Assembly (NCBI RefSeq): GCF_019443325.1
Contig: NZ_CP080383.1
Coordinates: 2,356,001-2,420,000 of the forward strand
Length of the DNA: 64,000 nucleotides
Direction: 5' to 3'
From: Cryobacterium sp. PAMC25264
Lineage (GTDB): Bacteria; Actinomycetota; Actinomycetes; Actinomycetales; Microbacteriaceae
In this document: positions 1-64,000 of the stretch, in pieces
Position numbering within the stretch: the first letter of the stretch is position 1
Layout of the letters: the number at the start of each line of letters is the position of its first letter
Notes under the pieces: generated by a model
What the model was told of the DNA's origin: nothing
Seen by the model: the letters and a program-made list of their open reading frames with translations, nothing else
Databases searched by the model: none
Position numbers and translations under genes: made by a program

Positions 1-534
1 TTCGGCAGCCTGATGATCTCGCTGCTCAAGCACGCCGACCGGGTCACCAGCGCCTCGCTGGCCCAGCTGGTCAATGTGATCGCACCGATCATGACCGAGC
101 CCGGCGGGCCGGCCTGGCGGCAGACCACGTTCTTCCCGTTCGCGGCCACCTCGGCGTCGGCCGTCGGCCGGGCCGTCGACGTGCAACTGGAGAGTCACTC
201 CTACGAGACCGCGCGGTACGGCACGGTGCCCGTGGTCGACGCCGTCGCGGCCTGGAACGACGAGACCGACAGCGGAGCGGTGTACCTCGTGAACAGATCG
301 GAGAACGAGGTCACCGAGGTGACCATCGACCTCACCCACCTCGGCGACGCCGTGTCCGTCAGCGCTCAGACCCTGAGCGACCCGGACCTGAACGCAGCCA
401 ACACGCTCACCGACCCCGACCGGGTTCGCCCCACCGCCAACCGGACCGTCGTGCTCTCCGCCGGCATCGCCACGATCACCCTGCCCGCCGTGTCGTGGAC
501 CGAGATCCGGGTGAGCACGCTGCCGGGCGAGTAG
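1..534 (+). CDS. GH51 alpha-L-arabinofuranosidase, C-terminal part
   Basis: The frame is open from base 1, so the 5' part lies outside the window; 177 codons remain and end in TAG. The start of the fragment (HADRV...AQLVNVIAPIMTEPGG, then WRQTTFFPF) is the end of the catalytic barrel of GH51 arabinofuranosidases, and the rest (YLVNRSENE, SWTEIRV) is the C-terminal beta-sandwich. Such enzymes remove terminal arabinose from arabinoxylan or arabinan oligosaccharides, usually in the cytoplasm. The two catalytic Glu residues would be upstream and cannot be checked. It converges on the next gene and is followed by a long inverted repeat. Confidence 0.88.
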   Translation, partial: FGSLMISLLKHADRVTSASLAQLVNVIAPIMTEPGGPAWRQTTFFPFAATSASAVGRAVDVQLESHSYETARYGTVPVVDAVAAWNDETDSGAVYLVNRSENEVTEVTIDLTHLGDAVSVSAQTLSDPDLNAANTLTDPDRVRPTANRTVVLSAGIATITLPAVSWTEIRVSTLPGE

Positions 535-580
535 CGTTCACCAGCTGACCGGCGACCCACCTCGTGGGGGGAGATGAACT

Positions 581-629
581 GGGTACGGCCTTGCCGAACA
601 GCGACAGCTGCTCGTGCAAGGCCGTACCC
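581..629. terminator. Long inverted repeat between convergent genes
   Basis: GGGTACGGCCTTGC (581-594) is perfectly repeated in inverse as GCAAGGCCGTACCC (616-629), a 14-bp stem with a 21-nt loop. It lies between the ends of two convergent genes, which suits a bidirectional terminator. No T-tract follows on either strand, so the call rests on position and stem strength only. Confidence 0.55.
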
Positions 630-646
630 GTTACTGCGTCGCGCCC

Positions 647-1627
647 TCAGCCGTTCAGATCGAGCTCCACGCCGACGCCTCGAGCCCGTGCCTCGCGCAC
701 CAGCAGGTCGGCGATCGCGAGGTCTTGCGCGCCGATGCCCACCGAGTCGAAGAGGGTGATCTGCTCGGCACTCGTGCGGCCGGGGCGGAGGCCCGCGAGC
801 ACCTGGCCGACGGATCCGACCACATCCTGCAGGGTGAGTGCGCCCTCCGCCACGGCCAGCATGAGGTCGCCCGATTTGGTCTCGGCTGTGGCCATGTCGT
901 CGACCCACACCGAAGCCCTGGCCATCGTTGCCGAGTCGACCTCGCGTTCGTCGGGCCGGGGGCGGGCGCCGACGACGTTGAGGTGCTGGCCGGGCCGAAG
1001 CCAGTCTCCGCGGATGATCGGGGTGACGGAGGGGGTGAGGGTGCAGATCGCATCCGCCTGGGCGAAGACCGACGCACACTCCTCCACCACCTCGATGGCA
1101 CCGTCCCATTCGAGAGAGTCGGCGAGGGCCTGCGCGCGCACCGAGGTGCGCGACCAGATGACCAGCCGATTCCAGTCCCGCACTCCCCGCAATGCTTCCA
1201 CGTGCTCGCGGGCGAGCCCGCCGGCCCCCACCAGGCCAAGCACACGGCTGTCTTCGCGGGCCAGGGCGCGGGTGGCGACAGCGCTGGCCGCGGCGGTGCG
1301 CACCCGGGTGGGCACGCCGCCGTGCAGCAGGGCCACCGGGGCGCCATCTTCGCGGTCGAGCACCACGATCATCGAGCGCTGGGTCGGCAGGCCCCGGGCG
1401 GAATTGTCGGGCACGTCGGCGAGCAATTTGACCGCGGCGGTACCGGTGGTGTCCGACAGCGCCGCCATGAGAATGTAGCGGCCGGTGGTCGCCTCGGTGG
1501 CCATGGAAGTGGGCGGCGGCTGGGTGGCCGCGCCCCGGGCGATGTCGGCGAAGATCTGCGCCACGGCCCGTTCGGTGGCCGGCCGGTCGACCAGGGCTTC
1601 GAGCTGGGAGGCGGTGAGCACGATCAT
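647..1627 (-). CDS. Ornithine cyclodeaminase / mu-crystallin family protein
   Basis: 326 aa, the normal length for the family. Visible features are Lys67 (AAVKLL), the TRVRTAAASA segment around residues 107-116, the Rossmann loop LGLVGAGGLA around 130-139, and PDEREVD, where the family carries its catalytic Asp. Members are NAD(P)-dependent and act either as cyclodeaminases or as reductases of cyclic or linear imines (ketimine reductase, alanine dehydrogenase type); the exact reaction cannot be read here. Its start overlaps the stop of the upstream amidohydrolase by 4 bp, so it is the last gene of the transporter operon. This suggests a role in nitrogen compound catabolism. Confidence 0.85.
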   Translation of the reverse strand: MIVLTASQLEALVDRPATERAVAQIFADIARGAATQPPPTSMATEATTGRYILMAALSDTTGTAAVKLLADVPDNSARGLPTQRSMIVVLDREDGAPVALLHGGVPTRVRTAAASAVATRALAREDSRVLGLVGAGGLAREHVEALRGVRDWNRLVIWSRTSVRAQALADSLEWDGAIEVVEECASVFAQADAICTLTPSVTPIIRGDWLRPGQHLNVVGARPRPDEREVDSATMARASVWVDDMATAETKSGDLMLAVAEGALTLQDVVGSVGQVLAGLRPGRTSAEQITLFDSVGIGAQDLAIADLLVREARARGVGVELDLNG

Positions 1628-2838
1628 GCGGCGGCCGTCAGCTCGAGGCCGTCGGCCACAACCGCGCCGCGGAACAGCACGGTGCGGTCGGGCAGTCGGT
1701 CCATCACCGCACTGGTGACGGTCTCGCCGGTGATGAGCTGGAGGTCGGCGGGGTCGCCGACCGAGACTCCGGGCCGGTCGAGGTGCCCCCGCAGGGCCGG
1801 GGCGGTACCGAGCACCGAGCGTCCGCCGATGGTGGCCACCGCGACGCAGTGCTCGATGTCTTCGTACCGACGGAAGTTGTTCGTGAACGCCAGCTGCCAG
1901 GTGCGGTCGAGCATGTCGGCGTTGCCGTACGGCGACCAGTAGTCGCGCTGGCCGTCCTCGCCGAGTCCCAGCCGGATGCCGTGTTCGGCGAGCAGCAGGG
2001 TCGGCAGCGGCGTCGCGGGGGCGATGGTCGCCCAGGCGATGTCGAGTTCGGCGAACTGCTCGAGCAGGGGAACCAGCTGGTCCTGGGGAAGCTCGCCGAG
2101 GCCGTAGCCGTGTGAAATGGTGACCCGGCCGGTCATGCCGTGGGCGCGGGTGCGTTCCACGATCAGTTCGGCCGAGAACTTGGCCAGTTGGTCGGGCTCG
2201 TGCAGGTGGATGTCGATGGGAGCGTCGAAGCGTTCGGCCAGCGAGAAGACCAGGTCGAGATGCTGTGCGGGGTCACGGTCGAGCAGGCACGGGTCGATGC
2301 CCCCGACCACGTCAGCGCCCTGGCGCATGGCCTCTTCGAGCAGTTCGAAGGAGCCCTCCTCGCGCAGCAGACCGGCCTGCGGGAACGCGATCACCTCCAC
2401 CGTGGCCCGATTGTGGTGCGCCTCCTTGGCCGCGAGCACGCCCTGCAACCGTTCGAGGCCCGCATCCACGTCGACCTGGGCGTAGCTGCGCACGCTGGTG
2501 GTGCCGTGCGCGATCATGCGGGCCAGGGTCTCGGTGGTGCGCTCGGAGATCGAGGTCTCGGCGCCGCGCCAGTTGGCCCGGTCGTTGAGCATCATGCCCC
2601 AGACGCCCGGCGCACCCGTGTGTTCGCGGAATGGCAAGCCGATGCGGGTGGAGTCGAGGTGCACGTGCACGTCGGCGAAGGACGGGAGCAGGATGCGGCC
2701 CCGGCCCTCGATCAGCGTCTCTCCGGTCTGCGGAGCGGTGCCGGGTGGGAGGACCTCGGCGATGACTCCGTCGACCAGTCGGATGTCGGCCGCGGCGCCG
2801 CCCCAGGGGCGGGCGTCGGTGATCAGCGCGCGACTCAC
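1624..2838 (-). CDS. Amidohydrolase, cytosine deaminase-like
   Basis: 404 aa. The metal-binding HVHLD motif lies at residues 58-62, HLHEPDQ near 210, SHGYGLG near 240 and LGEDGQRDYWSPYGNADML near 290. The last motif matches the LGxDxxxDxWxPxG signature of the CodA-type cytosine deaminase and isocytosine/triazine deaminase branch. It is a cytoplasmic metal-dependent hydrolase of a ring or amide C-N bond, with unknown substrate. The gene overlaps its neighbours by 4 bp on both sides, downstream of a lipoprotein binding protein and upstream of an imine reductase-like gene. This argues that its substrate is imported by the adjacent ABC transporter. Confidence 0.85.
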   Translation of the reverse strand: MSRALITDARPWGGAAADIRLVDGVIAEVLPPGTAPQTGETLIEGRGRILLPSFADVHVHLDSTRIGLPFREHTGAPGVWGMMLNDRANWRGAETSISERTTETLARMIAHGTTSVRSYAQVDVDAGLERLQGVLAAKEAHHNRATVEVIAFPQAGLLREEGSFELLEEAMRQGADVVGGIDPCLLDRDPAQHLDLVFSLAERFDAPIDIHLHEPDQLAKFSAELIVERTRAHGMTGRVTISHGYGLGELPQDQLVPLLEQFAELDIAWATIAPATPLPTLLLAEHGIRLGLGEDGQRDYWSPYGNADMLDRTWQLAFTNNFRRYEDIEHCVAVATIGGRSVLGTAPALRGHLDRPGVSVGDPADLQLITGETVTSAVMDRLPDRTVLFRGAVVADGLELTAAA

Positions 2839-4379
2839 TTGAAGCTCGTCTGGGTGAAGTCGAACAGGCCGTCGGCGCGGGGCGTCCAGTTGAGGTCGGG
2901 GTCGGCGGCATAGTTGTTCATCGGCACGTAGAGCGGCACGTAGTAGCCCTGCTCGTTGCTGTAGCTGAGCAGTTCAGAGAACACGTCGAGACGGCTGGCG
3001 CCCTCCACGCCGCGCTGCTCGGCGGCCAGTTCAGCGGTGCGGGGGTCCTGCGCGTAGTTGTTGTTGCCGGCCGGCTCGTACAGGTCAGTGAGCGGCAGGT
3101 CGCCGTCCACGGTGGAGGGCGCCCAGGTGTTCAGGTAGATCCCCTGCATCTCCCGGCCGCGCACCTTGAGGGTGTGTGACTGCTGGTCGGCGCCGCGCAG
3201 GTCGATCGTGAAGCCAACATCCTCGAGCGAGGCCTGAATGGTCTGGGCCACATCGGCCGAGAGCGGGATACGACCGTCGGTCGCGTAGTCGAACGGAATC
3301 GGCTCCCCGGCGTACCCGGCCTCGGCGAGCAGTTCGCGGGCCCGGTCGGGGTCGTAGCCGGAGTCCGTCACCTCGTCACTGTAGCCCTCAACGGCGGGGG
3401 CGAGGGTCGTGCTGGCGGGCTCGGCGAGCCCGGAGAGCAGGCCGTCGGTGATGGCCTCCTTGTCGATGGCGAGACCAATGGCTTCGCGGATGCGCACATC
3501 CGTCAGCACACCGCTGGTGGAGTTGACGCCAAGGAAGACGACACCGTTGGAGAGTGCGGAGAACACCTGGGCGGAGTCCTGGCTCTCCACCGACTCCACC
3601 TGGGTCGGGCCGATGGGAGCCACGTCGAGGCTGCCGGAGAGCACGCCGTTGACCCGGGACTCGTCGGAAGAAACCGGCTGCAGAGAGATCGACTCGATGG
3701 CCGGTGCCTTTCCCCAGTAGTCGTCGTTGCGCACGAGGTCGTAGGAGACGCCGGTCTGGATCTTGTCGAAAACGTAGGGGCCCGAGCCGATCGGGGCCTG
3801 CGCGAAAGCGTCGGCTCCCATCTCCTGGTAGGTGTCGGCGGGCACGATCGAGATCAACGAGGTGTTGCGGGGAAAGGCCGAGAACGGCGAGTTGAGGGTG
3901 AAGCGCACCGTGAGGTCGTCGACGGCTTCGACCGAGGCGACCGAGCTGAGGTAGGCGAAGTTCTCACCGGTGGGGTCGGCGAGGATGGTTTGGTAGGAGA
4001 AGGCCACATCCTCGGCAGTGATGGCCTCACCGTTACTGGCGGTGACGCCCTCCTGCAGGGTGAAGTCCCACTGGGTGAGGTCGTCGTTGGGGGTCCACTC
4101 GGTGGCGAGTTTGGGGGCGAGCTCACCGTCGGCGGTGATCGTGACGAGCTGGTCGAAGGTGTGGAAGAACACCGACAGCACCACCAGGGCGCCGGACTTG
4201 ATCGGGTCCATCGAGGTGGGGTCGGTGGGGATGGCGGCGACGATGCGCGTCGGGGTGTCGCCCGAGCCGGCGTCGCCGCTGTCGTCGAACCCGCCGGCGC
4301 ACCCGGAGAGCATCAGGGTTCCGGTGGCGGCGAGCGCGCCGATGCTGAGCATCCGGCGGCGGAAGGTGGATGTGGGCAT
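2835..4379 (-). CDS. ABC transporter family 5 substrate-binding lipoprotein
   Basis: 514 aa when started at the ATG at 4379, preceded by GAGGAT at good spacing; an in-frame ATG 12 bp upstream has no Shine-Dalgarno sequence. The N-terminus has RRR, a hydrophobic stretch and lipobox LSGC with Cys27. The body shows family 5 signatures: TDPTSMDPIKSG, LAPKLATEWTP, GSGPYVFDKI and VRIREAIGLAIDKEAI. It binds a peptide-like or other small solute outside the membrane for the permease and ATPase genes upstream. It overlaps the amidohydrolase by 4 bp and lies 65 bp after the ATPase gene. Confidence 0.92.
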   Translation of the reverse strand: MPTSTFRRRMLSIGALAATGTLMLSGCAGGFDDSGDAGSGDTPTRIVAAIPTDPTSMDPIKSGALVVLSVFFHTFDQLVTITADGELAPKLATEWTPNDDLTQWDFTLQEGVTASNGEAITAEDVAFSYQTILADPTGENFAYLSSVASVEAVDDLTVRFTLNSPFSAFPRNTSLISIVPADTYQEMGADAFAQAPIGSGPYVFDKIQTGVSYDLVRNDDYWGKAPAIESISLQPVSSDESRVNGVLSGSLDVAPIGPTQVESVESQDSAQVFSALSNGVVFLGVNSTSGVLTDVRIREAIGLAIDKEAITDGLLSGLAEPASTTLAPAVEGYSDEVTDSGYDPDRARELLAEAGYAGEPIPFDYATDGRIPLSADVAQTIQASLEDVGFTIDLRGADQQSHTLKVRGREMQGIYLNTWAPSTVDGDLPLTDLYEPAGNNNYAQDPRTAELAAEQRGVEGASRLDVFSELLSYSNEQGYYVPLYVPMNNYAADPDLNWTPRADGLFDFTQTSFK

Positions 4380-4444
4380 GGGGATCCTCATTTCGGTGGG
4401 TGACACAAGGGATTCGAAGGGTGGGCTGTGGGCGGTTGTGGGGG

Positions 4445-6072
4445 TTACGCGGCGGCCGTGCGTGCGGTGCGGCGCGGCCCGTCGAGTCGCGGTACCGCGG
4501 CGAGCAGTTGGCGGGTGAACGGATGCTGCGGGTCGCTGAAGATCTGCGCCGTCGGCGCCTCCTCCACGACCCGGCCGTGCTGCATGACGATCACCCGGTC
4601 GGCGATGCTGCGCACAACCCCGAGGTCGTGCGAGATAAAGAGGTAGCCCAGGCCGTGCTCGCGCTGCAGGGTGTCGAGCAGGGTGAGCACCTGGGCCTGG
4701 ATGGAGACGTCGAGCGCGGAGACGGGTTCGTCGAGCACCAGCAGGCGGGGCCGCAGGGCGAGAGCGCGGGCAATACCCACCCGCTGCCGTTGACCGCCGG
4801 AGAGCTGACCGGGCAGCCGCTTGGCGTAGGACTCGTCGAGGCCGACGTCGGCGAGCAGCGCCGCGACCGCGACGCGGTTGTAGGCGCGGCGGATGCGCAA
4901 CGGTTCCGCCACGAGCTCGTGCACGGTCAGTCGCGGGTCGAGCGCCGAGTACGGGTCTTGGAAGACGATCTGGGCGAGCTCGCGCTGTGCAGCCGAACGG
5001 CCCGCGAGTTCGGAGCGCACGGGACGCCCCCGACCACGACAGTGCCCGCTGCGGCGGGCTGGATGCCGAGCACGGCTTTGGCGAGCGAGGACTTGCCGCA
5101 GCCGGATTCCCCGACCACCGCCACGGTCTCCCCGGCCATGATGCGTACCGAGACGCCGTCGACGGCGCGCACGGGGGTTTTGCGGCCGGACACCCTGTAG
5201 TCGACGACGATGTTCTCGGCGACCAGTGCAGCCGCTTCGCCCGTGCGCACCGCGGGGGTCGCCCGTTCCTTCTCGGCGGGCATCGCGGCCATGAGGCGTC
5301 GGGTGTAGTCCTCGGCCGGGGCCGCGAGGACCGCGCGGGTGACACCGGTCTCGACGACCCGGCCGTGGTGCATGACGGTGAGTCGGTCGTTGTTCTCGGC
5401 GACGAGGCCGAGATCGTGGGTGATCAGCACGAGGGCCGACCCGGTGCGGTCGCGCACCTCGGCGAGGAGGTCCATGACCTGCGCCTGCACGGTCACGTCC
5501 AGAGCGGTGGTGGGCTCGTCGGCGATCAGGAGCAGCGGGTCGTGCGCGATGGCCATGGCGATCATGGCGCGTTGACGCATGCCTCCCGACCACTGGTGGG
5601 GGCGGGTGGCGGCCCGGTCGGCGGCGTCGCGCACGCCCACCGAGGTGAGCAGGTCGATGGCGCGCTGGCGGGCCGCGCGGCGGCTGAGGCGCGGGGCGTG
5701 CACCCGCACGGCCGAGGCCACCTGGGCGCCGACGGCCCGCAGCGGGTCGAGGGAGGACATCGGGTCTTGGAAGACCATGGCGGCGGTGCGTCCGCGGAGG
5801 GCGCGGAGTTCGCGCTCGCCAGCCCAGACATCCGCCTCGACGTCGACGAGCACGCGGTCGTCGAGAACGATGCGGCCACCGGTGACGCGGGTGCCGACCG
5901 GCAGCAGGCCGAGGGCGGCGAGCACGGTGAGGCTCTTGCCCGACCCGGACTCCCCCACGACGCCGAGGGACTCCCCGCGGTCGACGTGCAGCGAGACGCC
6001 GTCGACGAGGGTGCGCGGGTTTTCCCCGTCGGTCTCGATACGCAGGTTGTCGATCCGCAGAACGGCGCTCAT
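4445..6072 (-). CDS. Dual-domain Opp/Dpp-type ABC ATPase (one frameshift)
   Basis: Two complete ATPase domains lie in two frames. Domain 1 (from 6072): Walker A GESGSGKS, signature WSGGMRQR, Walker [14 protein letters not shown]. Domain 2 starts in the same frame (Walker A GESGCGKS), then continues in another frame with [21 protein letters not shown] and [12 protein letters not shown] to the TAA at 4445. The switch falls on a five-C run on the + strand at 5027-5031; one more base restores [11 protein letters not shown] and a 542-aa DppD-DppF fusion protein. Either a sequence error or a recent inactivation. ATP hydrolysis would drive uptake through the adjacent permeases. Its start overlaps the permease stop by 4 bp. 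Confidence 0.88.
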
Positions 6073-6943
6073 CGCATTCCTCCCTTTCGCAGCAGGCCGC
6101 CGCGGGTTTCGGCCGTGAATTGCTGGCTCAGAAACTGCACGCCGCCGACGGCGAGCAGCATCATCAGGCCGGGCAGCAGGGCCAGCCAGGGGTCACCGGC
6201 GAGGTGACGTTGGCCGTCGAAGATCATCGAGCCCCAGCTGGGCACGGGCGGTTGCACGCCGAGGCCGAGGTATTCCAGTGATGACGTGATGAGCACGATC
6301 GTGGCGACGTCGGTCGCCGCGATGATGAGGGTGTGCGGCCACACGTTCGGCACGATGTGCCGGGTGAGCACCCACACGGAGTCGGCGCCCTGGGTGAGCG
6401 GGGAGACCACGAAGTCTTGTCGGCGGAGGGCCGCGGCGATGTTGCGGGTGACCCGGGCGTAGCCGACCCACCAGGTGCAGCCGAGCACCAGGATGGTCAG
6501 GCCGGCGCTGGGTCGCAGCACCGCGCAGATGGCGATGAGCAGCAGCACGACCGGCATCGCCAGAGTCACGTTGCTCACCAGGGTGATGAGCGCCTCGAGG
6601 CGGCCACCGTAGTACCGGCGAGGATGCCGACCAGGCTACCCAGCACGGCATTCATGATCACGATCAGCACGGTCATGCCCAGGGTCACGGCCGAGGCGAG
6701 CGCGAGGCGGCTGAGCAGGTCACGGCCGAGCGCGTCGGTGCCGAGCGGATGCGCCGGGTCGGCAAAGGGCGGCAGCAGGGCCGCGCGCAGGTCCTGGCCC
6801 ATCGGGTCGAAGCCGGGCAGCAGCGGCACGATGGCGGTCAGCAGCAGCACCGTGCCGAGCATCAGCGCGCCGACGATGGCGCCGGGGCGTGGCCGCCACC
6901 GTCGCACCACGGGGGCGGTGGCCAGGGTGAGTGAGGTGGTCAT
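6069..6943 (-). CDS. DppC-like permease (one frameshift)
   Basis: Two pieces meet near 6614: an N-terminal piece from 6943 ([28 protein letters not shown]) and a C-terminal piece ending at 6069 ([13 protein letters not shown] EAA loop, [17 protein letters not shown]). One missing base, e.g. a T in GGTTAC before TACGG, restores [19 protein letters not shown], the usual continuous DppC sequence, and a 291-aa protein of normal length. The segment from PLGTD to GRD is the DppC hallmark. With the partner DppB it forms the membrane channel of the importer. Overlaps of 4 bp on both sides show it is in the middle of the operon. Confidence 0.87.
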
Positions 6944-7914
6944 GCGGCCGCCGTCCGGGTGTCGATGCGGCGCACGAGCACGTCGACCGCGGTGTTGACG
7001 ATCACGAAGGCAAGGGCCACGAAGACCAGGCCCGCCTGCACGATCGGGAAGTCACGCTGGCTCACCGCGTCCGTGAGCAACTTGCCGAGTCCGGGCCAGG
7101 CGAAGACGACCTCGACGACCACGGTGCCGCCGAGCAGACCGCCGAGGTTGAGGCCGGCCATGCCGAGCACCGGCACGATCGCGTTGGGCAGCATCCGGGT
7201 GAACAACACTGTGGAGCGGCGTTGGCCCTGGGCGATGGCGGTGCGCACGTAGTCCTGCCCGGCTTGCTCGCTGAGCGCGGCATCCAGCAGGCGCAGGTAC
7301 ATCACGAACTGGCCGGTGGCCAGGGTGATCACTGGGAGCACCAGGCTGGCGTAGCTGGTGCGACCCAGCGACGGGAGGGCGCCGAGCAGAACCGAGAACA
7401 CCAGCACCAGCAGAAGGGCGAAGAAGAAGTCGGGCACCGATTGGCGGAGCGCTCCGGCCCAACCGACGATCGCCCGCAATACCCGGCTTCCGGTGAGCTG
7501 GATGGTCAGGGCCAGGGCGACCGCGAGGGCGAGGCCGATCAGGAAGGCCCAGAACGCGAGTTCGATGGTGGCGGGCACGCGCTGGAGAACGAGACCGAGG
7601 GCGGATTCGCGCAGGCGGTAGGAATCACCGAAGTCGCCGGTGACGAGGCCGACGAGAGTGTCGAGGTACTGCACGAGGAGGGGGCGGTCGAAGCCGAGCG
7701 AGGAATTGAGCGCCGCGACATCGGCCTGGGTCGCGTTGTCGGGCAGGAGCAGTGCACCGGGTTCGCCGGTGGCACGGCCGAGCACGAAGGCGATGGTCAC
7801 CACGGCGAGCACTGTGGCGACGGCGAGGGCCAATCGGCGGGCGATGAATAGGAGCACGTCACCGACGCTAGGTGACGCTCTGCCCGGTATGGGCTGGTGT
7901 AACACGCTCGTCAC
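6940..7914 (-). CDS. DppB-like permease
   Basis: 324 aa with six hydrophobic segments. It has the DppB features FIARRLALAVATVLAV at the N-terminus, LGFDRPLLVQYLDTL, GDFGDSYR, and the cytoplasmic EAA loop DYVRTAIAQGQRRSTVLFTR followed by MLPNAIVPVLGMAGL. The start at 7914 is a weak choice: no clear Shine-Dalgarno sequence is visible, and starts about 16 codons later are possible because the family usually begins close to FIARR. It is the first gene of the operon, divergent from the GntR regulator, and ends with a 4-bp overlap into the DppC-like gene. Confidence 0.9.
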   Translation of the reverse strand: MTSVLHQPIPGRASPSVGDVLLFIARRLALAVATVLAVVTIAFVLGRATGEPGALLLPDNATQADVAALNSSLGFDRPLLVQYLDTLVGLVTGDFGDSYRLRESALGLVLQRVPATIELAFWAFLIGLALAVALALTIQLTGSRVLRAIVGWAGALRQSVPDFFFALLLVLVFSVLLGALPSLGRTSYASLVLPVITLATGQFVMYLRLLDAALSEQAGQDYVRTAIAQGQRRSTVLFTRMLPNAIVPVLGMAGLNLGGLLGGTVVVEVVFAWPGLGKLLTDAVSQRDFPIVQAGLVFVALAFVIVNTAVDVLVRRIDTRTAAA

Positions 7915-7941
7915 ATACTTCTTACGTCAGCGTCACTTTCG

Positions 7942-8005
7942 CATACCAAATCACCCTTAATTCAGTTTGAGTTGCCTCAAACACCATGTTTGGTATTCCA
8001 AATAC
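7942..8005. promoter_or_regulatory. Divergent operator region for FCD/GntR regulator
   Basis: Between the divergent dppB-like and gntR genes lie a palindrome TTTGGTATTCCAAA (7989-8002), a related half site CATACCAAAT (7942-7951), and a perfect inverted repeat GTTTGAG-TTGC-CTCAAAC (7965-7982). FCD-type GntR proteins commonly bind TGGTATACCA-like sites, and the second FCD regulator of this window has exactly such sites upstream. Probably autoregulation plus control of the transporter operon. Confidence 0.6.
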
Positions 8006-8034
8006 GACGTTGCGGACGTGCCAGAATGGTGACC

Positions 8035-8745
8035 ATGAGCCTCGAACAGACCCCAGCGCGCATCGCCAACGTGCTGCGTGAGCAGATCATCACGGGCGAG
8101 CTGACGATGGGGTCCAAGCTCAACGAGCGCGAGATCGCCGAGCGCCTCCAGGTGTCGCGCATTCCCGTGCGTGAGGCCCTGCCGATCCTCGAATCCGAGG
8201 GGTTCATCAGCACCCAACCGCGGCGCGGAGCTGTCGTGCACGCGCTCACGCTCACTGACGCCGTGGAGCTGTTCGATCTGCGCCGTCAACTCGAACCGAT
8301 GGCGTCGGCCTTCGCCGCACGACGGGCCGCCGAGGGCGCCGATGTCGGACCGATGCTGGCCGCCCTCCGCACCGCCCGTGGCGCCATCACCCCGGTCACG
8401 GCGCTGGACGCTCTCGACGAGGGCGCTCCACCCTCAACCCGCAATTCCGACCTGCACGAGGAGATCATCACCCTCGCCGATCACGCCCTGCTGCAGCGCG
8501 TGACCAAACTCATGAGCGGGCGCGTTCGCTGGCTCTTCCGGCTCACCCCTCAGCGCGACACCACGGCCATGTGGGTCGAACACCGGGAGATCGTCGACGC
8601 CATCGTCGCCGGGCAGGCCGACGTCGCCGAACTCCTCACGGCGGCCCACGTCGAGCGCGGACGCTTCGAGTCGATGCCGCTGCTGGCCGAGCTGCTGCCC
8701 TCCGCGGCGCCCGCGGCACTCCGGAGACGGCGGAAGGCGAGCTAG
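8035..8745 (+). CDS. GntR-family regulator, FCD type
   Basis: 236 aa from ATG 8035 (an in-frame ATG 9 bp upstream is equally possible; neither has a Shine-Dalgarno sequence, so the message may be leaderless). The N-terminal winged helix is clear: IITGELTMGSKLNEREIAERLQVSR followed by VREALPILESEGFI around residues 20-55. The C-terminal helical FCD domain has the LFDLRRQLEPMA start and metal-type His residues (SDLHEEI, EHREIVDAI). It would sense a small carboxylate-like ligand and repress the divergent transporter/amidohydrolase operon and itself. Downstream comes a flavoenzyme that may belong to the same regulon. Confidence 0.9.
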   Translation: MSLEQTPARIANVLREQIITGELTMGSKLNEREIAERLQVSRIPVREALPILESEGFISTQPRRGAVVHALTLTDAVELFDLRRQLEPMASAFAARRAAEGADVGPMLAALRTARGAITPVTALDALDEGAPPSTRNSDLHEEIITLADHALLQRVTKLMSGRVRWLFRLTPQRDTTAMWVEHREIVDAIVAGQADVAELLTAAHVERGRFESMPLLAELLPSAAPAALRRRRKAS

Positions 8746-8809
8746 CCAGGCCAGACACGAACCGTCATCTCCGAGCGCGCAGCGGGGCCGCTCACCTAGT
8801 GTCCTTCCC

Positions 8810-10045
8810 ATGACCACGCTCACCTCCTCCCCCGTTGCCGCCGTCGATTACGCCAGCTTGGCCCTGCGATTTCGCCCCATCTTCGCCCGGATCGCCGCCG
8901 GCGCATCCGCTCGGGAGCAAGACCACCAATTGCCCGACAAGCAGATCAGGGAGCTCACGGCGGCGGGGTTCGGGGCGCTGCGCGTGCCCGTCGCCGACGG
9001 CGGCCTGGGCGCGAGCCTGCCGCAGTTGTTTCGGCTGCTGACGGAACTCGCCGCGGCGGACTCGAACATTCCGCAGGCGCTGCGCGGGCATTTCGCGTTC
9101 GTCGAGGACCGGCTCGTGGCCTCCGGGCCCCAGAGAGACCGGTGGCTGGCCCGGTTTGTGACCGGCGAGATCGTGGGCAACTCCTGGACCGAGGTGGGCG
9201 CCGTCACCATCGGCGACGTCATCACCCGGGTACGCCCGAAGGTGGGCGGCAAGCCCGGCGAGCTGGTCGTGAACGGAACGAAGTACTACTCCACCGGCAG
9301 CATCTTCGCGGACTGGATCGACACCTTCGCTCAGGTGGGTGACACCGGGAAGAACGTGATCGCCGTGGTGAACGCGCACCAGCCCGGCGTCACACACAGC
9401 GACGATTGGGACGGCTTCGGCCAGCGCACCACCGGCAGCGGCACCAGCACCTTCGTGGATGCCGTGGTGGCAGAGGAGAACGTGATCGACTTCGACACCC
9501 GGTTCAGGTACCAGACCGCGTTCTATCAGGCGGTGCTGCTGGCGGTGCTGGCCGGCACGATCAAGGCCGCCGAGGTGGAGATCGCCGCCGAGGTGAAGGC
9601 CCGCACCCGCATCTTCTCGCACGGCAACTCGCAATCCTTCGCCACCGACCCGCAGATTCTGCAGGTGGTGGGCGAGGTATCCGCGCAGGCTTTCGCCGCC
9701 GAGGCGATCGTGGAGAAGGCGGCCTGGGCGTTGCAGGGGGCCTATGAGGGTGCGCTCCTGGATGATCTGGTCGAGGAGGAACGCCTCAACGACCTGGCCG
9801 AGCTCGCAACCGCGCAAGCCCAGGTCGTGCTGGTGGCACTGGCGACCCGAGCCACCTCCGACATCTTCGATGCGCTGGCCGCCTCGGGGGTGTCGACGTC
9901 GAAGAACCTCGACCGGCACTGGCGCAACGCCCGCACCGCGGCCAGTCACAACCCGTGGGTGTTCAAGGCGCGCATCGTGGGCGACTACGCCGTAAACGGC
10001 ACCCCGCCCACCCGGATCTGGTCGATCGGGGCCGCGCCGAAGTAA
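8810..10045 (+). CDS. Acyl-CoA dehydrogenase-fold flavin monooxygenase (DszC/SfnB-like)
   Basis: 411 aa. The fold is acyl-CoA dehydrogenase-like: LPDKQIRELTAAGFGALRVP, LLTELAAADSNIPQALRGH, a central beta domain (GTKYYSTGSIFADWI), and the C-terminal helical domain (LDRHWRNARTAASHNPWVFKARIVGDYAVNG). The last segment, with RHWRN and NP near the end, is typical of the DszC/SfnB branch, which uses reduced flavin and oxygen to attack sulfur or nitrogen compounds. The catalytic Glu of true acyl-CoA dehydrogenases is not evident. It follows the GntR gene by 64 bp and may share its regulon. The substrate is unknown; a flavin reductase would be needed. Confidence 0.8.
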   Translation: MTTLTSSPVAAVDYASLALRFRPIFARIAAGASAREQDHQLPDKQIRELTAAGFGALRVPVADGGLGASLPQLFRLLTELAAADSNIPQALRGHFAFVEDRLVASGPQRDRWLARFVTGEIVGNSWTEVGAVTIGDVITRVRPKVGGKPGELVVNGTKYYSTGSIFADWIDTFAQVGDTGKNVIAVVNAHQPGVTHSDDWDGFGQRTTGSGTSTFVDAVVAEENVIDFDTRFRYQTAFYQAVLLAVLAGTIKAAEVEIAAEVKARTRIFSHGNSQSFATDPQILQVVGEVSAQAFAAEAIVEKAAWALQGAYEGALLDDLVEEERLNDLAELATAQAQVVLVALATRATSDIFDALAASGVSTSKNLDRHWRNARTAASHNPWVFKARIVGDYAVNGTPPTRIWSIGAAPK

Positions 10046-10086
10046 CGCATCCGTTCGGGCCGGTCGGCAGCGGATGGGCGGCGCAC

Positions 10087-10161
10087 GATTATGAGGACAT
10101 AGTTCGGTTGGGAGGATACTTTTGGCCGCTTCCCTCCTCTTAACCGAACTATGTCCCCCTA
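10087..10161. repeat. Intergenic hairpin repeat, family 1 copy A
   Basis: GGACATAGTTCGGTT (10095-10109) pairs perfectly with AACCGAACTATGTCC (10142-10156), with an inner GAGGA/TCCTC pairing. It starts with GATTATGAGGAC and ends with TATGTCCCCCT. Four more copies are at 26176, 30549, 33571 and 41745. It sits between two convergent genes, so it may also terminate transcription. Confidence 0.75.
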
Positions 10162-10176
10162 ACGCTCTGACCCGGG

Positions 10177-12432
10177 TTACTCCTCGGCCACCGTGAACGC
10201 GGCCCCGAGCAAGACGCCGTCGCGGGACGACGGGCCGACCAGGAGGGTGAACTCCCCCGGTTCCACCACACGGTTGCCCGCTGCATCCACGATGCTGCAG
10301 TCGGCCACGGGCAGGTCGAGTCGCACCCGCACGCTCTCCCCCGGCGCCACCGACACCTGGCGGTAGGCCTTGAGCTCCTTGTCGGTCCAACTCACCGACG
10401 TCACGACATCCCGCACGTAGACCTGCACGGTCTCCAGCACCGGGCGGGTGCCGGTGTTCTGCACCGTCACGTGCGCCACGATCGTGTCGGCCGTGGTCAG
10501 CGACGTGTGCTCGAGCTCCAGGTCGGCGTACTGCACCGTGCTGTAGCTGCGGCCCTCGCCGAAGGCCCAGGCGGGCGACTGGGTGAGGTCGGCGTAACGG
10601 TCGCCGTGCTGGCCGCGCAGCTGGTTGTAATAGGTGGGCTGCTGGCCCACGTGGCGGGCGAACGAGAGGGGCAGCCGGCCGGAGGGCTCGACAGCGCCCA
10701 CGAGGATCTCGGCGAGCGCGCGGCCGCCCTGCATACCCGGGTTCGCCGTCCACAGCACGGCGGCGGCGTGCTGAACGGATGCCGGCAGCACCAGTGGCTT
10801 GGAGGCCAGCAGCACCACCACGACGGGTGTCCCCGTGGCGATCAGGGCGTCGAGCAGGGCGATCTGCCCGCCGATGAGCTCGAGTGTGGCCGTGGAGCGG
10901 CCCTCGCCGACGAGTTCGATCCGGTCGCCGACCACGGCCACCACGACATCCGCGTCTCGGGCCGCGGCCACGCCCTCGTCGATCAGCGCCTGGTCGGGCT
11001 CGCACGGCACCACATGCGGCGGGAGGGGCTGCCCGTCGGGGAAGGTGCCCCCGGCCGCCTCGAGGGTGAGGATGTCGGCGCCGCGCGCGTGGGTGACCGT
11101 GAAGGTGTCGGGGGCGATCCCACGGATGCCGTCGAGCACCGTGGTGATCATCTCGCGGGGCTGCCCGTCGAGCCAACCCACCTGGCCGGAGCCGCCGGCC
11201 CAGTCGCCCAGTTGGGTCTGGGCGTCGTCGGCCAGCGGCCCCACCACGGCGATCCGGGTGCGGGTGGCCGCAGACAGCGGCAGCAGCCCGTCGTTCTCGA
11301 GCAGCACGATCGAGCGGCGGGCCATCTCGAGGTTCAGCTCGGCGTGCTCGGCGGTGCCCACGACGCCGGTCAGGTCGGCCTGGGGCCCGCGCGGGTTCTC
11401 GAACAGGCCGAGCTCGAACTTGAGGGTGAGGATGCGGCTCACGGCGGCGTCGAAGGCATCCGCCGCCAGAAGCCCCTGTTCAACGGCGGCTTGGGCGCCC
11501 TCGTAGAACTTGGGGGTGGTCATGATCATGTCGTTGCCGGCCCGCACGGCCGCGGCCGCCGCGTGGGTGTAATCGGGCTGCACCTTCTGTTCCCACACCA
11601 TGCGGCCCACGTTGTCCCAGTCCGTGATGAGGGTGCCGGTGTAACCCCACTCGCCGCGCAGCACCTCACTGAGTAGCCAGTCGTTCACGGTGATGGGAAC
11701 GCCGTCCATGCTCTGGTAGCCGAGCATGAACGAGCGGCAGCCCTCCTTGGCCACCCGTTCGAACGGCGGCAGGAACCAGGAGCGCAGCTTGCGACGGGAG
11801 ATGTCGGCTTCGGTGGCGTCACGGCCGCCCTGCGTCTCGGAGTAGCCGGCGAAGTGCTTGGCGGTGGCGAGAATGGCCGTGGGGTCGGCCAGGCCGTCGC
11901 CCTGGTAGCCGCGCACCATGGCCGAGGCGAGTTCGCCGATGAGGAACGGGTCTTCGCCGAAGGTCTCGTTCACCCGGCCCCAGCGCAGGTCGCGGGCGAT
12001 GCAGAGCACGGGTGAGAAGGTCCAGTGGATCCCGGTGGCCGCCACCTCGACGGCGGTAGCGCGGGCGACCCGCTCCACCAGGGCGGTATCCCAGGACGCG
12101 GCCATGCCGAGCTGGGTCGGGTAGATGGTCGCGCCCTCGTGGAATGAGTGACCGTGGATGGCGTCTTCGGCGATGAGCAGCGGAATGCGCCAGCGGGTCT
12201 GGGCGGTGAGGTCGTTCGCACGCCGGATCAGTTCGGGTGAGGTGTGCAAAACCGAGCCGGCGTGCTTCTGCAGCACGTGGTCGTCGAGCTCTTCCCGGGC
12301 GTCGAGCTGCAGCATCTGCCCGATCTTCTCCTCGAGGGACAGCCTGCCGAGCAGGTCGGCGACTCGCTCGGGAACCGGGCGGGACGCATCCTGGTAGGGC
12401 AGGGTGTCGGTGAGTGTCGGGGAAATCGTCAT
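10177..12432 (-). CDS. GH3 beta-glucosidase
   Basis: 751 aa, no signal peptide, so cytoplasmic. The (beta/alpha)8 domain has LSLEEKIGQMLQLD, AEDAIHGHSF, RDLRWGRVNETFGEDPFL, KHFAGYSETQGGRD and TDWDNVG; the Asp in TDW (near residue 270) is the expected nucleophile, with T in place of the more common S. The alpha/beta sandwich follows (ARRSIVLLENDGLLPL, VVAVVGD, EGRSTATLELIGGQ), then a fibronectin-III-like domain (VTVQNTGTRPVLETVQVYV). It would hydrolyse imported beta-glucosides or xylo-oligosaccharides. It is the last gene of the importer operon, overlapping the DppC-like gene by 4 bp, which links it to the imported sugar. Confidence 0.93.
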   Translation of the reverse strand: MTISPTLTDTLPYQDASRPVPERVADLLGRLSLEEKIGQMLQLDAREELDDHVLQKHAGSVLHTSPELIRRANDLTAQTRWRIPLLIAEDAIHGHSFHEGATIYPTQLGMAASWDTALVERVARATAVEVAATGIHWTFSPVLCIARDLRWGRVNETFGEDPFLIGELASAMVRGYQGDGLADPTAILATAKHFAGYSETQGGRDATEADISRRKLRSWFLPPFERVAKEGCRSFMLGYQSMDGVPITVNDWLLSEVLRGEWGYTGTLITDWDNVGRMVWEQKVQPDYTHAAAAAVRAGNDMIMTTPKFYEGAQAAVEQGLLAADAFDAAVSRILTLKFELGLFENPRGPQADLTGVVGTAEHAELNLEMARRSIVLLENDGLLPLSAATRTRIAVVGPLADDAQTQLGDWAGGSGQVGWLDGQPREMITTVLDGIRGIAPDTFTVTHARGADILTLEAAGGTFPDGQPLPPHVVPCEPDQALIDEGVAAARDADVVVAVVGDRIELVGEGRSTATLELIGGQIALLDALIATGTPVVVVLLASKPLVLPASVQHAAAVLWTANPGMQGGRALAEILVGAVEPSGRLPLSFARHVGQQPTYYNQLRGQHGDRYADLTQSPAWAFGEGRSYSTVQYADLELEHTSLTTADTIVAHVTVQNTGTRPVLETVQVYVRDVVTSVSWTDKELKAYRQVSVAPGESVRVRLDLPVADCSIVDAAGNRVVEPGEFTLLVGPSSRDGVLLGAAFTVAEE

Positions 12433-13493
12433 GGTGTCTGGGGTGCCTTCTTCTGGGGTGCAGTCTCAAGTGTGGGGGTGCGCACGACGGTCATCGCGTC
12501 ATTGACGTCGAGACCCTTCTTCTTCATGGCGCGGGCGCGCTCGCCGGCCGAGCGCAGGCGGGGGTTGACGTACTCGTCGATGCCGAAGTTGATCAGCGAC
12601 AGAGCCACGCCGAGGATGGCGATGCACAGCCCGGCCGGGATGTACCACCACCAGAAATCGGGGAAGGCGCCATTCTGCTGAGCCCAGAACAGGATCGTTC
12701 CCCAGTTGAGGTTGGAGATGGGGATCACCCCGATGAAGGCCAGCGTGGTCAGGCCCAGCACGGCCGCGGTGACGGTACCGACGAAGCTCGACGCGATGAT
12801 CGCCATGAGGTTGGGCAGCATCTCCACCAGGATGATGCGGTGCAGCGGTTCACCGTTGGCCCTGGCGGCCTGGATGAAGTCGCGGTTGCGCAGCGACATG
12901 GTCTGCGCGCGCAGCACCCGCGCTCCCCAGGCCCATCCGGTGGCGGCCAGCACCGCGGCGATGAGGATCAGCGGCGGGTTCTCGAACTGGGAGGCGACGA
13001 TGATGATCAGCGGCAGCCCGGGGATGACGAGGAACACGTTCGTGATCGCGGACAGCGATTCGCTGCGCCAACCCCGGGTATACCCGGCGACGACGCCCAT
13101 CAGCACGGCTATGGCGGTGCCGATGATGCCGGCCAGGAACCCGACGATGAGCACCCCACGGGTGCCGTAGATGAGCTGGCTGAGGATGTCTTCGCCCATG
13201 TGGGTGGTGCCCAGCAGATGGGTGAACGACGGCGCCTGCCGAAGCGCCGTGAAGTCCTTCTCGAGCGCGCCATACGGCGCGATGACGTCGCCGAGGAGGG
13301 CCACGACGACGAAGACGCCGAGGATGACGATGCCGGTGAGCGACTTGGGGTTGCGGAACATCGCGAAAGACATCAGCAGCTGCGACCAGAAGGTCTTCTT
13401 CTGCGGCACCTGGCGGGACACCGGGGCGCGCATGGTGGAGGTCTCGGGGGCGCCGAGACTGGCCGGGCCGGTGGGGATTGTCGGGATAGTCAT
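12429..13493 (-). CDS. DppC-like permease
   Basis: 354 aa from ATG 13493, which has GGAGG seven bases upstream and begins one base after the stop of the DppB-like gene; a longer upstream reading has unlikely composition. Six hydrophobic segments, HLLGTTHMGEDILSQLIYGTR (the DppC GTDxxGRD-like motif, here GTTHMGED), and the EAA loop FIQAARANGEPLHRIILVEMLPN. The C-terminus is a long cytoplasmic tail (RARAMKKKGLDV). Together with the DppB-like partner it forms the channel for an Opp-type solute, most likely an oligosaccharide because of the neighbouring GH3 gene. Confidence 0.9.
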   Translation of the reverse strand: MTIPTIPTGPASLGAPETSTMRAPVSRQVPQKKTFWSQLLMSFAMFRNPKSLTGIVILGVFVVVALLGDVIAPYGALEKDFTALRQAPSFTHLLGTTHMGEDILSQLIYGTRGVLIVGFLAGIIGTAIAVLMGVVAGYTRGWRSESLSAITNVFLVIPGLPLIIIVASQFENPPLILIAAVLAATGWAWGARVLRAQTMSLRNRDFIQAARANGEPLHRIILVEMLPNLMAIIASSFVGTVTAAVLGLTTLAFIGVIPISNLNWGTILFWAQQNGAFPDFWWWYIPAGLCIAILGVALSLINFGIDEYVNPRLRSAGERARAMKKKGLDVNDAMTVVRTPTLETAPQKKAPQTP

Positions 13494-13494
13494 C

Positions 13495-14490
13495 TCAGGC
13501 CTCCGTCTGGCGTGTGCGGGGATCGAGGATGGCGTAGGCGACGTCGGCAAGGATGTTCGCACACAGCACCGCCATCGTGATGATGAGGAAGACACCCTGC
13601 ATGAGCGGGTAGTCCTTGGCGTTGGTGGCATCCAGCAGAAGCTTGCCGATCCCGGGGTAGGAGAACACCATCTCCATCACGATGGTGCCGCCCACGATGA
13701 AACCGATCGACAGCGCGAAGCTGGACAGCTGCGGCAGCATGGCGTTCCGGGCGGCGTAGTTCCAGAGCACCCGCCGGTTGGGCATGCCCTTGGCCTGCGC
13801 CACGGTGATGTAGTCCTCGTCGAGCACTGTGAGCATCATGTTGCGCATGCCCAGGATCCAGCCGCCGAGCGACGCGATCACGATCGTGATCGCGGGCAGC
13901 GCGCCGTGGGCGATCACCTGGCCGATGAAGTCGGCGGTGAGCTCGGGCGAGGCGCCCTTGTCGTAGGCGTGCGAGGCGGGGAACCAGCCCAAAGTGGACG
14001 AGAAGACGGCGATGGCGATGAGCCCGAGCCAGAAGTAGGGCACGGTGCTGAAGAAGGTGGAGATCGGCACGATCACATCCGCTTTGCTTCCGCGACGCCA
14101 TCCGATCAGGGCACCCGTGGCCGTGCCGAGCATAAACGACACGATGGTGGCGATGCCGACCAGGCCAAGGGTCCACGGCAGGGCCGAGGAGATGACCTCA
14201 CCGACCGGGGCGAGCCCGTTGGAGAAGGAGCGCCCGAGGTCACCGCTGAACAGGAGCCCCCAGTAACTCGTGTACTGGTCCCAGACCGAGCTGTTGTCGT
14301 CGAGGCCGAAGAGGATGCGCAGGGAGCGTTCGGCCTCGGGGCTGATCTGGCCGGCGTTCCGTTGCATGTACGCGGTGACGGGGTCTCCCGCCATCATGCG
14401 CGGCAGGAAGAAGTTGATGGTGATCGCCGCGAACGCCGTGAACAGGTAGAACGCGGTGCGGCTGGCGATGAAACGCACGGGGATCTTCAT
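13495..14490 (-). CDS. DppB-like permease
   Basis: 331 aa with six membrane segments. The N-terminus FIASRTAFYLFTAFAAITINFFLPR, the GDLGRSF segment and the EAA loop DYITVAQAKGMPNRRVLWNYAARNAMLP followed by FVVGGTIV-like IVGGTIVMEMVFSYPG are all standard for this family. It works with the DppC-like protein one base downstream and with the two ATPases encoded upstream. The start overlaps the upstream ATPase stop by 4 bp (14487-14490). Confidence 0.92.
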   Translation of the reverse strand: MKIPVRFIASRTAFYLFTAFAAITINFFLPRMMAGDPVTAYMQRNAGQISPEAERSLRILFGLDDNSSVWDQYTSYWGLLFSGDLGRSFSNGLAPVGEVISSALPWTLGLVGIATIVSFMLGTATGALIGWRRGSKADVIVPISTFFSTVPYFWLGLIAIAVFSSTLGWFPASHAYDKGASPELTADFIGQVIAHGALPAITIVIASLGGWILGMRNMMLTVLDEDYITVAQAKGMPNRRVLWNYAARNAMLPQLSSFALSIGFIVGGTIVMEMVFSYPGIGKLLLDATNAKDYPLMQGVFLIITMAVLCANILADVAYAILDPRTRQTEA

Positions 14491-15299
14491 GCGACACCTC
14501 CCTCGGGGCGGCTGGCTGCGGCCGCGAAGTGCTTCTCCGGGTCGGGCGAGGCGCTGCGCAGCTCTCGGGTGTATTCGTGTTGCGGGTTGAGGATCACGTC
14601 GTCGGCGGGGCCGTGTTCGACCACACGGCCGTGGTGCAGCACCATGATCTGGTCGCTGAAGTGCCTGGCGGTGGCGAGGTCGTGGGTGATGTAGAGCACG
14701 CCCAGTCCTTCTTCGCGCTGCAGGTCCGCGAGCAGGTTGAGCACGCCGAGGCGAATCGAGACGTCGAGCATCGACACCGGCTCATCGGCGACGAGCAGCG
14801 CCGGCCGGGAGGCCAGGGCGCGGGCGATGGCGACGCGTTGGCGTTGTCCGCCGGAGAGTTCGTGCGGGCGCCGGTCGATGACCGCACCCGGGTCCAGGCG
14901 CACCCGTTCCAGGAGGCGCCGTACCTCGGCCTCGATCTGGGCCTTGGGCACGACGTTGTCGAGCTGCAGGGGACGCTCGAGGTGGTACCGGATGGAGTGG
15001 TACGGGTTCAGCGACGCGAACGGGTCTTGGAAGATCATCCGCAGGGTCTGCCGGTAGCGGCGGAGCCCCTTGCCGTGGCGCGGGATGGGCTGGCCGTTCA
15101 GCAGAACCTGCCCGCTGGTGGGGGTCTCCAGCTGGGTGAGGATCTTGGCGATGGTGGACTTGCCGCTGCCGGACTGGCCGACCAGGGCGATGGTCTCGCG
15201 GTCGTGCAGGGTGAAGCTCACGTCGTCGAGAGCGAGCATCGAGGAGGCCCCGCGCACCCGGTAGCGTTTGGACACGTTCACAAACTCGAGCGTGGTCAT
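14487..15299 (-). CDS. Opp-type ABC ATPase (DppF-like)
   Basis: 270 aa. Walker A GQSGSGKST near residues 40-48, Q-loop IFQDPFASLNP, signature [10 protein letters not shown], Walker B ALLVADEPVSMLD and switch His YITHDLA. The C-terminal RSASPDPEKHF tail corresponds to the Opp/Dpp ATPase extension. It forms a heterodimer with the DppD-like protein encoded just upstream, overlapping it by 4 bp, and powers the importer encoded by this operon. Confidence 0.93.
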   Translation of the reverse strand: MTTLEFVNVSKRYRVRGASSMLALDDVSFTLHDRETIALVGQSGSGKSTIAKILTQLETPTSGQVLLNGQPIPRHGKGLRRYRQTLRMIFQDPFASLNPYHSIRYHLERPLQLDNVVPKAQIEAEVRRLLERVRLDPGAVIDRRPHELSGGQRQRVAIARALASRPALLVADEPVSMLDVSIRLGVLNLLADLQREEGLGVLYITHDLATARHFSDQIMVLHHGRVVEHGPADDVILNPQHEYTRELRSASPDPEKHFAAAASRPEGGVA

Positions 15300-16120
15300 C
15301 TAACCAGCACTCCCCTCTCGCCGGTGAGGCGGGGAAACGACGCCAGCAGCGTCTTGGTGTACTCGTGTTGCGGGTGTTCCCAGAGCTCGCGCGCCGGGGC
15401 CAGCTCGATGATCTCGCCCTCCCGCATCACGGCGATCCGGTCGCTGATCTCCAGGAGCAACGGCAGGTCGTGGGTGATGAAGATCACCGAGAACCCGAAT
15501 TCGTGCCGGAGCTGGGAGATCTGGCGCAGGATCTCGCGTTGCACCAGCACGTCCAGGGCCGTGGTCGGTTCGTCCATCACCATCAGCTGCGGGCGGAGGG
15601 CCAGTGCCATGGCGATCATCACGCGTTGGCGCATGCCGCCGGAGAGCTCGTGCGGGTAGGAGCGGATGCGATCCCGGCCGACGGCGACGAGCTCCAACAG
15701 CTGCTCGCAGGCGGCGCGGCGCTCCCGCCGGCTGAGGTCGGGTCGGTGCACCCGGAAGACGTCGTCGAGCTGGGCGCCGATGGTGGTGACGGGGTTGAGG
15801 GCGTTCATCGCGCCCTGGAACACCATGGAGATCTTGTCCCAGCGGAATCGGCGCATTTCCTCGACGTCGAGGGCGTTGATGTCGATGTCGACCCCGGAGG
15901 CGTCGTGGAAGGTGACGCTGCCCCCGGTGATGACGGCTGGTGCCCGCAGCAGGCGCTGGAGGCCGTAGGCGAGGGTGGTCTTGCCGCATCCGCTCTCGCC
16001 GGCGAGGCCAAGGATCTCACCGCGGTGCAGTTCGAGGGTGATGTTCTTGACCGCCTTGACGGGCGGGTCGACGTCGTACTCGATCGAGAAATCGCGCACG
16101 GTGAGCAGGGGGTCTGACAT
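15296..16120 (-). CDS. Opp-type ABC ATPase (DppD-like)
   Basis: 274 aa. Walker A GESGCGKTT near residue 40, Q-loop MVFQGAMNALNP (with GA instead of the usual DP, as is common in the DppD half), signature ELSGGMRQRV, Walker [13 protein letters not shown] and FITHDLPLLLE. The C-terminal extension ends QHEYTKTLLASFPRL. Located 75 bp after the binding-protein gene, behind a strong hairpin, so its expression is probably lower than that of the binding protein. Confidence 0.93.
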   Translation of the reverse strand: MSDPLLTVRDFSIEYDVDPPVKAVKNITLELHRGEILGLAGESGCGKTTLAYGLQRLLRAPAVITGGSVTFHDASGVDIDINALDVEEMRRFRWDKISMVFQGAMNALNPVTTIGAQLDDVFRVHRPDLSRRERRAACEQLLELVAVGRDRIRSYPHELSGGMRQRVMIAMALALRPQLMVMDEPTTALDVLVQREILRQISQLRHEFGFSVIFITHDLPLLLEISDRIAVMREGEIIELAPARELWEHPQHEYTKTLLASFPRLTGERGVLVR

Positions 16121-16154
16121 GGGGGTCGTCGCTTTCGTGAAGGTCGGCGATTCA

Positions 16155-16180
16155 GGGGCGGATGCGCGTGCATCCGCCCC
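16155..16180 (-). terminator. Hairpin between binding-protein and ATPase genes
   Basis: GGGGCGGATGC (16155-16165) and GCATCCGCCCC (16170-16180) form a perfect 11-bp stem with a 4-nt loop. It lies 15 bp after the stop of the binding-protein gene and has no T-tract, so it is more likely a partial terminator or mRNA 3'-end stabiliser that sets a higher level of the binding protein, as in many ABC operons. Confidence 0.6.
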
Positions 16181-16194
16181 GTCGTCGATTCGAG

Positions 16195-17850
16195 CTACTT
16201 GGCCGGTGTCAGTTTGGTGAGGATCAGCGGCACGGTGACCTGCACGGGGTCAGCGGTGGCGTACTGGTCGTCTTCGCTCGGCCAACCCACGTAGTTGCGG
16301 GTGTTGTACTCCCCCAGCACCGGGTGGGTGCCCACCGGGATCACCGGGACGTCTTCGACGAAGATGGTCTGGATCTCGTCGAGCGCCGCGGTGCGCTCCT
16401 CATCGGTGGCCGCGGTGGCGTAGGTGTTCAGCAGTTCGGTGGCCCGGGGGTTCTCGTAGCGGCCGTAGTTGAAGTCCACGTTCTCGCCCGTGAGCAGCCA
16501 GCGGCCGTCCATGCTGTCGGAGTAGAGGTCGTACGGGGTGGTGCCACTGTCGGTCCAGTGCATGATGGCGTCGAAGTTGCCGGAGCGCTTGTTGGCCCAC
16601 CAGGTGTCGGCGTCGGGGGTGTTCACCTTGGCGTCGGCGCCGAGGGTCTTGGTCACCTGGTCGGCGATGAGGCTGATGCCGGTGACGTAGTCGTTCCAGC
16701 CCTGCGGCACCTCGAGGGTGAACGAGACGGGTTCGCCGTCGGGGTCGATCAGGGCGTCTTTGGCCCAGGTGTAGCCGGCGTCTTCGAGGATCGCCCGAGC
16801 ACCGTCGACGTCGATGGAGAACTCCTCGCCCTCGTACTCGGGAGCGATGTACTTGTCACCGACGGGAGTGGGCATGCCGGTCACCGACGACAGTTCGGGG
16901 CCGGCCTTCTCGCGGGCGATCTCGGTGTGCGCCGCACGGTCGAGCACGATGTTGACCGCCTGGCGGAAGGCGACGTTGTTGAACGGCTTCTGCTGGTGGT
17001 TGAGGAAGAGCACGTCGGGGGCCAGCACGTTGGCGGCCCAGAACACGTTGTGCTCGGAATCCTTGTCGACGAAGGCGCTCTGCACGTTGGGGATGAAGGC
17101 CTGCGCCCAGTCGGCGTCGCCGTTGGCGAGGGCCGTGGTGAGCGCGGTGTTGTCGTTGTAGGAGACGTAGTACAGGGTGGGGACGGCCAGGTCGCCGCCC
17201 CAGTAGTCGTCGCGGGCCGTCATGGTGACCGACTGGCTGCTGAAGCTCTCCAGGGTGTACGGGCCGGTGCCCACGGGGTTGGGGTTGGTCTCGGTGGTGG
17301 GGTCGGCGATGTCGGCCCAGATGTGCTCGGGGACCATGGGGATGTGCAGCACCTGGGCCTGTTTGACGAACTTCGACTCGGCGAAGGTGAGCACGACGTT
17401 CTCGCCGTCCTTCACGATGTCGGTCAGCTGCAGGTTGCCCGTGTCGAGCGCGGGGGTGTTGCGGATGAGGTTGAAGGAGAACACGATGTCGTCGGCGGTG
17501 AAGTCCTCGCCGTCGTTCCAGGTGACGCCGGTTCGCGGGGTGACCGTGAGCTGCGTGTAGTCGTCGTTCCACACGACCTTCTCGGCCAGCCAGGGAGTGG
17601 TCTCGTTCTCGCCGACGGCGTTCACCATGGCGAGGGGCTCGAAGATCACGTTCTTGTAGCCGAGCTTGTTCGCCGAGGAATCACCAACCCAGGGGTTGTT
17701 CGACTCCGTGGGGATGGCGCCGTCCGGCTTCGCGATGGTCAGTGCCGCTCCGGACTCGGGCTGGGACGTATTGCCCGTGTTCGCGCTGCAGCCGGTGAGG
17801 GCCAGAGCCGCCACCATGCCGATCCCGATGAATGTGGATTTAAGCCTCAT
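16195..17850 (-). CDS. ABC transporter family 5 substrate-binding lipoprotein
   Basis: 551 aa. Start ATG 17850 has GGAG five bases upstream. Short lipoprotein signal with lipobox ALTGC at Cys21. Family 5 features: NNPWVGDSSANKLGYKNVIFEPLAMVN, TPWLAEKVVWNDDYTQLTV, GTGPYTLESF and FRQAVNIVLDRAAH. Trp-rich stretches (WNDGEDF, TWWANKRSGNFDAIMHW) are common in family 5 members that bind oligosaccharides rather than peptides. The first gene of the importer-GH3 operon, divergent from a TetR regulator with a clear palindrome between them. Confidence 0.92.
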   Translation of the reverse strand: MRLKSTFIGIGMVAALALTGCSANTGNTSQPESGAALTIAKPDGAIPTESNNPWVGDSSANKLGYKNVIFEPLAMVNAVGENETTPWLAEKVVWNDDYTQLTVTPRTGVTWNDGEDFTADDIVFSFNLIRNTPALDTGNLQLTDIVKDGENVVLTFAESKFVKQAQVLHIPMVPEHIWADIADPTTETNPNPVGTGPYTLESFSSQSVTMTARDDYWGGDLAVPTLYYVSYNDNTALTTALANGDADWAQAFIPNVQSAFVDKDSEHNVFWAANVLAPDVLFLNHQQKPFNNVAFRQAVNIVLDRAAHTEIAREKAGPELSSVTGMPTPVGDKYIAPEYEGEEFSIDVDGARAILEDAGYTWAKDALIDPDGEPVSFTLEVPQGWNDYVTGISLIADQVTKTLGADAKVNTPDADTWWANKRSGNFDAIMHWTDSGTTPYDLYSDSMDGRWLLTGENVDFNYGRYENPRATELLNTYATAATDEERTAALDEIQTIFVEDVPVIPVGTHPVLGEYNTRNYVGWPSEDDQYATADPVQVTVPLILTKLTPAK

Positions 17851-17893
17851 TGCTTCTCCTTTGATGATGCACCGCCATGGTGCCCATTCCGAG

Positions 17894-17920
17894 TTAACTT
17901 ACTTGCTGGTAAGTAAGTAA
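17894..17920. promoter_or_regulatory. TetR-type operator
   Basis: ACTTACTTGCTGGTAAGTAA (17897-17916) holds the inverted repeat ACTTAC-N6-GTAAGT, with further A/T symmetry outside. It lies between the binding-protein gene (minus) and the TetR gene (plus), where one bound repressor could block both promoters. The length and symmetry match TetR-family operators. Confidence 0.7.
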
Positions 17921-18001
17921 TTAGGACAGACGTTACCAACAAGTCAGTAACATGACAAGTGTGTGGTTTCACACAACAAATTCACCGTCGAAGGGAGTGC
18001 C

Positions 18002-18652
18002 GTGACCAACGAAAACACGGGCCATACCCCCCGCCCCAGACCTGCCACCCAGCGCAAACGCACCGAGATTCTCGACGCCGCAATCGACATCTTCGGCAAT
18101 CGCGGCTACGCGAACGGCACCCTCGCCGACATCGCCGAGCAGGTGGACATCACCCACGCCGGGGTGCTGCACCACTTCGGGTCCAAGCAGAATCTGCTGC
18201 TCGAGATGCTCGCCTACCGCGACCAGACCGACGTCGCCGACCTGGACGAACAGCACATCCCGGATGGGCCGGAGCTCTTCCTGCATTTGGTGCGCACCGC
18301 TGTCGCGAACTCGCGCCGGGCCGGTATCGTGCAGGTGTACACGGTGCTATCCGCTGAGTCCGTCACCGATGATCACCCGGCACGCTCGTTTTTCGAGGGC
18401 CGGTACTCGACGCTGAGAGGCGAGGTCGCGGAGGCGTTCCGCGTGTTGTGCGCGCAGGAGGGCGTCGCGGAGCCGTCGACGATCGACGCCGCCTCGGCGA
18501 GCATCCTCGCCGTGATGGACGGACTGCAGCTGCAGTGGCTGCTGCATCCGAAGGAGATCGAGCTGGCCGAGGCCAGCGAGTTCGCCATTCGGGCAATCGT
18601 CAACGCCGTGCTGCGGCCGGGCCCGGAGCTGTCCGACTACTCCCGGCACTGA
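18002..18652 (+). CDS. TetR-family regulator
   Basis: 216 aa from GTG 18002, chosen because AAGGGAG precedes it; an in-frame GTG at 17963 has no such site. The N-terminal helix-turn-helix is plain (KRTEILDAAIDIFGNRGYANGTLADIAEQVDITHAGVLHHFGSK, residues 20-60). The ligand domain is helical, with HPARSFFEGRY typical of the subgroup that controls sugar and secondary uptake genes in Microbacteriaceae-like bacteria. It probably represses the divergent Opp-type importer and GH3 operon and responds to an imported sugar or its product. Confidence 0.9.
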   Translation: MTNENTGHTPRPRPATQRKRTEILDAAIDIFGNRGYANGTLADIAEQVDITHAGVLHHFGSKQNLLLEMLAYRDQTDVADLDEQHIPDGPELFLHLVRTAVANSRRAGIVQVYTVLSAESVTDDHPARSFFEGRYSTLRGEVAEAFRVLCAQEGVAEPSTIDAASASILAVMDGLQLQWLLHPKEIELAEASEFAIRAIVNAVLRPGPELSDYSRH

Positions 18653-18676
18653 CGCCCGTCGCTCGCAGGCGACGGC
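18653..18676 (+). terminator. Weak hairpin after TetR gene
   Basis: CGTCGC (18657-18662) pairs with GCGACG (18669-18674) directly after the TGA of the TetR gene. The stem is short and no T-tract follows, so it is only a possible terminator. Confidence 0.3.
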
Positions 18677-18717
18677 ATCCGCATGGTGGTGGCGCGCGGC
18701 CGGAGTACCGTTGAGCC

Positions 18718-19092
18718 GTGCCCCCTCGCCGCAAGTTCTCCGCTGCTTCACCCGCCGCACGTGCGCGCTACGCGAAGCGACGGAAGGGGCGGCTCGCCCG
18801 CGTCGACAACGACCTCACCTCCTCGGAGTGGGCCGACCTCCTCGCCGCCTGGGGAGGATGCGCCTATTGCCACGTCGAGAGCCCAGCCCTGCAGCGGGAC
18901 TGCATCATGCCGATCTCCCGCGGTGGCCGGTACACCCTCGAGAACGTGGTGCCCGCCTGCCCGTCCTGCAACGCGAGCAAACACAACAACGAGGTCACCG
19001 GGTGGCTCCGCCGCAAAAAGCTCGACGAGCGCGCGTTCCTGGTCCGGTACGCGACAATCCTGCCCACTCTTCTGCCGGCAGATCAGGGCTGA
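18718..19092 (+). CDS. HNH endonuclease-like protein
   Basis: 124 aa from GTG 18718. One HNH domain fills the C-terminal two thirds: CAYCHVE (zinc CxxC near 43-46), DCIMPISRGGRYTLENVVPACPSCNASK with the D(H-position), N of LENV and second CxxC, and KLDERAFL after it. In the usual HNH motif a DH pair precedes the metal; here the segment reads DCIMPIS, so the first His is replaced by Cys, which may weaken catalysis. The first 35 residues are basic. Free-standing HNH proteins of this size are common in actinobacteria and have no settled role. Stands alone between regulators. Confidence 0.8.
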   Translation: MPPRRKFSAASPAARARYAKRRKGRLARVDNDLTSSEWADLLAAWGGCAYCHVESPALQRDCIMPISRGGRYTLENVVPACPSCNASKHNNEVTGWLRRKKLDERAFLVRYATILPTLLPADQG

Positions 19093-19113
19093 CCTGGACG
19101 CCCGGCCCCCACT

Positions 19114-19812
19114 TCACTCTCCGCGCGCATGCACCGGTCTGGCATTGGCCGGGGGCTCTCCAACTTCTTGAATGGTGTGGCCGCTACAGGCCGCCGTGGT
19201 GACGCTGGCCCGCTCGATGCGCGACACGGTGAACCAGCGCATTGCGGTGCGCAGTCGGCACCACCCGACCAGGTACCACTGGCCGTTCGTTGAGGCGAAG
19301 AGCACGGGTTCCACGTCACGCAGGGTGGTGGTCCCGTCTCCCGCTGTGTAGCGAAGACGGAGCACTCGCTGCTCGGCCATCGCCTCCTCCAGTGCCGACC
19401 TGATCGCGCGCGACGAGGAGGGAGGCCGGTTGACCCACACCCGGCCGGCCAACTCGTCGGCTCGTGCTCGGGTTCGGGGGTCGAGCACGTCCAGGATCTT
19501 CTGGATGCCGGCCGCGGCCAGATCGGCGTAGGGGGCATCCGGCGCCGCAGACACGGCCGCCAGGAGCGCCACGGCCTGGGCTGAGGACAGGCTGACCGGC
19601 GGCAGGGATGCGCCGACGGCCAGTCCGTAGCCGCCGCCTGGACCTGGACGGGACCAGAGCGGCGCGCCGCTGCTCTCCAGCGCGGCGAGGTCTCTCTTGA
19701 CCGTGCGCACGGATATGTCGAACTCTCTCGCCAGCCTCTCGGCCGAGCACCCCCGTGAGCCGTTGCGGCGTAGCATCTCGGACAACGCATGGAGTCGCTC
19801 TGTTCGCTTCAC
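19114..19812 (-). CDS. YafY-type HTH/WYL-domain regulator
   Basis: 232 aa from GTG 19812. Residues 1-60 form a DeoR-like helix-turn-helix (RLHALSEMLRRNGSRGCSAERLAREFDISVRTVKRDLAALE). The rest is the WYL region, with VLRLRYTAGDGTTTLRDVEPV and NGQWYLVGWCRLR; WYL itself is present. Such proteins sense small or nucleotide ligands and often control a divergent neighbour. Here the divergent gene is an alpha/beta hydrolase 73 bp away, a very common actinobacterial pair, so this regulator likely controls it. Confidence 0.9.
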   Translation of the reverse strand: MKRTERLHALSEMLRRNGSRGCSAERLAREFDISVRTVKRDLAALESSGAPLWSRPGPGGGYGLAVGASLPPVSLSSAQAVALLAAVSAAPDAPYADLAAAGIQKILDVLDPRTRARADELAGRVWVNRPPSSSRAIRSALEEAMAEQRVLRLRYTAGDGTTTLRDVEPVLFASTNGQWYLVGWCRLRTAMRWFTVSRIERASVTTAACSGHTIQEVGEPPANARPVHARGE

Positions 19813-19885
19813 CGTTCGGTCCGCAGTAAATTCATGACATAAATAGTGACATACACCTGCCGGTAGCGCCTACAAAGGTAGAGAC

Positions 19886-20625
19886 ATGACACCTACAACG
19901 AGCAGTCCCACCATCGTTCTCCTCGCCGGCCACTGGCTGGCGCGTGGGCGTGGGATGAGGTCCTTGACCACGTGAAAACCGACCGCACTCGAGCACTCGC
20001 GATGACACTGCCCGGCCTCGACGGGGACGATCCCGCTCGGGCGACGAAGACCCTCGACGACCAAGCCGCAGCGATCCTGGACCTGCTCGCGCGACTCGGG
20101 GTCTCCGATGATCAGCCCGCGATCCTCGTTGCCCACAGCGGGGCGAACGCCCCCGTCAGCCTCGTGCTAGACCGGCACCCCGAGCTTGTGCGGCGAGTGG
20201 TGTGGGTCGACTCCGGACCTGTGGCCCCGGGAAGCGTCTTCGCCCCCGACCTCCCCGAGGAAATGGAGGAGCTTCCGCTGCCTCCCTTTGACGTGCTCGC
20301 CCAGCAGGCGAGCCTCGACGGGCTGAGCGCAGAGGTCCTCGAGCGCTTCCGGGCCCGGGCGGTTCCTGAGCCCGGCCGCGTGCTTCGTCAGCCCGTCGAG
20401 CTCACGAACGACGCCCGGCGCACAGTGCCGACCACTCTGATCTGCTGCTCGATCCCGAGCGCGCAGATGCTGGAGCTGGCCCGGGCGGGCCATCCCATGT
20501 TCGCCGAGATCGCGAACCTCGAGCACCTCGACGTCATCGACCTGCCGACGGGCCACTGGCCGATGTGGAGCCGGGCGGGCGACCTCGCCGAGGCCATTCG
20601 GTCGGCGGCGTCTCGCACCGACTGA
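19886..20625 (+). CDS. Alpha/beta hydrolase (one frameshift near the N-terminus)
   Basis: From ATG 19886 the frame gives TIVLLAGHWL and soon stops, while the rest of the gene reads in another frame from about 19940. One extra G in the CTGG run at 19937-19940 restores AGHWLGAWAWDEVLDHVKTDR, the normal start of this hydrolase family, and a protein of 246 aa. Later parts show the nucleophile elbow VAHSGANAP and the C-terminal TGHWPMW with the likely catalytic His. Small-molecule esterase-like enzyme of unknown substrate. Divergent from the YafY regulator. Either a sequencing indel or a fresh inactivation. Confidence 0.8.
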
Positions 20626-20671
20626 ACCCGGGTGGGGCGGCCGGCCCGCGGGGCGCCGCACATCCGTCGGG

Positions 20672-20710
20672 GCTTCGCTGCGCCTCGTGTGGCTGGATGC
20701 GCCCGCTATA
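20672..20710. repeat. Palindromic repeat family 2, left half split by IS
   Basis: The 39 bases up to the TATA at 20707-20710 are the reverse complement of the right half found at 22269-22300 and of the arms near 37961 and 38041. Core words are TGTGGCTGGATGCGCCCGC then TATA. The IS lies exactly at the centre of the palindrome. Confidence 0.75.
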
Positions 20711-20719
20711 CGGTATTTG

Positions 20720-21712
20720 TCAACCTGTTTGAGACAGGTTGGGTTTGGGTTTTTGGCGGGGGTCGTTGATGCATACCCGGCCCGGTAGGGCCGGGGGCTT
20801 GGGGTGTTGGGCGTAGCGTTCTGGATGCGTTCGGAATGCGGTGTTGAGGACTTGGCTTCTGCGGCGGGTCACTCGGTCGGTGCGGCCGTAGTGAACGTCG
20901 TTGGGGGTGTTCCAGGCGATGCCGGAGTGGCGGTGGTTCTGGTTGTATTCGTGGAAGAACCAGTCGAAGTAGGCGCGGGCGTCATCGGTCGTGTCGAAGA
21001 TCTCAGGGAACGCGAGATCGTATTTCGCGGTCTTGAATAACGCTTCGCTGTAGGGGTTGTCGTTGGAGACTTTGGGCCGGGAGAAGGACTTATCGACGCC
21101 GAGTTTCTCCAGCAGTAAGGACACCGGTGTGCTCACCATCGCAGCACCGTTATCCGAGTGCAGAGAGTTCGGCGCGACGCCGTGGTTCGCGGTGACCGCT
21201 TCTTGGATCAGTTCTTCGGCGAGGTCACCATCCTCGTAGGCCTCCAGCCGCCAGCCCACGACGCGACGGGAGTAGATGTCCATGATCACGTAGAGGTGGA
21301 AGTAGCGGCCCCGGATCGTGGTCTTGAGCTTGGTGATGTCCCAGGACCACACCTGTGACGGGGCGGTCGCGACCAGCTCGGGGATCTTCTTCGGCGACCC
21401 CTCAGCCTGCCGGCGGCGCTCGTGGACCTGCCCGGCCGCGCGGGCGACGCGGTACCAGGAAGACTTCGACGCCAGGTAAACACCCGCATCCCAGGCCCGG
21501 TAAAAGGCTTGGCAGATCGAGAAGCCCTCATACTCAGGGGTGTTGATCAGCGCCAGGATCTGCGCGCTCTCCGCAGTGGAGAGCGTGGCCGGCTGGTGCC
21601 GGTCCTTCTGCGGGATCGGCGCGGCCAGGCGGGCGCGGGGGCTGCGGTGCCGATAGAACGATGCCCGCGAGTAGCCGACCAACGCGCAGGCCCGCACCAC
21701 CGGCATCCCCAC
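20720..21712 (-). CDS. IS3-family transposase OrfB (DDE)
   Basis: 330 aa from ATG 21712, but the natural product is probably an OrfAB fusion made by -1 frameshifting, because the OrfB frame is open upstream (ETHRVAFETVVDLTAVGMP) and overlaps the end of orfA. It has HTH_21-like YSRASFYRHRSPRARL and the rve core with D (WSWDITKL), D (LHSDNGAAM) and E (NPYSEALFKT), i.e. the DDE triad, followed by WFFHEYNQNHRHSGI. It cuts and joins the ends of the element. No damage is visible, so the element may be active. Confidence 0.93.
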   Translation of the reverse strand: MGMPVVRACALVGYSRASFYRHRSPRARLAAPIPQKDRHQPATLSTAESAQILALINTPEYEGFSICQAFYRAWDAGVYLASKSSWYRVARAAGQVHERRRQAEGSPKKIPELVATAPSQVWSWDITKLKTTIRGRYFHLYVIMDIYSRRVVGWRLEAYEDGDLAEELIQEAVTANHGVAPNSLHSDNGAAMVSTPVSLLLEKLGVDKSFSRPKVSNDNPYSEALFKTAKYDLAFPEIFDTTDDARAYFDWFFHEYNQNHRHSGIAWNTPNDVHYGRTDRVTRRRSQVLNTAFRTHPERYAQHPKPPALPGRVCINDPRQKPKPNLSQTG

Positions 21713-21741
21713 CGCAGTCAGGTCGACGACTGTTTCGAACG

Positions 21742-22191
21742 CTACTCGGTGGGTTTCGGCTTCCGAAACGCGGCCGGGATCGCTGGCTCGTCCGGCAGCG
21801 GCGGGGTGCGGATTTGTGAGCTCTTGGCCAGCGCGGACAAGAGCTCTGAGGCTTTTCCCAACACTTCCACCGCGCTCTCGGACTGCTCCAACTGGGCTTT
21901 GAGGATCGCGTTTTCCTTCTGCAATCGCAGAAATTCGATCCGTTCCTGTTTCGTCAACACGTACTTAGTCTGCCGCTGTTCCGTCTCGACCAGCAGGCCC
22001 TGCCGCTTCTCCTGACTCCACCGCGACAGCGACCTAACGTCGATGCCGACTCGGCGACAGAACGCGGACTTCGCGCCGATCTCCGCGCCCGTCGACGCGT
22101 ACTGCTCCCACTGCGCAAGAATCGCGAGGCGCTCAGCAGACGTGAAATGATGCTTCCGAGTAAGCCGGGTTTGGACTTCTGACATTTCCAT
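21742..22191 (-). CDS. IS3-family OrfA (helix-turn-helix, leucine zipper)
   Basis: 149 aa. RKHHFTSAERLAILAQWEQY leads into a helix-turn-helix (AFCRRVGIDVRSLSRWSQEK), then a leucine-zipper-like helix (ERIEFLRLQKENAILKAQLEQSE) as in IS3 OrfA proteins. It recognises the element's ends and joins the OrfB domain after programmed frameshifting; the -1 frame is open across the junction at about 21720-21765. Confidence 0.9.
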   Translation of the reverse strand: MEMSEVQTRLTRKHHFTSAERLAILAQWEQYASTGAEIGAKSAFCRRVGIDVRSLSRWSQEKRQGLLVETEQRQTKYVLTKQERIEFLRLQKENAILKAQLEQSESAVEVLGKASELLSALAKSSQIRTPPLPDEPAIPAAFRKPKPTE

Positions 22192-22268
22192 TTGGATGTC
22201 CTCTTCCCCGCCCTCAGCCGGCCCGTGATGAAACGATGATTTGTCTCACCACAGGCTGACACTCAGGG

Positions 22269-22300
22269 TATAGGGGGCGCATCCAGCCACACGGGGCGCA
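22269..22300. repeat. Palindromic repeat family 2, right half split by IS
   Basis: TATAGGGGGCGCATCCAGCC then ACACGGGGCGCA, the inverted partner of 20672-20710. The same words occur uninterrupted at 38034-38080. Confidence 0.75.
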
Positions 22301-22518
22301 CTGAGTAGGCCTGGAAGCACGACCGCCGCAATGGTCGCCCGTTCGAGGCAGCGGTCGCTAACCCGATGCGGTGGTCCGGCAATCTCGCCGCCAAGTGGCC
22401 TTGGGGGCGACCTCGGAAGCTGGGAAGGTTGTCAGGGCCGGGGCATCCGAGCGCCGTCATTCGATCGGCAAGCCGATGACCCGCCCGGCACATCGCGCCT
22501 CAACCACTGGAGAGTCCC

Positions 22519-23001
22519 TTGTCGACGAACGACCCGCAGCAGGCACCAACCGACTTCGACTTCATCCTCGGGGACTGGACGGTTCGGCACGAAAAGCTGG
22601 ACGGCATCTTCAGCAGCGCCGCCACCTGGACCACCTTCGACGGGCGCTCTTCCACGCGCTCCATTCTGGGCGGGTTCGGCAACCTCGAAGACAACATCCT
22701 CCAGCATCCGGCGGGTGACTTTCGGGCCGCCGCCCTCCGTTCCTACTCGGCGGCGGATGCCGAGTGGTCGATCTGGTGGCTCGACGGCCGCAATCCGACC
22801 GCTCTCGATACGCCCGTGCGCGGGGCGTTCGCCGACGGGATCGGCACCTTCCTGGCCGAGGACGTGCTGCACGGGGTGCCCATCCGTGTGCGCTTCATCT
22901 GGGATGCGACCGGAGGAGAGCCCACCTGGCAGCAGGCGTTCTCGAACGATGCCGGGCTGTCGTGGGAGACGAACTGGCGGATGACGTTCCGGCGCGCTTA
23001 G
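22519..23001 (+). CDS. DUF1579-like hypothetical protein
   Basis: 160 aa from TTG 22519, chosen because GGAGAG precedes it at good spacing. The sequence opens with DFDFILGDWTVRHEKL and carries repeated W/F-rich strand motifs (FDGRSSTR, WSIWWLDGR, GVPIRVRFIWD, WQQAFSNDAGLSWETNWRM), the pattern of the DUF1579/calycin-like beta-barrel proteins. No catalytic residues can be assigned and the function is unknown. It lies alone between the IS and the redox gene pair; cytoplasmic as no signal peptide is seen. Confidence 0.7.
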   Translation: MSTNDPQQAPTDFDFILGDWTVRHEKLDGIFSSAATWTTFDGRSSTRSILGGFGNLEDNILQHPAGDFRAAALRSYSAADAEWSIWWLDGRNPTALDTPVRGAFADGIGTFLAEDVLHGVPIRVRFIWDATGGEPTWQQAFSNDAGLSWETNWRMTFRRA

Positions 23002-23156
23002 GCGGCCATGGCCGGTCGGTAGCGCTCTGACGTCCAGACAATCAGGCACGCGGCGCGCGGTGCGGCGCCAGTGTCGGTGGCCGCGTGTAAAGTCGGCCAT
23101 CTTGGCGGCGCAGCCACCCGGGCGCGCCCAGCCAGCCGACTAGCGAGGTAACGCAC

Positions 23157-24200
23157 ATGCGACTCCCCACTTCCCGAGGCCCGGTCAGCGGCGCCCTGCT
23201 CGAGCTCCTCGACGGCTCCCCCACCGCCGCCGACACCGGTCTCACCGCGGCCTTGCGTGAGCGCACATCCGCCGCGCTGGCCGACACGGCCGACATCGTG
23301 CAGGACGACGACCTGCAGACCGCCCTGTTCCTGGCCTACGAGCTGCGTTACAGCGGCCTGCACGGCATCGACGACGACTGGGAATGGCACCCCGAGGTGC
23401 TCGCCCTCTGCGGCGCGATCGAAGCCCCGTTTGAACAGGCGCTGCGCGAACGCGCATCCGTTACCGACCTGCCCGAACCCGGGGTGGAGAACGTCGCCGC
23501 GGCACTGTTCGAGTTGACCGGATCCGACAGCGGCCCGAGCGTCTCTCGTTACCTGGCGAAAAAGGCCACGGACGAGCAGGCGCGGGAGTTCCTTATCCTG
23601 CGCTCGATCTACCAGCTCAAGGAGGCCGACCCGCACACCTGGGCGATCCCGCGCCTGCGCCGCCACGCCAAAGCGGCCCTCGTGGAGATCCAGGCCGACG
23701 AGTACGGCGGCGGACGATTCGACCGGATGCACGCCGAGCTGTTCGCCCGCACCATGCGCGGCGTGGGCCTGGACGCAACCAACGGCCACTATGTGGACGT
23801 GGTGCCGGCGATCACGCTGGCCTCGAGCAACATGATGACCATGTTCGGCAGCCACCGGCGCCTCCGCGGCGCCATCGCCGGGCACCTGGCCGCTTTCGAG
23901 ATGACCTCGTCGCTGCCCAACCGGCTCTACGGCAACGGGTTCCGGCGGCTGGGCTACGACGCCGACGTCACCTTCTACTTCGACGAGCACGTCGAAGCGG
24001 ATGCGGTGCACGAGCAGATCGCCGCCCGCGACCTGGCCGGGTCCCTCGCCACCGACGAGCCCGAGTTACTCGTGGACGTCTTCTTCGGTGCCGCGGCCGG
24101 ACTCTATGTGGACGGCCTGGCCGGGGCGCAGCAGATCGACGCCTGGACGGCCGGCACCTCGGCCCTGCGGGCGCCGCTGAATGCCGCGGTGACCGCATGA
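23157..24200 (+). CDS. Iron-containing redox enzyme (heme-oxygenase-like fold)
   Basis: 347 aa, mainly helical. It carries Glu/His metal-site motifs spread as in the HDO-type heme-oxygenase-like diiron proteins: LAYELRYSGLHG near residue 60, VEIQADEYGGGRFDRMHAELF near 180, and FDEHVEADAVHEQ near 275. These agree with the actinobacterial iron-containing redox enzyme family, whose substrates are mostly unknown. It overlaps the CDGSH gene by 4 bp, a pairing that recurs in actinobacteria and suggests the small Fe-S protein delivers electrons to this enzyme. Confidence 0.8.
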   Translation: MRLPTSRGPVSGALLELLDGSPTAADTGLTAALRERTSAALADTADIVQDDDLQTALFLAYELRYSGLHGIDDDWEWHPEVLALCGAIEAPFEQALRERASVTDLPEPGVENVAAALFELTGSDSGPSVSRYLAKKATDEQAREFLILRSIYQLKEADPHTWAIPRLRRHAKAALVEIQADEYGGGRFDRMHAELFARTMRGVGLDATNGHYVDVVPAITLASSNMMTMFGSHRRLRGAIAGHLAAFEMTSSLPNRLYGNGFRRLGYDADVTFYFDEHVEADAVHEQIAARDLAGSLATDEPELLVDVFFGAAAGLYVDGLAGAQQIDAWTAGTSALRAPLNAAVTA

Positions 24201-24493
24201 GCGAGCCCGACGCCCAGCCGGCGACCCGGTGGGACGACCAGTGGGACGAGTACCCCGACACCGGTGCGACCGAGCCGGTGAGCATCACCGCCTACCCGAA
24301 CGGTCCGTTGCTGGTGCGCGGACCGTTCGAGATCCTCACGCCCACGGGCGAGGTGATTCCGCCGCGACGGAAGACCGTGGCGCTCTGCCGTTGCGGGGTC
24401 TCCTCGCTCAAGCCGTTCTGCGACGGCAGCCACAAGGCGATCGGGTTCCGCACGGAGCAGGAGCCGCCGGCTCCGCAGCCCCCGTTGTCTTGA
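24197..24493 (+). CDS. CDGSH iron-sulfur domain protein
   Basis: 98 aa. The motif CRCGVSSLKPFCDGSH (residues 67-82) gives the three Cys and one His that hold a redox-active 2Fe-2S cluster in CDGSH proteins. The preceding strand segment (GPLLVRGPFEIL, VALCRCG) also matches. No signal or membrane segment. It starts 4 bp inside the end of the heme-oxygenase-like gene, so they are co-translated and probably work as electron donor and enzyme. Confidence 0.9.
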   Translation: MSEPDAQPATRWDDQWDEYPDTGATEPVSITAYPNGPLLVRGPFEILTPTGEVIPPRRKTVALCRCGVSSLKPFCDGSHKAIGFRTEQEPPAPQPPLS

Positions 24494-24792
24494 GCCGCTG
24501 GCGTGCCGGCGTCGCGTTCCGGGGATCTGACCGAAGCCCATAGCCTGGCCGACGCTGATCGTTGTCGTGCGCGGCGGGCCCCCTGGTCAGGTCGATTCGA
24601 CTCGGAGGCGGCGAGGACGAGCCTCCTCCCCCGTCGCTGCCCCTCGTGCGGGCGATCGCGCCCGCTACAGCGGGCGCCATCACCGGCATCAGGTGCAGTC
24701 ACGGCGCCTGGGCGCTGTTCGCGCGCAACCGGCACCGGCGGCGCGCCGCTCACGTCCGTGGCAGGCGGCATTGTTCTAGTAACATTACAAAC

Positions 24793-25143
24793 ATGTTGTT
24801 TCGTGTTGACCAGGCGTCGTCGGTGTCCCTTGCCGACCAATTGGCCGTGCAGGTCCGCGCGGCGGTGGCCGACGGTTCACTGCCGCCGGGCACCCGGCTG
24901 CCGCCGGCCCGCGAACTGGCCAGCGCCCTCGACATCAACATGCACACCGTGCTGCGCGCCTATAAGCGACTGAGGGACGACGGTCTGTTGGAGATGCGTC
25001 AGGGCCGCGGCGCCTGGGTGCGCGCGGATGCGGGCGCCGGCACGGTGCGCCTAGCCGAGCTGGCCGACGCGCTGCTCGCGGAGGCCCGAAAGCTCGGCGT
25101 GACCCTGCCGGATGTGTTGACCCTGATCCAAACGAGAGGCTGA
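24793..25143 (+). CDS. GntR-family regulator, YtrA type
   Basis: 116 aa from ATG 24793. Winged helix in residues 1-75: SLADQLAVQVRAAVADGSLPPGTRLPPARELASALDINMHTVLRAYKRLRDDGLLEMRQGRG, then a short helical tail typical of the YtrA subgroup, which mostly controls a downstream membrane or ABC gene. The next gene begins 4 bp later and encodes a membrane protein, so this is the usual regulator-target arrangement. An A/T-rich promoter-like stretch with GTAACATTAC lies just before the start and may be the operator. Confidence 0.9.
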   Translation: MLFRVDQASSVSLADQLAVQVRAAVADGSLPPGTRLPPARELASALDINMHTVLRAYKRLRDDGLLEMRQGRGAWVRADAGAGTVRLAELADALLAEARKLGVTLPDVLTLIQTRG

Positions 25144-25146
25144 GCC

Positions 25147-26118
25147 ATGCCAGACCAGACGACCATCGACGCGGCCCCGGCGCTCGACCCGCGTGCCACC
25201 GGGCGCGACAGGCTCGCGGTAGGGTTGCTGTGGCTGCCGGTTGTCACCGTGACAGTGACGGCGCTGCAGTGGTACGACCGACTTCCGGAGGAATTGCCCC
25301 GGCAGTGGAACGGCACCGAGGTCACGTCCACGTCGCCGAAGGCACTCATGCTGGCGATCACCGGCGGCATCGCCCTGCTCGCCGCGTTGGCCGGGCTGGC
25401 CGCGCTGTCCCGCCGCACCGCCGACATCCGTCGAACGCTGCTGCTCGTCGCGGGTTGTGCTGCCGGACTGGGCACGGGCATTTGGCTGGTGACGGCCGGG
25501 CTCGTTCTGGTGACCGGATCGCCGGAACCCGACGCGGGCGGCTGGCCGCTGCTCGGTGTGCTGGCCGGCGCGTTCGGGTTGATTCCCTTCCTGCTGTCGC
25601 CGCGGCGCCCGTTTGAGCCGCAAGCGTACTCCCCCGTGTCGGTACCGCTGGGGGCGAGCGAGACCGGCGCTTGGTTCACTACCGTGAACGTGCCGCTGCT
25701 GCTCTGGAGCGCCGGCATCCTGGGCCTGCTCACGGTGGGTATCGCGGTGCTCAGTGTGGCGCTCGGTGGGCCGGGATCCGGCGGCGCGGTGACGGTGGGG
25801 GTGGTGGCACTGTCGTGCCTGGTCTTCGGCCGGGTGCGAGTGAGCGTGGACCGACGCGGACTGCGGGTGATGTCGGCGCTGCTCGGGCTGCCGTTGCGGC
25901 GCTTGCGGCTCGACCAGATCGTGTCGGCGCGCGCCGAGACCATTGCGCCGATGGAGTGGGGCGGCTGGGGCTACCGGATCATGCCCGGCCGGTCTGCCAT
26001 CGTGGTCGCCCGCGGTCCCGGCCTCGTTGTGGAGCGCACCAACGGCACCCTGTTCGCGGTGACGCTGCCCGAGCCGGAGCTCCCGGCGGCGCTGCTCACG
26101 ACACTCGCGGCGCGCTGA
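25147..26118 (+). CDS. DUF1648-like membrane protein
   Basis: 323 aa with about six hydrophobic segments (near residues 25-45, 65-85, 95-120, 130-150, 180-205, 215-230). The N-terminal part around PEELPRQWNGTEVTSTSPKA matches the DUF1648 pattern of a strand after the first membrane helix (LPxxxPxHWN). The C-terminal soluble part (RVSVDRRGLRVMSALLGLPLRRLRLDQIVSA) is a PH-like domain of the kind found in membrane sensor proteins. The gene is 4 bp after the YtrA-type regulator. Function unknown; such pairs respond to cell-envelope stress in some bacteria. Confidence 0.75.
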   Translation: MPDQTTIDAAPALDPRATGRDRLAVGLLWLPVVTVTVTALQWYDRLPEELPRQWNGTEVTSTSPKALMLAITGGIALLAALAGLAALSRRTADIRRTLLLVAGCAAGLGTGIWLVTAGLVLVTGSPEPDAGGWPLLGVLAGAFGLIPFLLSPRRPFEPQAYSPVSVPLGASETGAWFTTVNVPLLLWSAGILGLLTVGIAVLSVALGGPGSGGAVTVGVVALSCLVFGRVRVSVDRRGLRVMSALLGLPLRRLRLDQIVSARAETIAPMEWGGWGYRIMPGRSAIVVARGPGLVVERTNGTLFAVTLPEPELPAALLTTLAAR

Positions 26119-26175
26119 GCGCATCCGCATCGGGTGCGTGCGCGGCGCCCCGGGCGTCGCCCACAAAACGTTTCC

Positions 26176-26242
26176 GAGGAAAAAGTGAGTTTAGAAGGAC
26201 CCTGCGCGCGATTTCGTCCTCTTAAACTCACTTTGTCCTCCT
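26176..26242. repeat. Intergenic hairpin repeat, family 1 copy B
   Basis: AAAGTGAGTTTA (26182-26193) pairs with TAAACTCACTTT (26223-26234), and the inner AGGAC/GTCCT (26196-26200, 26216-26220) closes the loop. The left and right halves align in length with the other copies, although the paired arm sequence differs from copy A. Located between two genes transcribed rightward. Confidence 0.75.
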
Positions 26243-26338
26243 CAACGTGTGCTCGACGAACTTGAGCGGCGCGGCGAGCGCATCCGCTGACCGGGCGTTA
26301 CGCTCAGACGAAGCCGATTGTCGGCGATCAGCGCACAC

Positions 26339-27511
26339 GTGGGGTGGACGGTTGCAAATACGGAGTACAGCACGGCGAGCCTGCAGACCGCAGCGCTCAC
26401 CGAGCGGGTGAAGCGCCGGGACGTGCGGGAGTTCTACCGACCGTTCGCAGCTCGATATCCAACGGTGCGAAACCGGTACCTCCGGGTGCAGCGGGGGGCC
26501 ATGTTGTTCGGTAGCAGTGTGGCGCTCCTCGGGACGCTCCTCATGGCCTTGGGCTCAATCCGTGAAATTTACGTCGGCGGGCTCAACGGTGACGGAGATC
26601 TCGTGCCGATGGCACTCAACGGCGTGTGGATACTCGGCCTCGGCATCCTGTTCACGTGGTCCTTCAGGCGCCTGTCGACGCGTCGGGGCACTCCGAGCAG
26701 GCACTACAGGCTCGCCCGGTTCGCGGCCGACAATGGCCTGAGTTACGAGTCCGGGCCGGTCATCGTGACGCATGTGAAACCCTGGGCGGACCGCGGCGTC
26801 CTCAGGCTCACCCGGGTGATGCGGCCCGTCTCGCAGCGCTCGATCGAATTCGCCAACTATGAGCTGCGTGCTGGAGCGGCCGGCACCGGTGGTGCCCGGT
26901 TCGGCGGTTTCTGCGCGGTTAGGCTGAGCACCCGCCTGCCGCACATCCTGCTGCGCGCCCAGGACGGCCCGGCCGACCAATTCACGCTGGCGGCGCTGCC
27001 CGATCGCGCGCAGCGGCTCTCCCTGGAGGGCGACTTCGACGACCACTTCACCCTGTATTGCCCCGAGGAGTACGAGCGGGATGCGCTGTACCTCTTCACG
27101 CCGGATGTGATGGCGCGCCTGATCGACCGTGTGCACGGGTTCGATGTCGAGATCATCGACGACTGGCTGTTTTTCGTGAGCAGCCGAGACGTGGTCACTC
27201 TCGACCCTCTCGCTTGGCAGGGACTCTACGATGCGGTGGCCGCTCTGAGCGACAAGATCGGCCGGTGGGAGCGCTGGCGAGATGACCGACTGCCGTCGGT
27301 GCCGAGAGTGCCGGCCAGTGCCGATGCGGTTGCCGAGAATGCCGCCGGGCTGATCGCTCGCGGGGTGAAGCCCAGCGCGGCCGGTTCGCGGCGGGTCGCC
27401 AAGCCGGGCCGGCGGCTGAGGATGCGCCTCGCGGCCGGTGACCTCATCGGGATGATCGCATTCGGATTGCTGATGATCGGCGCCGTGGTGACGATCTTCT
27501 ACTCACTCTGA
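26339..27511 (+). CDS. Membrane protein of unknown function (DUF3137-like), paralogue 1
   Basis: About 390 aa from GTG 26339; an upstream TTG at 26318 is also possible and neither has a clear Shine-Dalgarno site. Two hydrophobic segments near residues 60-80 and 95-110, and one at the C-terminus. The long soluble middle ends with RLSLEGDFDDHFTLYCPEEYERDALYLFTPDVMARLID and GFDVEIIDDWLFFV, which resembles the fold logic of DUF3137 proteins (a strand-rich domain ending in a LLTPxxM-like motif). It is highly similar to the gene at 40431-41714 but lacks that copy's Ala/Gly-rich repeat. Function unknown. Confidence 0.75.
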   Translation: MGWTVANTEYSTASLQTAALTERVKRRDVREFYRPFAARYPTVRNRYLRVQRGAMLFGSSVALLGTLLMALGSIREIYVGGLNGDGDLVPMALNGVWILGLGILFTWSFRRLSTRRGTPSRHYRLARFAADNGLSYESGPVIVTHVKPWADRGVLRLTRVMRPVSQRSIEFANYELRAGAAGTGGARFGGFCAVRLSTRLPHILLRAQDGPADQFTLAALPDRAQRLSLEGDFDDHFTLYCPEEYERDALYLFTPDVMARLIDRVHGFDVEIIDDWLFFVSSRDVVTLDPLAWQGLYDAVAALSDKIGRWERWRDDRLPSVPRVPASADAVAENAAGLIARGVKPSAAGSRRVAKPGRRLRMRLAAGDLIGMIAFGLLMIGAVVTIFYSL

Positions 27512-27581
27512 TCCCCACGCCGGTGAGTGGCCTGGTGCTCCTAGTGCACGCGGCCCGGAAGACGGCGTTCGACGGGGATCG

Positions 27582-28184
27582 CTAGATCCAGCCCTGCTCC
27601 CACGCGGCCGCCGCGGCCGCCGTGCGCGAGTCGGCGGCAAGCTTGGCCATGGCCGCGGAAATGTGGTTGCGCACCGTCCCGTGCGCGAGGCCGAGCTGCT
27701 TGGCGATGTGCCGGGTGGCCAGGCCGTCCCGGGCCAGCCGGAGCACGTCCACCTCGCGGGGCGTGAGCGGGTTCTCCTCCTCGGTGAGCGCCGCGGTGGC
27801 CAGACGCGCGTCGATGTACCGCTCGCCAGCAGCAACCGAACGGATGATCGTGGCCAACTCCGACGCCGGGGTGGACTTGGGCACGAAGCCGCGCACCCGG
27901 GCGGCGAGCGCGCGTTTCAGGGTACCGGGCCGGGCATGCCGGGTGACGATGATGACCTGCGTGTCCACCAGGCGCAGCAGCCGGTGGGCGGCATCGATGC
28001 CGTCGAGCCGGGGCATTTCCAGGTCGAGCAGCATGATGGTGGGGCGGTGTGCGATCGCCGCCGCCACCGCTGCCTCCCCGTCGGCGACGTCGGCGACGAC
28101 CTCGAGGTCGGGTTCGAGCGAGAGCAACGCCACGAGGGCTCCGCGGATGAGTTCCTCGTCATCGGCGATCACCACCCGGATCAT
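27582..28184 (-). CDS. LuxR-type response regulator
   Basis: 200 aa. The receiver domain has acidic residues DDEE (9-12), the phospho-acceptor in MLLDLEMPRLDG (Asp near 55) and the switch Lys in FVPKSTPA. The C-terminal NarL/LuxR helix-turn-helix is complete (LTPREVDVLRLARDGLATRHIAKQLGLAHGTVRNHISAAMAKL). It overlaps the histidine kinase by 4 bp and is the last gene of a three-gene operon starting with a membrane-anchored hydrolase. Confidence 0.95.
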   Translation of the reverse strand: MIRVVIADDEELIRGALVALLSLEPDLEVVADVADGEAAVAAAIAHRPTIMLLDLEMPRLDGIDAAHRLLRLVDTQVIIVTRHARPGTLKRALAARVRGFVPKSTPASELATIIRSVAAGERYIDARLATAALTEEENPLTPREVDVLRLARDGLATRHIAKQLGLAHGTVRNHISAAMAKLAADSRTAAAAAAWEQGWI

Positions 28185-29458
28185 CGGCCGGCCTCCCGTC
28201 CGGTCGGTGCTGCGGCCGGGACTCGGCCGTCGGCGGGCATGCCGTGGTCAGGAGTGCAGGCCTGCGCCGGGTCGGGGGCGGCGGCATCCGTCGTGGGCAC
28301 CCGCACCACCAGCGTGAAGATATCGTCGGTGCGGGTGGTCTCGACCGTGCCGTGTTGCCCGGCGACGCGATGGGCAAGGCCAGAGAGGCCCGTTCCGCCG
28401 GGCCGCACGGCTCCGGCAGCGTTGTTGCTCACCGTCAACCGGTACTCCTCCGTATCCGCGAGCACCAGCTCGATCGTGGCCTCGGTGGCCCGACTGTGCC
28501 GGAGCACATTCGTGGCCGCCTCCCGGATCGCGACGGCGAACACGGCACCCATCGCGGTGGGCATGCCGGGCGTTTCGATGCGGGCCTCGCAGCGGATGCC
28601 CGCGGAGCGCAGCACCGCCGCGGCGTTCCGCACCTCCACGGCCACGGTGACCGTGCGGTAGTCGTTCACGACCGCGCGGGTGTCGTCGAGGGCCGCTTGC
28701 GCGATCACCCGAATGTCGGCGATCTCGCGGGCGGCCTGCTCGGGACGTGCGGTGAGCAGCCGTTCGGCCAGCTCGCTCTTCAAGGCGATCACCTGCAGGT
28801 TGTGGCCCTGGATGTCGTGCAGGTCCGTGGCGAACCGGAGTCGCTCCTTCGCCACCGCGAGCTCGGCCGCGGTCTGCCGGGCCTGCTCCAGCCGGAGCAC
28901 CACCTGCAACGCCCAGACCGCGCTCAATGGCATCAGCGTGAACAGCGCGAGGGTGCCGAGCACGATGAGGTCGGCCGTGTCGTCGGTGCCGGCCGAGGCG
29001 ACGCGGGCTGGGGAGGCGAGGAGGCCGATCAGACCGCCGCCGACGATGACCGCGTTGGTGCCGAGCACCACCGCAACTTTCCACCATCCGTGCACCAGAC
29101 AGCTGAGCACCCCGCCGGCCAACGCGAACAGGAACGCCCAGCCCCACCCCGCGAACGGGGCCGGCACCGCCAGCAGCCACGCCACGCCGCTGGCACCGAT
29201 CAGGGCGAGCACGAGCGGATGCGTGGGCGCGGCCTCGCCCGACACCCGGAGTAGCAGCGGAATGGCGGCAAGCGCGGCGGCGACGGCGGCCAGTGTGAGC
29301 GCCGAGAGCAGGATCATCCGCGGCGTCGGGGGCAGGTTGACCCCCAACAGAAGCTGCACGAAGCCGCCGACGAGCACCACGACCCCGAGCGTCAGCACGG
29401 TGGAGCGGCGCATCATGCGCAGGTCGGCGGTGGGCGCGGCCTGCGAGGTGGGCGTCAT
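28181..29458 (-). CDS. DesK-type sensor histidine kinase
   Basis: 425 aa. Several hydrophobic segments in residues 20-190, then a coiled dimerisation helix and the HisKA_3 box DLHDIQGHNLQVIALKSELAERLL with the phosphorylated His. The ATPase domain has REAATNVLRHSRAT (N box) and GGTGLSGLAHRVAGQHG (G box). The C-terminal 40 residues are Ala/Pro-rich and have no visible role. The partner is the LuxR regulator overlapping it by 4 bp. The signal is unknown; DesK relatives sense membrane state. Its start is 4 bp after the hydrolase stop. Confidence 0.93.
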   Translation of the reverse strand: MTPTSQAAPTADLRMMRRSTVLTLGVVVLVGGFVQLLLGVNLPPTPRMILLSALTLAAVAAALAAIPLLLRVSGEAAPTHPLVLALIGASGVAWLLAVPAPFAGWGWAFLFALAGGVLSCLVHGWWKVAVVLGTNAVIVGGGLIGLLASPARVASAGTDDTADLIVLGTLALFTLMPLSAVWALQVVLRLEQARQTAAELAVAKERLRFATDLHDIQGHNLQVIALKSELAERLLTARPEQAAREIADIRVIAQAALDDTRAVVNDYRTVTVAVEVRNAAAVLRSAGIRCEARIETPGMPTAMGAVFAVAIREAATNVLRHSRATEATIELVLADTEEYRLTVSNNAAGAVRPGGTGLSGLAHRVAGQHGTVETTRTDDIFTLVVRVPTTDAAAPDPAQACTPDHGMPADGRVPAAAPTGREAGR

Positions 29459-29462
29459 GGTC

Positions 29463-30407
29463 TCAGCGTATCGACAGCGTCGCGAGGAAGTCCGTGGTGT
29501 CGCGGGCGATCTCGGGCGAGAGGGTGTGGTGGAGGTAGTGGTCGCCGGTGAGAGGGATCACCTGGCCGGTGTCGACGCTCGCGGCCTGCTTGTCGTGCAG
29601 GGCCACCCAACCGTCCACATCGGTGTCGTTGGAGCGCACGAAGAGCAGCACCGGGAGGTCGGCGGGGAAGGTCTGCCCGCTGACCACGGCGAAGTTGGCG
29701 GGGGTGTTGTCCATCTCGTTCACGAGTGTCGGGGCCGCCGAATTCTTGCTGCTGAGCAGCTTCATCTGCGCGATGGTCTGCTCGTCGTAGGGCAGACCCA
29801 GGTAGGGGTCGGGCGCCAGGGAGGTGAGGGCCCGGGTGATGCCCAGGGTGCTCAGCGTCGAGATCAGGCCGGCCGGAATCGGCTCGCCGGCGCCGGGCTG
29901 GTCGGGCACGCTGCTGTCGATGCCGACGAACGCGACGAGTTCGTCCGCGTAGGCGGCGCTGTAGGTGAGGGCGTAGATGCCGGCGATGGAGTGACCCATC
30001 AGCACGTACCGGTCTACGTCGAGGTACTGCAGCGCCTCGTGCACCTCCCGGGTGATGTTCGCGGCGGTGCGCGGGGTGTCGGTTTGGTCGCTGAGACCGG
30101 TGCCGAACGGCTCGACCGCCACCACCCGGTAGGTGTCGTCGAGTTCGTCGATCAGGGGCTGGAAGTCGAGTCCGGGAGCGGCGGTGCCGAGTCCGGGCAG
30201 CAGCACGACGGTCTGGTCGCCGTCGCCGCTCTGCACCACGTTCATCTCTTTGCCGTCGACGGGAACCCGCTGCCCGTAGTCGGTGATCGCGGAGGCTTCG
30301 GAGGCAGTGGCGACGGCGTTGACCACGGCGGTCGTGGCCACGAGCAGCACCGGAATCGCCACGAGCACGCCGAGGGTAGTGAGCGCGATGCGCAGGGGTT
30401 TCTTCAT
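29463..30407 (-). CDS. Membrane-anchored alpha/beta hydrolase
   Basis: 314 aa when started at ATG 30407 (MKKPLRIALTTLGVLVA); an upstream in-frame start would add a Pro-rich run without signal features. One N-terminal hydrophobic helix anchors it. The alpha/beta hydrolase fold shows VVLLPGLGTAAPG, nucleophile elbow MGHSIAGIYALTYS, and the C-terminal DHYLHH with the likely catalytic His. It lies 4 bp upstream of the histidine kinase gene in the same operon, so it may generate or respond to the signal of this two-component system, or be its target under shared control. Substrate unknown. Confidence 0.82.
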   Translation of the reverse strand: MKKPLRIALTTLGVLVAIPVLLVATTAVVNAVATASEASAITDYGQRVPVDGKEMNVVQSGDGDQTVVLLPGLGTAAPGLDFQPLIDELDDTYRVVAVEPFGTGLSDQTDTPRTAANITREVHEALQYLDVDRYVLMGHSIAGIYALTYSAAYADELVAFVGIDSSVPDQPGAGEPIPAGLISTLSTLGITRALTSLAPDPYLGLPYDEQTIAQMKLLSSKNSAAPTLVNEMDNTPANFAVVSGQTFPADLPVLLFVRSNDTDVDGWVALHDKQAASVDTGQVIPLTGDHYLHHTLSPEIARDTTDFLATLSIR

Positions 30408-30512
30408 GGGGACTCGTCTCGGTTGGCCGGGCGGCGGGGATCGCTGCGGCGGTGTGAGACCAGCCAATCAATCCCGGGTGGCGCCCGGAAGTGCCTGGGT
30501 GTCATCGCTGGC

Positions 30513-30528
30513 CGTGACAGGTGTCACG
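30513..30528. promoter_or_regulatory. Candidate operator palindrome
   Basis: CGTGACAGGTGTCACG is a perfect 7-2-7 inverted repeat about 105 bp upstream of the hydrolase-kinase-regulator operon and 285 bp upstream of the haloperoxidase gene. It could bind the LuxR-type regulator or another dimeric factor. Confidence 0.45.
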
Positions 30529-30548
30529 GTTGGGTGCGCCTGTCTCGT

Positions 30549-30616
30549 GGGAAAAAGTGAGATGAGAAGGACGGAATCCGGGATTCGGTCCTATTTTGCG
30601 AACTATCTCCCGATAA
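30549..30616. repeat. Intergenic hairpin repeat, family 1 copy E
   Basis: Left arm GGGAAAAAGTGAG resembles copy B; the right arm GCGAACTATCTCCC resembles copy A, so the outer arms do not pair. The inner stem AGGAC...GAATCC/GGATTC...GTCCT is strong. Confidence 0.65.
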
Positions 30617-30813
30617 ACGTGCGTCACAGGGCAGCTTTCCCGGATGTTGCCCGTCGCGTCGGCATCCATTCACACTCAGGGGGTGTGGAAGCAGCGGACT
30701 CCCACGTACGGTGGTTTCACCCGACCCGTGGAGCCACGCGGGCCAGCAGTTCACCGCCTCAGCAACGTTCATCTGACCGATACCGCACGTACTGCCTAAG
30801 GAGAACACGAACA

Positions 30814-31635
30814 ATGCCTTACTTCACCACCTCAGACGGAACCGAGATCTACTACACCGAACAGGGCACCGGCCAGCCCGTGCTGCTCAGCCACGGCTGG
30901 CCGCTGTCGTCGGACGCCTGGCAGGTCGAGCTCAAGCTGCTGGCGGATGCCGGCTACCGCGCCATCGCGCACGACCGCCGCGGCCACGGGCGCTCGTCGA
31001 AGACCTACACGGGCAATGACATGGACACCTACGCCAAGGACCTTGCCGAGCTGGTCGAGTCGCTCGACCTCACCAACCTCGTGGTCGTCGGCCACTCCAC
31101 CGGCGGCGGCGAGGTGGTGCGCTACGCCGCCCAGCACGGCAAGGGACGGGTGGCCAAGGTCATCACAGCCGGGGCCGTTCCGCCGCTGATGGTGAAGACC
31201 GACAGCAACCCAGAGGGCACTCCGATCGAGGCGTTCGACGGCATCCGTGCCGGGGTGCTCAAGGACCGCTCGCAGTTCTACCAGGACCTCAGCGAGGCGT
31301 TCTTCGGCGCCAACCGGGACGGGTCGAATGTGTCGCAAGGCGCGAAGGATGACTTCTGGCGCCAGGGGATGCTGGTGAACCTCGCCGCGGCGTTTGACTG
31401 CGTGAAGGCGTTCTCGGAGACCGACTTCACCGAGGACCTCAAGGCGCTGGATGTGCCGATCTTCATCGCGCACGGCGACGACGACCAGATCGTGCCGATC
31501 GCCGCGGCCGCGCTGAAGTCGGCTGAGCTGGTGAAGCACGGCACCCTGAAGATCTACGGGGGCGCCCCGCACGGTGTGTACGGCGACTACCAGGACGAGT
31601 TCGACGAGGACATGCTGGCGTTCATCGCGGAGTAG
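30814..31635 (+). CDS. Non-heme haloperoxidase-like alpha/beta hydrolase
   Basis: 273 aa from ATG 30814, preceded by AAGGAG. It matches the cofactor-free chloroperoxidase/arylesterase family almost throughout: HGWPLSSDAW (oxyanion hole), RAIAHDRRGHGRS, nucleophile GHSTGGGEVVRYAAQHG (Ser near residue 96), VVAVP-type acid region HGDDDQIVP, and the catalytic His in YGGAPHGV. Members hydrolyse esters and, with acetate and peroxide, halogenate; the natural substrate is usually unknown. It stands alone, facing the hydrolase-kinase operon across a long intergenic region. Confidence 0.92.
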   Translation: MPYFTTSDGTEIYYTEQGTGQPVLLSHGWPLSSDAWQVELKLLADAGYRAIAHDRRGHGRSSKTYTGNDMDTYAKDLAELVESLDLTNLVVVGHSTGGGEVVRYAAQHGKGRVAKVITAGAVPPLMVKTDSNPEGTPIEAFDGIRAGVLKDRSQFYQDLSEAFFGANRDGSNVSQGAKDDFWRQGMLVNLAAAFDCVKAFSETDFTEDLKALDVPIFIAHGDDDQIVPIAAAALKSAELVKHGTLKIYGGAPHGVYGDYQDEFDEDMLAFIAE

Positions 31636-31760
31636 GCGTTCGGCCGGCTCGCCCCGTCGACCGAGACCGCTGGTCGAGCCTGTCGACACCCGGCGAGGCA
31701 GCCGCGTCCGCAGGTCGGCTCACGAGGTCTCCTAAGGAAGTGCGCTTCCGCCGACCACCC

Positions 31761-31830
31761 GGGCGCGAAGCGCCCCCACAGCTCGACAAGCTCGACCGAC
31801 TAGGGGCTGGCTCGACCGGCTAGGGGCTGG
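31761..31830. repeat. Short repeats between haloperoxidase and HAD genes
   Basis: GGGCGC-GAA-GCGCCC (31761-31775) is a perfect hairpin. Next to it are two tandem 20-bp copies of CTCGACCGRCTAGGGGCTGG (31791-31810, 31811-31830). Words such as CTCGACAAGCTCGACC recur in other gaps (37860, 46980-47180). Possible terminator region for the two convergent genes. Confidence 0.5.
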
Positions 31831-31856
31831 CCCGGCCGCCGAGGCACGGAGCCGGG

Positions 31857-32519
31857 TTAGGCGCTCAGGCCCAGCTCCTCGAGGCGGTCGAGGATCTCGT
31901 CGGTGCCTCCGAAGACACTCCAGGCACCCGCGTCGGTGAGCAGATCACCGGCGATCCCGCCGGACAGCACTCCGAGCGAGCGCACCCGGGCGCGAGCCGC
32001 GGCCTCGATATCCCAGACCGAGTCGCCGATGAACAGTGCCTCGGCGGGCTCGACGCCAGCTCGCTCGAGGGCCAGCTTGACGATGTCGGGGTCGGGCTTG
32101 GCCACAGCCACGTCATCGGAGTTGGTGGTCGCGTGGATGGCCTCATCGGAATCGAGCAGATCGAGCAGGATGTTCAGCTCCTCCTCGGGCGCCGAGGCGG
32201 CGAGCACCACGATGACACCCCGCTTGGCCAGGGCCGACAGCAGCTCTCGTGCCTGCGGGAAGACGCGCAACCGGGGCGCGAGTTCCTGGTAATTCGCGGC
32301 GTGCAACTCCTTCGCCCGGCTCACCCAGTCGTCCGGCCGCTCCCCCACCAGCGACGACAGCAGTTGGCCGGCATCCTGGCCGATCGACCGGTGGATGCGC
32401 CACGCCTCGACGTCGGTGTCGAGCGTCTGGAAGGCGCGCTGCCAGGCATCGATGTGCAGGTAATTGGAGTCGACCAGGGTGCCGTCGATGTCGAAGAGCA
32501 CTGCCTTCGCCGGGCTCAT
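31857..32519 (-). CDS. HAD-family phosphatase/hydrolase
   Basis: 220 aa. The four HAD motifs are clear: I, FDIDGTLVDSN (nucleophile Asp10 and Asp12 region); II, VVLAASAP; III, AVAKPDPDIV with the Lys; IV, LFIGDSVWDIEAA. The cap is the helical type I of beta-phosphoglucomutase/phosphoglycolate phosphatase-like enzymes (NYLHIDAWQRAF). Substrate unknown. It overlaps the F420-type oxidoreductase upstream by 4 bp and so is co-translated with it. Confidence 0.9.
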   Translation of the reverse strand: MSPAKAVLFDIDGTLVDSNYLHIDAWQRAFQTLDTDVEAWRIHRSIGQDAGQLLSSLVGERPDDWVSRAKELHAANYQELAPRLRVFPQARELLSALAKRGVIVVLAASAPEEELNILLDLLDSDEAIHATTNSDDVAVAKPDPDIVKLALERAGVEPAEALFIGDSVWDIEAAARARVRSLGVLSGGIAGDLLTDAGAWSVFGGTDEILDRLEELGLSA

Positions 32520-33481
32520 CGGGCACCGCCGTCGAGCAGCCGGGGCCGCAGCTCCTGCTCGAAGAAGTCGAAGAAGCCGTCTTGGTCGGGGCCGGCGTTC
32601 ATGAGGGCGATGTGGTCGAAGCCGGCATCCGTGAACTGGCCGATCACCTCGAGGTGCCGCTCCACGTCCGGGCCGCAGGCGAACTGCTCACGTATGTCGT
32701 TCTCACGCACCGTGGCGGCTGCGGCCTCGAAGTTCACCGGGTTCGGCAGCTCGCTCATCACCTTCCAACCGCCCAGCGCCCACGAGTTGGTGGCGTGCGC
32801 GGCTTTCACAGCGGCGTCTTCGGTGGGCGCCCAGGCCAGCGGAGCCTCGGCGAAGAGCGGACCGGTGCCGCCGGCATCGCGGTAGCCGGTGACCAGGTCG
32901 GCCTTGGGCTCGGTGGCGAAGAGCCCGTCGCCGTGCTCGGCGGCGAGCGCCACGGACTTCGGGCCGCTGACCGCCACGGCCATGGTGGGCAGCACGTCAG
33001 GCAGGTCGAAGATGCGGGCGTCCTCGAGCTTGAGGTAGCGACCGTCGTAGTTCTGATAGCCGCCCTGCCAGAGCAGACGGATGATGTCCAGCGCTTCGTT
33101 GAAGGTGGCATGCCTCTCGTGGATGCCGGGGAAGCCGCGGCCCACGATGTGCTCGTTCAGGCGCTCGCCCGAGCCGACGCCGAGGGTGAAACGGCCGTCG
33201 GAGAGCAGCGCGAGAGTGGCCGCGGCCTGCGCGATGATCGCCGGGTGGTAGCGCACGCTGGGGCAGGTGACCCCGGTGGCGAGCTCCAGGGTGGTGGTCT
33301 TCGCGGCGATGGCGCTGAGCACGTTCCAGACGAAGGGCGAGTGGCCCTGGGCCTCGACCCAGGGGTGGAAGTGGTCGCTCATCTCCACAAAATCAAAGCC
33401 GGCCTGCTCGGCGCGTACGGCTTGGCGCACGAGTTCTTGGGGTCCGAATGCCTCGGCGATCAGCTTGTATCCGATTTTCAT
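32516..33481 (-). CDS. LLM-class F420-dependent oxidoreductase
   Basis: 321 aa. It belongs to the luciferase-like monooxygenase fold and to the branch related to F420-dependent glucose-6-phosphate dehydrogenase: MKIGYKLIAEAFGPQELVRQAVRAEQAGFDFVEMSDHFHPW, GVTCPSVRYHPAIIAQAAATLALLSDGRFTLGVGSGERLNEH, and VAVSGPKSVALAAEHGDGL. These contain the SDHFHPW and GSGE motifs that line the deazaflavin site. It reduces or oxidises an unknown substrate with coenzyme F420, a cofactor of many actinobacteria. The HAD gene follows with a 4-bp overlap. Confidence 0.88.
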   Translation of the reverse strand: MKIGYKLIAEAFGPQELVRQAVRAEQAGFDFVEMSDHFHPWVEAQGHSPFVWNVLSAIAAKTTTLELATGVTCPSVRYHPAIIAQAAATLALLSDGRFTLGVGSGERLNEHIVGRGFPGIHERHATFNEALDIIRLLWQGGYQNYDGRYLKLEDARIFDLPDVLPTMAVAVSGPKSVALAAEHGDGLFATEPKADLVTGYRDAGGTGPLFAEAPLAWAPTEDAAVKAAHATNSWALGGWKVMSELPNPVNFEAAAATVRENDIREQFACGPDVERHLEVIGQFTDAGFDHIALMNAGPDQDGFFDFFEQELRPRLLDGGAR

Positions 33482-33570
33482 CCTTAAACGCTACGCAGCC
33501 GCACCGACAGGGGCAACCCCGTTGCGCAGAGCGCGGCGGGTGGGGTACGCGCAGCGGGTGCGCGTCGAAC

Positions 33571-33643
33571 GATTATCAGGACAACGGTCGTTCTCTAGGA
33601 CCAGATGTGCGATCCCGTCCCAGCAAACGCACTATTTCCCCCC
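33571..33643. repeat. Intergenic hairpin repeat, family 1 copy C
   Basis: Starts GATTATCAGGACAACGGTCG and ends GCACTATTTCCCCCC. The inner GGAC/GTCC can pair; the outer arms do not. It aligns base for base in length with copies A, D and E. Confidence 0.65.
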
Positions 33644-33709
33644 ACAGTGGCGCTCAGTCACCCCGCTCTGCCGTGCCCGCGGACTTGCGCGCGGACAACA
33701 ACCCACTGG

Positions 33710-33728
33710 TAAGGTTAGGCAACCCTTA
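33710..33728. promoter_or_regulatory. DtxR/IdeR iron box
   Basis: TAAGGTTAGGCAACCCTTA agrees at 17 of 19 positions with the IdeR/DtxR consensus TWAGGTTAGSCTAACCTWA, counting W positions. It is 102 bp before the start of an iron-siderophore binding protein. With Fe(II) the regulator would bind here and shut the transporter off. Confidence 0.85.
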
Positions 33729-33830
33729 CGGATGCGCCGGGCTGGACCCCTGCGCGCGGCGGAGGGGCGCGGCATCACAGCGCCGTCGGTCCACTCCCTG
33801 ACCCCCTGCACCACGATCACGAGGAAAACC

Positions 33831-34859
33831 ATGCCCCGCGCATCCGCATTTCTAGCCCTCACGGCCGCCGCCGTTCTCACCCTGGGACTCGCCGCCTGCT
33901 CGTCCCCTGCGGCCGACACCGACTCCGCCGCCGCATCCGGCGATTTCACCCCGATCACCATCGAGCACGCCTTCGGCGAGACCGTGATCGAGACCAAGCC
34001 CGAGCGCGTGGCCACCGTCAACTGGGCCAACCAAGAGGTGCCGCTGGCGCTCGGCGTCGTGCCCGTGGGCATGGCCGCCGCCACCTGGGGCGACGATGAC
34101 GACGACGGAATGCTGCCCTGGGTGAAGGCCAAGCTCGACGAGCTCGACGCCGAGACCCCCGTGCTGTTCGACGAGACCGACGGCATCGACTTCGAAGCCG
34201 TGGCCGACACCAACCCCGACGTGATCCTCGCCGCCTACTCCGGCCTCACCCAGGAGGACTACGACACCCTCAGCGCCATCGCGCCGGTCGTGGCCTACCC
34301 GGAGAACGCCTGGGGCACCTCCTGGCGTGACATGATCTCGCAGAACGCCGCCGGCCTGGGCATGGTCGCCGAGGGCGACGACCTCATCGCCGAACTCGAG
34401 ACCGAGATCGCCGACACCGCCGCGAAGTACCCGTCGCTCGAGGGCAAGACCGTCATGTTCCTCACCCACGTCGACGAGGCCGACCTCAGCGAGGTCAGCT
34501 TCTACACAACGCACGACACCCGCACGATGTTCTTCGACGACCTCGGCATGGTTAGCGCGCCGAGCATCGTCAAGGCCTCCGCCACCACCGACCTGTATTC
34601 GCTCACGCAGAGCGCCGAGCAGGCGGATGCGTTCAACGACGTCGACGTGATCGTCACCTACGGCGGCGCCGACCTGGTTGCCACCCTCGAGGGTGACCCG
34701 CTGCTCTCGCAGATCCCCGCGGTGGCCAACAAGTCCATCGTCAACCTCTCCGGCGACGGCCCCATGGGCACCGCCGCGAACCCCACCCCGCTGTCGATCT
34801 CGTACATCCTCGACGACTACGCGGCGCTGCTCGCCGCTGCGGCCGACAACGCGAAGTGA
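33831..34859 (+). CDS. Iron-siderophore ABC transporter binding lipoprotein
   Basis: 342 aa from ATG 33831 with GAGGA upstream. Lipoprotein signal with lipobox LAAC at Cys22. The body is the FecB/FhuD-type bilobed fold: TIEHAFGETVIETKPERVATVNWANQEVPLALGVVPVG, FEAVADTNPDVILAAYSGLTQEDYDTLSAIAPVV and the second-lobe strands. It captures a ferric siderophore outside the cell and hands it to the two permeases that follow (4-bp overlap). Controlled by the iron box just upstream. Confidence 0.93.
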   Translation: MPRASAFLALTAAAVLTLGLAACSSPAADTDSAAASGDFTPITIEHAFGETVIETKPERVATVNWANQEVPLALGVVPVGMAAATWGDDDDDGMLPWVKAKLDELDAETPVLFDETDGIDFEAVADTNPDVILAAYSGLTQEDYDTLSAIAPVVAYPENAWGTSWRDMISQNAAGLGMVAEGDDLIAELETEIADTAAKYPSLEGKTVMFLTHVDEADLSEVSFYTTHDTRTMFFDDLGMVSAPSIVKASATTDLYSLTQSAEQADAFNDVDVIVTYGGADLVATLEGDPLLSQIPAVANKSIVNLSGDGPMGTAANPTPLSISYILDDYAALLAAAADNAK

Positions 34860-35905
34860 CCCTTCTCTCCCCTGTTTCATCAGCCGCTTCGAGCGTCGCC
34901 CGTGTGCGACGCCCGAAGCGGCTGCGGTCGTTGTGGCTGCTCGCCGCGCTCGGCGTGCTCACCCTGCTGATGCTGGCATCGGTCACCATCGGCTCCCGCG
35001 AGGTCGGCTGGGGCGACATCTGGGCGGCACTCGGCGGGGCCAGGGATAGCTTCGACCGCGCCGCCGTCGCCACCCGCATCCCCCGCACCCTGCTGGCCGT
35101 CGTCGCCGGGGCCGCCCTGGGCATGTCGGGCGCGGTGATGCAGGGGGTGACCCGCAACCCGCTGGCTGACCCGGGCATCCTGGGCGTCAACGTGGGCGCG
35201 GCCCTCGCCGTCGTGAGCGGCATGGCTTATTTCGGGCTCAGCAGCGCCACCTCGATGATCTGGGTGGCCATCGTGGGCGCCGGCGCCACCGCCCTGTTCG
35301 TTTATACGATCGGCTCGCTCGGCCGCGGCGGCTCCACCCCGCTCAAGCTCGCGCTGGCCGGGGCGGCCACCTCCGCGGCGCTGGCCTCGTTCGTCACCGC
35401 CGTGGTGCTGCCCCGCAATGACATCGCCGGCAGCGTGCGCTCCTGGCAGATCGGCGGAGTCGGCGGGGCGACGATGGAGAACATCCGGGTCGTGGCGCCG
35501 TTCCTGATCGTGGGTTTCGTGCTCAGTTTCCTCTCCGCCCGGGCGCTCAACGCGCTGGCGCTCGGCGACGACCTCGCTGCCGGCCTGGGCGAACGGGTAG
35601 CCGTGGCGCGCGGCGCCGCGGCGATCGGCGCCGTCGTACTCTGTGGCGCGGTCACGGCCGTTGCCGGGCCGATCGGCTTCGTCGGGCTCGTCGTTCCGCA
35701 CGCCTGCCGGCTGCTCGTGGGCGTCGACCACCGCTGGCTGCTGCCCTTCTCCGCCGTGCTCGGCGCGGCCCTGCTCACCGGCGCCGACGTGATCGGCCGC
35801 GTCATCGCCCGACCCGCGGAGATCGACGTGGGCATCCTCACCGCCCTCATCGGAGCCCCCGTGTTCATCTACATCGTGCGCCGCCGCAAGGTGCGTGAAC
35901 TGTGA
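34856..35905 (+). CDS. FecCD-type siderophore permease 1
   Basis: 349 aa with about ten hydrophobic segments. It has FecCD signatures: RIPRTLLAVVAGAALGMSGAVMQGVTRNPLADPGILGVNVGAALAVV, GSVRSWQIGGV, LALGDDLAAGLGERVAVARG, and GPIGFVGLVVPHACRLLVGVDHRWLLPFSAVLGAALL. The start overlaps the binding-protein stop by 4 bp. It pairs with the second permease as a heterodimer in the membrane. Confidence 0.94.
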   Translation: MTLLSPVSSAASSVARVRRPKRLRSLWLLAALGVLTLLMLASVTIGSREVGWGDIWAALGGARDSFDRAAVATRIPRTLLAVVAGAALGMSGAVMQGVTRNPLADPGILGVNVGAALAVVSGMAYFGLSSATSMIWVAIVGAGATALFVYTIGSLGRGGSTPLKLALAGAATSAALASFVTAVVLPRNDIAGSVRSWQIGGVGGATMENIRVVAPFLIVGFVLSFLSARALNALALGDDLAAGLGERVAVARGAAAIGAVVLCGAVTAVAGPIGFVGLVVPHACRLLVGVDHRWLLPFSAVLGAALLTGADVIGRVIARPAEIDVGILTALIGAPVFIYIVRRRKVREL

Positions 35906-35981
35906 TCACCTCGCACGGTCGACTGCCCGGTTCTGCAGCGGATGCCCGTTCCCTCGATCGACCGCGTCAGGCGGGTGCGTC

Positions 35982-37043
35982 GTGAGTACCGTCCTGTCCT
36001 CGGCCGGGCTGCCCGGGTCGACGGCGGAGGCCGTGGCCGAGAGCCGCGCGCGCCGCCGCATCCGTCGCCGCAGCGTGATCACCGTGCTCGCGCTGCTCAT
36101 CGTGGCCGGCTACCTGGTGAGCCTCATGGTGGGGCAGACCAACTACTCCCCCGCCGATGTGCTCGGCGTGGTCTTCGGCCAGGACGTGCCCGGCGCGAGT
36201 TTCACCGTGGGCCGGCTGCGGCTGCCCCGCGCGACGCTGGCCGTACTCGCGGGGCTGTGCTTCGGTCTGGGTGGCGTGACCTTCCAGACGATGCTGCGCA
36301 ACCCCCTGGCCAGCCCCGACATCATCGGCATCAGCTCCGGCGCCAGTGCCGCCGCCGCGTTCGCGATCATCGTGCTGGGCTACGGGTCCACCGCGGTCTC
36401 GATCATCGCCATCGTCTCGGGCCTCGTCGTGGCGCTGGCCATCTACGCGCTGGCGTACAAGGGCGGAGTGGCCGGCACCCGGCTCATCCTGATCGGCATC
36501 GGTGTGGCCGCGATGCTCGACAGCATGACCGCGTACGTGCTCTCCCAGGCCGCCGAGTGGGACCTGCAGGTGGCCATGCGCTGGCTCACCGGCAGCCTGA
36601 ACGGCAGCACCTGGACCCAGACCCTGCCCGTGCTTGTGGCCCTGCTGGTGCTCACGCCGGTGCTGCTCGGGCAGTCCCGCAACCTGTCGATGAGCCAGCT
36701 CGGCGACGACACCGCATCCGCCCTCGGGGTTCGCGTGGAACGCTCCCGGATGATCATGATCATCGCCGCCGTGGGGCTCATCGCGTTCGCCACCGCCGCG
36801 GCCGGGCCGATCGCGTTCGTCGCGTTCCTGGCCGGGCCCATCGCATCCCGCATCGTGGGCCCCGGCGTCTCGCTGCTTGTGCCGGCGGCGCTCGTGGGTG
36901 CGATGCTCGTGCTGGTGGGCGACTTCGCCGGCCAGTACGCGTTCGGCACCCGGTTCCCGGTGGGCGTCGTCACCGGCGTGCTCGGGGCGCCGTACCTGCT
37001 TTACCTCATCATCCGCACCAACCGCGCCGGAGGCTCCCTGTGA
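35982..37043 (+). CDS. FecCD-type siderophore permease 2
   Basis: 353 aa if started at GTG 35982 (MSTVLSSAG); a GTG at 35895, overlapping the previous gene by 11 bp, would add a Cys/Pro-rich stretch unlike the family. About ten membrane segments, with RLRLPRATLAVLAGLCFGLGGVTFQTMLRNPLASPDIIGISSGAS, RWLTGSLNGSTW, LSMSQLGDDTASALGVRVERSR and AGPIAFVAFLAGPIASRIVG. Partner of permease 1. Its stop overlaps the ATPase start (GTGA). Confidence 0.92.
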   Translation: MSTVLSSAGLPGSTAEAVAESRARRRIRRRSVITVLALLIVAGYLVSLMVGQTNYSPADVLGVVFGQDVPGASFTVGRLRLPRATLAVLAGLCFGLGGVTFQTMLRNPLASPDIIGISSGASAAAAFAIIVLGYGSTAVSIIAIVSGLVVALAIYALAYKGGVAGTRLILIGIGVAAMLDSMTAYVLSQAAEWDLQVAMRWLTGSLNGSTWTQTLPVLVALLVLTPVLLGQSRNLSMSQLGDDTASALGVRVERSRMIMIIAAVGLIAFATAAAGPIAFVAFLAGPIASRIVGPGVSLLVPAALVGAMLVLVGDFAGQYAFGTRFPVGVVTGVLGAPYLLYLIIRTNRAGGSL

Positions 37044-37849
37044 CACTCACTCATACCCTTGTGGTGGAGAACCTCACCCTCGGCTACGGCGACCGTACCG
37101 TCATCGACGGCCTCGACCTCGTCGTGCCGGCCGGGCGCATCACCGCGATCGTGGGCGCCAACGCCTGCGGCAAGTCCACGCTGCTGCGCTCGATGTCGCG
37201 GCTGCTGCCACCCCGGGCCGGGCAGGTGCTGCTCGACGGCAAGCAGGTGCACCGGATGCCCGCCAAGGAGCTGGCCCGCACGCTGGGGTTGCTGCCGCAA
37301 TCGCCGATCGCGCCCGAGGGCATCACGGTGGCCGACCTGGTGGGCCGTGGACGCAACCCGCACCAGCGGATGTTCTCCCGTTGGAGCGCTGCGGACGACG
37401 AGGCCGTGGCGGCGGCACTCGACGCCACCTCCACCGCGGCGCTGGCGGACCGGGCCGTGGACGAGCTCTCCGGCGGGCAACGCCAGCGGGTGTGGATCGC
37501 GATGGCGCTGGCCCAGCAGACCGACCTGCTGCTGCTCGACGAACCCACCACGTTCCTCGACGTGAGCCACCAGATCGAGGTGCTCGACCTGCTCACCGAC
37601 CTCAACCGGGCCCGCGGCACCACCATCGTGATGGTGTTGCACGACCTCAACCTCGCCGCCCGGTACGCCGACCACTTGATCGCCCTGGCGGATGGCCGCG
37701 TGCACGCGGTCGGCACCCCGCACGAGGTTCTCACGGAGGAGACCGTGCAGGCGGTGTTCGGTCTCTCGAGCAAGGTGCTCGAGGACCCTACCTCCGGCCG
37801 CCCGATGATGCTGCCCATCGGCCGCCACAACGTGGTCACGCCGGTCTAG
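37040..37849 (+). CDS. Iron-siderophore ABC ATPase (FecE-like)
   Basis: 269 aa from GTG 37040. Walker A GANACGKSTLL with Ala-Cys before GKS (usually GPNGSGKS/GANACGKS in the FecE branch), Q-loop LGLLPQSPIAPEGITVADLVGRGRNPHQ, signature [18 protein letters not shown], Walker B LLLLDEPTTFLD, switch VLHDLNLAARYADHL. The motif PHQ and the VWIAMALAQ run are typical of siderophore ATPases. Last gene of the iron-regulated operon. Confidence 0.95.
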   Translation: MTLTHTLVVENLTLGYGDRTVIDGLDLVVPAGRITAIVGANACGKSTLLRSMSRLLPPRAGQVLLDGKQVHRMPAKELARTLGLLPQSPIAPEGITVADLVGRGRNPHQRMFSRWSAADDEAVAAALDATSTAALADRAVDELSGGQRQRVWIAMALAQQTDLLLLDEPTTFLDVSHQIEVLDLLTDLNRARGTTIVMVLHDLNLAARYADHLIALADGRVHAVGTPHEVLTEETVQAVFGLSSKVLEDPTSGRPMMLPIGRHNVVTPV

Positions 37850-37931
37850 CGGCGCGCGGGGTCTCGACAGGCTCGACCAACGTGTTGGTGGCGTTGCCCA
37901 GACTGGCTCGCGGCGGTGCTGGGCTGGCCGG

Positions 37932-37990
37932 TGCACCCCCTGTGGCTGAATGCGCCAGCTATAGGTGGCGCATCCAGCCATACGAGGTGC
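37932..37990. repeat. Palindromic repeat family 2, intact copy
   Basis: GGCTGAATGCGCCAGCTATA pairs with its inverse GGTGGCGCATCCAGCC around the central CTATAG (core 37944-37979), and outer TGCACC/GGTGCA extends the stem. The same element is split by the IS at 20711-22268. Confidence 0.75.
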
Positions 37991-38033
37991 AGCGAAGCGC
38001 GGCGGATGCTCACCGCGCCACCTCTCGGCAATA

Positions 38034-38080
38034 GCGCCCGCTATAGGGGGCGCATCCAGCCACACGAGGTGCAGCGACGC
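38034..38080. repeat. Palindromic repeat family 2, partial copy
   Basis: GCGCCC-GCTATAGG-GGGCGC (38034-38053) followed by ATCCAGCCACACGAGGTGCA. The left outer arm is missing; 55 bp from the intact copy. Confidence 0.7.
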
Positions 38081-38370
38081 ATCCGTCGTTTTCGGGTGGT
38101 ACGGTGTTCGAGGCCCAGGCAGGGCCACGACACACTTCGATCGAAGGCGGGTGAGCGGCCATGGCTGGTGATAGTCCGCGCTCCATCTCCCCTGCGGGTG
38201 TCGTCTTCGTCCTGTCTCTCTGACTTCGTCGGGAGCGGCCCGCGCTGAGATGGTGCGCCTCCTGAACCTCCCTGTGTGGGGTGGCCTCCCGTCTGTCGTC
38301 GAGTCCTGACGCGCGGTTCCTCCCCCGGCTTGCTTGCGCGCTCTCGTCGACCGACCGACGGAGTACGACC

Positions 38371-39429
38371 ATGGCACTCATCGACAACGGCATCTATGTG
38401 ACCGGGCGACGCACCGCGAGCCCGCACAGCCTCGACGAGACCTACGCGCAGTTACACGCGCATGCCGGCATGGCGTGGATCGGCCTGTACCGACCCGATG
38501 CGAGCGAGATCCGCAGCGTTGCCGACGAGTTTTCCCTGCATCCGCTGGCCGTGGAGGATGCGCTCAAGGGCCACCAGCGGGCCAAGCTCGAGCGCTTCGG
38601 TGAGACGTTGTTCGTGGTGTTGCGTCCGGCCTGGTATCTCGACGCGGAGGAGACCGTGGAGTTCGGCGAGGTGCACGTGTTCATCGGGCCGGGCTTCGTG
38701 GTGACCGTGCGGCACGCCGAGAACCCCGACCTGGCGAATGTGCGCCGGCGGATGGAGTCGAACCCGGCGCTGCTGGCCCGTGGACCCGAAGCCGTGCTGC
38801 ACGCCGTGCTCGACGAGGTGGTGGATGGCTACGGGCCGGTGATCGCGGGCCTGGAGAACGACATCGACGAGATCGAGGATCAGCTCTTCGGCGGCGAACC
38901 GAACGTGTCGCGGCGCATCTACCAGCTGCTCAGCGAGGTGATCGCGTTCCAGCGGGCCACGGGGCCGCTTCGCGGCATGCTCGAGGGCCTGCTGCGCGGC
39001 TCGGACAAATACCGGGTGGACGAGGAACTGCAGCGGTCGTTCCGCGACGTGCTCGACCACGTGCTGCGTGTGGGTGAGCGGGCGGACTCGTTCCGGGTAC
39101 TGCTGGAGAACGCGCTGACCGTGCACTCCACCCTGGTGACCCAGCAGCAGAACGACGAGATGCGCCGGCTCTCGGAGGCGAGCCTGGCCCAGAACGAGGA
39201 GACCCGGAGGCTCTCCGAGGTGGGTCTGGAGCAGAACGAGGAGGTGAAGAAGATCTCCGCGTGGGCGGCGATCCTGTTCGCTCCCACCCTGGTGGGCACG
39301 ATCTACGGGATGAACTTCGACACCATGCCCGAGTTGCACTGGCAGTTCGGCTACCCGCTGGCCGTCGCCGCGATGGTGCTGATGGGGTTCGGGCTCTGGG
39401 GCATCTTCAAGCAGCGCCGCTGGCTTTAA
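38371..39429 (+). CDS. corA: CorA-type magnesium/cobalt channel
   Basis: 352 aa from ATG 38371. Long N-terminal cytoplasmic domain (MAWIGLYRPDASEIRSVADEFSLHPLAVEDALKGHQRAKLERF), stalk helix, and two membrane segments at the C-terminus with the selectivity motif GMN (IYGMNFDTMPEL). Just before the first membrane segment a 14-residue heptad unit is repeated: QNDEMRRLSEASLA, QNEETRRLSEVGLE, QNEEVKKISAWAA; usual CorA proteins have only the last, so the stalk is about four heptads longer. The upstream leader of more than 250 bases may carry regulation. Function as a divalent cation channel is well supported. Confidence 0.92.
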   Translation: MALIDNGIYVTGRRTASPHSLDETYAQLHAHAGMAWIGLYRPDASEIRSVADEFSLHPLAVEDALKGHQRAKLERFGETLFVVLRPAWYLDAEETVEFGEVHVFIGPGFVVTVRHAENPDLANVRRRMESNPALLARGPEAVLHAVLDEVVDGYGPVIAGLENDIDEIEDQLFGGEPNVSRRIYQLLSEVIAFQRATGPLRGMLEGLLRGSDKYRVDEELQRSFRDVLDHVLRVGERADSFRVLLENALTVHSTLVTQQQNDEMRRLSEASLAQNEETRRLSEVGLEQNEEVKKISAWAAILFAPTLVGTIYGMNFDTMPELHWQFGYPLAVAAMVLMGFGLWGIFKQRRWL

Positions 39430-39499
39430 CCCTCCAGGCATCGCTGACCGGGCGGCCGCTGACGGATGCGCGCGCGATGGAGTCCGCCCCGGTTCGGCC

Positions 39500-39886
39500 T
39501 CAGACCGGGCTGACCAGCTGGATCAGGTTGCCGCAGGTGTCGTCGAACACCGCGGTGGTCACCGGGCCCATCTCCGTCGGCGGCTGGGTGAAGCGCACTC
39601 CGAGCGCCAGCATCCGTTCGTATTCGGCGGCGACGTCATCGACGGTGAACTGGGTGAACGGGATGCCGTCGGCCACCAGCGCTTCGGTGAACGGCTTCAC
39701 GGCGGGGTGGCCGTTGGGTTCGAGCAGCAGCTCGGTGCCGTCGGGGTTCTCCGGCGACACCACCGTGAGCCAGCGGTCAGCCCCCAGGGGGATGTCGTGC
39801 TTCGTGGTGAATCCGAGCACCTCGGTGTAGAACTGTTGCGCCTTCGCCTGATCGTCGACGAACACGCTGGCCATCTGAATCCTCAT
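39500..39886 (-). CDS. VOC/glyoxalase-family protein
   Basis: 128 aa. One vicinal-oxygen-chelate module pair: MASVFVDDQAKAQQFYTEVLGF at the start, ELLLEPNGHPAV in the middle, MGPVTTAVFDDTCGNLIQLV at the end with the D-x-x-GN-x-I motif. Members are metal-dependent lyases, dioxygenases or resistance proteins; the metal residues cannot be fixed here and the family is too broad for a specific call. It converges on corA with 70 bp between. Confidence 0.82.
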   Translation of the reverse strand: MRIQMASVFVDDQAKAQQFYTEVLGFTTKHDIPLGADRWLTVVSPENPDGTELLLEPNGHPAVKPFTEALVADGIPFTQFTVDDVAAEYERMLALGVRFTQPPTEMGPVTTAVFDDTCGNLIQLVSPV

Positions 39887-40045
39887 GTCGTTCCCTCTTC
39901 CTGTTCAGGCCTCACTGGGGCTAAGTGGTGCACTGGTGCACGCGCGGTTCCACTCTGACGGATGCCGGTCCGACTCGGCAAGGCCGCTCGACCCGGCGCT
40001 CGGGGCCTGAGCCAGCCGCACGGCCCGCACAGTAGCCTGGGCACC

Positions 40046-40348
40046 ATGACCGTTGAGAACAGCGCACCGGAGGCGACCTCCGCGCCCCGCTACTCCGGCA
40101 AGGCGGTCCTCGCGTTTCCGGTCGGACTGGTCGCGGTGTTCCTGCCGGCGCCGTTCAATATGCTCCTCGGCGGTATCGCGGTGCTCATCGCCGGGGCCGC
40201 ACGGCGGGAGCTGCGGCAAGACGAGACCCTGCGCGGCACGGCGTTCTCGCTGCTGGGCGTGCTGCTCGGCGCGGGCGTGCTTCTCGTGCAGGTCGCCCCT
40301 CTGGTGTTGGCGTACGGGATTCTCGCGCTGAGCAACCTGGTTCCCTGA
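40046..40348 (+). CDS. Small membrane protein, DUF4190-like
   Basis: 100 aa from ATG 40046. Two or three hydrophobic segments (residues 20-50 and 65-98): VLAFPVGLVAVFLPAPFNMLLGGIAVLIAGAARRELRQDETLRGTAFSLLGVLLG. The pattern of two membrane segments with a short basic loop (RRELRQ) fits DUF4190-type proteins, which are common in actinobacteria and have no known role. It is 82 bp before the second paralogue of the 26339 gene, in the same direction. Confidence 0.65.
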   Translation: MTVENSAPEATSAPRYSGKAVLAFPVGLVAVFLPAPFNMLLGGIAVLIAGAARRELRQDETLRGTAFSLLGVLLGAGVLLVQVAPLVLAYGILALSNLVP

Positions 40349-40430
40349 GCCGGCACCCGCCGCTTCAGCCCGACCGCTACCCTCGAGAGGGGGTCGGGTG
40401 TCGGTGCCCGAGCACACGGGGGTGGGACGG

Positions 40431-41714
40431 ATGCCGGTGACCGAGCACAGCACAACGACGTTCCGCACCCGGGCGCTCACGGAGCGGGTCACCCGCCGCG
40501 CCGTGCGCCGGTGGTACCGTCCGTTCGCCGAGCAGCATCCCTCGGTGCGGAGCCCGCTCACTCCGGCCCGCCGGGTGGCCGCCTTCGTCGGTGGTGGCGC
40601 CGCGGTCATCGGCCTGCTCGCCCTGGGCACGGGCGTGGCGCAAGAGGTCGACGCGGGCAGGCCGGACATGGTCGGGCAGCTGCTGGGCATCTCGGTCATC
40701 GGCGGCCTGCTGCTGATCGCGGGCATCGTGCTGGCCTGGTTCTACGTCCGCACGACCGCCCGCCGGGGCACCCCGACGAGGCACTATCGGCTGGCTCGGT
40801 TCGCGGCCCAGAACGTCCTGACCTATCGGCCCGGACCGGTCTCCGGTGCACACATCACCCCGTGGGCCGACCGCGGGTCCCTCTCGCTCACCCGCGTGAT
40901 GCGCACGGCGTCACGGCGCCCGCTCGAGTTCGCGAATTACGAGCTGCGCACCAGCCCGGCCGGCAGCCGGAACACGCAGTTCGGTGGTTTCTGCGCTGTG
41001 CGACTGAGCACATCCCTGCCGCACATCATTCTGCAGGCGCGGGGTGGCGCCCTATTCTCAGCGGCGACACTGCCCGCCAGTAGCCAGCGCCTCTCGCTGG
41101 AGGGCAACTTCGACGACTACTTCACGCTGTACTGCCCCACCGAGTACGAGCGGGATGCGCTGTACCTCTTCACCCCCGACGTGATGGCCCGCCTCATCGA
41201 CCGGGTGCGTGGCTTCGACGTGGAGATCATCGACGACTGGCTGTTCTTCGTCACCAGCCGCGACGTGGTCACCCTCAATCCGGCGACCTGGCAGGGGTTG
41301 GCGGACGCGACATCCGCGCTCAGCGACAAGATCGGCCGGTGGGAGCGTTGGCGGGACGACCGACTGCCGGAGGTTGCGCCCGACTCGACCGTGGGCGCGG
41401 ATGCCGGCGCACAAGCTGGCGCGGTGGGCGCGGATGCGGGCGCACAGGCTGGCGCGGTGGGCGCGGATGCCGGCGCGCAGGCTGGCGCGGTGGGCGCGAG
41501 CTCGACCGTGGGCGCGACTACCGAGGCGCCGATTGGTATCGCTGGCACGGGCTTGGCCGTGGGCGCTGGGGCGCCCGCTGGTGTGACTGCCGCGACGGCC
41601 ACGGTCGCCAAGCCCGGTCGTCGTTTGCGGATGTCCCTGGGCGCGCGGGCACTGATCTGGGCGGTGCCCGTTGTGGTGCTGCTGGTTCTCGTTGTGCTGG
41701 CCAATCTGCTCTAG
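40431..41714 (+). CDS. Membrane protein of unknown function (DUF3137-like), paralogue 2
   Basis: 427 aa from ATG 40431, the point where similarity to paralogue 1 begins; a GTG at 40398 is also open. Two membrane segments (around 45-75 and 85-105) and one at the C-terminus. The soluble part has RLSLEGNFDDYFTLYCPTEYERDALYLFTPDVMARLIDRVRGFDVEIIDDWLFFV, nearly the same as at 26339. Between this domain and the last membrane segment lies an 11-residue repeat (GADAGAQAGAV) in three copies encoded by a 33-bp tandem repeat (41391-41489). Function unknown; the repeat looks like a flexible linker that grew recently. Confidence 0.75.
   Translation: MPVTEHSTTTFRTRALTERVTRRAVRRWYRPFAEQHPSVRSPLTPARRVAAFVGGGAAVIGLLALGTGVAQEVDAGRPDMVGQLLGISVIGGLLLIAGIVLAWFYVRTTARRGTPTRHYRLARFAAQNVLTYRPGPVSGAHITPWADRGSLSLTRVMRTASRRPLEFANYELRTSPAGSRNTQFGGFCAVRLSTSLPHIILQARGGALFSAATLPASSQRLSLEGNFDDYFTLYCPTEYERDALYLFTPDVMARLIDRVRGFDVEIIDDWLFFVTSRDVVTLNPATWQGLADATSALSDKIGRWERWRDDRLPEVAPDSTVGADAGAQAGAVGADAGAQAGAVGADAGAQAGAVGASSTVGATTEAPIGIAGTGLAVGAGAPAGVTAATATVAKPGRRLRMSLGARALIWAVPVVVLLVLVVLANLL
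41391..41489 (+). repeat. 33-bp tandem repeat inside a gene
   Basis: Three copies starting at 41391, 41424 and 41457, beginning GTGGGCGCGGATGC, with a partial fourth at 41490. In frame with the paralogue 2 gene, encoding an Ala/Gly-rich linker. Confidence 0.9.
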
Positions 41715-41744
41715 GCACCGCCTAGCTCAGGCGCCGGACCGCCG

Positions 41745-41814
41745 GATTATCAGGACTTCGGTCGAAAAATAGGACGCAATTCGCGAGTGCGTCCCATTAA
41801 TCTCACTTTCTCCC
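41745..41814. repeat. Intergenic hairpin repeat, family 1 copy D
   Basis: GATTATCAGGACTTCGGTCG at the left, CACTTTCTCCC at the right; the inner stem GGACGCA/TGCGTCC (41772-41778, 41788-41794) is perfect. Outer arms do not pair. Between two genes transcribed rightward. Confidence 0.7.
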
Positions 41815-41884
41815 AGGAACCGGACTCGGTTTCGCCCCGGACGGGGTTCTGGTGCGGGCCCGGGCGCGCCGCTAGCCTCGGCGG

Positions 41885-42394
41885 GTGTCGACCACGCCCC
41901 CTGCGCAGACCGCTGCCGAGCACCTGCCGCTGGTCTTTCACGGGCCACCCGGCTGGCCCACGCCCACCCTCGAGTGGGTGAACACCCACCTGGGCTGGCA
42001 ACCGCCGCCGGGCTGGGTGCCCGTACCCGGCTGCCCGCACTCACCGCCGCGCTGGATCTTCTGGAGCCGCAACGATGTGGCCTGGGGGCGGATGGCGCGC
42101 CCCTACCTCCGCCGCGCCCGCTTCAACGCACAGGCCGGCGTGGTGCTCTGCGTGCTCTTGGGCTGGTTCACCGCTGTCGGGCTTGCCGGTGGGAGCACTC
42201 CGCTCTGGCCCGTCCTGCTCCACCTGGCCGGCCTGATCACCGTGGGTATCAAGACCTGGCAGGCCCACGCCCGGGTGCGGCAGATCGAGGCCGACCTGCT
42301 CATGGGTGTGCGGGAGGCGGCCGAACAGCTCAAGGCCGAGTCGGATCGGGCGCACTACGCGCGGTACCTGCGTTCGGCCGGAGACGCCGGATGA
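41885..42394 (+). CDS. Hypothetical membrane protein
   Basis: 169 aa from GTG 41885. The N-terminal 60 residues are Pro/Trp-rich (GWPTPTLEWVNTHLGWQPPPGWVPVPG), resembling a short substrate-capture or DUF2510-like start. Two hydrophobic segments lie around residues 85-120, then a coiled tail (AHARVRQIEADLLMGVREAAEQLKAESD). It overlaps the J-domain gene by 4 bp, so they are co-translated. Function unknown. Confidence 0.65.
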   Translation: MSTTPPAQTAAEHLPLVFHGPPGWPTPTLEWVNTHLGWQPPPGWVPVPGCPHSPPRWIFWSRNDVAWGRMARPYLRRARFNAQAGVVLCVLLGWFTAVGLAGGSTPLWPVLLHLAGLITVGIKTWQAHARVRQIEADLLMGVREAAEQLKAESDRAHYARYLRSAGDAG

Positions 42395-43590
42395 CGCGGC
42401 TACCGATGTCCCCGACCGCCGCCTCGGCCGTGCTCAACGTGGGTCTCGCGGCGACGCGGCACGAGGTGGACCGGGCCTTTCGGGCGCGGGCGCGCCTCTG
42501 TCACCCGGACCGCTTCGTTGGGTCCTCGGCAGCCGAGCAGGCGGCCGCGAGCACCGAGTTCATCCGGGCCTGCGACGCCCGGGACGTGCTGCACAACCGG
42601 ATGCGCGCCGCCGCCGTGGAGGAAGCGCGACGGACCGCCGGCTCGGGGCGCCATGCCGGCAGCAGCACGACGTCGCCAGGAGCGACACCGCCGGGCACGA
42701 CACGTCCCCACTCATCGGGAGCGACCTCGTCGGGAGCAACACCGCCAGGAGCGACACCGCCGGGCACGACACGTCCCCACTCATCGGGAGCGACCTCGTC
42801 GGGAGCAACACCACCGGGAGCGACGCCGCCCGGAGCGACCCGGCCGTCACAGGCCGGCGCGCGCCCGCGATCTGGCCCGGCGACCCCACCGCCGCTCACC
42901 TTCGCCGACTTCGTTCGGGCTCGGGATGCCGCGTCTTGGGCGTACCTGAACCCGGCCCGCCCGCCCCGGGGCTGGCCGGCCCCACCCCAGTCCGGCCCGA
43001 AACAGGGTGGCCGGGCAGACGGCGGCCGTGCGCAGAGCACTCAGCCGCCCAGCCCTCGATCGCAGCCGGCCGGAGCACAGAACGGCTGGCCCAGCGGGCC
43101 GCGGGACTGGGCTCCCCCGGCTCCGCCCGGAGCCACCGGCGCACCCTGGCGCCCCGCGCCCCGGCGTTCCCGCTCGCCGTGGCTCGTGTTCTTCCTTCTG
43201 GTGGGGGTGCTCGGGGTAGGAGCGTACCTGGCGATGCTGCTGAGCAACCAGCTCTCCCCCGGCATCACCCAGGCGCTGGCCCCGCCGGCGGTGGAGAGCG
43301 CTGTCGGCACCGACCTGCTACTGGAGGCATCCGTGCTGCCGGTGGTAGACGATGCGACCCTGATGGCAAACTGCACCTCGGAATTCGGCTGTTGGGTCTG
43401 GTCGGTCACGACCCGGGCGGACTGCCCCGTCGCGACCGTCACCGTGGGCTTCTCCGACACCCCCGACGGCGTGGCCACCCGCACGACCACCAGGCAAGTG
43501 GCAGCACAAGGGGAGGTCCCGTTCCTGATCGTGGAGGAAGGCGTCAGCACGGCGGCGGAGTTCGCGGGCATTCAGACCATCACCTGCTGA
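42391..43590 (+). CDS. J-domain membrane protein with linker repeats
   Basis: 399 aa from ATG 42391. Residues about 15-65 form a J-domain: ATRHEVDRAFRARARLCHPDRFVG contains the essential HPD tripeptide, so it could drive an Hsp70. A Pro/Gly/Thr-rich linker follows, with a 23-residue unit (PGATPPGTTRPHSSGATSSG...) present twice; its 69-bp DNA repeats (42676-42744, 42745-42813) differ at one base. One membrane segment near residue 270 (LVFFLLVGVLGVGAYLAML) and a C-terminal domain with Cys pairs (MANCTSEFGCW, DCPVATV, TITC) that would be outside. A cytoplasmic J-domain tied to an external domain is unusual. Confidence 0.7.
   Translation: MTRLPMSPTAASAVLNVGLAATRHEVDRAFRARARLCHPDRFVGSSAAEQAAASTEFIRACDARDVLHNRMRAAAVEEARRTAGSGRHAGSSTTSPGATPPGTTRPHSSGATSSGATPPGATPPGTTRPHSSGATSSGATPPGATPPGATRPSQAGARPRSGPATPPPLTFADFVRARDAASWAYLNPARPPRGWPAPPQSGPKQGGRADGGRAQSTQPPSPRSQPAGAQNGWPSGPRDWAPPAPPGATGAPWRPAPRRSRSPWLVFFLLVGVLGVGAYLAMLLSNQLSPGITQALAPPAVESAVGTDLLLEASVLPVVDDATLMANCTSEFGCWVWSVTTRADCPVATVTVGFSDTPDGVATRTTTRQVAAQGEVPFLIVEEGVSTAAEFAGIQTITC
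42676..42813 (+). repeat. 69-bp tandem repeat in the J-domain gene
   Basis: Two copies starting CCAGGAGCGACACCGCC at 42676 and 42745, identical but for one base. In frame, encoding the Pro/Ser/Thr-rich linker. Confidence 0.92.
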
Positions 43591-43675
43591 CCAGCCCCGC
43601 CCCGCACTGGGGTGAGCGCCCGGCGCCCGCGGCGGCCACTCTGGAGGGTGGGCAGACGCCCGATCGGGGGATCAG

Positions 43676-44440
43676 GTGGGCGAGCATCCGGGATACGTGG
43701 CTCCGGCCGGTTGGTATGTCGACCCCGGCGACGACGGCCAGCTGCGCTGGTGGAGCGGCCTGGACTGGACCGACCACTGCGCGCCCATGGTCGAGCACCG
43801 ACCCGAGCCCGACCCCCGGCCATCCGTCGACGCCGACCCGGACCGCCCGCTGACCCGGCGCGAGCGTCGCCAGCTGGACGAACAAGCGGATGCCACGCGG
43901 GCGCTGCCGCCGCCGGTGCCGCGGATCGCGCCGATCACCAGCTACGGCTGGGACCGGGAGTCGGACCCGACGGAGGACCGGTTCGGGTACCGCCTGCCCG
44001 TGCAGCCGTCCGATCGGGAAATGCCCGCCGACCGTTACCTGGACATCCCCAGCCGCTGGAGCAGCGCATCCGTCTGGCTGATCGCCTTCATGCCCTGGAT
44101 CTCGGTGCTCTCCGCATTCGCGGCGCTCATGCTGGCGGCGGTGTCGCCGGCCGCCTGGTGGTGGCAGCTGGGCGCCGTGTTACTGCCGTTCCTGCTCACC
44201 CTGGCGGCGGCTCAACGGGACGTGCTGCGGCTGCGCATCTGGCGGCATCGCATCGTCGCGCACTGGGCCTGGTCGCTGCTCGGCGCGCCGGCGTACCTCA
44301 TCGCCCGCACCGTGGTCTTGCGACGGAATGCCGGGCTCGGGTCCGCCCCGCTGTGGGTGTGGCTGGTGAACCTGCTGCTCGCGTCGGGCGCCGTGGTGTT
44401 GGTGCTGACGCTCGTGGGGCTTCGCTACCGGGTCTCCTGA
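43676..44440 (+). CDS. DUF2510 membrane protein
   Basis: 254 aa from GTG 43676. The N-terminus is a DUF2510 module (PAGWYVDPGDDGQLRWWSGLDWTDH), a short actinobacterial motif that sits on the inner side of many membrane proteins. A Pro/Asp-rich linker follows, then three or four hydrophobic segments in residues 140-250 (VWLIAFMPWISVLSAFAALML, LGAVLLPFLLTLAAAQRDV). Function unknown. It follows the J-domain gene by 85 bp in the same direction and may belong to the same set. Confidence 0.75.
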   Translation: MGEHPGYVAPAGWYVDPGDDGQLRWWSGLDWTDHCAPMVEHRPEPDPRPSVDADPDRPLTRRERRQLDEQADATRALPPPVPRIAPITSYGWDRESDPTEDRFGYRLPVQPSDREMPADRYLDIPSRWSSASVWLIAFMPWISVLSAFAALMLAAVSPAAWWWQLGAVLLPFLLTLAAAQRDVLRLRIWRHRIVAHWAWSLLGAPAYLIARTVVLRRNAGLGSAPLWVWLVNLLLASGAVVLVLTLVGLRYRVS

Positions 44441-44601
44441 GGAACCGCCGACATCCGGCTCGGCGCGTGGGGTCAACGCAGCGCGAAACTGAGCGGCGCG
44501 GGACTAAACACTGAGCGCGACTCACTGCTACGTTCAACGAACATGTCGGCGCGCACCCAGCCACTCTTGCCGACAGTCGAGCACGATAAGGACACACTCG
44601 A

Positions 44602-46935
44602 ATGGTCGCAGTCGCCCACATCGGCACGGCACACAGAATCCGCCAGGCCGGACCGACCGCCCACGGACTCAGCCTGTGGCGCCGGCCCGCCGGCATCCTG
44701 CAGGGCACCCGCTGGCTATTCACCTGGCTGGGGCTGCTGTCGCTGGCGTTCAGCGTGCCGGCGCTGCTGCCCATGGTCACCGTGAGCCCGCTGGCGTTGT
44801 TGCTGGCGGCCACATCCGTTCTGGCGTTGGTGGGGTCCTGGGTCTACGGGTTCCTTCGGCAGCAGGTTCCGTTCGCGCTCGAGGTGGTCGACGCCGTCGC
44901 GCTCACCGCGTTCGCGTTGGCCGGGCCGGTGCCCTCGGCGGCGGCCCCGCTCATCTTCGCTGCCGCGTGGCTGCGTACCCTCTACGGGTCACCGTGGCGG
45001 TCGGTGGCCCGCGGCGTGCTGTACTCCGCGGCGGTGCTGGCCGTCACGGCGCTCTGGCCGACGTTGTCCGCCCACGCCACCCTGCCCGACTGGACCAGGC
45101 AGGGCGGCACCCTCTCGATCATGCTGCTGATCATCCTGGTGTCCGGGCAGCTGCGCAGCGGTCTGCAGGCTCATGACTGGGCCATCGAACGCGACAAGGC
45201 ACTCACCGAGACCGGCGCCCGGCTGCTCGGCATCACCGATGCCGCCCAGATCCGCGCCCTGGCCTGGGCCACCGCCACCGAGCTCGGCCAATGCACCCCG
45301 GGGCTCCGCGTGCTCAAGGTCGTGAGCACCGGCGACGCGCTGCAGGTGGAGACCCTCACGGGCGACTTCGCCACTCCGCCATCGACTTTGCCGGCCGCAG
45401 TGCTGCGGACCACCGGCTCCGATCAAGCCGTGCAGATCGTGCGCCCCGGCCCGCTCAACGACGCCGTCGGAGCCGCCCTGATCTGGGAGGGCGTGCCGCT
45501 GACCGAGCAGGACCAGGACGCATGGCTACTCGTGGGCGCGCCCAAACGCATTCCCGAGGGCACCATCACCTCGGTGCGCAGCCTGGTGAACCAGGTGAAC
45601 CTCGCTTTGCGCAACAGCCAGTCGCACCACCAGCTCACCGCGCAGGCGCTGCGGGATACCCTGACCGGGCTGGACAACCGGCTCTCGTTCACGAACCAGT
45701 TGGGCGTGCAGCTCGCCCGCCACAACGCATCCGGCGGCCTGCACGTTCTGTTTCTCGACCTCGACGACTTCAAGGACGTCAACGACCAGCTGGGACATCG
45801 GGCCGGCGACGCCGTGCTCACCGAGGTGGCCGAACGGTTGCGGCACTGCACTCGGCCGGAGGACATCTGCGCCCGGCTCGGCGGCGATGAGTTCGCGGTA
45901 GTGCTCACCGGCACCACGGATGCCGCAGCCGCCGCGATCGCGCAGCGCATGGTGGACTCGCTTGCGGCACCGATCGTCGTGAACGGGCGCCCCTGCCGGG
46001 TGGGCGCCAGCGTGGGTGTGGCCACCGCCACCCCCGACATCGACCTGGACGAGTTCGTCCACCAGGCCGACGTGGCGATGTATGCCGCGAAGGCGAACGG
46101 CAAGGGCCAGGTGCAGCTGTACCAGCCGGGCCTGCTGCAGAACGAGTCGACGCTGGTGTCGTTCGAACGCCAGCTGGGCCGGGCGGCCGGCGGCGGCGAG
46201 CTCGTGGTGCACTATCAGCCGATTGTGTCGCTCACCGATCTGCACTGCATCGGCGCCGAGGCGCTCGTGCGCTGGCAGCACCCGGAGCGCGGGCTGTTGC
46301 GGCCGGCGGAGTTCATTGGGCTGGCGGAGTCCACCGGCGCGATCCTCGGAGTGGGCGCGTTCGTGCTGCGGCGCGCCTGCACGGATGCGGTGACCTGGCC
46401 GGAGTCCCGGCCGGGCGTGCCCATGACGGTGCAGGTGAACGTCTCGGCGCGGGAGCTGGAGTCCGACCACTTCGTGGAGTCGGTGCTCTGGTGCCTCGCC
46501 GACAGTGGGCTGCCCGCCGAGCGGTTGGTGCTCGAGCTCACCGAGACGGTGGTGCTGGAATCGATCGCGGCCGTGGAGCGGCTGCGGACCCTCGTCACGC
46601 ACGGTGTCCAGATCGCCATCGACGATTTCGGCACCGGATACTCGTCGCTGGCAACGCTGCGGTCGCTGCCGATCACCGTGGTCAAGCTCGATACGAGCTT
46701 CGTGGCCGGGGCGCTGAGCAACCCGGTGGACCACACCGTGGTGGAGGCGATCGTGCAGATGACCGCGAAGCTGGGCATCAGCACCATCGCCGAAGGTGTG
46801 GAGCGGCTTGACCAGCAGGAGCTGCTCGCGCGGATCGGCACGGATGCGGCTCAGGGGCACCTCTACTGCCGGGCGGTGCCGTTGCCCGAGCTGCGGGACT
46901 GGCTGGCCCACATGGACCGGGGCCACCTGCGCTAG
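44602..46935 (+). CDS. Bifunctional GGDEF-EAL cyclic-di-GMP protein
   Basis: 777 aa from ATG 44602. N-terminal membrane region with about five hydrophobic segments (residues 30-165), then a GAF-like stretch, then GGDEF (RDTLTGLDNRLSF near 350, RPEDICARLGGDEFAV) and EAL (GAEALVRWQHPERG, VNVSARELES, ELTETVVLES, IDDFGTGYSSL, VKLDTSF, IAEGVE, AQGHLY). The GGDEF motif is intact and the RPED product-inhibition site lies five residues before it. All EAL metal and catalytic residues (E, N, E, DD, K, E) are also there, so it can both make and degrade c-di-GMP. The membrane part suggests control by an envelope or small-molecule signal. Confidence 0.93.
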   Translation: MVAVAHIGTAHRIRQAGPTAHGLSLWRRPAGILQGTRWLFTWLGLLSLAFSVPALLPMVTVSPLALLLAATSVLALVGSWVYGFLRQQVPFALEVVDAVALTAFALAGPVPSAAAPLIFAAAWLRTLYGSPWRSVARGVLYSAAVLAVTALWPTLSAHATLPDWTRQGGTLSIMLLIILVSGQLRSGLQAHDWAIERDKALTETGARLLGITDAAQIRALAWATATELGQCTPGLRVLKVVSTGDALQVETLTGDFATPPSTLPAAVLRTTGSDQAVQIVRPGPLNDAVGAALIWEGVPLTEQDQDAWLLVGAPKRIPEGTITSVRSLVNQVNLALRNSQSHHQLTAQALRDTLTGLDNRLSFTNQLGVQLARHNASGGLHVLFLDLDDFKDVNDQLGHRAGDAVLTEVAERLRHCTRPEDICARLGGDEFAVVLTGTTDAAAAAIAQRMVDSLAAPIVVNGRPCRVGASVGVATATPDIDLDEFVHQADVAMYAAKANGKGQVQLYQPGLLQNESTLVSFERQLGRAAGGGELVVHYQPIVSLTDLHCIGAEALVRWQHPERGLLRPAEFIGLAESTGAILGVGAFVLRRACTDAVTWPESRPGVPMTVQVNVSARELESDHFVESVLWCLADSGLPAERLVLELTETVVLESIAAVERLRTLVTHGVQIAIDDFGTGYSSLATLRSLPITVVKLDTSFVAGALSNPVDHTVVEAIVQMTAKLGISTIAEGVERLDQQELLARIGTDAAQGHLYCRAVPLPELRDWLAHMDRGHLR

Positions 46936-47232
46936 GCGCACCGTTCAGCGGGGACGTTCGCTGAGCGCACCGCTACTGCCGCTGGTCGAGCATGTCGAGA
47001 CCCCGAGAGCCGACTTGTGAACACACCTCACCAGGTTTCGACAAGCTCAACCAGCGAAACAGGGCGCCAAGTTTCGACAAGCTCAACCAGCGAGACAGGG
47101 TGCCTGGTTTCGACAAGCTCAACCAGCGAGACTCAGGCCAATCCTGCGTCTCAACCATCTCGTCGGTCGAGCCTGTCGAGACCCCGCAAGCCGCCGGTTA
47201 TCGCGCCACATCGGCTCGACGAACGTGATCAG
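46936..47232. other. Repeat-rich gap between GGDEF-EAL and reductase genes
   Basis: 297 bp with no gene. It is filled by a 36-bp tandem repeat and by palindromic words of the type GGTCGAGCCTGTCGAGACC (near 46983 and 47165). Confidence 0.7.
47035..47142. repeat. 36-bp tandem repeat, three copies
   Basis: GTTTCGACAAGCTCAACCAG starts at 47035, 47071 and 47107, exactly 36 bp apart; 23 bp of each unit are identical and the last 13 vary. Both strands' words (GGTCGAGCCTGTCGAGACC nearby) are related by inversion, so this is an array built from a dispersed short palindrome. Confidence 0.9.
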
Positions 47233-47805
47233 CTAGTCGGACGGGAGCACCTCGTAGGTGGACTGCATGAATCCGGCGCCGAGTTCCCGGCTGTCCACGT
47301 GGCGGAGCGGCACGTCCGCATCCAGCGGGCCAAACAGCGGGATGCCCGACCCGAGCAGTACGGGCGCCCTGGTGATGGTGATCTCGCGGATCAGGCCGGC
47401 GCGGAGGAAGCTCTGGATGGTGCGGCCGCCGTCGACATACACCCGGCGGAGCCCCTCATCCTGCAGGGTCGAGATCACCTCGGCGAGGGTGGCGTGCACG
47501 GTCGTGTCGGGCTCCTGCTGGGCATCGAGCTGGCGCAGCAGGGTGCGGCTGAGCACGAGCACACGTTTGCCGGCGTAGGGCCACTCGGGAAAACCGCGCA
47601 CGGTGTCGAAGGTAGCGCGGCCCACCACCATGGCGTCGATCCCGGCGAAGAACTCGTCATAGCCGGTCTCGCCGAGGGCATCTCCGGCCGCGGTGAGCCA
47701 ATCCACATCCCCGTTCTCGCGGGCGATGAAACCGTCGAGGCTGGTGCCGATGAAGACGCAGCCGATCACGGGCGCGTCGGGGCTGGAGGACTCGGTGTTG
47801 CTCAT
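47233..47805 (-). CDS. Dihydrofolate reductase-like / RibD C-terminal family protein
   Basis: 190 aa when started at ATG 47805 (MSNTESSSP); longer reading upstream is Arg-rich and unlike the family. It has the RibD_C/DHFR-like features: IGCVFIGTSLDGFIARENGDVDWL, DAMVVGRATFDTVRGFPEWPYAGKRVLVLSRTL, and VYVDGGRTIQSFLRAGLIREITITRAPVLLGSGIPLF. These proteins are NADPH-dependent reductases with mostly unknown substrates. It stands alone, with no obvious partner. Confidence 0.88.
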   Translation of the reverse strand: MSNTESSSPDAPVIGCVFIGTSLDGFIARENGDVDWLTAAGDALGETGYDEFFAGIDAMVVGRATFDTVRGFPEWPYAGKRVLVLSRTLLRQLDAQQEPDTTVHATLAEVISTLQDEGLRRVYVDGGRTIQSFLRAGLIREITITRAPVLLGSGIPLFGPLDADVPLRHVDSRELGAGFMQSTYEVLPSD

Positions 47806-48007
47806 GCCAGCACGGTAGCAGCGGCCGCCGACATGGTCGAGAGGTTCGGCTCGGGGCCGGGGCGTGCCATGAACGCCCGGCGGGGAACCGCACGCGGTGC
47901 CGTAGGGATGCCGACGAGGGCGGATGGTTCTCCTGTCGTTCCGAGACGACCGGCCGACCGCCAGCCCGCCCGGCCGCAGGCCTGATCTTGCGGGAAGGAG
48001 ACCCACC

Positions 48008-48594
48008 ATGGAGGGCGACTCTGGCGACCGTTGAGTTTCGGAACCGTCATCACGCCGTCCGGAGCCGACCCGGCCGGCACGGTGGCGCTGGCCGTGGCCG
48101 TGGCCTTGGCCTTGGCCTTGGCCGTGGCCTTAGCCGTGGCCGTGGCCTTGGCCTTGGCCGTGGCCGTGGCCTTCGCCGTAGCCGTAGCCGTGGCCACTGA
48201 GCGGGCCGGGCGCGCCCTCGTCACGTCTCAGGGCCATCCCTACCGACCCCGTTTTCTTGACGCCTGAACCCCGCTGACCGGGGTCGCCGCCCACACCACA
48301 CGCGTGCAGTTGACCAAGGATGTGCACAATCTGCCGCTCCGGCCACCCGCGGTGCTCACCCGGACAGCCGCATCTCTCGACCTGCTCACCGGCGGTCGGC
48401 TTGCTCTGGGGCTGGGCACGGGAAGGTGCTGGGACGCCATCGTGGCCATGGGCGCCGACGGGCTGGCACCGCTGGCGCTCGACGACGGCATCGACACGTT
48501 CCTCGTCGCTACCGACGACTCGAGCGCCATCGCCCGCCTCGGTGAAACCGTGGCACCGGCCACTCGCGCGCTCGTGGACGCGGCCCGTCTCTGA
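48008..48594 (+). pseudogene. Decayed LLM-class flavin oxidoreductase
   Basis: Parts of one LLM oxidoreductase can be read in order. An ATG at 48008 has a strong AAGGAG seven bases upstream but is out of frame with the rest, which begins LSFGTVITPSGADP at about 48031 (one base lost between). Next comes an Ala-Val/Leu run encoded by 17 GCC-NTN hexamers (48091-48192). The frame resumes TERAG...HPYRPRFLDA, then hits TGA at 48265 where the family has Trp (DAWTLL). After it: VAAHTTRVQLTKDVHNLPLRPPAVL...LLTGGRLALGLGTGR, and directly the family's C-terminal end, with the middle part of the barrel deleted. Function lost. Confidence 0.88.
48091..48192 (+). repeat. Expanded hexanucleotide repeat (GCCNTN, 17 units)
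   Basis: Seventeen consecutive GCC-GTG or GCC-TTG like hexamers inside the decayed LLM gene. Intact relatives have two to three such codon pairs here (VALAVA), so the rest looks like slippage expansion. Confidence 0.9.
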
Positions 48595-48802
48595 GCGGCA
48601 CACAGCGGCCACTCCGGCCGTCAGCGTCGACTTCCGCTCGACCGAGGCTCGACGATGGGGCCTGGAACCCGGGAGCGCGGGGAGCTCGACCCGGGTGCCG
48701 CGCGCGTCAGCCGTCCCGGTCGGGGTCTGCCGCCCTCGAGCGCAACACATTCGTAACCCAGAGCGGTGTCTGACGGGCCCCTGCACACGATACGGTGTGG
48801 CT

Positions 48803-49291
48803 ATGGGACGCAAGATCGGCCTGTCGGACCTCGGCAGCGTGAGACCGATCTTCGGCATGGGCGACGAGCGCGACAATCCGCTCCTCGAGCCGGCCCCGGT
48901 CGAGCCCACCCGGGAGCAGGTCATTCTGCGGCGTCGCCTCACCCTGGCCGCGGCCGCCGTTATGATCCTGGTCACCGGGCTCGTGGTGACCTACGCGACC
49001 GTCGGTTTCGCGGGTGATCTGGTCGGCGACGCGCTCTACGCGGTGCTGATTTTCCTGATCGTGTCGTTCATCTTTGTTCGGATGAACAGCTGGCGGGTGG
49101 CCGTCATCGCGATCCTGATCTGCACGGGCATCGAGCTGTTCCAGCTCACCGGCCTGCCCGTGGAGATCGCCGCCGTGTTTCCCCCGGCGCGTTTTGTGCT
49201 CGGCACCGCTTTCGACCCCGTCGACCTGGTTGCATACATCATCGGGGTTCTCGTGGCGGCCGGCGTGACCACCTGGCGCCGGCTGGACTGA
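48803..49291 (+). CDS. DUF2809-like membrane protein
   Basis: 162 aa from ATG 48803. Soluble N-terminus of 45 residues, then four hydrophobic segments (TLAAAAVMILVTGLVVTYATV, ALYAVLIFLIVSFIFVRM, WRVAVIAILICTGIELFQLTGLP, DPVDLVAYIIGVLVAAGV). The motifs GDALYAVL, IELFQLTG and LGTAFDPVDLVAYIIGV match DUF2809 proteins, small membrane proteins of unknown role. It starts 209 bp after the decayed LLM gene; whether this gap holds a promoter is not visible. It converges on the NERD gene with one base between stops. Confidence 0.82.
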   Translation: MGRKIGLSDLGSVRPIFGMGDERDNPLLEPAPVEPTREQVILRRRLTLAAAAVMILVTGLVVTYATVGFAGDLVGDALYAVLIFLIVSFIFVRMNSWRVAVIAILICTGIELFQLTGLPVEIAAVFPPARFVLGTAFDPVDLVAYIIGVLVAAGVTTWRRLD

Positions 49292-49292
49292 G

Positions 49293-50093
49293 TCAGCCGC
49301 CCAGCATCGCTTGCTCGATCAGCAGGGCCGCGGTCACCGCGCCGCCGCACAACCCCAGCGATGCCACGATCGACCAGCTCACCCGGCGGATGCGCGCGCG
49401 CCGCACCTGGCCGTCGAGCGCGGCAAACCGGGCCATGACGTCCTCGGGCGCGGGGCTCGGGTGCTCCCGCCACGTGGCAGGGCTGTCCAGGATCACGACA
49501 GCCTCGGCGATCTCGTCATCGCTGAGCACCGGCTGCAGCTTGAGCAGCCACCGGCGAAGCACCCGGGCGTCAAGCACCTTCACCTGCACGGGCCTGTCAC
49601 GGAAGGTGATCTGCTTGGGGTCCACCAGTGCGATGACGGGTTGCACGGGCGCGAGCAACGGCATCCGTTCACGTAGCACGGTGGTGACCCGCTCGGCCTC
49701 GTGTTCGGCGGCGGGCAGGTAGGCCTTCTTGTGGCCGGAGACCATCACGGTGCGCGCGCCCACCCAGATGTGCTTGCCGCAGTGATGTTTGGTGTTGATG
49801 GTGAAAATGCCGCCGGGGCCCACCAGGATGTGGTCGATGTCGGTGTCGTTCTTGCCGATCGGCACGGCGTGGAAGGCGGTCCAGTCGGGCGGCAGGGCGG
49901 CGAGCACCTTGCCCACGGTGATCTCGCCCTGCGCGCCCAGGTACCAGCTCACGCTCTCGGGGCACAGCGGCGACTTGCCGAAAAGCCGGGCCACCGGGGT
50001 GCGCGGCGGCACCGCGCCCTGGCGAGACAGAAGGTGTTCGATGACCAGCTGAGCTGCGATGCGGTTGCGCATGGCGGGGGGATGCAGGGTCAC
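49293..50093 (-). CDS. NERD-domain protein with C-terminal membrane helix
   Basis: 266 aa from GTG 50093, chosen for the strong AAGGAG five bases upstream; earlier starts lack one. The nuclease-related domain is clear: GEITVGKVLAALPPDWTAFHAVPIGKNDTDIDHILVGPGGIFTINTKHHCGKHIWV, including GE, IDH, GP.GIF and the TK/NTK motif of the NERD family, related to PD-(D/E)XK nucleases. A C-terminal hydrophobic helix (VSWSIVASLGLCGGAVTAALLIEQAM) tethers it. NERD proteins are suspected DNA-processing enzymes; no proven substrate. Stands alone. Confidence 0.85.
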   Translation of the reverse strand: MTLHPPAMRNRIAAQLVIEHLLSRQGAVPPRTPVARLFGKSPLCPESVSWYLGAQGEITVGKVLAALPPDWTAFHAVPIGKNDTDIDHILVGPGGIFTINTKHHCGKHIWVGARTVMVSGHKKAYLPAAEHEAERVTTVLRERMPLLAPVQPVIALVDPKQITFRDRPVQVKVLDARVLRRWLLKLQPVLSDDEIAEAVVILDSPATWREHPSPAPEDVMARFAALDGQVRRARIRRVSWSIVASLGLCGGAVTAALLIEQAMLGG

Positions 50094-50629
50094 TAGTCTC
50101 CTTCGGGCGTGCCCGGACACGGCTGCGCCCGGGAGTATCGCGTGGACGGGGCGGTCGTGCAGGGACTGCCTCCACAGTGTGCGCCGCTTCGGGGCGTGCA
50201 AACCATCCGGGGAGCAGTGCGGGCGTAGCGCCCACCGCGTTCGGTGGTCTGAGGTTAGCGAGAGCGAAGGCCCTGGCGGCACCCCCACTTTGGGTGTGCT
50301 CGCACACCGGATGGCCGTGGTCGCGGCGTGGGCGCGGCAATCCCGCGCCGCGACGCACGACTGTTGCCCGATCGGACATTTGGTCCCGGTGCGCCGGGTG
50401 CAGATGTCCGTTTTAGGACCGGTTACACCGGGCCGGATGAGCGGCTCGGCAGGACTGGCAGGAGGGCGAACCTCAGTCCGGGCGCGGGGCACCGGGCATC
50501 CGCGCGCCCGGTCGTGAGCTGCGCGGGTGCGGCGCCGCTTCGCCCCCGGCGCGCCACCCGCACAGCGGCGCTCGGCCCGCGAATCACCCCGCCGGACCGC
50601 TCGCGCGCTGGGCGCCGGGCGGGGACCGC
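50094..50629. other. Intergenic region with a 36-nt hairpin
   Basis: 536 bp. No convincing gene on either strand; open frames are Arg/Pro-rich antisense-like readings. Contains the hairpin at 50374-50409. Confidence 0.55.
50374..50409. repeat. 36-nt hairpin repeat, family 3 copy 1
   Basis: GGACATTTGGTCCCGG then TGCG then CCGGGTGCAGATGTCC forms an almost perfect 16-bp stem with a 4-nt loop. A second copy of the same length and core (GGTCCCGGTGCGCCGGG) is at 63535-63570. Confidence 0.75.
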
Positions 50630-51352
50630 TCAGGCGGCCAGGTGGAAGGTGCTCGCGAAGCGTGTGAGCAGGGCGCGGCGGCCGCGCAGCACCTCGACCA
50701 CGCCGGTTTCGATCGCGCGTTCCGGGTCCAGCTCCCCCAAGATGAGCCGACGGATGCCCGGCCCGGCCGCGAAGGCGAGGTCGACGGGGACGCCCCCGCG
50801 TGTCACGTCGAGGGTGGCGCCCCCGCGTGTCACGTCGAGGGTGGCGCCCCCGCGTGTCGCGTCGAGGCTCGCGTCCCCGCGCGTGATGTCGAGGGTGGCG
50901 CCGTCGACCCGGATCAGTAGCTTGGCTTCCCCGAATCGGGCCGCGTAGGCGGTGGCCGGCAAGGTCTCCGCCACGTGCGCCCGAAACGCGGTGCGCAGGT
51001 CCATCGTCATCGAGTCGGGCGTGATGACCTGCTCGGCGCGCGGATCGCCCAGGGCCTTGAAGCCCCAGGCCCCCAGCGCGAGCACCACCGGCTCGAGCTC
51101 GCGGCCGTAGGGGGTGAGTTCGTAGACGATCACACGTGAGTGCGGCACCCGGCGGATGATTCCTGCCGCCTGCAGTTCCTTCAGCCGGGCCGCCAGAACA
51201 TTGCTCGGGATCCGGGCGAGTCCCGCGGCGAGTTCGCCGTACCGGCGCGGACCGACGAGCAGGTCCCGCACGATGAGCAGCGCCCAGCGCTCACCCACGA
51301 GCTCAAGTCCTCGCGTGACACCGCCGTACTGACCGTAGTCGCGTGCAGCCAT
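50630..51352 (-). CDS. HxlR-family regulator with SCP2-like domain and internal repeats
   Basis: 240 aa from ATG 51352. Residues 1-100 are the winged helix (GLELVGERWALLIVRDLLVGPRRYGELAAGLARIPSNVLAARLKELQAAGIIRR). The second half resembles a sterol-carrier (SCP2-like) domain as in several actinobacterial HxlR proteins (FAAGPGIRRLILGELDPERAIETGVVEVLRG). In its middle a nine-residue strand unit (GATLDVTRG) is repeated about four times, encoded by 27-bp repeats (50796-50905), longer than in usual members. It follows the VOC gene by 5 bp and an upstream palindrome may be its operator. Confidence 0.87.
   Translation of the reverse strand: MAARDYGQYGGVTRGLELVGERWALLIVRDLLVGPRRYGELAAGLARIPSNVLAARLKELQAAGIIRRVPHSRVIVYELTPYGRELEPVVLALGAWGFKALGDPRAEQVITPDSMTMDLRTAFRAHVAETLPATAYAARFGEAKLLIRVDGATLDITRGDASLDATRGGATLDVTRGGATLDVTRGGVPVDLAFAAGPGIRRLILGELDPERAIETGVVEVLRGRRALLTRFASTFHLAA
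50796..50905 (-). repeat. 27-bp repeats inside the HxlR gene
   Basis: Units starting near 50796, 50823, 50850 and 50877 (CGCGTGTCACGTCGAGGGTG on the + strand), two of them identical, encoding GATLDVTRG-type nine-residue strands. Confidence 0.85.
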
Positions 51353-51357
51353 GGACC

Positions 51358-51804
51358 TCAGTCCTGCGCAGTCGGCTGCTGGGCCGCGAAAGCTTCGGGG
51401 CCCTGTGCGGCGGCCACCGGATCCATCCAACCGAACTCGAGGAGGTTGCCATCGGGATCGGTGAGCTGGCGCTGGTACATGAAGCCGTAGTCCGAGGCCG
51501 GCTGGGGTTCGGAGCCACCGGCGGCGATCCCGTCGGTGACGGACTTGTCCACCGCCTCGCGGCTGTCCAGGAAGATCGCGGTCGACGCCGTAGGGTGCAC
51601 AGCCGGGTCGCCGATGGGCAGCTCGGTGAAAGTCTGGAAGTACTCGCGCACCAGGATCATGAAGTAACTGTGGTCCTCTTCGACGACGACGCACGCCGCA
51701 TTGTGGTCCGAGAAGGCCGGGTTGATGGTGAAGCCGATAGCCGTGTAGAACGCCTTCGCGCGCTCCAGGTCGGTCACGGGCAGGTTGACGAACATTGAGG
51801 GCAT
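51358..51804 (-). CDS. VOC-family protein
   Basis: 148 aa from ATG 51804, chosen for AAGGAG six bases upstream; a longer reading exists but lacks a ribosome site. Glyoxalase-fold: MFVNLPVTDLERAKAFYTAIGFTINPAF, CVVVEEDHSYFMILVREYFQTF, AIFLDSREAVD, QRQLTDPDGNLLEFGW. It resembles the extradiol-dioxygenase-like VOC proteins often found next to HxlR or MarR regulators. It is the first gene of a two-gene operon with the HxlR gene; the promoter holds the ACTTGC-N5-GCAAGT palindrome. Confidence 0.85.
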   Translation of the reverse strand: MPSMFVNLPVTDLERAKAFYTAIGFTINPAFSDHNAACVVVEEDHSYFMILVREYFQTFTELPIGDPAVHPTASTAIFLDSREAVDKSVTDGIAAGGSEPQPASDYGFMYQRQLTDPDGNLLEFGWMDPVAAAQGPEAFAAQQPTAQD

Positions 51805-51855
51805 GATGAGCTCCTTCGTGGGTGTCCCGGTGGGGTGTCCGTTGCTGCCAGCGAT

Positions 51856-51872
51856 ACTTGCAAAAAGCAAGT
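51856..51872. promoter_or_regulatory. HxlR-type operator palindrome
   Basis: ACTTGC-AAAAA-GCAAGT is a perfect 17-bp inverted repeat 52 bp before the VOC start. Related A/T-centred palindromes of this length are known operators of HxlR/DUF24 regulators, and an HxlR gene is second in this operon, so autoregulation is likely. Confidence 0.75.
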
Positions 51873-51906
51873 GACCTGTCAAGGGTCCGCGTCAGGACGC
51901 GGGACG

Positions 51907-52698
51907 TTAGTGCATGACGCCCGCCGGCGCATCCGCCACGATCGCCACACCGTGCCCGCGCAGTCGCCGGCTATCGGCGGCGAGCGCGGCGAGCAACCGG
52001 TCGTTGGTGCCACGGATGTGGTCGGTCAGCAACCCGGCGGCGGTGTCGGCATCGCGGGACTCCAGCGCGTCGAGCACCGCGCGGTGCTCCCGCCACGCCT
52101 GCTCGCGGGCGGCCGGGGTGCGCACCTCGAGCCACCGGGTGCGGGCCAGCCGGGTCATGGCATTGCGTACGGCGTCGACCATGACGGGGTTGCCGGAGAG
52201 CCGGCTGAGCTCCACGTGGAAGTCGCCGCCGGCGCGCACGCCCTCCTCCGCGTCTCCGTGATTGCTCACCCGCACACCCTCCTCGGCGTCGCCGTCCCCG
52301 CCGGCCGGCGCATCCCCCACGTCGACGCTCTCGGCCCGCACGGGACGCGCGGCATCAAGCACCGCGGCCAGAACGGCGATGTCATCGTCGGATGCCCGCA
52401 CGACTGCCAGACGCACGGCGGCGGCCTCCACGGCTTCGCGAAGTTCGGCCAACGCGCCGATCTCGGCGAGGTCGATGGGCGAGACGATCCAGCCGCGGCC
52501 GTCGCGCTGCACCAGCCCTTCGGCGTCGAGCCGGCCCAGGGCGGCGCGCACGGGCGTGCGGGACGCGTCGAAGCTGGCCTCCAGGCCGCGCTCGGTGAGC
52601 CGCTCCCCCGGCGCGAGCTGCAGCGACAGAATGGCCGCCCGCAACCGGTCGTACAGCTGCACGGTCTGCGAACTGGCCCCGATCGACGTCATCATCAT
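51907..52698 (-). CDS. GntR-family regulator, FCD type
   Basis: 263 aa; the start could be any of three consecutive ATGs at 52698-52692, after GAGGAAGGGA. Winged helix QLYDRLRAAILSLQLAPGERLTERGLEASFDASRTPVRAALGRLDAEGLVQ (residues 12-65), then a helical FCD ligand domain with AELREAVEAAAVRL and EHRAVLDALESRDADTAAGLLTDHI. The middle contains a doubled GDAEEGVR segment that is not typical. It faces an MFS transporter gene across a gap holding two GntR-type palindromes, so it likely controls that transporter. Confidence 0.9.
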   Translation of the reverse strand: MMMTSIGASSQTVQLYDRLRAAILSLQLAPGERLTERGLEASFDASRTPVRAALGRLDAEGLVQRDGRGWIVSPIDLAEIGALAELREAVEAAAVRLAVVRASDDDIAVLAAVLDAARPVRAESVDVGDAPAGGDGDAEEGVRVSNHGDAEEGVRAGGDFHVELSRLSGNPVMVDAVRNAMTRLARTRWLEVRTPAAREQAWREHRAVLDALESRDADTAAGLLTDHIRGTNDRLLAALAADSRRLRGHGVAIVADAPAGVMH

Positions 52699-52724
52699 TC
52701 CCTTCCTCGACCCCCGTCCCCTCC

Positions 52725-52785
52725 CGCGAACTGTGACTTAAGCACCGGAAATCCCGAGATTTGGGGGCTTTACTCACGGTTCGCG
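52725..52785. repeat. Hairpin between divergent GntR and MFS genes
   Basis: Imperfect inverted repeat: CGCGAACTGTGACTTAAGC on the left and its near-complement ending TACTCACGGTTCGCG on the right. The arms recall the family 1 hairpins (GTGAG/CTCAC words) but are not clearly the same. Confidence 0.5.
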
Positions 52786-52833
52786 GATGGGGTGGGCTTG
52801 CGCTGGTGGCACCCGGGAGCGTGCGCATCGATT

Positions 52834-52856
52834 TGGTATACCACCATGGTGTACCA
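52834..52856. promoter_or_regulatory. Two FCD/GntR operator sites
   Basis: TGGTATACCA (52834-52843, a perfect palindrome) and TGGTGTACCA (52847-52856), three bases apart, 31 bp before the MFS start. TGGTATACCA-like sites are typical of FCD GntR repressors, and such a gene lies across the divergent gap. Confidence 0.75.
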
Positions 52857-52886
52857 GAAGATTAGCAGGAACCCCGAGGAGCCGCC

Positions 52887-54098
52887 ATGACCGCCAGCCC
52901 GACCACCGACACGCAAACCGTCAGCGCTCGCGCCTGGGTCGTGCTCGCTCTCGGGGTGGCAGCGCAGACCGCCGGCACGGTCTTCGTGAGCGCCCCGGCG
53001 TTCCTCATCCCGCTGCTGCACACCGAGCGCGGCCTCACCCTGGCCCAGGCCGGGTTGCTCGCCGCGATCCCCACCTTCGGCATGGTGCTCACTCTCATCC
53101 TCTGGGGCGCCCTGGCCGACCGCATCGGCGAGAAGTGGGTGATCGCCGGCGGGCTGCTGCTCACGGCGCTCGCGGCCGGCGGCGCCATTGTGTCCGAGGG
53201 CTATGTCGCGCTGGGTGTGTTCCTCTTGTTGGGTGGCATGGCGTCAGCGAGCACCAACTCCGCTAGCGGACGCATCGTGGTGGGTTGGTTCCCCAAGCAC
53301 AAGCGCGGGCTCGCCATGGGCATCCGCCAGATGTCGCAGCCACTCGGTGTCACGGTCGCCGCCGTCACCATCCCGGTGATCGCCGCGGCCTCCGGGGTGG
53401 GCGCCGCGCTGGTCGTGCCGTTCGCGCTCACCGCGGTACTGGCTCTCGCCTGCGCCATCGGCCTGGCCAACCCGCCCCGCGTCGCCCAGCCGGTGGGCGC
53501 CCCGGTCGCGCCGGCGCGCAACCCGTACCGCACCAGCGGTTTCCTCTGGCGCATTCACGCGGCATCCGTTCTGCTGGTGGTGCCGCAGTTCACCATCTCG
53601 ACCTTCGGGCTGGTCTGGCTGGTGAGCGATCAGGGCTGGGATGCGCTGGCCGCCGGCGTGCTCGTGGGCGCCGCGCAGTTCGTAGGCGCGATCGGGCGCA
53701 TCGTAATCGGTGTGGTCAGCGACCGGGTGGGAAGCCGGGTGCGGCCGCTGCGCTGGGTGGCGGTGAGCGTGGCGAGCGTGCTGCTCGTGCTGGCCGCGGT
53801 GGATGCCGCGCACTGGGGAGCCGCCGCCGTGGTGTTCGTGCTCGCGACCACGGTGACCGTCGCGCCGAACGGCCTGGCGTTCACCTCGGTGGCTGAGATG
53901 GCCGGGCCTGGCTGGTCGGGCAAGGCCCTCGGAGTGCAGAACACCGGCCAGTTCATCGCGGCATCCCTGGTGGGTCCGCTCATGGGTGCCCTGATCGGCG
54001 TGGTCGGCTACCCGCTCACCTTTGCGGTCGCAGCGATCTTCCCGGCGCTGGCGGTGCCGGTCGTGCCCCGCGCCCACGCCGAGCACGACCACCTCTAG
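52887..54098 (+). CDS. MFS transporter
   Basis: 403 aa from ATG 52887, with GAGGAG upstream. Twelve hydrophobic segments. The cytoplasmic loop between segments 2 and 3 has GALADRIGEKWVIAGG (the MFS A motif), and the later FPKHKRGLAMGIRQMSQPLG is like the cyanate/nitrate-type carboxylate or organic-anion transporters. Substrate unknown; the divergent FCD/GntR regulator suggests an organic acid. Likely repressed by it through the two upstream palindromes. Confidence 0.92.
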   Translation: MTASPTTDTQTVSARAWVVLALGVAAQTAGTVFVSAPAFLIPLLHTERGLTLAQAGLLAAIPTFGMVLTLILWGALADRIGEKWVIAGGLLLTALAAGGAIVSEGYVALGVFLLLGGMASASTNSASGRIVVGWFPKHKRGLAMGIRQMSQPLGVTVAAVTIPVIAAASGVGAALVVPFALTAVLALACAIGLANPPRVAQPVGAPVAPARNPYRTSGFLWRIHAASVLLVVPQFTISTFGLVWLVSDQGWDALAAGVLVGAAQFVGAIGRIVIGVVSDRVGSRVRPLRWVAVSVASVLLVLAAVDAAHWGAAAVVFVLATTVTVAPNGLAFTSVAEMAGPGWSGKALGVQNTGQFIAASLVGPLMGALIGVVGYPLTFAVAAIFPALAVPVVPRAHAEHDHL

Positions 54099-54264
54099 AG
54101 CGGCGGATGTGGCGGCGCGCGGCGGCCGCAGCCGGCCGGATACGCGTTGCCAGCGCGGCGGCAGCATCCACAAGTTGCCGGAAAGCGCCCCGTCAGCGCC
54201 CGCGAGGGGCACTATGCGGCGAGTCGGCGCAGCGGCAAGTCGGCGCAGCGGCGCGGAAAAAGAA

Positions 54265-54298
54265 CCGGCGTGGCACGAGGTGTGAGGTGCCACGCCGG
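54265..54298 (-). terminator. Intrinsic terminator of the flavin reductase operon
   Basis: CCGGCGTGGCAC (54265-54276) and GTGCCACGCCGG (54287-54298) form a perfect 12-bp stem with a 10-nt loop. Read on the minus strand, TTCTTTTTCC follows the stem, giving a U-tract. It lies 20 bp beyond the stop of the flavin reductase gene. Confidence 0.85.
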
Positions 54299-54318
54299 CC
54301 GTTGGGGGCCGCAGCCGG

Positions 54319-54903
54319 TTACGCGGCCTTGGGCTCCGCGGGAACCAGGCTGCGGAACGCCGCGGAGTGGTAGATCAGCGGGTCGCGGTCGTCGCTCACC
54401 TTGAGCGACTTCACCTCGAGCAGCACGATCGTGTGATCGCCGGCGGGGGTCTCCGAGTAGATCTCGCAGTCGAGCCAGAGCGACGAGCCCTCCACGAACA
54501 GCGCACCGAGGTCGGTGGTGCGCGTGTCGATGTTGGCGAACCGGTCACCCGTGCGGGAGGCCAGCTGGTAGCACTCGCGGCCGTGGTCGCTGCCCAGGAT
54601 CGAGACGCCGATGCGCTCGCCGCGGCGCAGCACGGGCCAGGTGGTGGAGCTGTTCTGCACCGAGAACAGCACCAGTGGCGGCTCGTAAGAGACCCCGACC
54701 GAGAAGGATGACGCGACCAGGCCGGTCTTTTCTCCGTCGATCACAGCGCAGAGCGCGGCCACCCCGGAGGGGAACTTACCGAACGCCCCGCGAATGAGGC
54801 TCGGGTCGCTGCTGATGACCTCCAGTCCATGCGAGTCGGTCGGTTCGAGCGCCGTGGCCAGATCGAGGTCCGCCGGGCCGTCGGTGCGGTCGCGGGGGCT
54901 CAT
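54319..54903 (-). CDS. Flavin reductase family protein
   Basis: 194 aa from ATG 54903 (MSPRDRTDG). The DIM6/NTAB-like fold is clear: GAFGKFPSGVAALCAVIDGEKTGLVASSFSVGVSYEPPLVLFSVQNSSTTWPVLRRGERIGVSILG, DRFANIDTRTTDLGALFVEGSSLWLDCEI. These enzymes make reduced FMN or FAD for a partner monooxygenase. It overlaps the FMN reductase gene by 4 bp, so the two are a pair; the monooxygenase is not adjacent. The DszC-like enzyme at 8810 could use such a reductase. Confidence 0.9.
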   Translation of the reverse strand: MSPRDRTDGPADLDLATALEPTDSHGLEVISSDPSLIRGAFGKFPSGVAALCAVIDGEKTGLVASSFSVGVSYEPPLVLFSVQNSSTTWPVLRRGERIGVSILGSDHGRECYQLASRTGDRFANIDTRTTDLGALFVEGSSLWLDCEIYSETPAGDHTIVLLEVKSLKVSDDRDPLIYHSAAFRSLVPAEPKAA

Positions 54904-55490
54904 GCGCTCACTCCGTTCGAGACGGGGGCGGATGCGTCGGACGCGGTTTCGACATCCGCTTGAGGATTCTTGCCCAGCATGCCCATCACCAGCGGCTGCA
55001 GCAGGCGGAGCACGGCGAGGTTCTCGGCGGCCCAAGCGGCCACGATCTCCTCCATCTTCTCCATCTGCCCGGTGACGAAGTAGAGGCCCTTGGTGGGCAC
55101 GCTCGCGCCGAGCTCGACGAGCAGCGGACGCAGGTTGACGTCCGGGCCCATCGAGTGGCTGAGGTCGGCGCCGGTCATCACGGGGATCGCGGTGACGCCG
55201 CGCAGGCCGTTCGCCGCGTACCGGTCGAGGAAGCCCTTGAGCAGACCCGTGTAGGTGGCCTTGTAGGTAGGGGTGGCGACGACGAGCAGGTCGCTGTCGG
55301 CGACGGCCTGGTTGAGCTCGGCCATCTCGGCGGACGGCCACTCGAAGATGTGGCTCGAGTACTCGGCCAGGTCGATGACCCGCAGGTCGTAGGTACCGGC
55401 GACGAGCATCTCGTCCACCAGCGTTTCCGCAAGCTTGAGGGTGCGGCTCTGGGGCTTGGGGTTGCCCACCAGAATGGTAATTTTCAGCAT
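54900..55490 (-). CDS. NADPH-dependent FMN reductase (SsuE-like)
   Basis: 196 aa from ATG 55490, with GGAGG seven bases upstream; a longer reading upstream is not supported. Flavodoxin-like: MLKITILVGNPKPQSRTLKLAETLVDEML, VVATPTYKATYTGLLKGFLDRYAANGLRGVTAIPVMTGADLSHSMGPD, with the FMN loop and GPDVNLRPLLVELGA. Provides reduced FMN. First gene of the pair with the flavin reductase, followed by a clear terminator. Confidence 0.9.
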   Translation of the reverse strand: MLKITILVGNPKPQSRTLKLAETLVDEMLVAGTYDLRVIDLAEYSSHIFEWPSAEMAELNQAVADSDLLVVATPTYKATYTGLLKGFLDRYAANGLRGVTAIPVMTGADLSHSMGPDVNLRPLLVELGASVPTKGLYFVTGQMEKMEEIVAAWAAENLAVLRLLQPLVMGMLGKNPQADVETASDASAPVSNGVSA

Positions 55491-55807
55491 CGTGTTCCTC
55501 CATCGAACCACTGGATCAGGTCTCGAATACGATGCCGGGCTACCAATCGGATGCGCCTCAGCGTGGGCGACAAACGCCCACCTGGCGGCACGGACCTGCA
55601 TAGCTACGTCACCGAATTCGATGAGTGAGCCACTGAGGATTGGTGTCTCAGATGGTGAGCAACGGCTTACGTCGCATTCACTAGTGTGCGTTTGCCCCGT
55701 TGCCGCTGCGTGTCCCGGCTATTACAACTGTGTTTCGCTGTCCTGGGTATCCGCGGGGGCCGCCCGCGCTCACGAGGGCGGCCGTCGCGTGTGGTCGAAT
55801 AGAACCG

Positions 55808-56596
55808 ATGCATACTCCCCCAGCCCCGCCCGCCCGCACTGTCATCTCCCCCGACAACGTGCAGATCGCCACCTACGAATTCGGCGACCCCGATGCTCCC
55901 ACCGTGCTCGCGGTGCACGGCTTCGCCTCGAGTGCGCTGGCCAATTTCCACGCCACCGGCTGGATCCGCGACCTCGTGCGCGAGGGCTATCACGTCATCG
56001 CGATCGACCAGCGCGGCCACGGCCAGAGCGACAAGCCGCACTCCTCCGACGCCTACTCGATGGACCTGCTCGTCACCGACGTGCTCACCGTGCTCGACAC
56101 CTTTATGCTCGACGAGGTCGACTACGTGGGCTACTCGCTCGGCGCCCGGGTCGGCTGGCACGCCGCCCGCTTCATGCCCACCCGCATCAACCGAGCGGTC
56201 TTCGGCGGCATCCCCGACGGCGACCCGCTCACCCGGTTCCGGGTCGATGAGGCGCTCGCGTTCGTGCGCGCGGGCACCCCGGTGACGGATGTGCTCACCG
56301 GCGCCTATCTGCAGATGGCCGGCGCCATCCGTGACAACGACCTGGAGGCACTCATCGCCCTGGTCGAGGGGATGCGCGACGGCCCGCAGCCGCACGCCGC
56401 GAACGCGCCCGCACAACGGGTGCTCTTCGCCACCGGCAGCGAGGACCGCATCCTCGAGGCCTCCCGCGCCCTGGCCGAGGCCACCCCGCGCGCCGAGTTC
56501 TTCGAGATCCCCGGCCGCAACCATTTCAATGCGCCCACCTCCCGGGCGTTCCGGGACGCCGCAATTACCTTCCTGGGCCTGCCCGGCTCCGACTGA
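55808..56596 (+). CDS. Alpha/beta hydrolase
   Basis: 262 aa from ATG 55808; an upstream in-frame start would add an unlike N-terminus. Fold features: TVLAVHGFASSAL (oxyanion hole), VIAIDQRGHGQSDKP, nucleophile YVGYSLGARVGWHAARF, VLFATGSEDRIL (acid), and the C-terminal NHFNAPTSRAF with the catalytic His. Broad-family esterase/lipase-like enzyme without a signal peptide; substrate unknown. Alone, 68 bp before the LacI gene. Confidence 0.85.
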   Translation: MHTPPAPPARTVISPDNVQIATYEFGDPDAPTVLAVHGFASSALANFHATGWIRDLVREGYHVIAIDQRGHGQSDKPHSSDAYSMDLLVTDVLTVLDTFMLDEVDYVGYSLGARVGWHAARFMPTRINRAVFGGIPDGDPLTRFRVDEALAFVRAGTPVTDVLTGAYLQMAGAIRDNDLEALIALVEGMRDGPQPHAANAPAQRVLFATGSEDRILEASRALAEATPRAEFFEIPGRNHFNAPTSRAFRDAAITFLGLPGSD

Positions 56597-56638
56597 GCGG
56601 CATCTGCAGAGAAGTTGTAAAGAATATGCAAGCTATCT

Positions 56639-56650
56639 GCAACTAATTGC
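56639..56650. promoter_or_regulatory. LacI-type operator candidate upstream of lacI-like gene
   Basis: GCAA-CTAA-TTGC palindrome (CTGCAACTAATTGCGTAAG, 56638-56656) lies 15 bp before the LacI start. The same GCAA...TTGC design is found before the alpha-glucosidase at 57713, so both are probably bound by this LacI protein. Confidence 0.6.
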
Positions 56651-56664
56651 GTAAGCTCGGGCAC

Positions 56665-57678
56665 ATGTCCAGACGACTAGCCGAAGTAGCTCGCAAGGTC
56701 GGCGTCAGCGAGGCCACCGTCAGCCGGGTCCTCAACGAGAAACCGGGCGTGTCTGTGGCGACCCGACAGGCCGTGCTGTCCGCCCTCGATGTGCTCGGCT
56801 ACGAACGTCCCACCAAGCTTCGCGGCGAGCGCGCGCGCCTGGTGGGTCTGGTACTGCCCGAATTGCAGAATCCCATCTTTCCCGCCTTCGCCGAGATCAT
56901 CGGCGGCGCACTGGCTCAGAACGGGTACACCCCGGTTTTGTGCACCCAGACGGCGGGCGGCATCACCGAAGCAGACTACGTCGAACTCCTCCTGCAGCAG
57001 CAGGTATCCGGGGTGATCTTCGTCGGCGGGGCATATATGCAACAGGACGGTTCCCACGAGCACTACGGTCGGCTCCGGGATCTGAACCTGCCCACGGTCC
57101 TCGTCAACGCGCCCATCGACGACTTCGGTTTTGCGACGGTGTCCTGCGACGATACGGCCGCCATCGACCAGGCCTTCGCCCACCTGACCGAACTCGGTCA
57201 CACCCGGATCGGCTTGCTTCTCGGCCCGCGCGACCATGTTCCGTCCCAGCGCAAGTTGGCGGCCGCGCTGGACGCTGTGGCCAGAACCGGCGGTGCGCTG
57301 GAAGACTCTCATGTCGTCCATTCCTTGTACTCACTCGAGGCCGGGCAGGCCGGGGCGACCAGGCTGGTTCGGGCCGGCGTGACCGCAATCGTCTGCGCCA
57401 GCGACCTGATGGCCCTCGGCGCTATCCGCGCCGTCCGGCGAGCGGGGCTCAGCGTCCCCCGGGATGTGTCGGTCATCGGCTTCGACGACTCGGCATTGAT
57501 GTCGTGCGTCGAGCCACCCCTCACCACGATTCGTCAACCCATCGAGCACATGGGCCGCATGATCATGGAGCTGCTCATCCGCCAGATCAAGGGCGATTCC
57601 GCGTCCACTGAGGAGTTCTTCTTCGAACCCGAACTCGTGGTGCGGGCGTCGACGAGTAGGCCTCACCTGCAGGGATGA
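56665..57678 (+). CDS. LacI-family regulator
   Basis: 337 aa from ATG 56665 (MSRRLAEVARKVGVSE); the upstream start is not needed. Helix-turn-helix RLAEVARKVGVSEATVSRVLNEKPGVS in residues 3-30, then a hinge and the periplasmic-binding-like core (ARLVGLVLPELQNPIFPAFAEIIGGALAQNGYTPVLC, AFAHLTELGHTRIGLLLGPRDHVPSQRK, DLMALGAIRAVRRAGLSVPRDVSVIGFDD). Controls the alpha-glucosidase and sugar importer genes downstream, most likely released by maltose, trehalose or a related alpha-glucoside. Confidence 0.93.
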   Translation: MSRRLAEVARKVGVSEATVSRVLNEKPGVSVATRQAVLSALDVLGYERPTKLRGERARLVGLVLPELQNPIFPAFAEIIGGALAQNGYTPVLCTQTAGGITEADYVELLLQQQVSGVIFVGGAYMQQDGSHEHYGRLRDLNLPTVLVNAPIDDFGFATVSCDDTAAIDQAFAHLTELGHTRIGLLLGPRDHVPSQRKLAAALDAVARTGGALEDSHVVHSLYSLEAGQAGATRLVRAGVTAIVCASDLMALGAIRAVRRAGLSVPRDVSVIGFDDSALMSCVEPPLTTIRQPIEHMGRMIMELLIRQIKGDSASTEEFFFEPELVVRASTSRPHLQG

Positions 57679-57712
57679 CGACAGCTCAGGCGCGCAACCG
57701 GCGCAAATCTAC

Positions 57713-57725
57713 GCAAGCGGCTTGC
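57713..57725. promoter_or_regulatory. LacI-type operator upstream of alpha-glucosidase operon
   Basis: GCAAGC-G-GCTTGC is a perfect palindrome inside CTACGCAAGCGGCTTGCTT, 110 bp before the glycosidase start, in the only gap between the LacI gene and its presumed targets. Confidence 0.7.
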
Positions 57726-57834
57726 TTCTTGTAGAAAAATTGCATCATCCTGTCAATAAAGCTACGTTTCAGTTGTTGCCACCGTAGGTAACGAAGGTTG
57801 CCGCAGAGTCGGCCGATTGAGACGAGTACGAGCA

Positions 57835-59541
57835 GTGACGCTTCCCGCCGCATCCACCTACCGCACCCTCGCGGACTCCGACGACCTCTGGTGGCGAAGC
57901 GCTGTCATCTATCAGGTCTACGTGCGCAGCTTCAGCGACGACAACGGAGACGGCACCGGCGACCTCGCCGGCGTTCGCAGCCGACTCGGCTATCTCAAGC
58001 AGCTCGGCGTCGATGCGCTCTGGTTCAACCCCTGGTATCCGTCGCCCCTGGCCGACGGTGGTTACGATGTCTCGGACTACCGGAGCATCCACCCGTCTTT
58101 CGGCACCCTGGGTGAAGCCGAAGCGCTCATTCAGGATGCGCTCGCGCTCGGCATCCGCACGATCATCGACGTCGTCCCCAACCACGTCTCCGACCAGCAC
58201 CCGTGGTTCCAGGCCGCCCTGGCCGCCGGGCCGGGCTCCCCGGAGCGCGAACGTTTCTGGTTCCGTCCCGGCCGCGGCCCCGACGGAGACGAACCGCCCA
58301 CCCGTTGGCCCTCGAACTTCGCCGGCGACACCTGGACCCGAACCGTCAACCCCGACGGCAGCCCCGGCGAGTGGTACCTGCACCTGTTCACCCCCGAACA
58401 ACCCGATCTCAACTGGACCCACCCGGACGTGCACCGCGAGCACGAGGACATCCTCAAATTCTGGTTCGATCGAGGCGTTGCCGGGGTCCGCATCGACTCG
58501 GCCGCCCTTCTGGTGAAGGATGCGAACCTGCCCGAGGTTCCGCTGACTCCCGCTCCCGGTGAGCACCCCAACACCGACCGCGACGAACTCCACGACATCT
58601 ACCGCAGTTGGCGTGCCATCGCGGACTCCTATGAGGGCACCAGGGTGCTCGTCGGCGAAATCTGGTTGCCCGACGTGGAGCGCTTCGCCCGCTACCTGCG
58701 TCCGGACGAGCTGCACACCGCCTTCAACTTCGATTTCCTGGCCCGCCCCTGGAACGCGGCCGAGCTTCACGAATCGATCGAGACCACCCTCTCCGCTCAC
58801 GCCCCCGTCGGTGCTCCGAGCACATGGGTGCTCTCCAACCACGACGTCACCCGGCCGGTCACCCGCTATGGACGTGAGGACACCACGTTCGCCTTCGCCA
58901 GCAAACGGGCCGGCACCCCGACGGACCTGGCGCTGGGGCTCCGCCGATCCCGAGCCGCGGCGTTGATCACCGCAGCGCTGCCCGGCTCGCTCTACATCTA
59001 CCAAGGCGATGAGCTCGGCCTGCCGGAGGTGGAGGACATCCCCGCTGAACTCCTGCAGGACCCGATGCATTTCCGGTCTCTCGGCATCGATCCCGGCCGT
59101 GACGGATGCCGGGTACCGCTCCCCTGGTCCGGCACCGCGCCGCCCTTCGGCTTCAGCCCCGCCAACGCGTCGACCTCGCCCTGGCTCCCGCAGCCGATCG
59201 GGTGGCGGGAGCTGACGGCCGAGGCCCAGCAGTCCGATCCGACGTCCATGCTGCGGCTGTACCAGAGCGCCCTGCGCATCCGGGCCGAGGAGCCCGACCT
59301 CGGCGACGGCCGGTTCGCCTGGCTGAGCGGAGCCCCCGACGTGCTCACCTTCACCCGCGGCGACACCTTCCTCCTGGTAGCCAACCTGTCGGCGCACCCG
59401 GTCGACCTCCCCGACCACCAGCGTGTCCTGCTCACGAGCGAGACGCTCGTCAACGGAATGCTGCCCTCTGACTCCACGGCCTGGCTCGAGGTCCTTCCCA
59501 GCGCCACCGAGAACTCCGACCGTCCTCATCACTCGGCCTGA
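57835..59541 (+). CDS. GH13 alpha-glucosidase / alpha-amylase-family enzyme
   Basis: 568 aa from GTG 57835 (a TTG 18 bp upstream is also open; neither has a strong ribosome site). GH13 motifs are clear: DVVPNHVSDQHPWF (region I), GVRIDSAALLV with the nucleophile Asp (II), VGEIWLPD with the acid/base Glu (III), WVLSNHDVTRPVTRYG (IV). The domain order and RFWFRPGRGPDGDEPPTRWPSNF match alpha-glucosidase-type (e.g. maltase, oligo-1,6-glucosidase) members. No signal peptide, so it acts in the cytoplasm on imported alpha-glucosides. First gene after the LacI regulator. Confidence 0.92.
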   Translation: MTLPAASTYRTLADSDDLWWRSAVIYQVYVRSFSDDNGDGTGDLAGVRSRLGYLKQLGVDALWFNPWYPSPLADGGYDVSDYRSIHPSFGTLGEAEALIQDALALGIRTIIDVVPNHVSDQHPWFQAALAAGPGSPERERFWFRPGRGPDGDEPPTRWPSNFAGDTWTRTVNPDGSPGEWYLHLFTPEQPDLNWTHPDVHREHEDILKFWFDRGVAGVRIDSAALLVKDANLPEVPLTPAPGEHPNTDRDELHDIYRSWRAIADSYEGTRVLVGEIWLPDVERFARYLRPDELHTAFNFDFLARPWNAAELHESIETTLSAHAPVGAPSTWVLSNHDVTRPVTRYGREDTTFAFASKRAGTPTDLALGLRRSRAAALITAALPGSLYIYQGDELGLPEVEDIPAELLQDPMHFRSLGIDPGRDGCRVPLPWSGTAPPFGFSPANASTSPWLPQPIGWRELTAEAQQSDPTSMLRLYQSALRIRAEEPDLGDGRFAWLSGAPDVLTFTRGDTFLLVANLSAHPVDLPDHQRVLLTSETLVNGMLPSDSTAWLEVLPSATENSDRPHHSA

Positions 59542-59583
59542 GCCACCTGCACATCCTCACTCACATTACGAAAGGCACGGACA

Positions 59584-60953
59584 ATGAAGTCACCAGCAAA
59601 GATCGTCACCCTTGTTGCGGTCACACTCGCGGGAGTCGGGCTGCTGTCCAGCTGCGCCGCCGACGCGGCCGATAGCGACGGCACGACCACCATCAAGGTG
59701 GTCAGCCTCATCCCCGGCACCGAGCAGGCCGCGTTCGATGCGTTCGACGCCCAGGTCGCCCAGTTCGAAAAAGCCAACCCCGACATCAACGTCGAGGGCG
59801 TCGAGTATGAGTGGAGCGCGCCGACGTTTGCCGCACAGCTGGCCGGCGGCACCCTTCCCGACGTGTTCCGCATCCCGCTCACCGACGCCAAGACCCTGAT
59901 CGCCAACGGTCAACTCGCCGACATGACCGAGCAGGTGGAAGCGCTCCCCTACTTCGACACCTTCAACCCCAGCGTGCTCAGCAACGCACAGGATGCCGAC
60001 GGCAACATCTTCGGCGTGCCGCGCGAGGCGTACGGAATGGGTCTGCAGTACAACCGGGCACTCTTCGAAGAGGCCGGTCTGGACCCGAACGCCCCGCCCA
60101 CCACCTGGGAGGAAGTGCGGGAGGACGCCAAGATCATCTCCGAGAAGACCGGCCAGGCCGGCTACATGCAGATGACCCAGAGCAACACCGGCGGCTGGCA
60201 GCTGACCGCGGCCACGGTGGCCCGCGGCGGCAGCATGGAAGAGGTCGCTTCCGACGGCACGGTCACGGTGACGGCCGACAACTCGGCCACCAAGGAAGCC
60301 CTGGAGTACCTGAAGGACCTGCGCTGGACCGACAACTCTATGGGCAGCAACTTCCTCTACGACTGGGGCACCATCAACCAGGCGTTCGCCGCCGGCCAGA
60401 TCGGCATGTACACCGGCGGATCGGACCTGTTCACCTCGCTCACCGGGAGAGCAACATGGATGCGGCCGACTACGGCCTCACCGCAATTCCGCTGACGGAT
60501 GCGAAAGGCGCGGGCGTACTCGGCGGCGGAACACTCAATGTTGTCAACGTGAAGGCCGACGACGCTGTGAAGGACGCGGCCATGAAGTGGATCGCCTTCT
60601 ATGACCTCAACAAGCTGGTCGACAAGGACGCCGCTCTCCAAGATGCCAAGACCCTGGCCGACACCGACCAGGCCGTGGGAACCCCCGCGCTGCCCGTTTT
60701 TGATCAGGCCACCCTTGACCAGTCCCGTGAATGGGTGAAGGACTACATCAACGTGCCCCAGGACCAGGTGGCGTACTTCGCCGAAGGCAACGTGGGCCGC
60801 ACCATCGTGGGCGAGCCGTCCTCGCACACGCAGGAACTCTACGGCGCTCTCGACACCGCCGTGCAGTCCGTGCTGACCGACAAGAACGCTGACATCGACG
60901 CCCTGCTGGAGACCGTCAACAAGACCATCCAGCCCCTGGTCGACGCCGATTGA
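59584..60953 (+). CDS. Family 1 sugar-binding lipoprotein (one frameshift)
   Basis: The frame from ATG 59584 gives a normal signal (LLSSC lipobox at Cys24) and family 1 sugar-binding features (TTIKVVSLIPGTEQAAFDAFDAQVAQFEKANPDINVEGVEYEW, AQLAGGTLPDVFRIP, PPTTWEEVREDAKII) up to LFTSLT. The rest (ESNMDAADYGLTAIPLTDAKGAGVLGGGTLNVV...) lies in another frame to TGA at 60951. One more C in the CACCGGG at about 60446-60452 restores LTRESNMDAADYG, giving a 456-aa protein. Binds the sugar for the two permeases downstream. Real mutation or sequence error undecided. Confidence 0.88.
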
Positions 60954-60979
60954 CCCGCATTCTCTGAAAGATCCGATTT

Positions 60980-61010
60980 GACCGGCGGGGATGCCGCATC
61001 CCCGCCGGTC
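60980..61010 (+). terminator. Hairpin between sugar-binding and permease genes
   Basis: GACCGGCGGGGATG (60980-60993) pairs perfectly with CATCCCCGCCGGTC (60997-61010). Very stable, without T-tract; probably trims or protects the 3' end of the binding-protein message within the operon. Confidence 0.65.
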
Positions 61011-61089
61011 GCACCGGCAACGCTCCTCTCTCCGGAGCATTCGCACGCTCCCCACCTTCTTCGGCCCACCCCGCTCACGAAAGACGACC

Positions 61090-62061
61090 ATGACCACACT
61101 GGATGAACGCCCCTCGGTAGTGGATCCGCCCCGACCGTCTGCGCCCGTGCGCCAACGACGCCGACCGTCCAATCCGCGCACCTGGCTGCGCAATGGCGGA
61201 CTCAGCAACTTCCTGTTCCTGGTGCCCATGTTGCTGATCTTCGGCATCTTCTCCTGGTACCCCATCGTGCAGTCCTTCGTGATGAGCTTCCAGAAGACCA
61301 ATCTCGTCACCGCGCCGAGCTTCGTGGGGCTGGACAACTTCGTCAAGGTGTTGCACGACCCGCTTTTCTTCACGGCGGTGCAGAACACGGCCTGGTTCGC
61401 TGTTCTCGCCCTCCTCTTCGGCTATCCGATCCCGCTCATCGCCGCAGTTCTCATGAGCGAGGTGCGCCGGGCCAAAGGCCTGTTCAGCGCCTTGGCGTAT
61501 TTGCCTGTCGTGGTGCCGCCGGTCGTGGCCGTACTGCTCTGGAAATTCTTCTACGACGCCAGCCCCACCGGGGTCTTCAACAGCCTTCTCGCCATCGTGG
61601 GCATCGGCCCGCAGCCGTGGATCCAAAGCATCACCGCGGCCATGCCCTCCCTGGTGCTCGAGGCCACCTGGGCCGGTGCCGGCGGCACCATCATCATCTA
61701 CCTCGCCGCACTCACCGGCGTGGCACCGGAGCTCTACGACGCGGCCGAGGTGGACGGCGCCTCCATCTGGCAGAAGATCTGGCACATCACCCTGCCGCAG
61801 CTGCGCGGCATCCTGCTCATCACCCTGATTCTGCAGGTCATCGGCACGGCCCAGGTGTTCCTCGAACCGTTCCTCTTCACGGCGGGCGGGCCGGCGAACT
61901 CGACCATCACCGTGTTACTCCTGATTTACCGTTACGCCTTCCAAAACAGTCTCGGCGGTGACTACGGCGCCGCCACAGCACTGAGCCTCATGCTCGCGCT
62001 CTTCCTCGCCGTCCTGTCCGTGGTGTACTTCCGCCTCACCAAGTCCTGGAGCCAGAATTGA
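61090..62061 (+). CDS. MalF-type sugar ABC permease
   Basis: 323 aa from ATG 61090. Long basic cytoplasmic N-terminus (residues 1-35), then six membrane segments. MalF-type signatures: FVGLDNFVKVLHDPLFFTAVQNTAWF, and the EAA loop LYDAAEVDGASIWQKIWHITLPQLRGI. It pairs with the following MalG-type protein; their ends overlap (TTGA). Confidence 0.93.
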   Translation: MTTLDERPSVVDPPRPSAPVRQRRRPSNPRTWLRNGGLSNFLFLVPMLLIFGIFSWYPIVQSFVMSFQKTNLVTAPSFVGLDNFVKVLHDPLFFTAVQNTAWFAVLALLFGYPIPLIAAVLMSEVRRAKGLFSALAYLPVVVPPVVAVLLWKFFYDASPTGVFNSLLAIVGIGPQPWIQSITAAMPSLVLEATWAGAGGTIIIYLAALTGVAPELYDAAEVDGASIWQKIWHITLPQLRGILLITLILQVIGTAQVFLEPFLFTAGGPANSTITVLLLIYRYAFQNSLGGDYGAATALSLMLALFLAVLSVVYFRLTKSWSQN

Positions 62062-62960
62062 GAAAGCCAAAGATCCAGGATCCCGAAGACCGCGGGATCG
62101 TCTCCGTCGCCGACTGGACCAAGCCGCGCATCCGCCGTACCATGCGCGCCAGTCACGCCGTACTCCTTGTCGTGCTGGCGGTGTCAGGGTTGGGCCCGTT
62201 GCTCTGGCTCGGCAAAGCCGCACTCACGCCCACGCAAGACACTCTGCGCACACCGTTGGCCATCTTCCCCAACGGCATCGAGTGGCAGAATGTGGTCACC
62301 GCGTGGTCCACCATCCACCTCGACGTGCAGTTCGCCAACACGCTGTGGGTGGCGGCCGGCTCATGGGCCGTGCAGATCGTCGTGGCGACCACGGCCGGCT
62401 ATGCCCTCTCGATCCTGCGGCCCAAGTACGCCGGCGTGCTCAATGCCCTCGTGCTCGGCACCCTGTTCGTGCCGAGCGTCGTGCTGCTGGTGCCGCTGTA
62501 CCTGACGGTGCTCGACGTGCCCTTCCTGGGGATCTCGCTCATCAACACGTTCTGGGCCGTGTGGCTGCCCGCCGGCGCCAGCGCGTTCAACGTGCTGCTC
62601 GTCAAGCGATTCTTCGACAATCTGCCGCGAGAGGTCTTCGAGGCCGCACGAACTGACGGCGCGACCTCATTCCGGTTGTTCTGGTCGATCGTGCTCCCCA
62701 TGTCCAAGCCGATCGTGGGAGTCGTCTCGGTGTTCGCGATCATCGCGGCCTGGAAGGATTTCCTCTGGCCGTCGCTCGTTCTGATCGACCCGATGGTTCA
62801 ACCGCTCTCGGTACGGCTCCCCGCGCTGCAGCAGAGTATCGAACTCGGGGTGTACCTCGCGGCTCTCGCAATCTCCAGCATCATCCCGATCCTGTTGTTC
62901 CTGGTCTTCCAACGCATGTTCCTGCGCGGCGCCGGGCTGGGCGGAGCTGTCAAGGGGTAG
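62058..62960 (+). CDS. MalG-type sugar ABC permease
   Basis: 300 aa from TTG 62058, overlapping the previous stop. Six membrane segments; the EAA loop VFEAARTDGATSFRLFWSIVLPMSKPI and the segment VQFANTLWVAAGSWAVQIVVATTAGYALSIL match MalG-type permeases. No ATPase gene follows within the window, so energy probably comes from a shared MsiK-like ATPase elsewhere in the genome, as is usual in actinobacteria. Confidence 0.92.
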   Translation: MRKPKIQDPEDRGIVSVADWTKPRIRRTMRASHAVLLVVLAVSGLGPLLWLGKAALTPTQDTLRTPLAIFPNGIEWQNVVTAWSTIHLDVQFANTLWVAAGSWAVQIVVATTAGYALSILRPKYAGVLNALVLGTLFVPSVVLLVPLYLTVLDVPFLGISLINTFWAVWLPAGASAFNVLLVKRFFDNLPREVFEAARTDGATSFRLFWSIVLPMSKPIVGVVSVFAIIAAWKDFLWPSLVLIDPMVQPLSVRLPALQQSIELGVYLAALAISSIIPILLFLVFQRMFLRGAGLGGAVKG

Positions 62961-62967
62961 CAGCCGG

Positions 62968-63654
62968 CTAGCTCGGCTTGACGGCCTTGATGATGGCGCC
63001 GTGCATCTGCGGCGCCACCTCGTGGGTGAACTCCACGCCGACGTCGGTGAAACCCGCCGTTCCCAGCGCCACCCGGTACTCCTGATCGGAAAGCGCTCCG
63101 GCGATGCAGCCCGCATACGAGCCCCGCTCAATGCGCTCGGCCTCGCTGAGCTGGTTCTCGGCCACCACATCGGAGAGACCGAGGCGTCCGCCCGGTGCGA
63201 GCACCCGGAACATCTCGCGGGCGACGGCGTTCTTGTCGGCCGAGAGGTTGATCACGCAGTTGGAGATGATCACGTTCACCGTCGCATCCGGCAGCGGGAT
63301 CTCTTCGATGAAGCCCTTGAGGAACTCGACGTTCGTGGCGCCGGCCTTGGCGGCGTTCGCGCGAGCCAGGGCCAGCATCTCGTCGGTCATGTCGAGGCCG
63401 TAGGCGAATCCGGTTGGGCCCACCCTACGGGCCGAGAGCAGCACATCGATGCCGCCGCCGGAGCCGAGGTCGAGCACCGTCTCGCCGGGCAGCAGGTCGG
63501 CCACGGCGGTGGGGTTGCAGCAGCCGCCCCCTCCGGACAAATGGTCCCGGTGCGCCGGGACCTTTTGTCCGCAGCGGGACCTGTTGCGGCAACCCTTCGC
63601 GTGCGAACGCCAGCGCCCCGTCCGCCCGGCACCATCCCGGCGGCGAGAGCGCAC
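62968..63654 (-). pseudogene. Arsenite methyltransferase (ArsM) lacking its N-terminus
   Basis: The part ending at 62968 is a clear ArsM catalytic region: [59 protein letters not shown], then SNCVINLSADKN and GSYAGCIAGAL with two of the conserved Cys. In normal ArsM about 70 residues precede NPTA, including a Cys pair. Here the homology ends at the 36-nt hairpin (63535-63570), beyond which the open frame to ATG 63654 is Arg-rich and unlike ArsM. So the gene is probably truncated and inactive; translation could still start inside the repeat. Confidence 0.75.
63535..63570. repeat. 36-nt hairpin repeat, family 3 copy 2
   Basis: GGACAAATGGTCCCGG-TGCG-CCGGGACCTTTTGTCC forms a stem of about 15 bp. 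Same length, same core and same loop as the copy at 50374-50409. It lies exactly where arsM homology ends. Confidence 0.75.
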
Positions 63655-63710
63655 CGCAGTGGGCCGTACACTGAGCCATCGAGACCAGCAGCAGCGAGAG
63701 GACCAGCGGT

Positions 63711-64000
63711 ATGACGGACATCGGAGCCACCGGGCGCATCCAGCCCGAGTCGACCGAGCACGCCATGCTGCGCGCCCTCGGCGAGCGCCTCGGCGTCGGC
63801 GTCGAGTCGCGTACCCTCACGGTTCCGGGCGGACTGCGCGTCGAGGTGGAGGGAATCGACCCCGCCGCGAGCGTGCTCGTACAGCTCGTGGCCAACACGG
63901 GCACCCCTAAGTCCTCGCATCGCAACAAGGCCATCGCCGACATGCTCAAGCTGGTCTGGCTGCGGGGCGTGCTACCGACGCGGCCGCGCCTGGTCATCTG
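63711..64000 (+). CDS. Hypothetical protein, 5' part
   Basis: The frame is open from ATG 63711 to the window end (96 codons). The sequence ([70 protein letters not shown]) shows an alpha/beta pattern like a nuclease- or DNA-related domain (Glu/Asp strand pair followed by [14 protein letters not shown] helix), but no family could be named. The start is placed where GAGAGGA precedes the ATG. Confidence 0.55.

Follow-up and report, generated by a model that had tools for sequence, protein, structure and literature searches.

The window analysed here, a 64,000-nucleotide stretch of the Cryobacterium sp. PAMC25264 genome, carries an intergenic element in each of the five gaps for which a dispersed family had originally been predicted, and all five copies align in one common register. 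The length was put at ~70 nt in that prediction; the elements are mirror symmetric and ~91 bp long, with conservation extending from ~7 bp before to ~4 bp after an 80-nt core. No strand is assigned to any copy. Copy A (10078..10171), a near-perfect palindrome with one extra central base, lies 3′ of a GH3 gene with convergent genes on either side, and copy B (26167..26252), also a near-perfect palindrome, is flanked by tandem genes. Copy C (30536..30627), between divergent genes, joins a B-like left half (AAAGTGAG) to an A-like right half. This composition had been mis-assigned to copy E (41737..41825, tandem genes on either side), which actually has a third left type, CGGTCG, and a B-like right half. 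Copy D (33562..33652), between divergent genes, has a CGGTCG-type left half. The inner GGAC/GTCC, said to be kept in all copies, is not exact in copy A, which reads GGAT and CTCC with the extra central base. The mixed arms, taken earlier as a sign of recombination, are half-site types that vary inside a conserved frame. In relatives, the element is retained at the copy B site in G023, the copy C site in G024, the copy D site in G011 and the copy E site in G004, with a half element at the last site in G024; solo elements were retained at only 4 of the 15 relative sites read.

A covariance model built from the five copies returned 65 rows, corresponding to 34 places, in the 4.06-Mb genome. One of them (2916463, 49 nt, E=4.6) was not recovered by the refitted model and was dropped, leaving 33 elements, so that the family does extend beyond the five copies. 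First-model E-values were ≤0.01 for 30 of the 33, and 0.024, 0.076 and 1.1 for the remaining three. The model refitted on the 33 copies gave 66 rows, both strands of each copy, at E≤2e-10 on the better strand, values that refer to the model's own training sequences. Because only part of the candidates was scored in whole-genome scans (here 150/189 with the first model and 150/387 with the refitted one), copy counts are lower bounds. When half-sites were searched in the same genome (E≤0.1, 150/197 candidates scored), 63/63 matches fell inside the 33 complete elements, with no solitary half-site among them. Relative to gene ends, the majority of copies lie immediately after a stop codon, and none of 100 copies examined was inside a called gene, genes having been called with a simple codon-score caller rather than taken from annotation.

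Each element contains four AGGA/TCCT boxes spaced 19, 21 and 19 bp apart, whose GGA/TCC is nearly invariant, and ends in loose GACG/CGTC. Motif columns change less than other columns (115/760 vs 190/462 cells in 22 ortholog pairs), a comparison made on copies recognised by the motif model, including in four pairs located by their flanks. A deficit of elements with two CGG-type halves was set aside, its p value being 0.05 and the search pattern being biased towards one CACT half. The overall pattern fits a DNA site read by a protein. That protein could be a universal host factor such as gyrase or a nucleoid protein, as for E. coli BIME-2 and gyrase; mirror symmetry, ~10-bp AT periodicity and location near gene 3′ ends recall the E. 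coli gyrase motif, which is symmetric over 130 bp with a 10.75-bp periodicity (PMC6379681). We consider this highly improbable, given that the gyrase motif is degenerate whereas the four GGA/TCC boxes are nearly invariant, that the element is lacking in most genomes of the genus (see below), and that a host factor leaves the nuclease gene described below unexplained. The periodicity itself is not significant once mirror symmetry is kept, the best period (10.1 bp) falling below the 95% level of mirror-preserving shuffles.

The family had also been read as a possible structured RNA or terminator. Against shuffled sequences, folding is much stronger for copies A and B (z -5.1 each) but not for C, D and E (z -1.0, +0.2 and +0.2). 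Over the 33 copies, z fell below -2 in 14 on the + strand and 17 on the - strand. A structured RNA, or a terminator acting in both directions at the 3′ ends of genes, would account for the location after stop codons, for the strong hairpins of a minority of copies such as A and B, and for a weak covariation at the base adjoining each AGGA box (p=0.0014 overall, 69 copies). However, in this genome the left and right halves of the same copy match no better than halves taken from different copies (22.15 vs 21.89 of 43, p=0.30), and none of the 32 strongest column dependencies is a mirror pair. A T-run, taken as five or more T among the 8 nt that follow GTCC on one strand or the other, is present in only 15/33 copies, terminator prediction over 26000-42000, a stretch that holds B to E and leaves A outside, called none at the elements, and an Rfam search of the 64-kb window gave no match. 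The elements are not a conserved hairpin, and we give an RNA or terminator function very little credence. When it is a DNA site that is conserved, strong hairpins seen in individual copies can be misleading.

In the scans made, elements were found only in one bacterial family, Microbacteriaceae. The search of related members of this family did recover copies, but in some of them, and presence is patchy: in the genus scan (107 candidates scored per genome), elements were present in 7/25 genomes and absent from 18/25; the family-wide scan scored 10 candidates per genome. A strict pattern that matches 21/33 of the own-genome copies found 0 stretches in viral contigs. The designation "REP- or MITE-like" was right in kind, the family being dispersed, intergenic, palindromic, near gene 3′ ends and, in these scans, limited to one bacterial family.

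Two elements of the same genome accompany a gene that is ~340 kb away from the window, on the - strand at about G000:C1:2,760,595-2,761,443 (locus L045:3096-3944); the first precedes its start codon by ~106 bp, and the second overlaps its stop. The gene encodes a protein of ~280 aa, 282 aa in this genome, whose N-terminus is AbiEi-like and which also contains a DUF559 domain (Vsr-type nuclease); it is probably a DNA-cutting protein. Such gene-element units occur in 17 genomes of five GTDB genus groups (g1, g18, g79, g22 and g100), with homologs down to 40% identity. Elements flank the gene on both sides in 14 units (one with a half element upstream) and on one side in 3, and an element lies upstream in 16/17. 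The upstream element is 89-121 bp before the start in 14/16 units, and the downstream one is at -22 to +23 bp of the stop in 13/15. E180, D206, D218, H223 and D232 are invariant among 30 aligned homologs and may form an EDxHD/Vsr-type active site. The family also gives a weak profile match (E=0.08) to 3r3p, a "Mobile intron protein" that we take to be I-Bth0305I. The closest named homologs that could be placed are located in element-bearing genomes. DUF559 proteins are numerous (1175 relatives of one member at E≤1e-10); no match to the partner protein was found in plasmid records at E≤1e-10 or in NCBIfam. In the Microterricola gilva copy the C-terminus is altered; the gene end was set at 2500, and the listed frame (P0063, 349 aa) continues over the downstream element.

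The elements also vary with their hosts. The inner word of the element differs between host groups, and the two elements of one unit are 39.75 of 48 alike, against 29.7 for other genera, a likeness reached in 0 of 20000 permutations (8/17 units used). TCGCACG, the word of the Mycetocola-group units, appears in 17/30 solo half-sites from two genomes of that group and in 0/68 from the others. Element type varies together with the enzyme; host group and the lineage of the enzyme are confounded in these data.

All in all, we think it rather probable that the five gaps hold solo copies of a ~91-bp element belonging to a two-part, REPtron-like system with the nuclease gene. The data show the family with its symmetry and location, the constraint on the motif, the association with the gene in five genus-level groups and the match of element type to host group; we infer that the partner protein binds and cleaves the elements, spreads them and regulates its own gene. 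The AbiEi-like N-terminal domain, as an oligomer, would bind the four NAGGA boxes, arranged as two mirrored pairs with a spacing of about two helical turns. The DUF559/Vsr-type C-terminal domain might then nick or cut at the element, and repair copying would place or restore elements elsewhere. New elements would be best tolerated just after stop codons, and the upstream copy may double as the gene's own operator. Several genomes stand against a strict coupling of gene and elements. G137 has an intact gene (P0057) that does not adjoin its 5 listed elements, and the only homolog in G023 (P0035) has an altered, shortened C-terminus and does not adjoin its 8 elements. No gene was found beside the elements read in G004 (10 elements), G363 (3), G247 (3), M. 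manganoxydans (7 in one region) or six further genomes. Because loci were chosen for holding elements, genes without elements are under-counted. The altered C-terminus in Microterricola gilva, the abundance of DUF559 proteins and the low retention of solo elements at relative sites weigh on the same side.

The same gene and elements could be read without any spreading activity: an AbiEi-like protein would bind them for self-regulation and as a roadblock or insulator after genes, and copies would arise by ordinary duplication and be kept by selection. The upstream copy does lie at operator distance in those 14 of 16 units, AbiEi-family proteins autoregulate through inverted repeats (PMC7319586), and the motif columns are the slower-changing ones in the 22 ortholog pairs. 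This reading leaves three things unexplained: why a copy sits at the stop codon of the gene itself, why presence within the genus is patchy, and why the nuclease residues are conserved. It seems to us possible but unlikely. An arrangement in which a single gene is bracketed by dispersed palindromes, as rayt genes are by REPs (PMC2817692), would also suit a MITE derived from a transposon not seen here, or a classical REP mobilised by a RAYT. We strongly doubt this: the RAYT family (Y1 HUH transposase, PF01797) was found in 0/28 genomes, with control matches in 5/14 named genomes, half-sites occur only within whole elements in the scan above, and the element exceeds the 20-40 bp of REPs.

More tentatively, we propose for the two-part system that an AbiEi-domain, Vsr-type nuclease reads an oligomeric ~91-bp palindrome, brackets its own gene with two copies of it and both seeds and maintains solo copies after genes throughout the chromosome, which would be a categorically new class of repeat-enzyme partnership in bacteria. 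A literature search that covered few subscription papers returned no report of these elements or of a repeat-bracketed DUF559 gene. The enzymes described for REPs are RAYTs, the CGTC type apparently having none (PMC3733652). If the proposal is true, a second, unrelated enzyme class has entered the REP arrangement and this lifestyle evolved more than once, with the REPtron analogue here descending from a nuclease akin to repair and homing enzymes. It would also supply a testable partner for orphan repeats and suggest a role for one branch of the large DUF559 family, other branches of which may have cognate repeats of their own as yet unseen.

Among known systems, the weak match to 3r3p likens the partner protein to EDxHD homing endonucleases such as I-Bth0305I. 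Unlike I-Bth0305I, no intron or intein is seen here, and the gene is bracketed by two whole elements instead of interrupting one; the target on which a Vsr-fold EDxHD homing enzyme forms dimers is almost 60 bp long (PMC3943268). With AbiEi antitoxins such as Rv2827c, the system shares the AbiEi-like N-terminal domain and a pair of long inverted repeats in front of the gene; members of the AbiEi family bend DNA and bind a pair of 23-bp inverted repeats that precede the gene encoding them (PMC7319586). In contrast to these, the protein here has a nuclease domain where the antitoxins have their C-terminal domain, and the sites are scattered along the chromosome. CGTC-tagged REPs are 20-40 bp long, apparently without a dedicated enzyme (PMC3733652, whose accessible part does not mention Actinobacteria for them), and resemble the present family as palindromes after genes without RAYT. 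Against the REP criterion of a 20-40-bp palindrome with a GTAG or CGTC tag, our elements measure ~91 bp and have loose GACG/CGTC outer ends. From REP/BIME elements with their RAYTs (REPtrons), the system differs in its enzyme, a DUF559/Vsr-type nuclease vs a Y1 HUH transposase, in its ~91-bp repeat with four boxes vs a 20-40-bp hairpin, and in copies numbering tens vs hundreds. It is like REPtrons in its dispersed intergenic palindromes near gene 3′ ends, in the two repeat copies that bracket one gene, and in a repeat type that tracks the host group of the enzyme (compare PMC2817692 and PMC3733652).

Direct reading and alignment of the five gaps (copies A to E) in the window (G000:C1:2356001-2420000, part of a genome assembled as one contig of 4.06 Mb) confirmed that they share a single register, as the original prediction had claimed. 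The common layout is AGGA-15-AGGA, a centre of 15-16 bases and then the mirror image. The perfect pairing described for the arms of A and B was borne out, both being near-perfect palindromes (folding z -5.1), and C, D and E, described as having non-pairing outer arms, folded no better than shuffles. In contrast, the combination of a B-like left with an A-like right had been assigned to E and belongs to C. Searching the own genome for further copies revealed 33 places, not five. A covariance model of the five copies returned 65 rows, equal to 34 places (150 of 189 candidates scored), one of which (49 nt, E=4.6) was dropped, having no match in a later refitted model. This sequence-only model, built from the 33 remaining copies, recovered each of their places on both strands (66 rows; 150 of 387 candidates scored). 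Because only 150 candidates were scored per run, 33 copies is a lower bound. A half-element model detected 63 half-sites at E<=0.1 among the candidates scored, all of them, by eye, within the 33 elements.

Column statistics on the 33 copies showed a conserved span of ~91 bp, from ~7 bases before to ~4 after an 80-nt core, with little conservation outside. The rough half consensus is CGACGnMCGWTTATnAGGAnAWMGKnMGnWWAAnAGGACGnAAT, with the mirror point at base 40; the centre has 15 bases in 30 copies and one more in 3. The four AGGA/TCCT boxes are spaced by 19, 21 and 19 bp, about two helical turns each, which would place them roughly on one face of the DNA. AT content peaks every 10.1 bp, yet under the 95% level of mirror-preserving shuffles. 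An extra 19-bp unit, read by eye at one end of elements in two relatives (L068-type copies and L140), suggests that this unit is a candidate binding module. The G023 elements with the extra unit (L068, L074, L081, L088 and L095) lie upstream of similar multi-copy genes, and the one scanned (L068:1958-3085) encodes a DUF222 domain. Locus L163:1598-2234 (G197:C1, about 645.9-646.5 kb) holds five elements in a row within ~640 bp, three with another inner word, AAGCGCC/TAGCGCC.

A need for the arms to pair predicts a closer match between the two halves of a copy than between halves taken from different copies. No such excess was found among the 33 own copies (22.15 vs 21.89 of 43, p=0.30), nor when A and B were left out (21.71 within vs 21.74 between copies), and the top 32 column dependencies included no mirror pair and mostly joined neighbouring columns. 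The predicted family of hairpins with pairing arms was rejected on these grounds. Of 100 copies gathered from several genomes, 81 remained without near-duplicates and 69 (7 genomes) were used; here the within-copy match total slightly exceeded the chance value (1637 vs 1578, p=0.0014), the excess peaking at the base beside each AGGA box. Folding z was below -2 for 14/33 own copies on one strand and 17/33 on the other. As general arm pairing is absent and neighbours dominate the dependencies, the conserved feature is a DNA sequence frame, not a hairpin. Template switching at quasi-palindromes is a possible origin of the minority of near-perfect palindromes.

No called gene contains any of the 100 copies examined (33 own ones and 67 of relatives, with orthologs counted). 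For 93 copies both flanking genes were called: their orientation is tandem in 56 cases, convergent in 26 and divergent in 11. In 47 of the 56 tandem cases the distance to the upstream stop is shorter than that to the following start (medians 24.5 vs 94 nt; p=2.6e-7). One chromosome arm, assuming a terminus opposite dnaA, holds 27 of the 33 own elements (p=0.0003). By count, the partial lists of G004, G007 and G024 lean towards the same side, and that of G023 does not. In the own genome, 133-bp direct repeats occur in the vicinity of an element (L054:10593-10853).

A strict pattern, which matches 21/33 own copies, yielded 40 stretches over 84,980 species, all from species named as Microbacteriaceae (several Cryobacterium, 'Leifsonia sp. 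Root4', Mycetocola manganoxydans and an Okibacterium), and 0 in viral contigs. The presence of elements in related Microbacteriaceae, proposed as a check, was established for both genus and family: within the genus, the refitted model found them in 7 of 25 genomes and in none of the other 18, and 15 genomes outside the family but within the order had none either. The family scan (strict filters, 10 candidates per genome) gave matches at E<=0.001 in at least 28 of 398 genomes, spread over 11 of 85 genera. Many copies at orthologous places form conserved islands amid indel-rich intergenic DNA. In 22 ortholog pairs, which are non-independent and comprise recognisable copies only, 115/760 cells differed in high-information columns and 190/462 in low-information ones; for four pairs found through their flanks, whose elements in the relatives are also on the motif model's own list, the counts were 31/139 vs 41/84 (p=6e-5). 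At the 15 relative sites of copies B-E with both flanks read (one-flank sites left out), 4 carried an intact element, 1 a half and 10 other sequence instead; such sparse retention counts against the elements as old, stable sites. The elements are constrained yet turned over. At the place of copy D, G004 (L149:390-700) carries another dispersed repeat, GGTCTCGACAAGCTCGACC, present in several copies.

Clustering of flanking genes singled out one that encodes a 282-aa protein and neighbours elements at 7 loci. When units of this partner gene and its flanking elements were traced via element pairs ~1 kb apart, and then via further listed elements of other genomes, the gene or a homolog was found adjoining elements in 17 genomes: the own genome (L045), G007 (SO1; L070), G024 (L085), C. 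lactosi (L128), Cryobacterium sp. 1639 (L161), C. adonitolivorans (L160), N22 (L129), C. zongtaii (L131), RYN_54 (L126), C. arcticum (L207), three Mycetocola-group genomes of GTDB genus g18 (L159, L186, L203), Microterricola gilva (L184) and Leifsonia Root4 (L190) of g79, Diaminobutyricimonas (L177; g22) and G154 (L172; g100). Elements lie on both sides of the gene in 14/17 units (only a half element upstream in RYN_54) and on one side in 3/17. The upstream element stands 89-121 bp before the start in 14/16 units (160 and 186 bp in the other two), and the downstream one -22 to +23 bp from the stop in 13/15 (52 bp, from an assumed gene end, and 77 bp in the others). In G154, with only two places at E<=0.001 in the family scan, the gene stands between one of these and a third place with a weaker match. 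The G137 gene (P0057) lies outside the stretches read around the 5 elements listed for that genome, and the only homolog in G023, P0035, has an altered, shortened C-terminus and is not beside any of the 8 G023 elements. Reading around elements of G004 (10), G363 (3), G247 (3) and M. manganoxydans (7, one region) showed no partner gene next to them, and the same held for six genomes each looked at once (G118, G293, G309, G411, G440 and Okibacterium). Genes without elements are under-counted, since loci were picked for their elements. The closest named homologs that could be placed belong to element-bearing G007, G023, G044, G055, G112, G137, G230, G248, RYN_54 and C. lactosi, with 100% identity to the proteins read at four loci; named hosts of other homologs are LW097, W22_MBD10_FK3, Microterricola viridarii, Agromyces, Plantibacter and Microbacterium. 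A second nuclease copy in the species, P0030 (82% identical), was seen for Cryobacterium sp. 1639.

Elements of the same unit are more alike (39.75 of 48) than elements of other genera (29.7), with 0/20000 permutations as high, in a test using 8 of the 17 units, including one of the ten from Cryobacterium. Between the AGGA boxes, most Cryobacterium elements have an AGTGAG-like word, and Root4 has AAGCGCG. The word of g18 units is TCGCACG, which also occurs in 17/30 solo half-sites from two g18 genomes vs 0/68 from others. Across genera, one site has either the unit or a solo copy: behind acs (81% identical), the whole unit stands in three g18 genomes, and a solo element, whose other neighbour differs, in a Cryobacterium MAG. 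A GH3 gene is followed by the partner gene in C. adonitolivorans and C. arcticum and by solo element A in the own genome; with only 67-70% identity between the GH3 proteins, orthology is uncertain here.

Residues 9-105 of the protein are AbiEi-like (PADLOC 7.6e-7), and the L159 protein matches AbiEi_4 at 8e-5, under Pfam's cut-off. Residues ~185-270 match DUF559/MTES_1575; for the 282-aa protein, Pfam places DUF559 above and REase_MTES_1575 below cut-off. PMC3710099 describes MTES_1575 as a nuclease domain of the Vsr family. Five residues (E180, D206, D218, H223 and D232) do not vary across an alignment of 30 homologs, the most distant of which is 41% identical to the first, and form a putative catalytic set. 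Profile matches in the PDB were 3hrl (3e-5) and 3r3p, 'Mobile intron protein' (0.08).

AbiEi-family proteins are described as bending DNA and as binding paired 23-bp inverted repeats located upstream of the gene that encodes them (PMC7319586), and Vsr-like EDxHD homing enzymes as dimerising on targets of nearly 60 bp (PMC3943268). Together with the arrangement of REPtrons, in which REP repeats bracket a RAYT transposase gene, these precedents suggest that the partner protein would oligomerise on the element and cut or nick it, and that repair would spread or restore copies. Binding of the element by the protein is likely; its cutting and the spreading of copies we infer. The main rival reading keeps the binding and would make the elements regulatory or insulating. 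The unit, a gene bracketed by repeats, shares its arrangement with the REPtrons described in PMC2817692, but the REPtron enzyme is unrelated to the partner protein, PF01797 being absent from 28/28 genomes searched.
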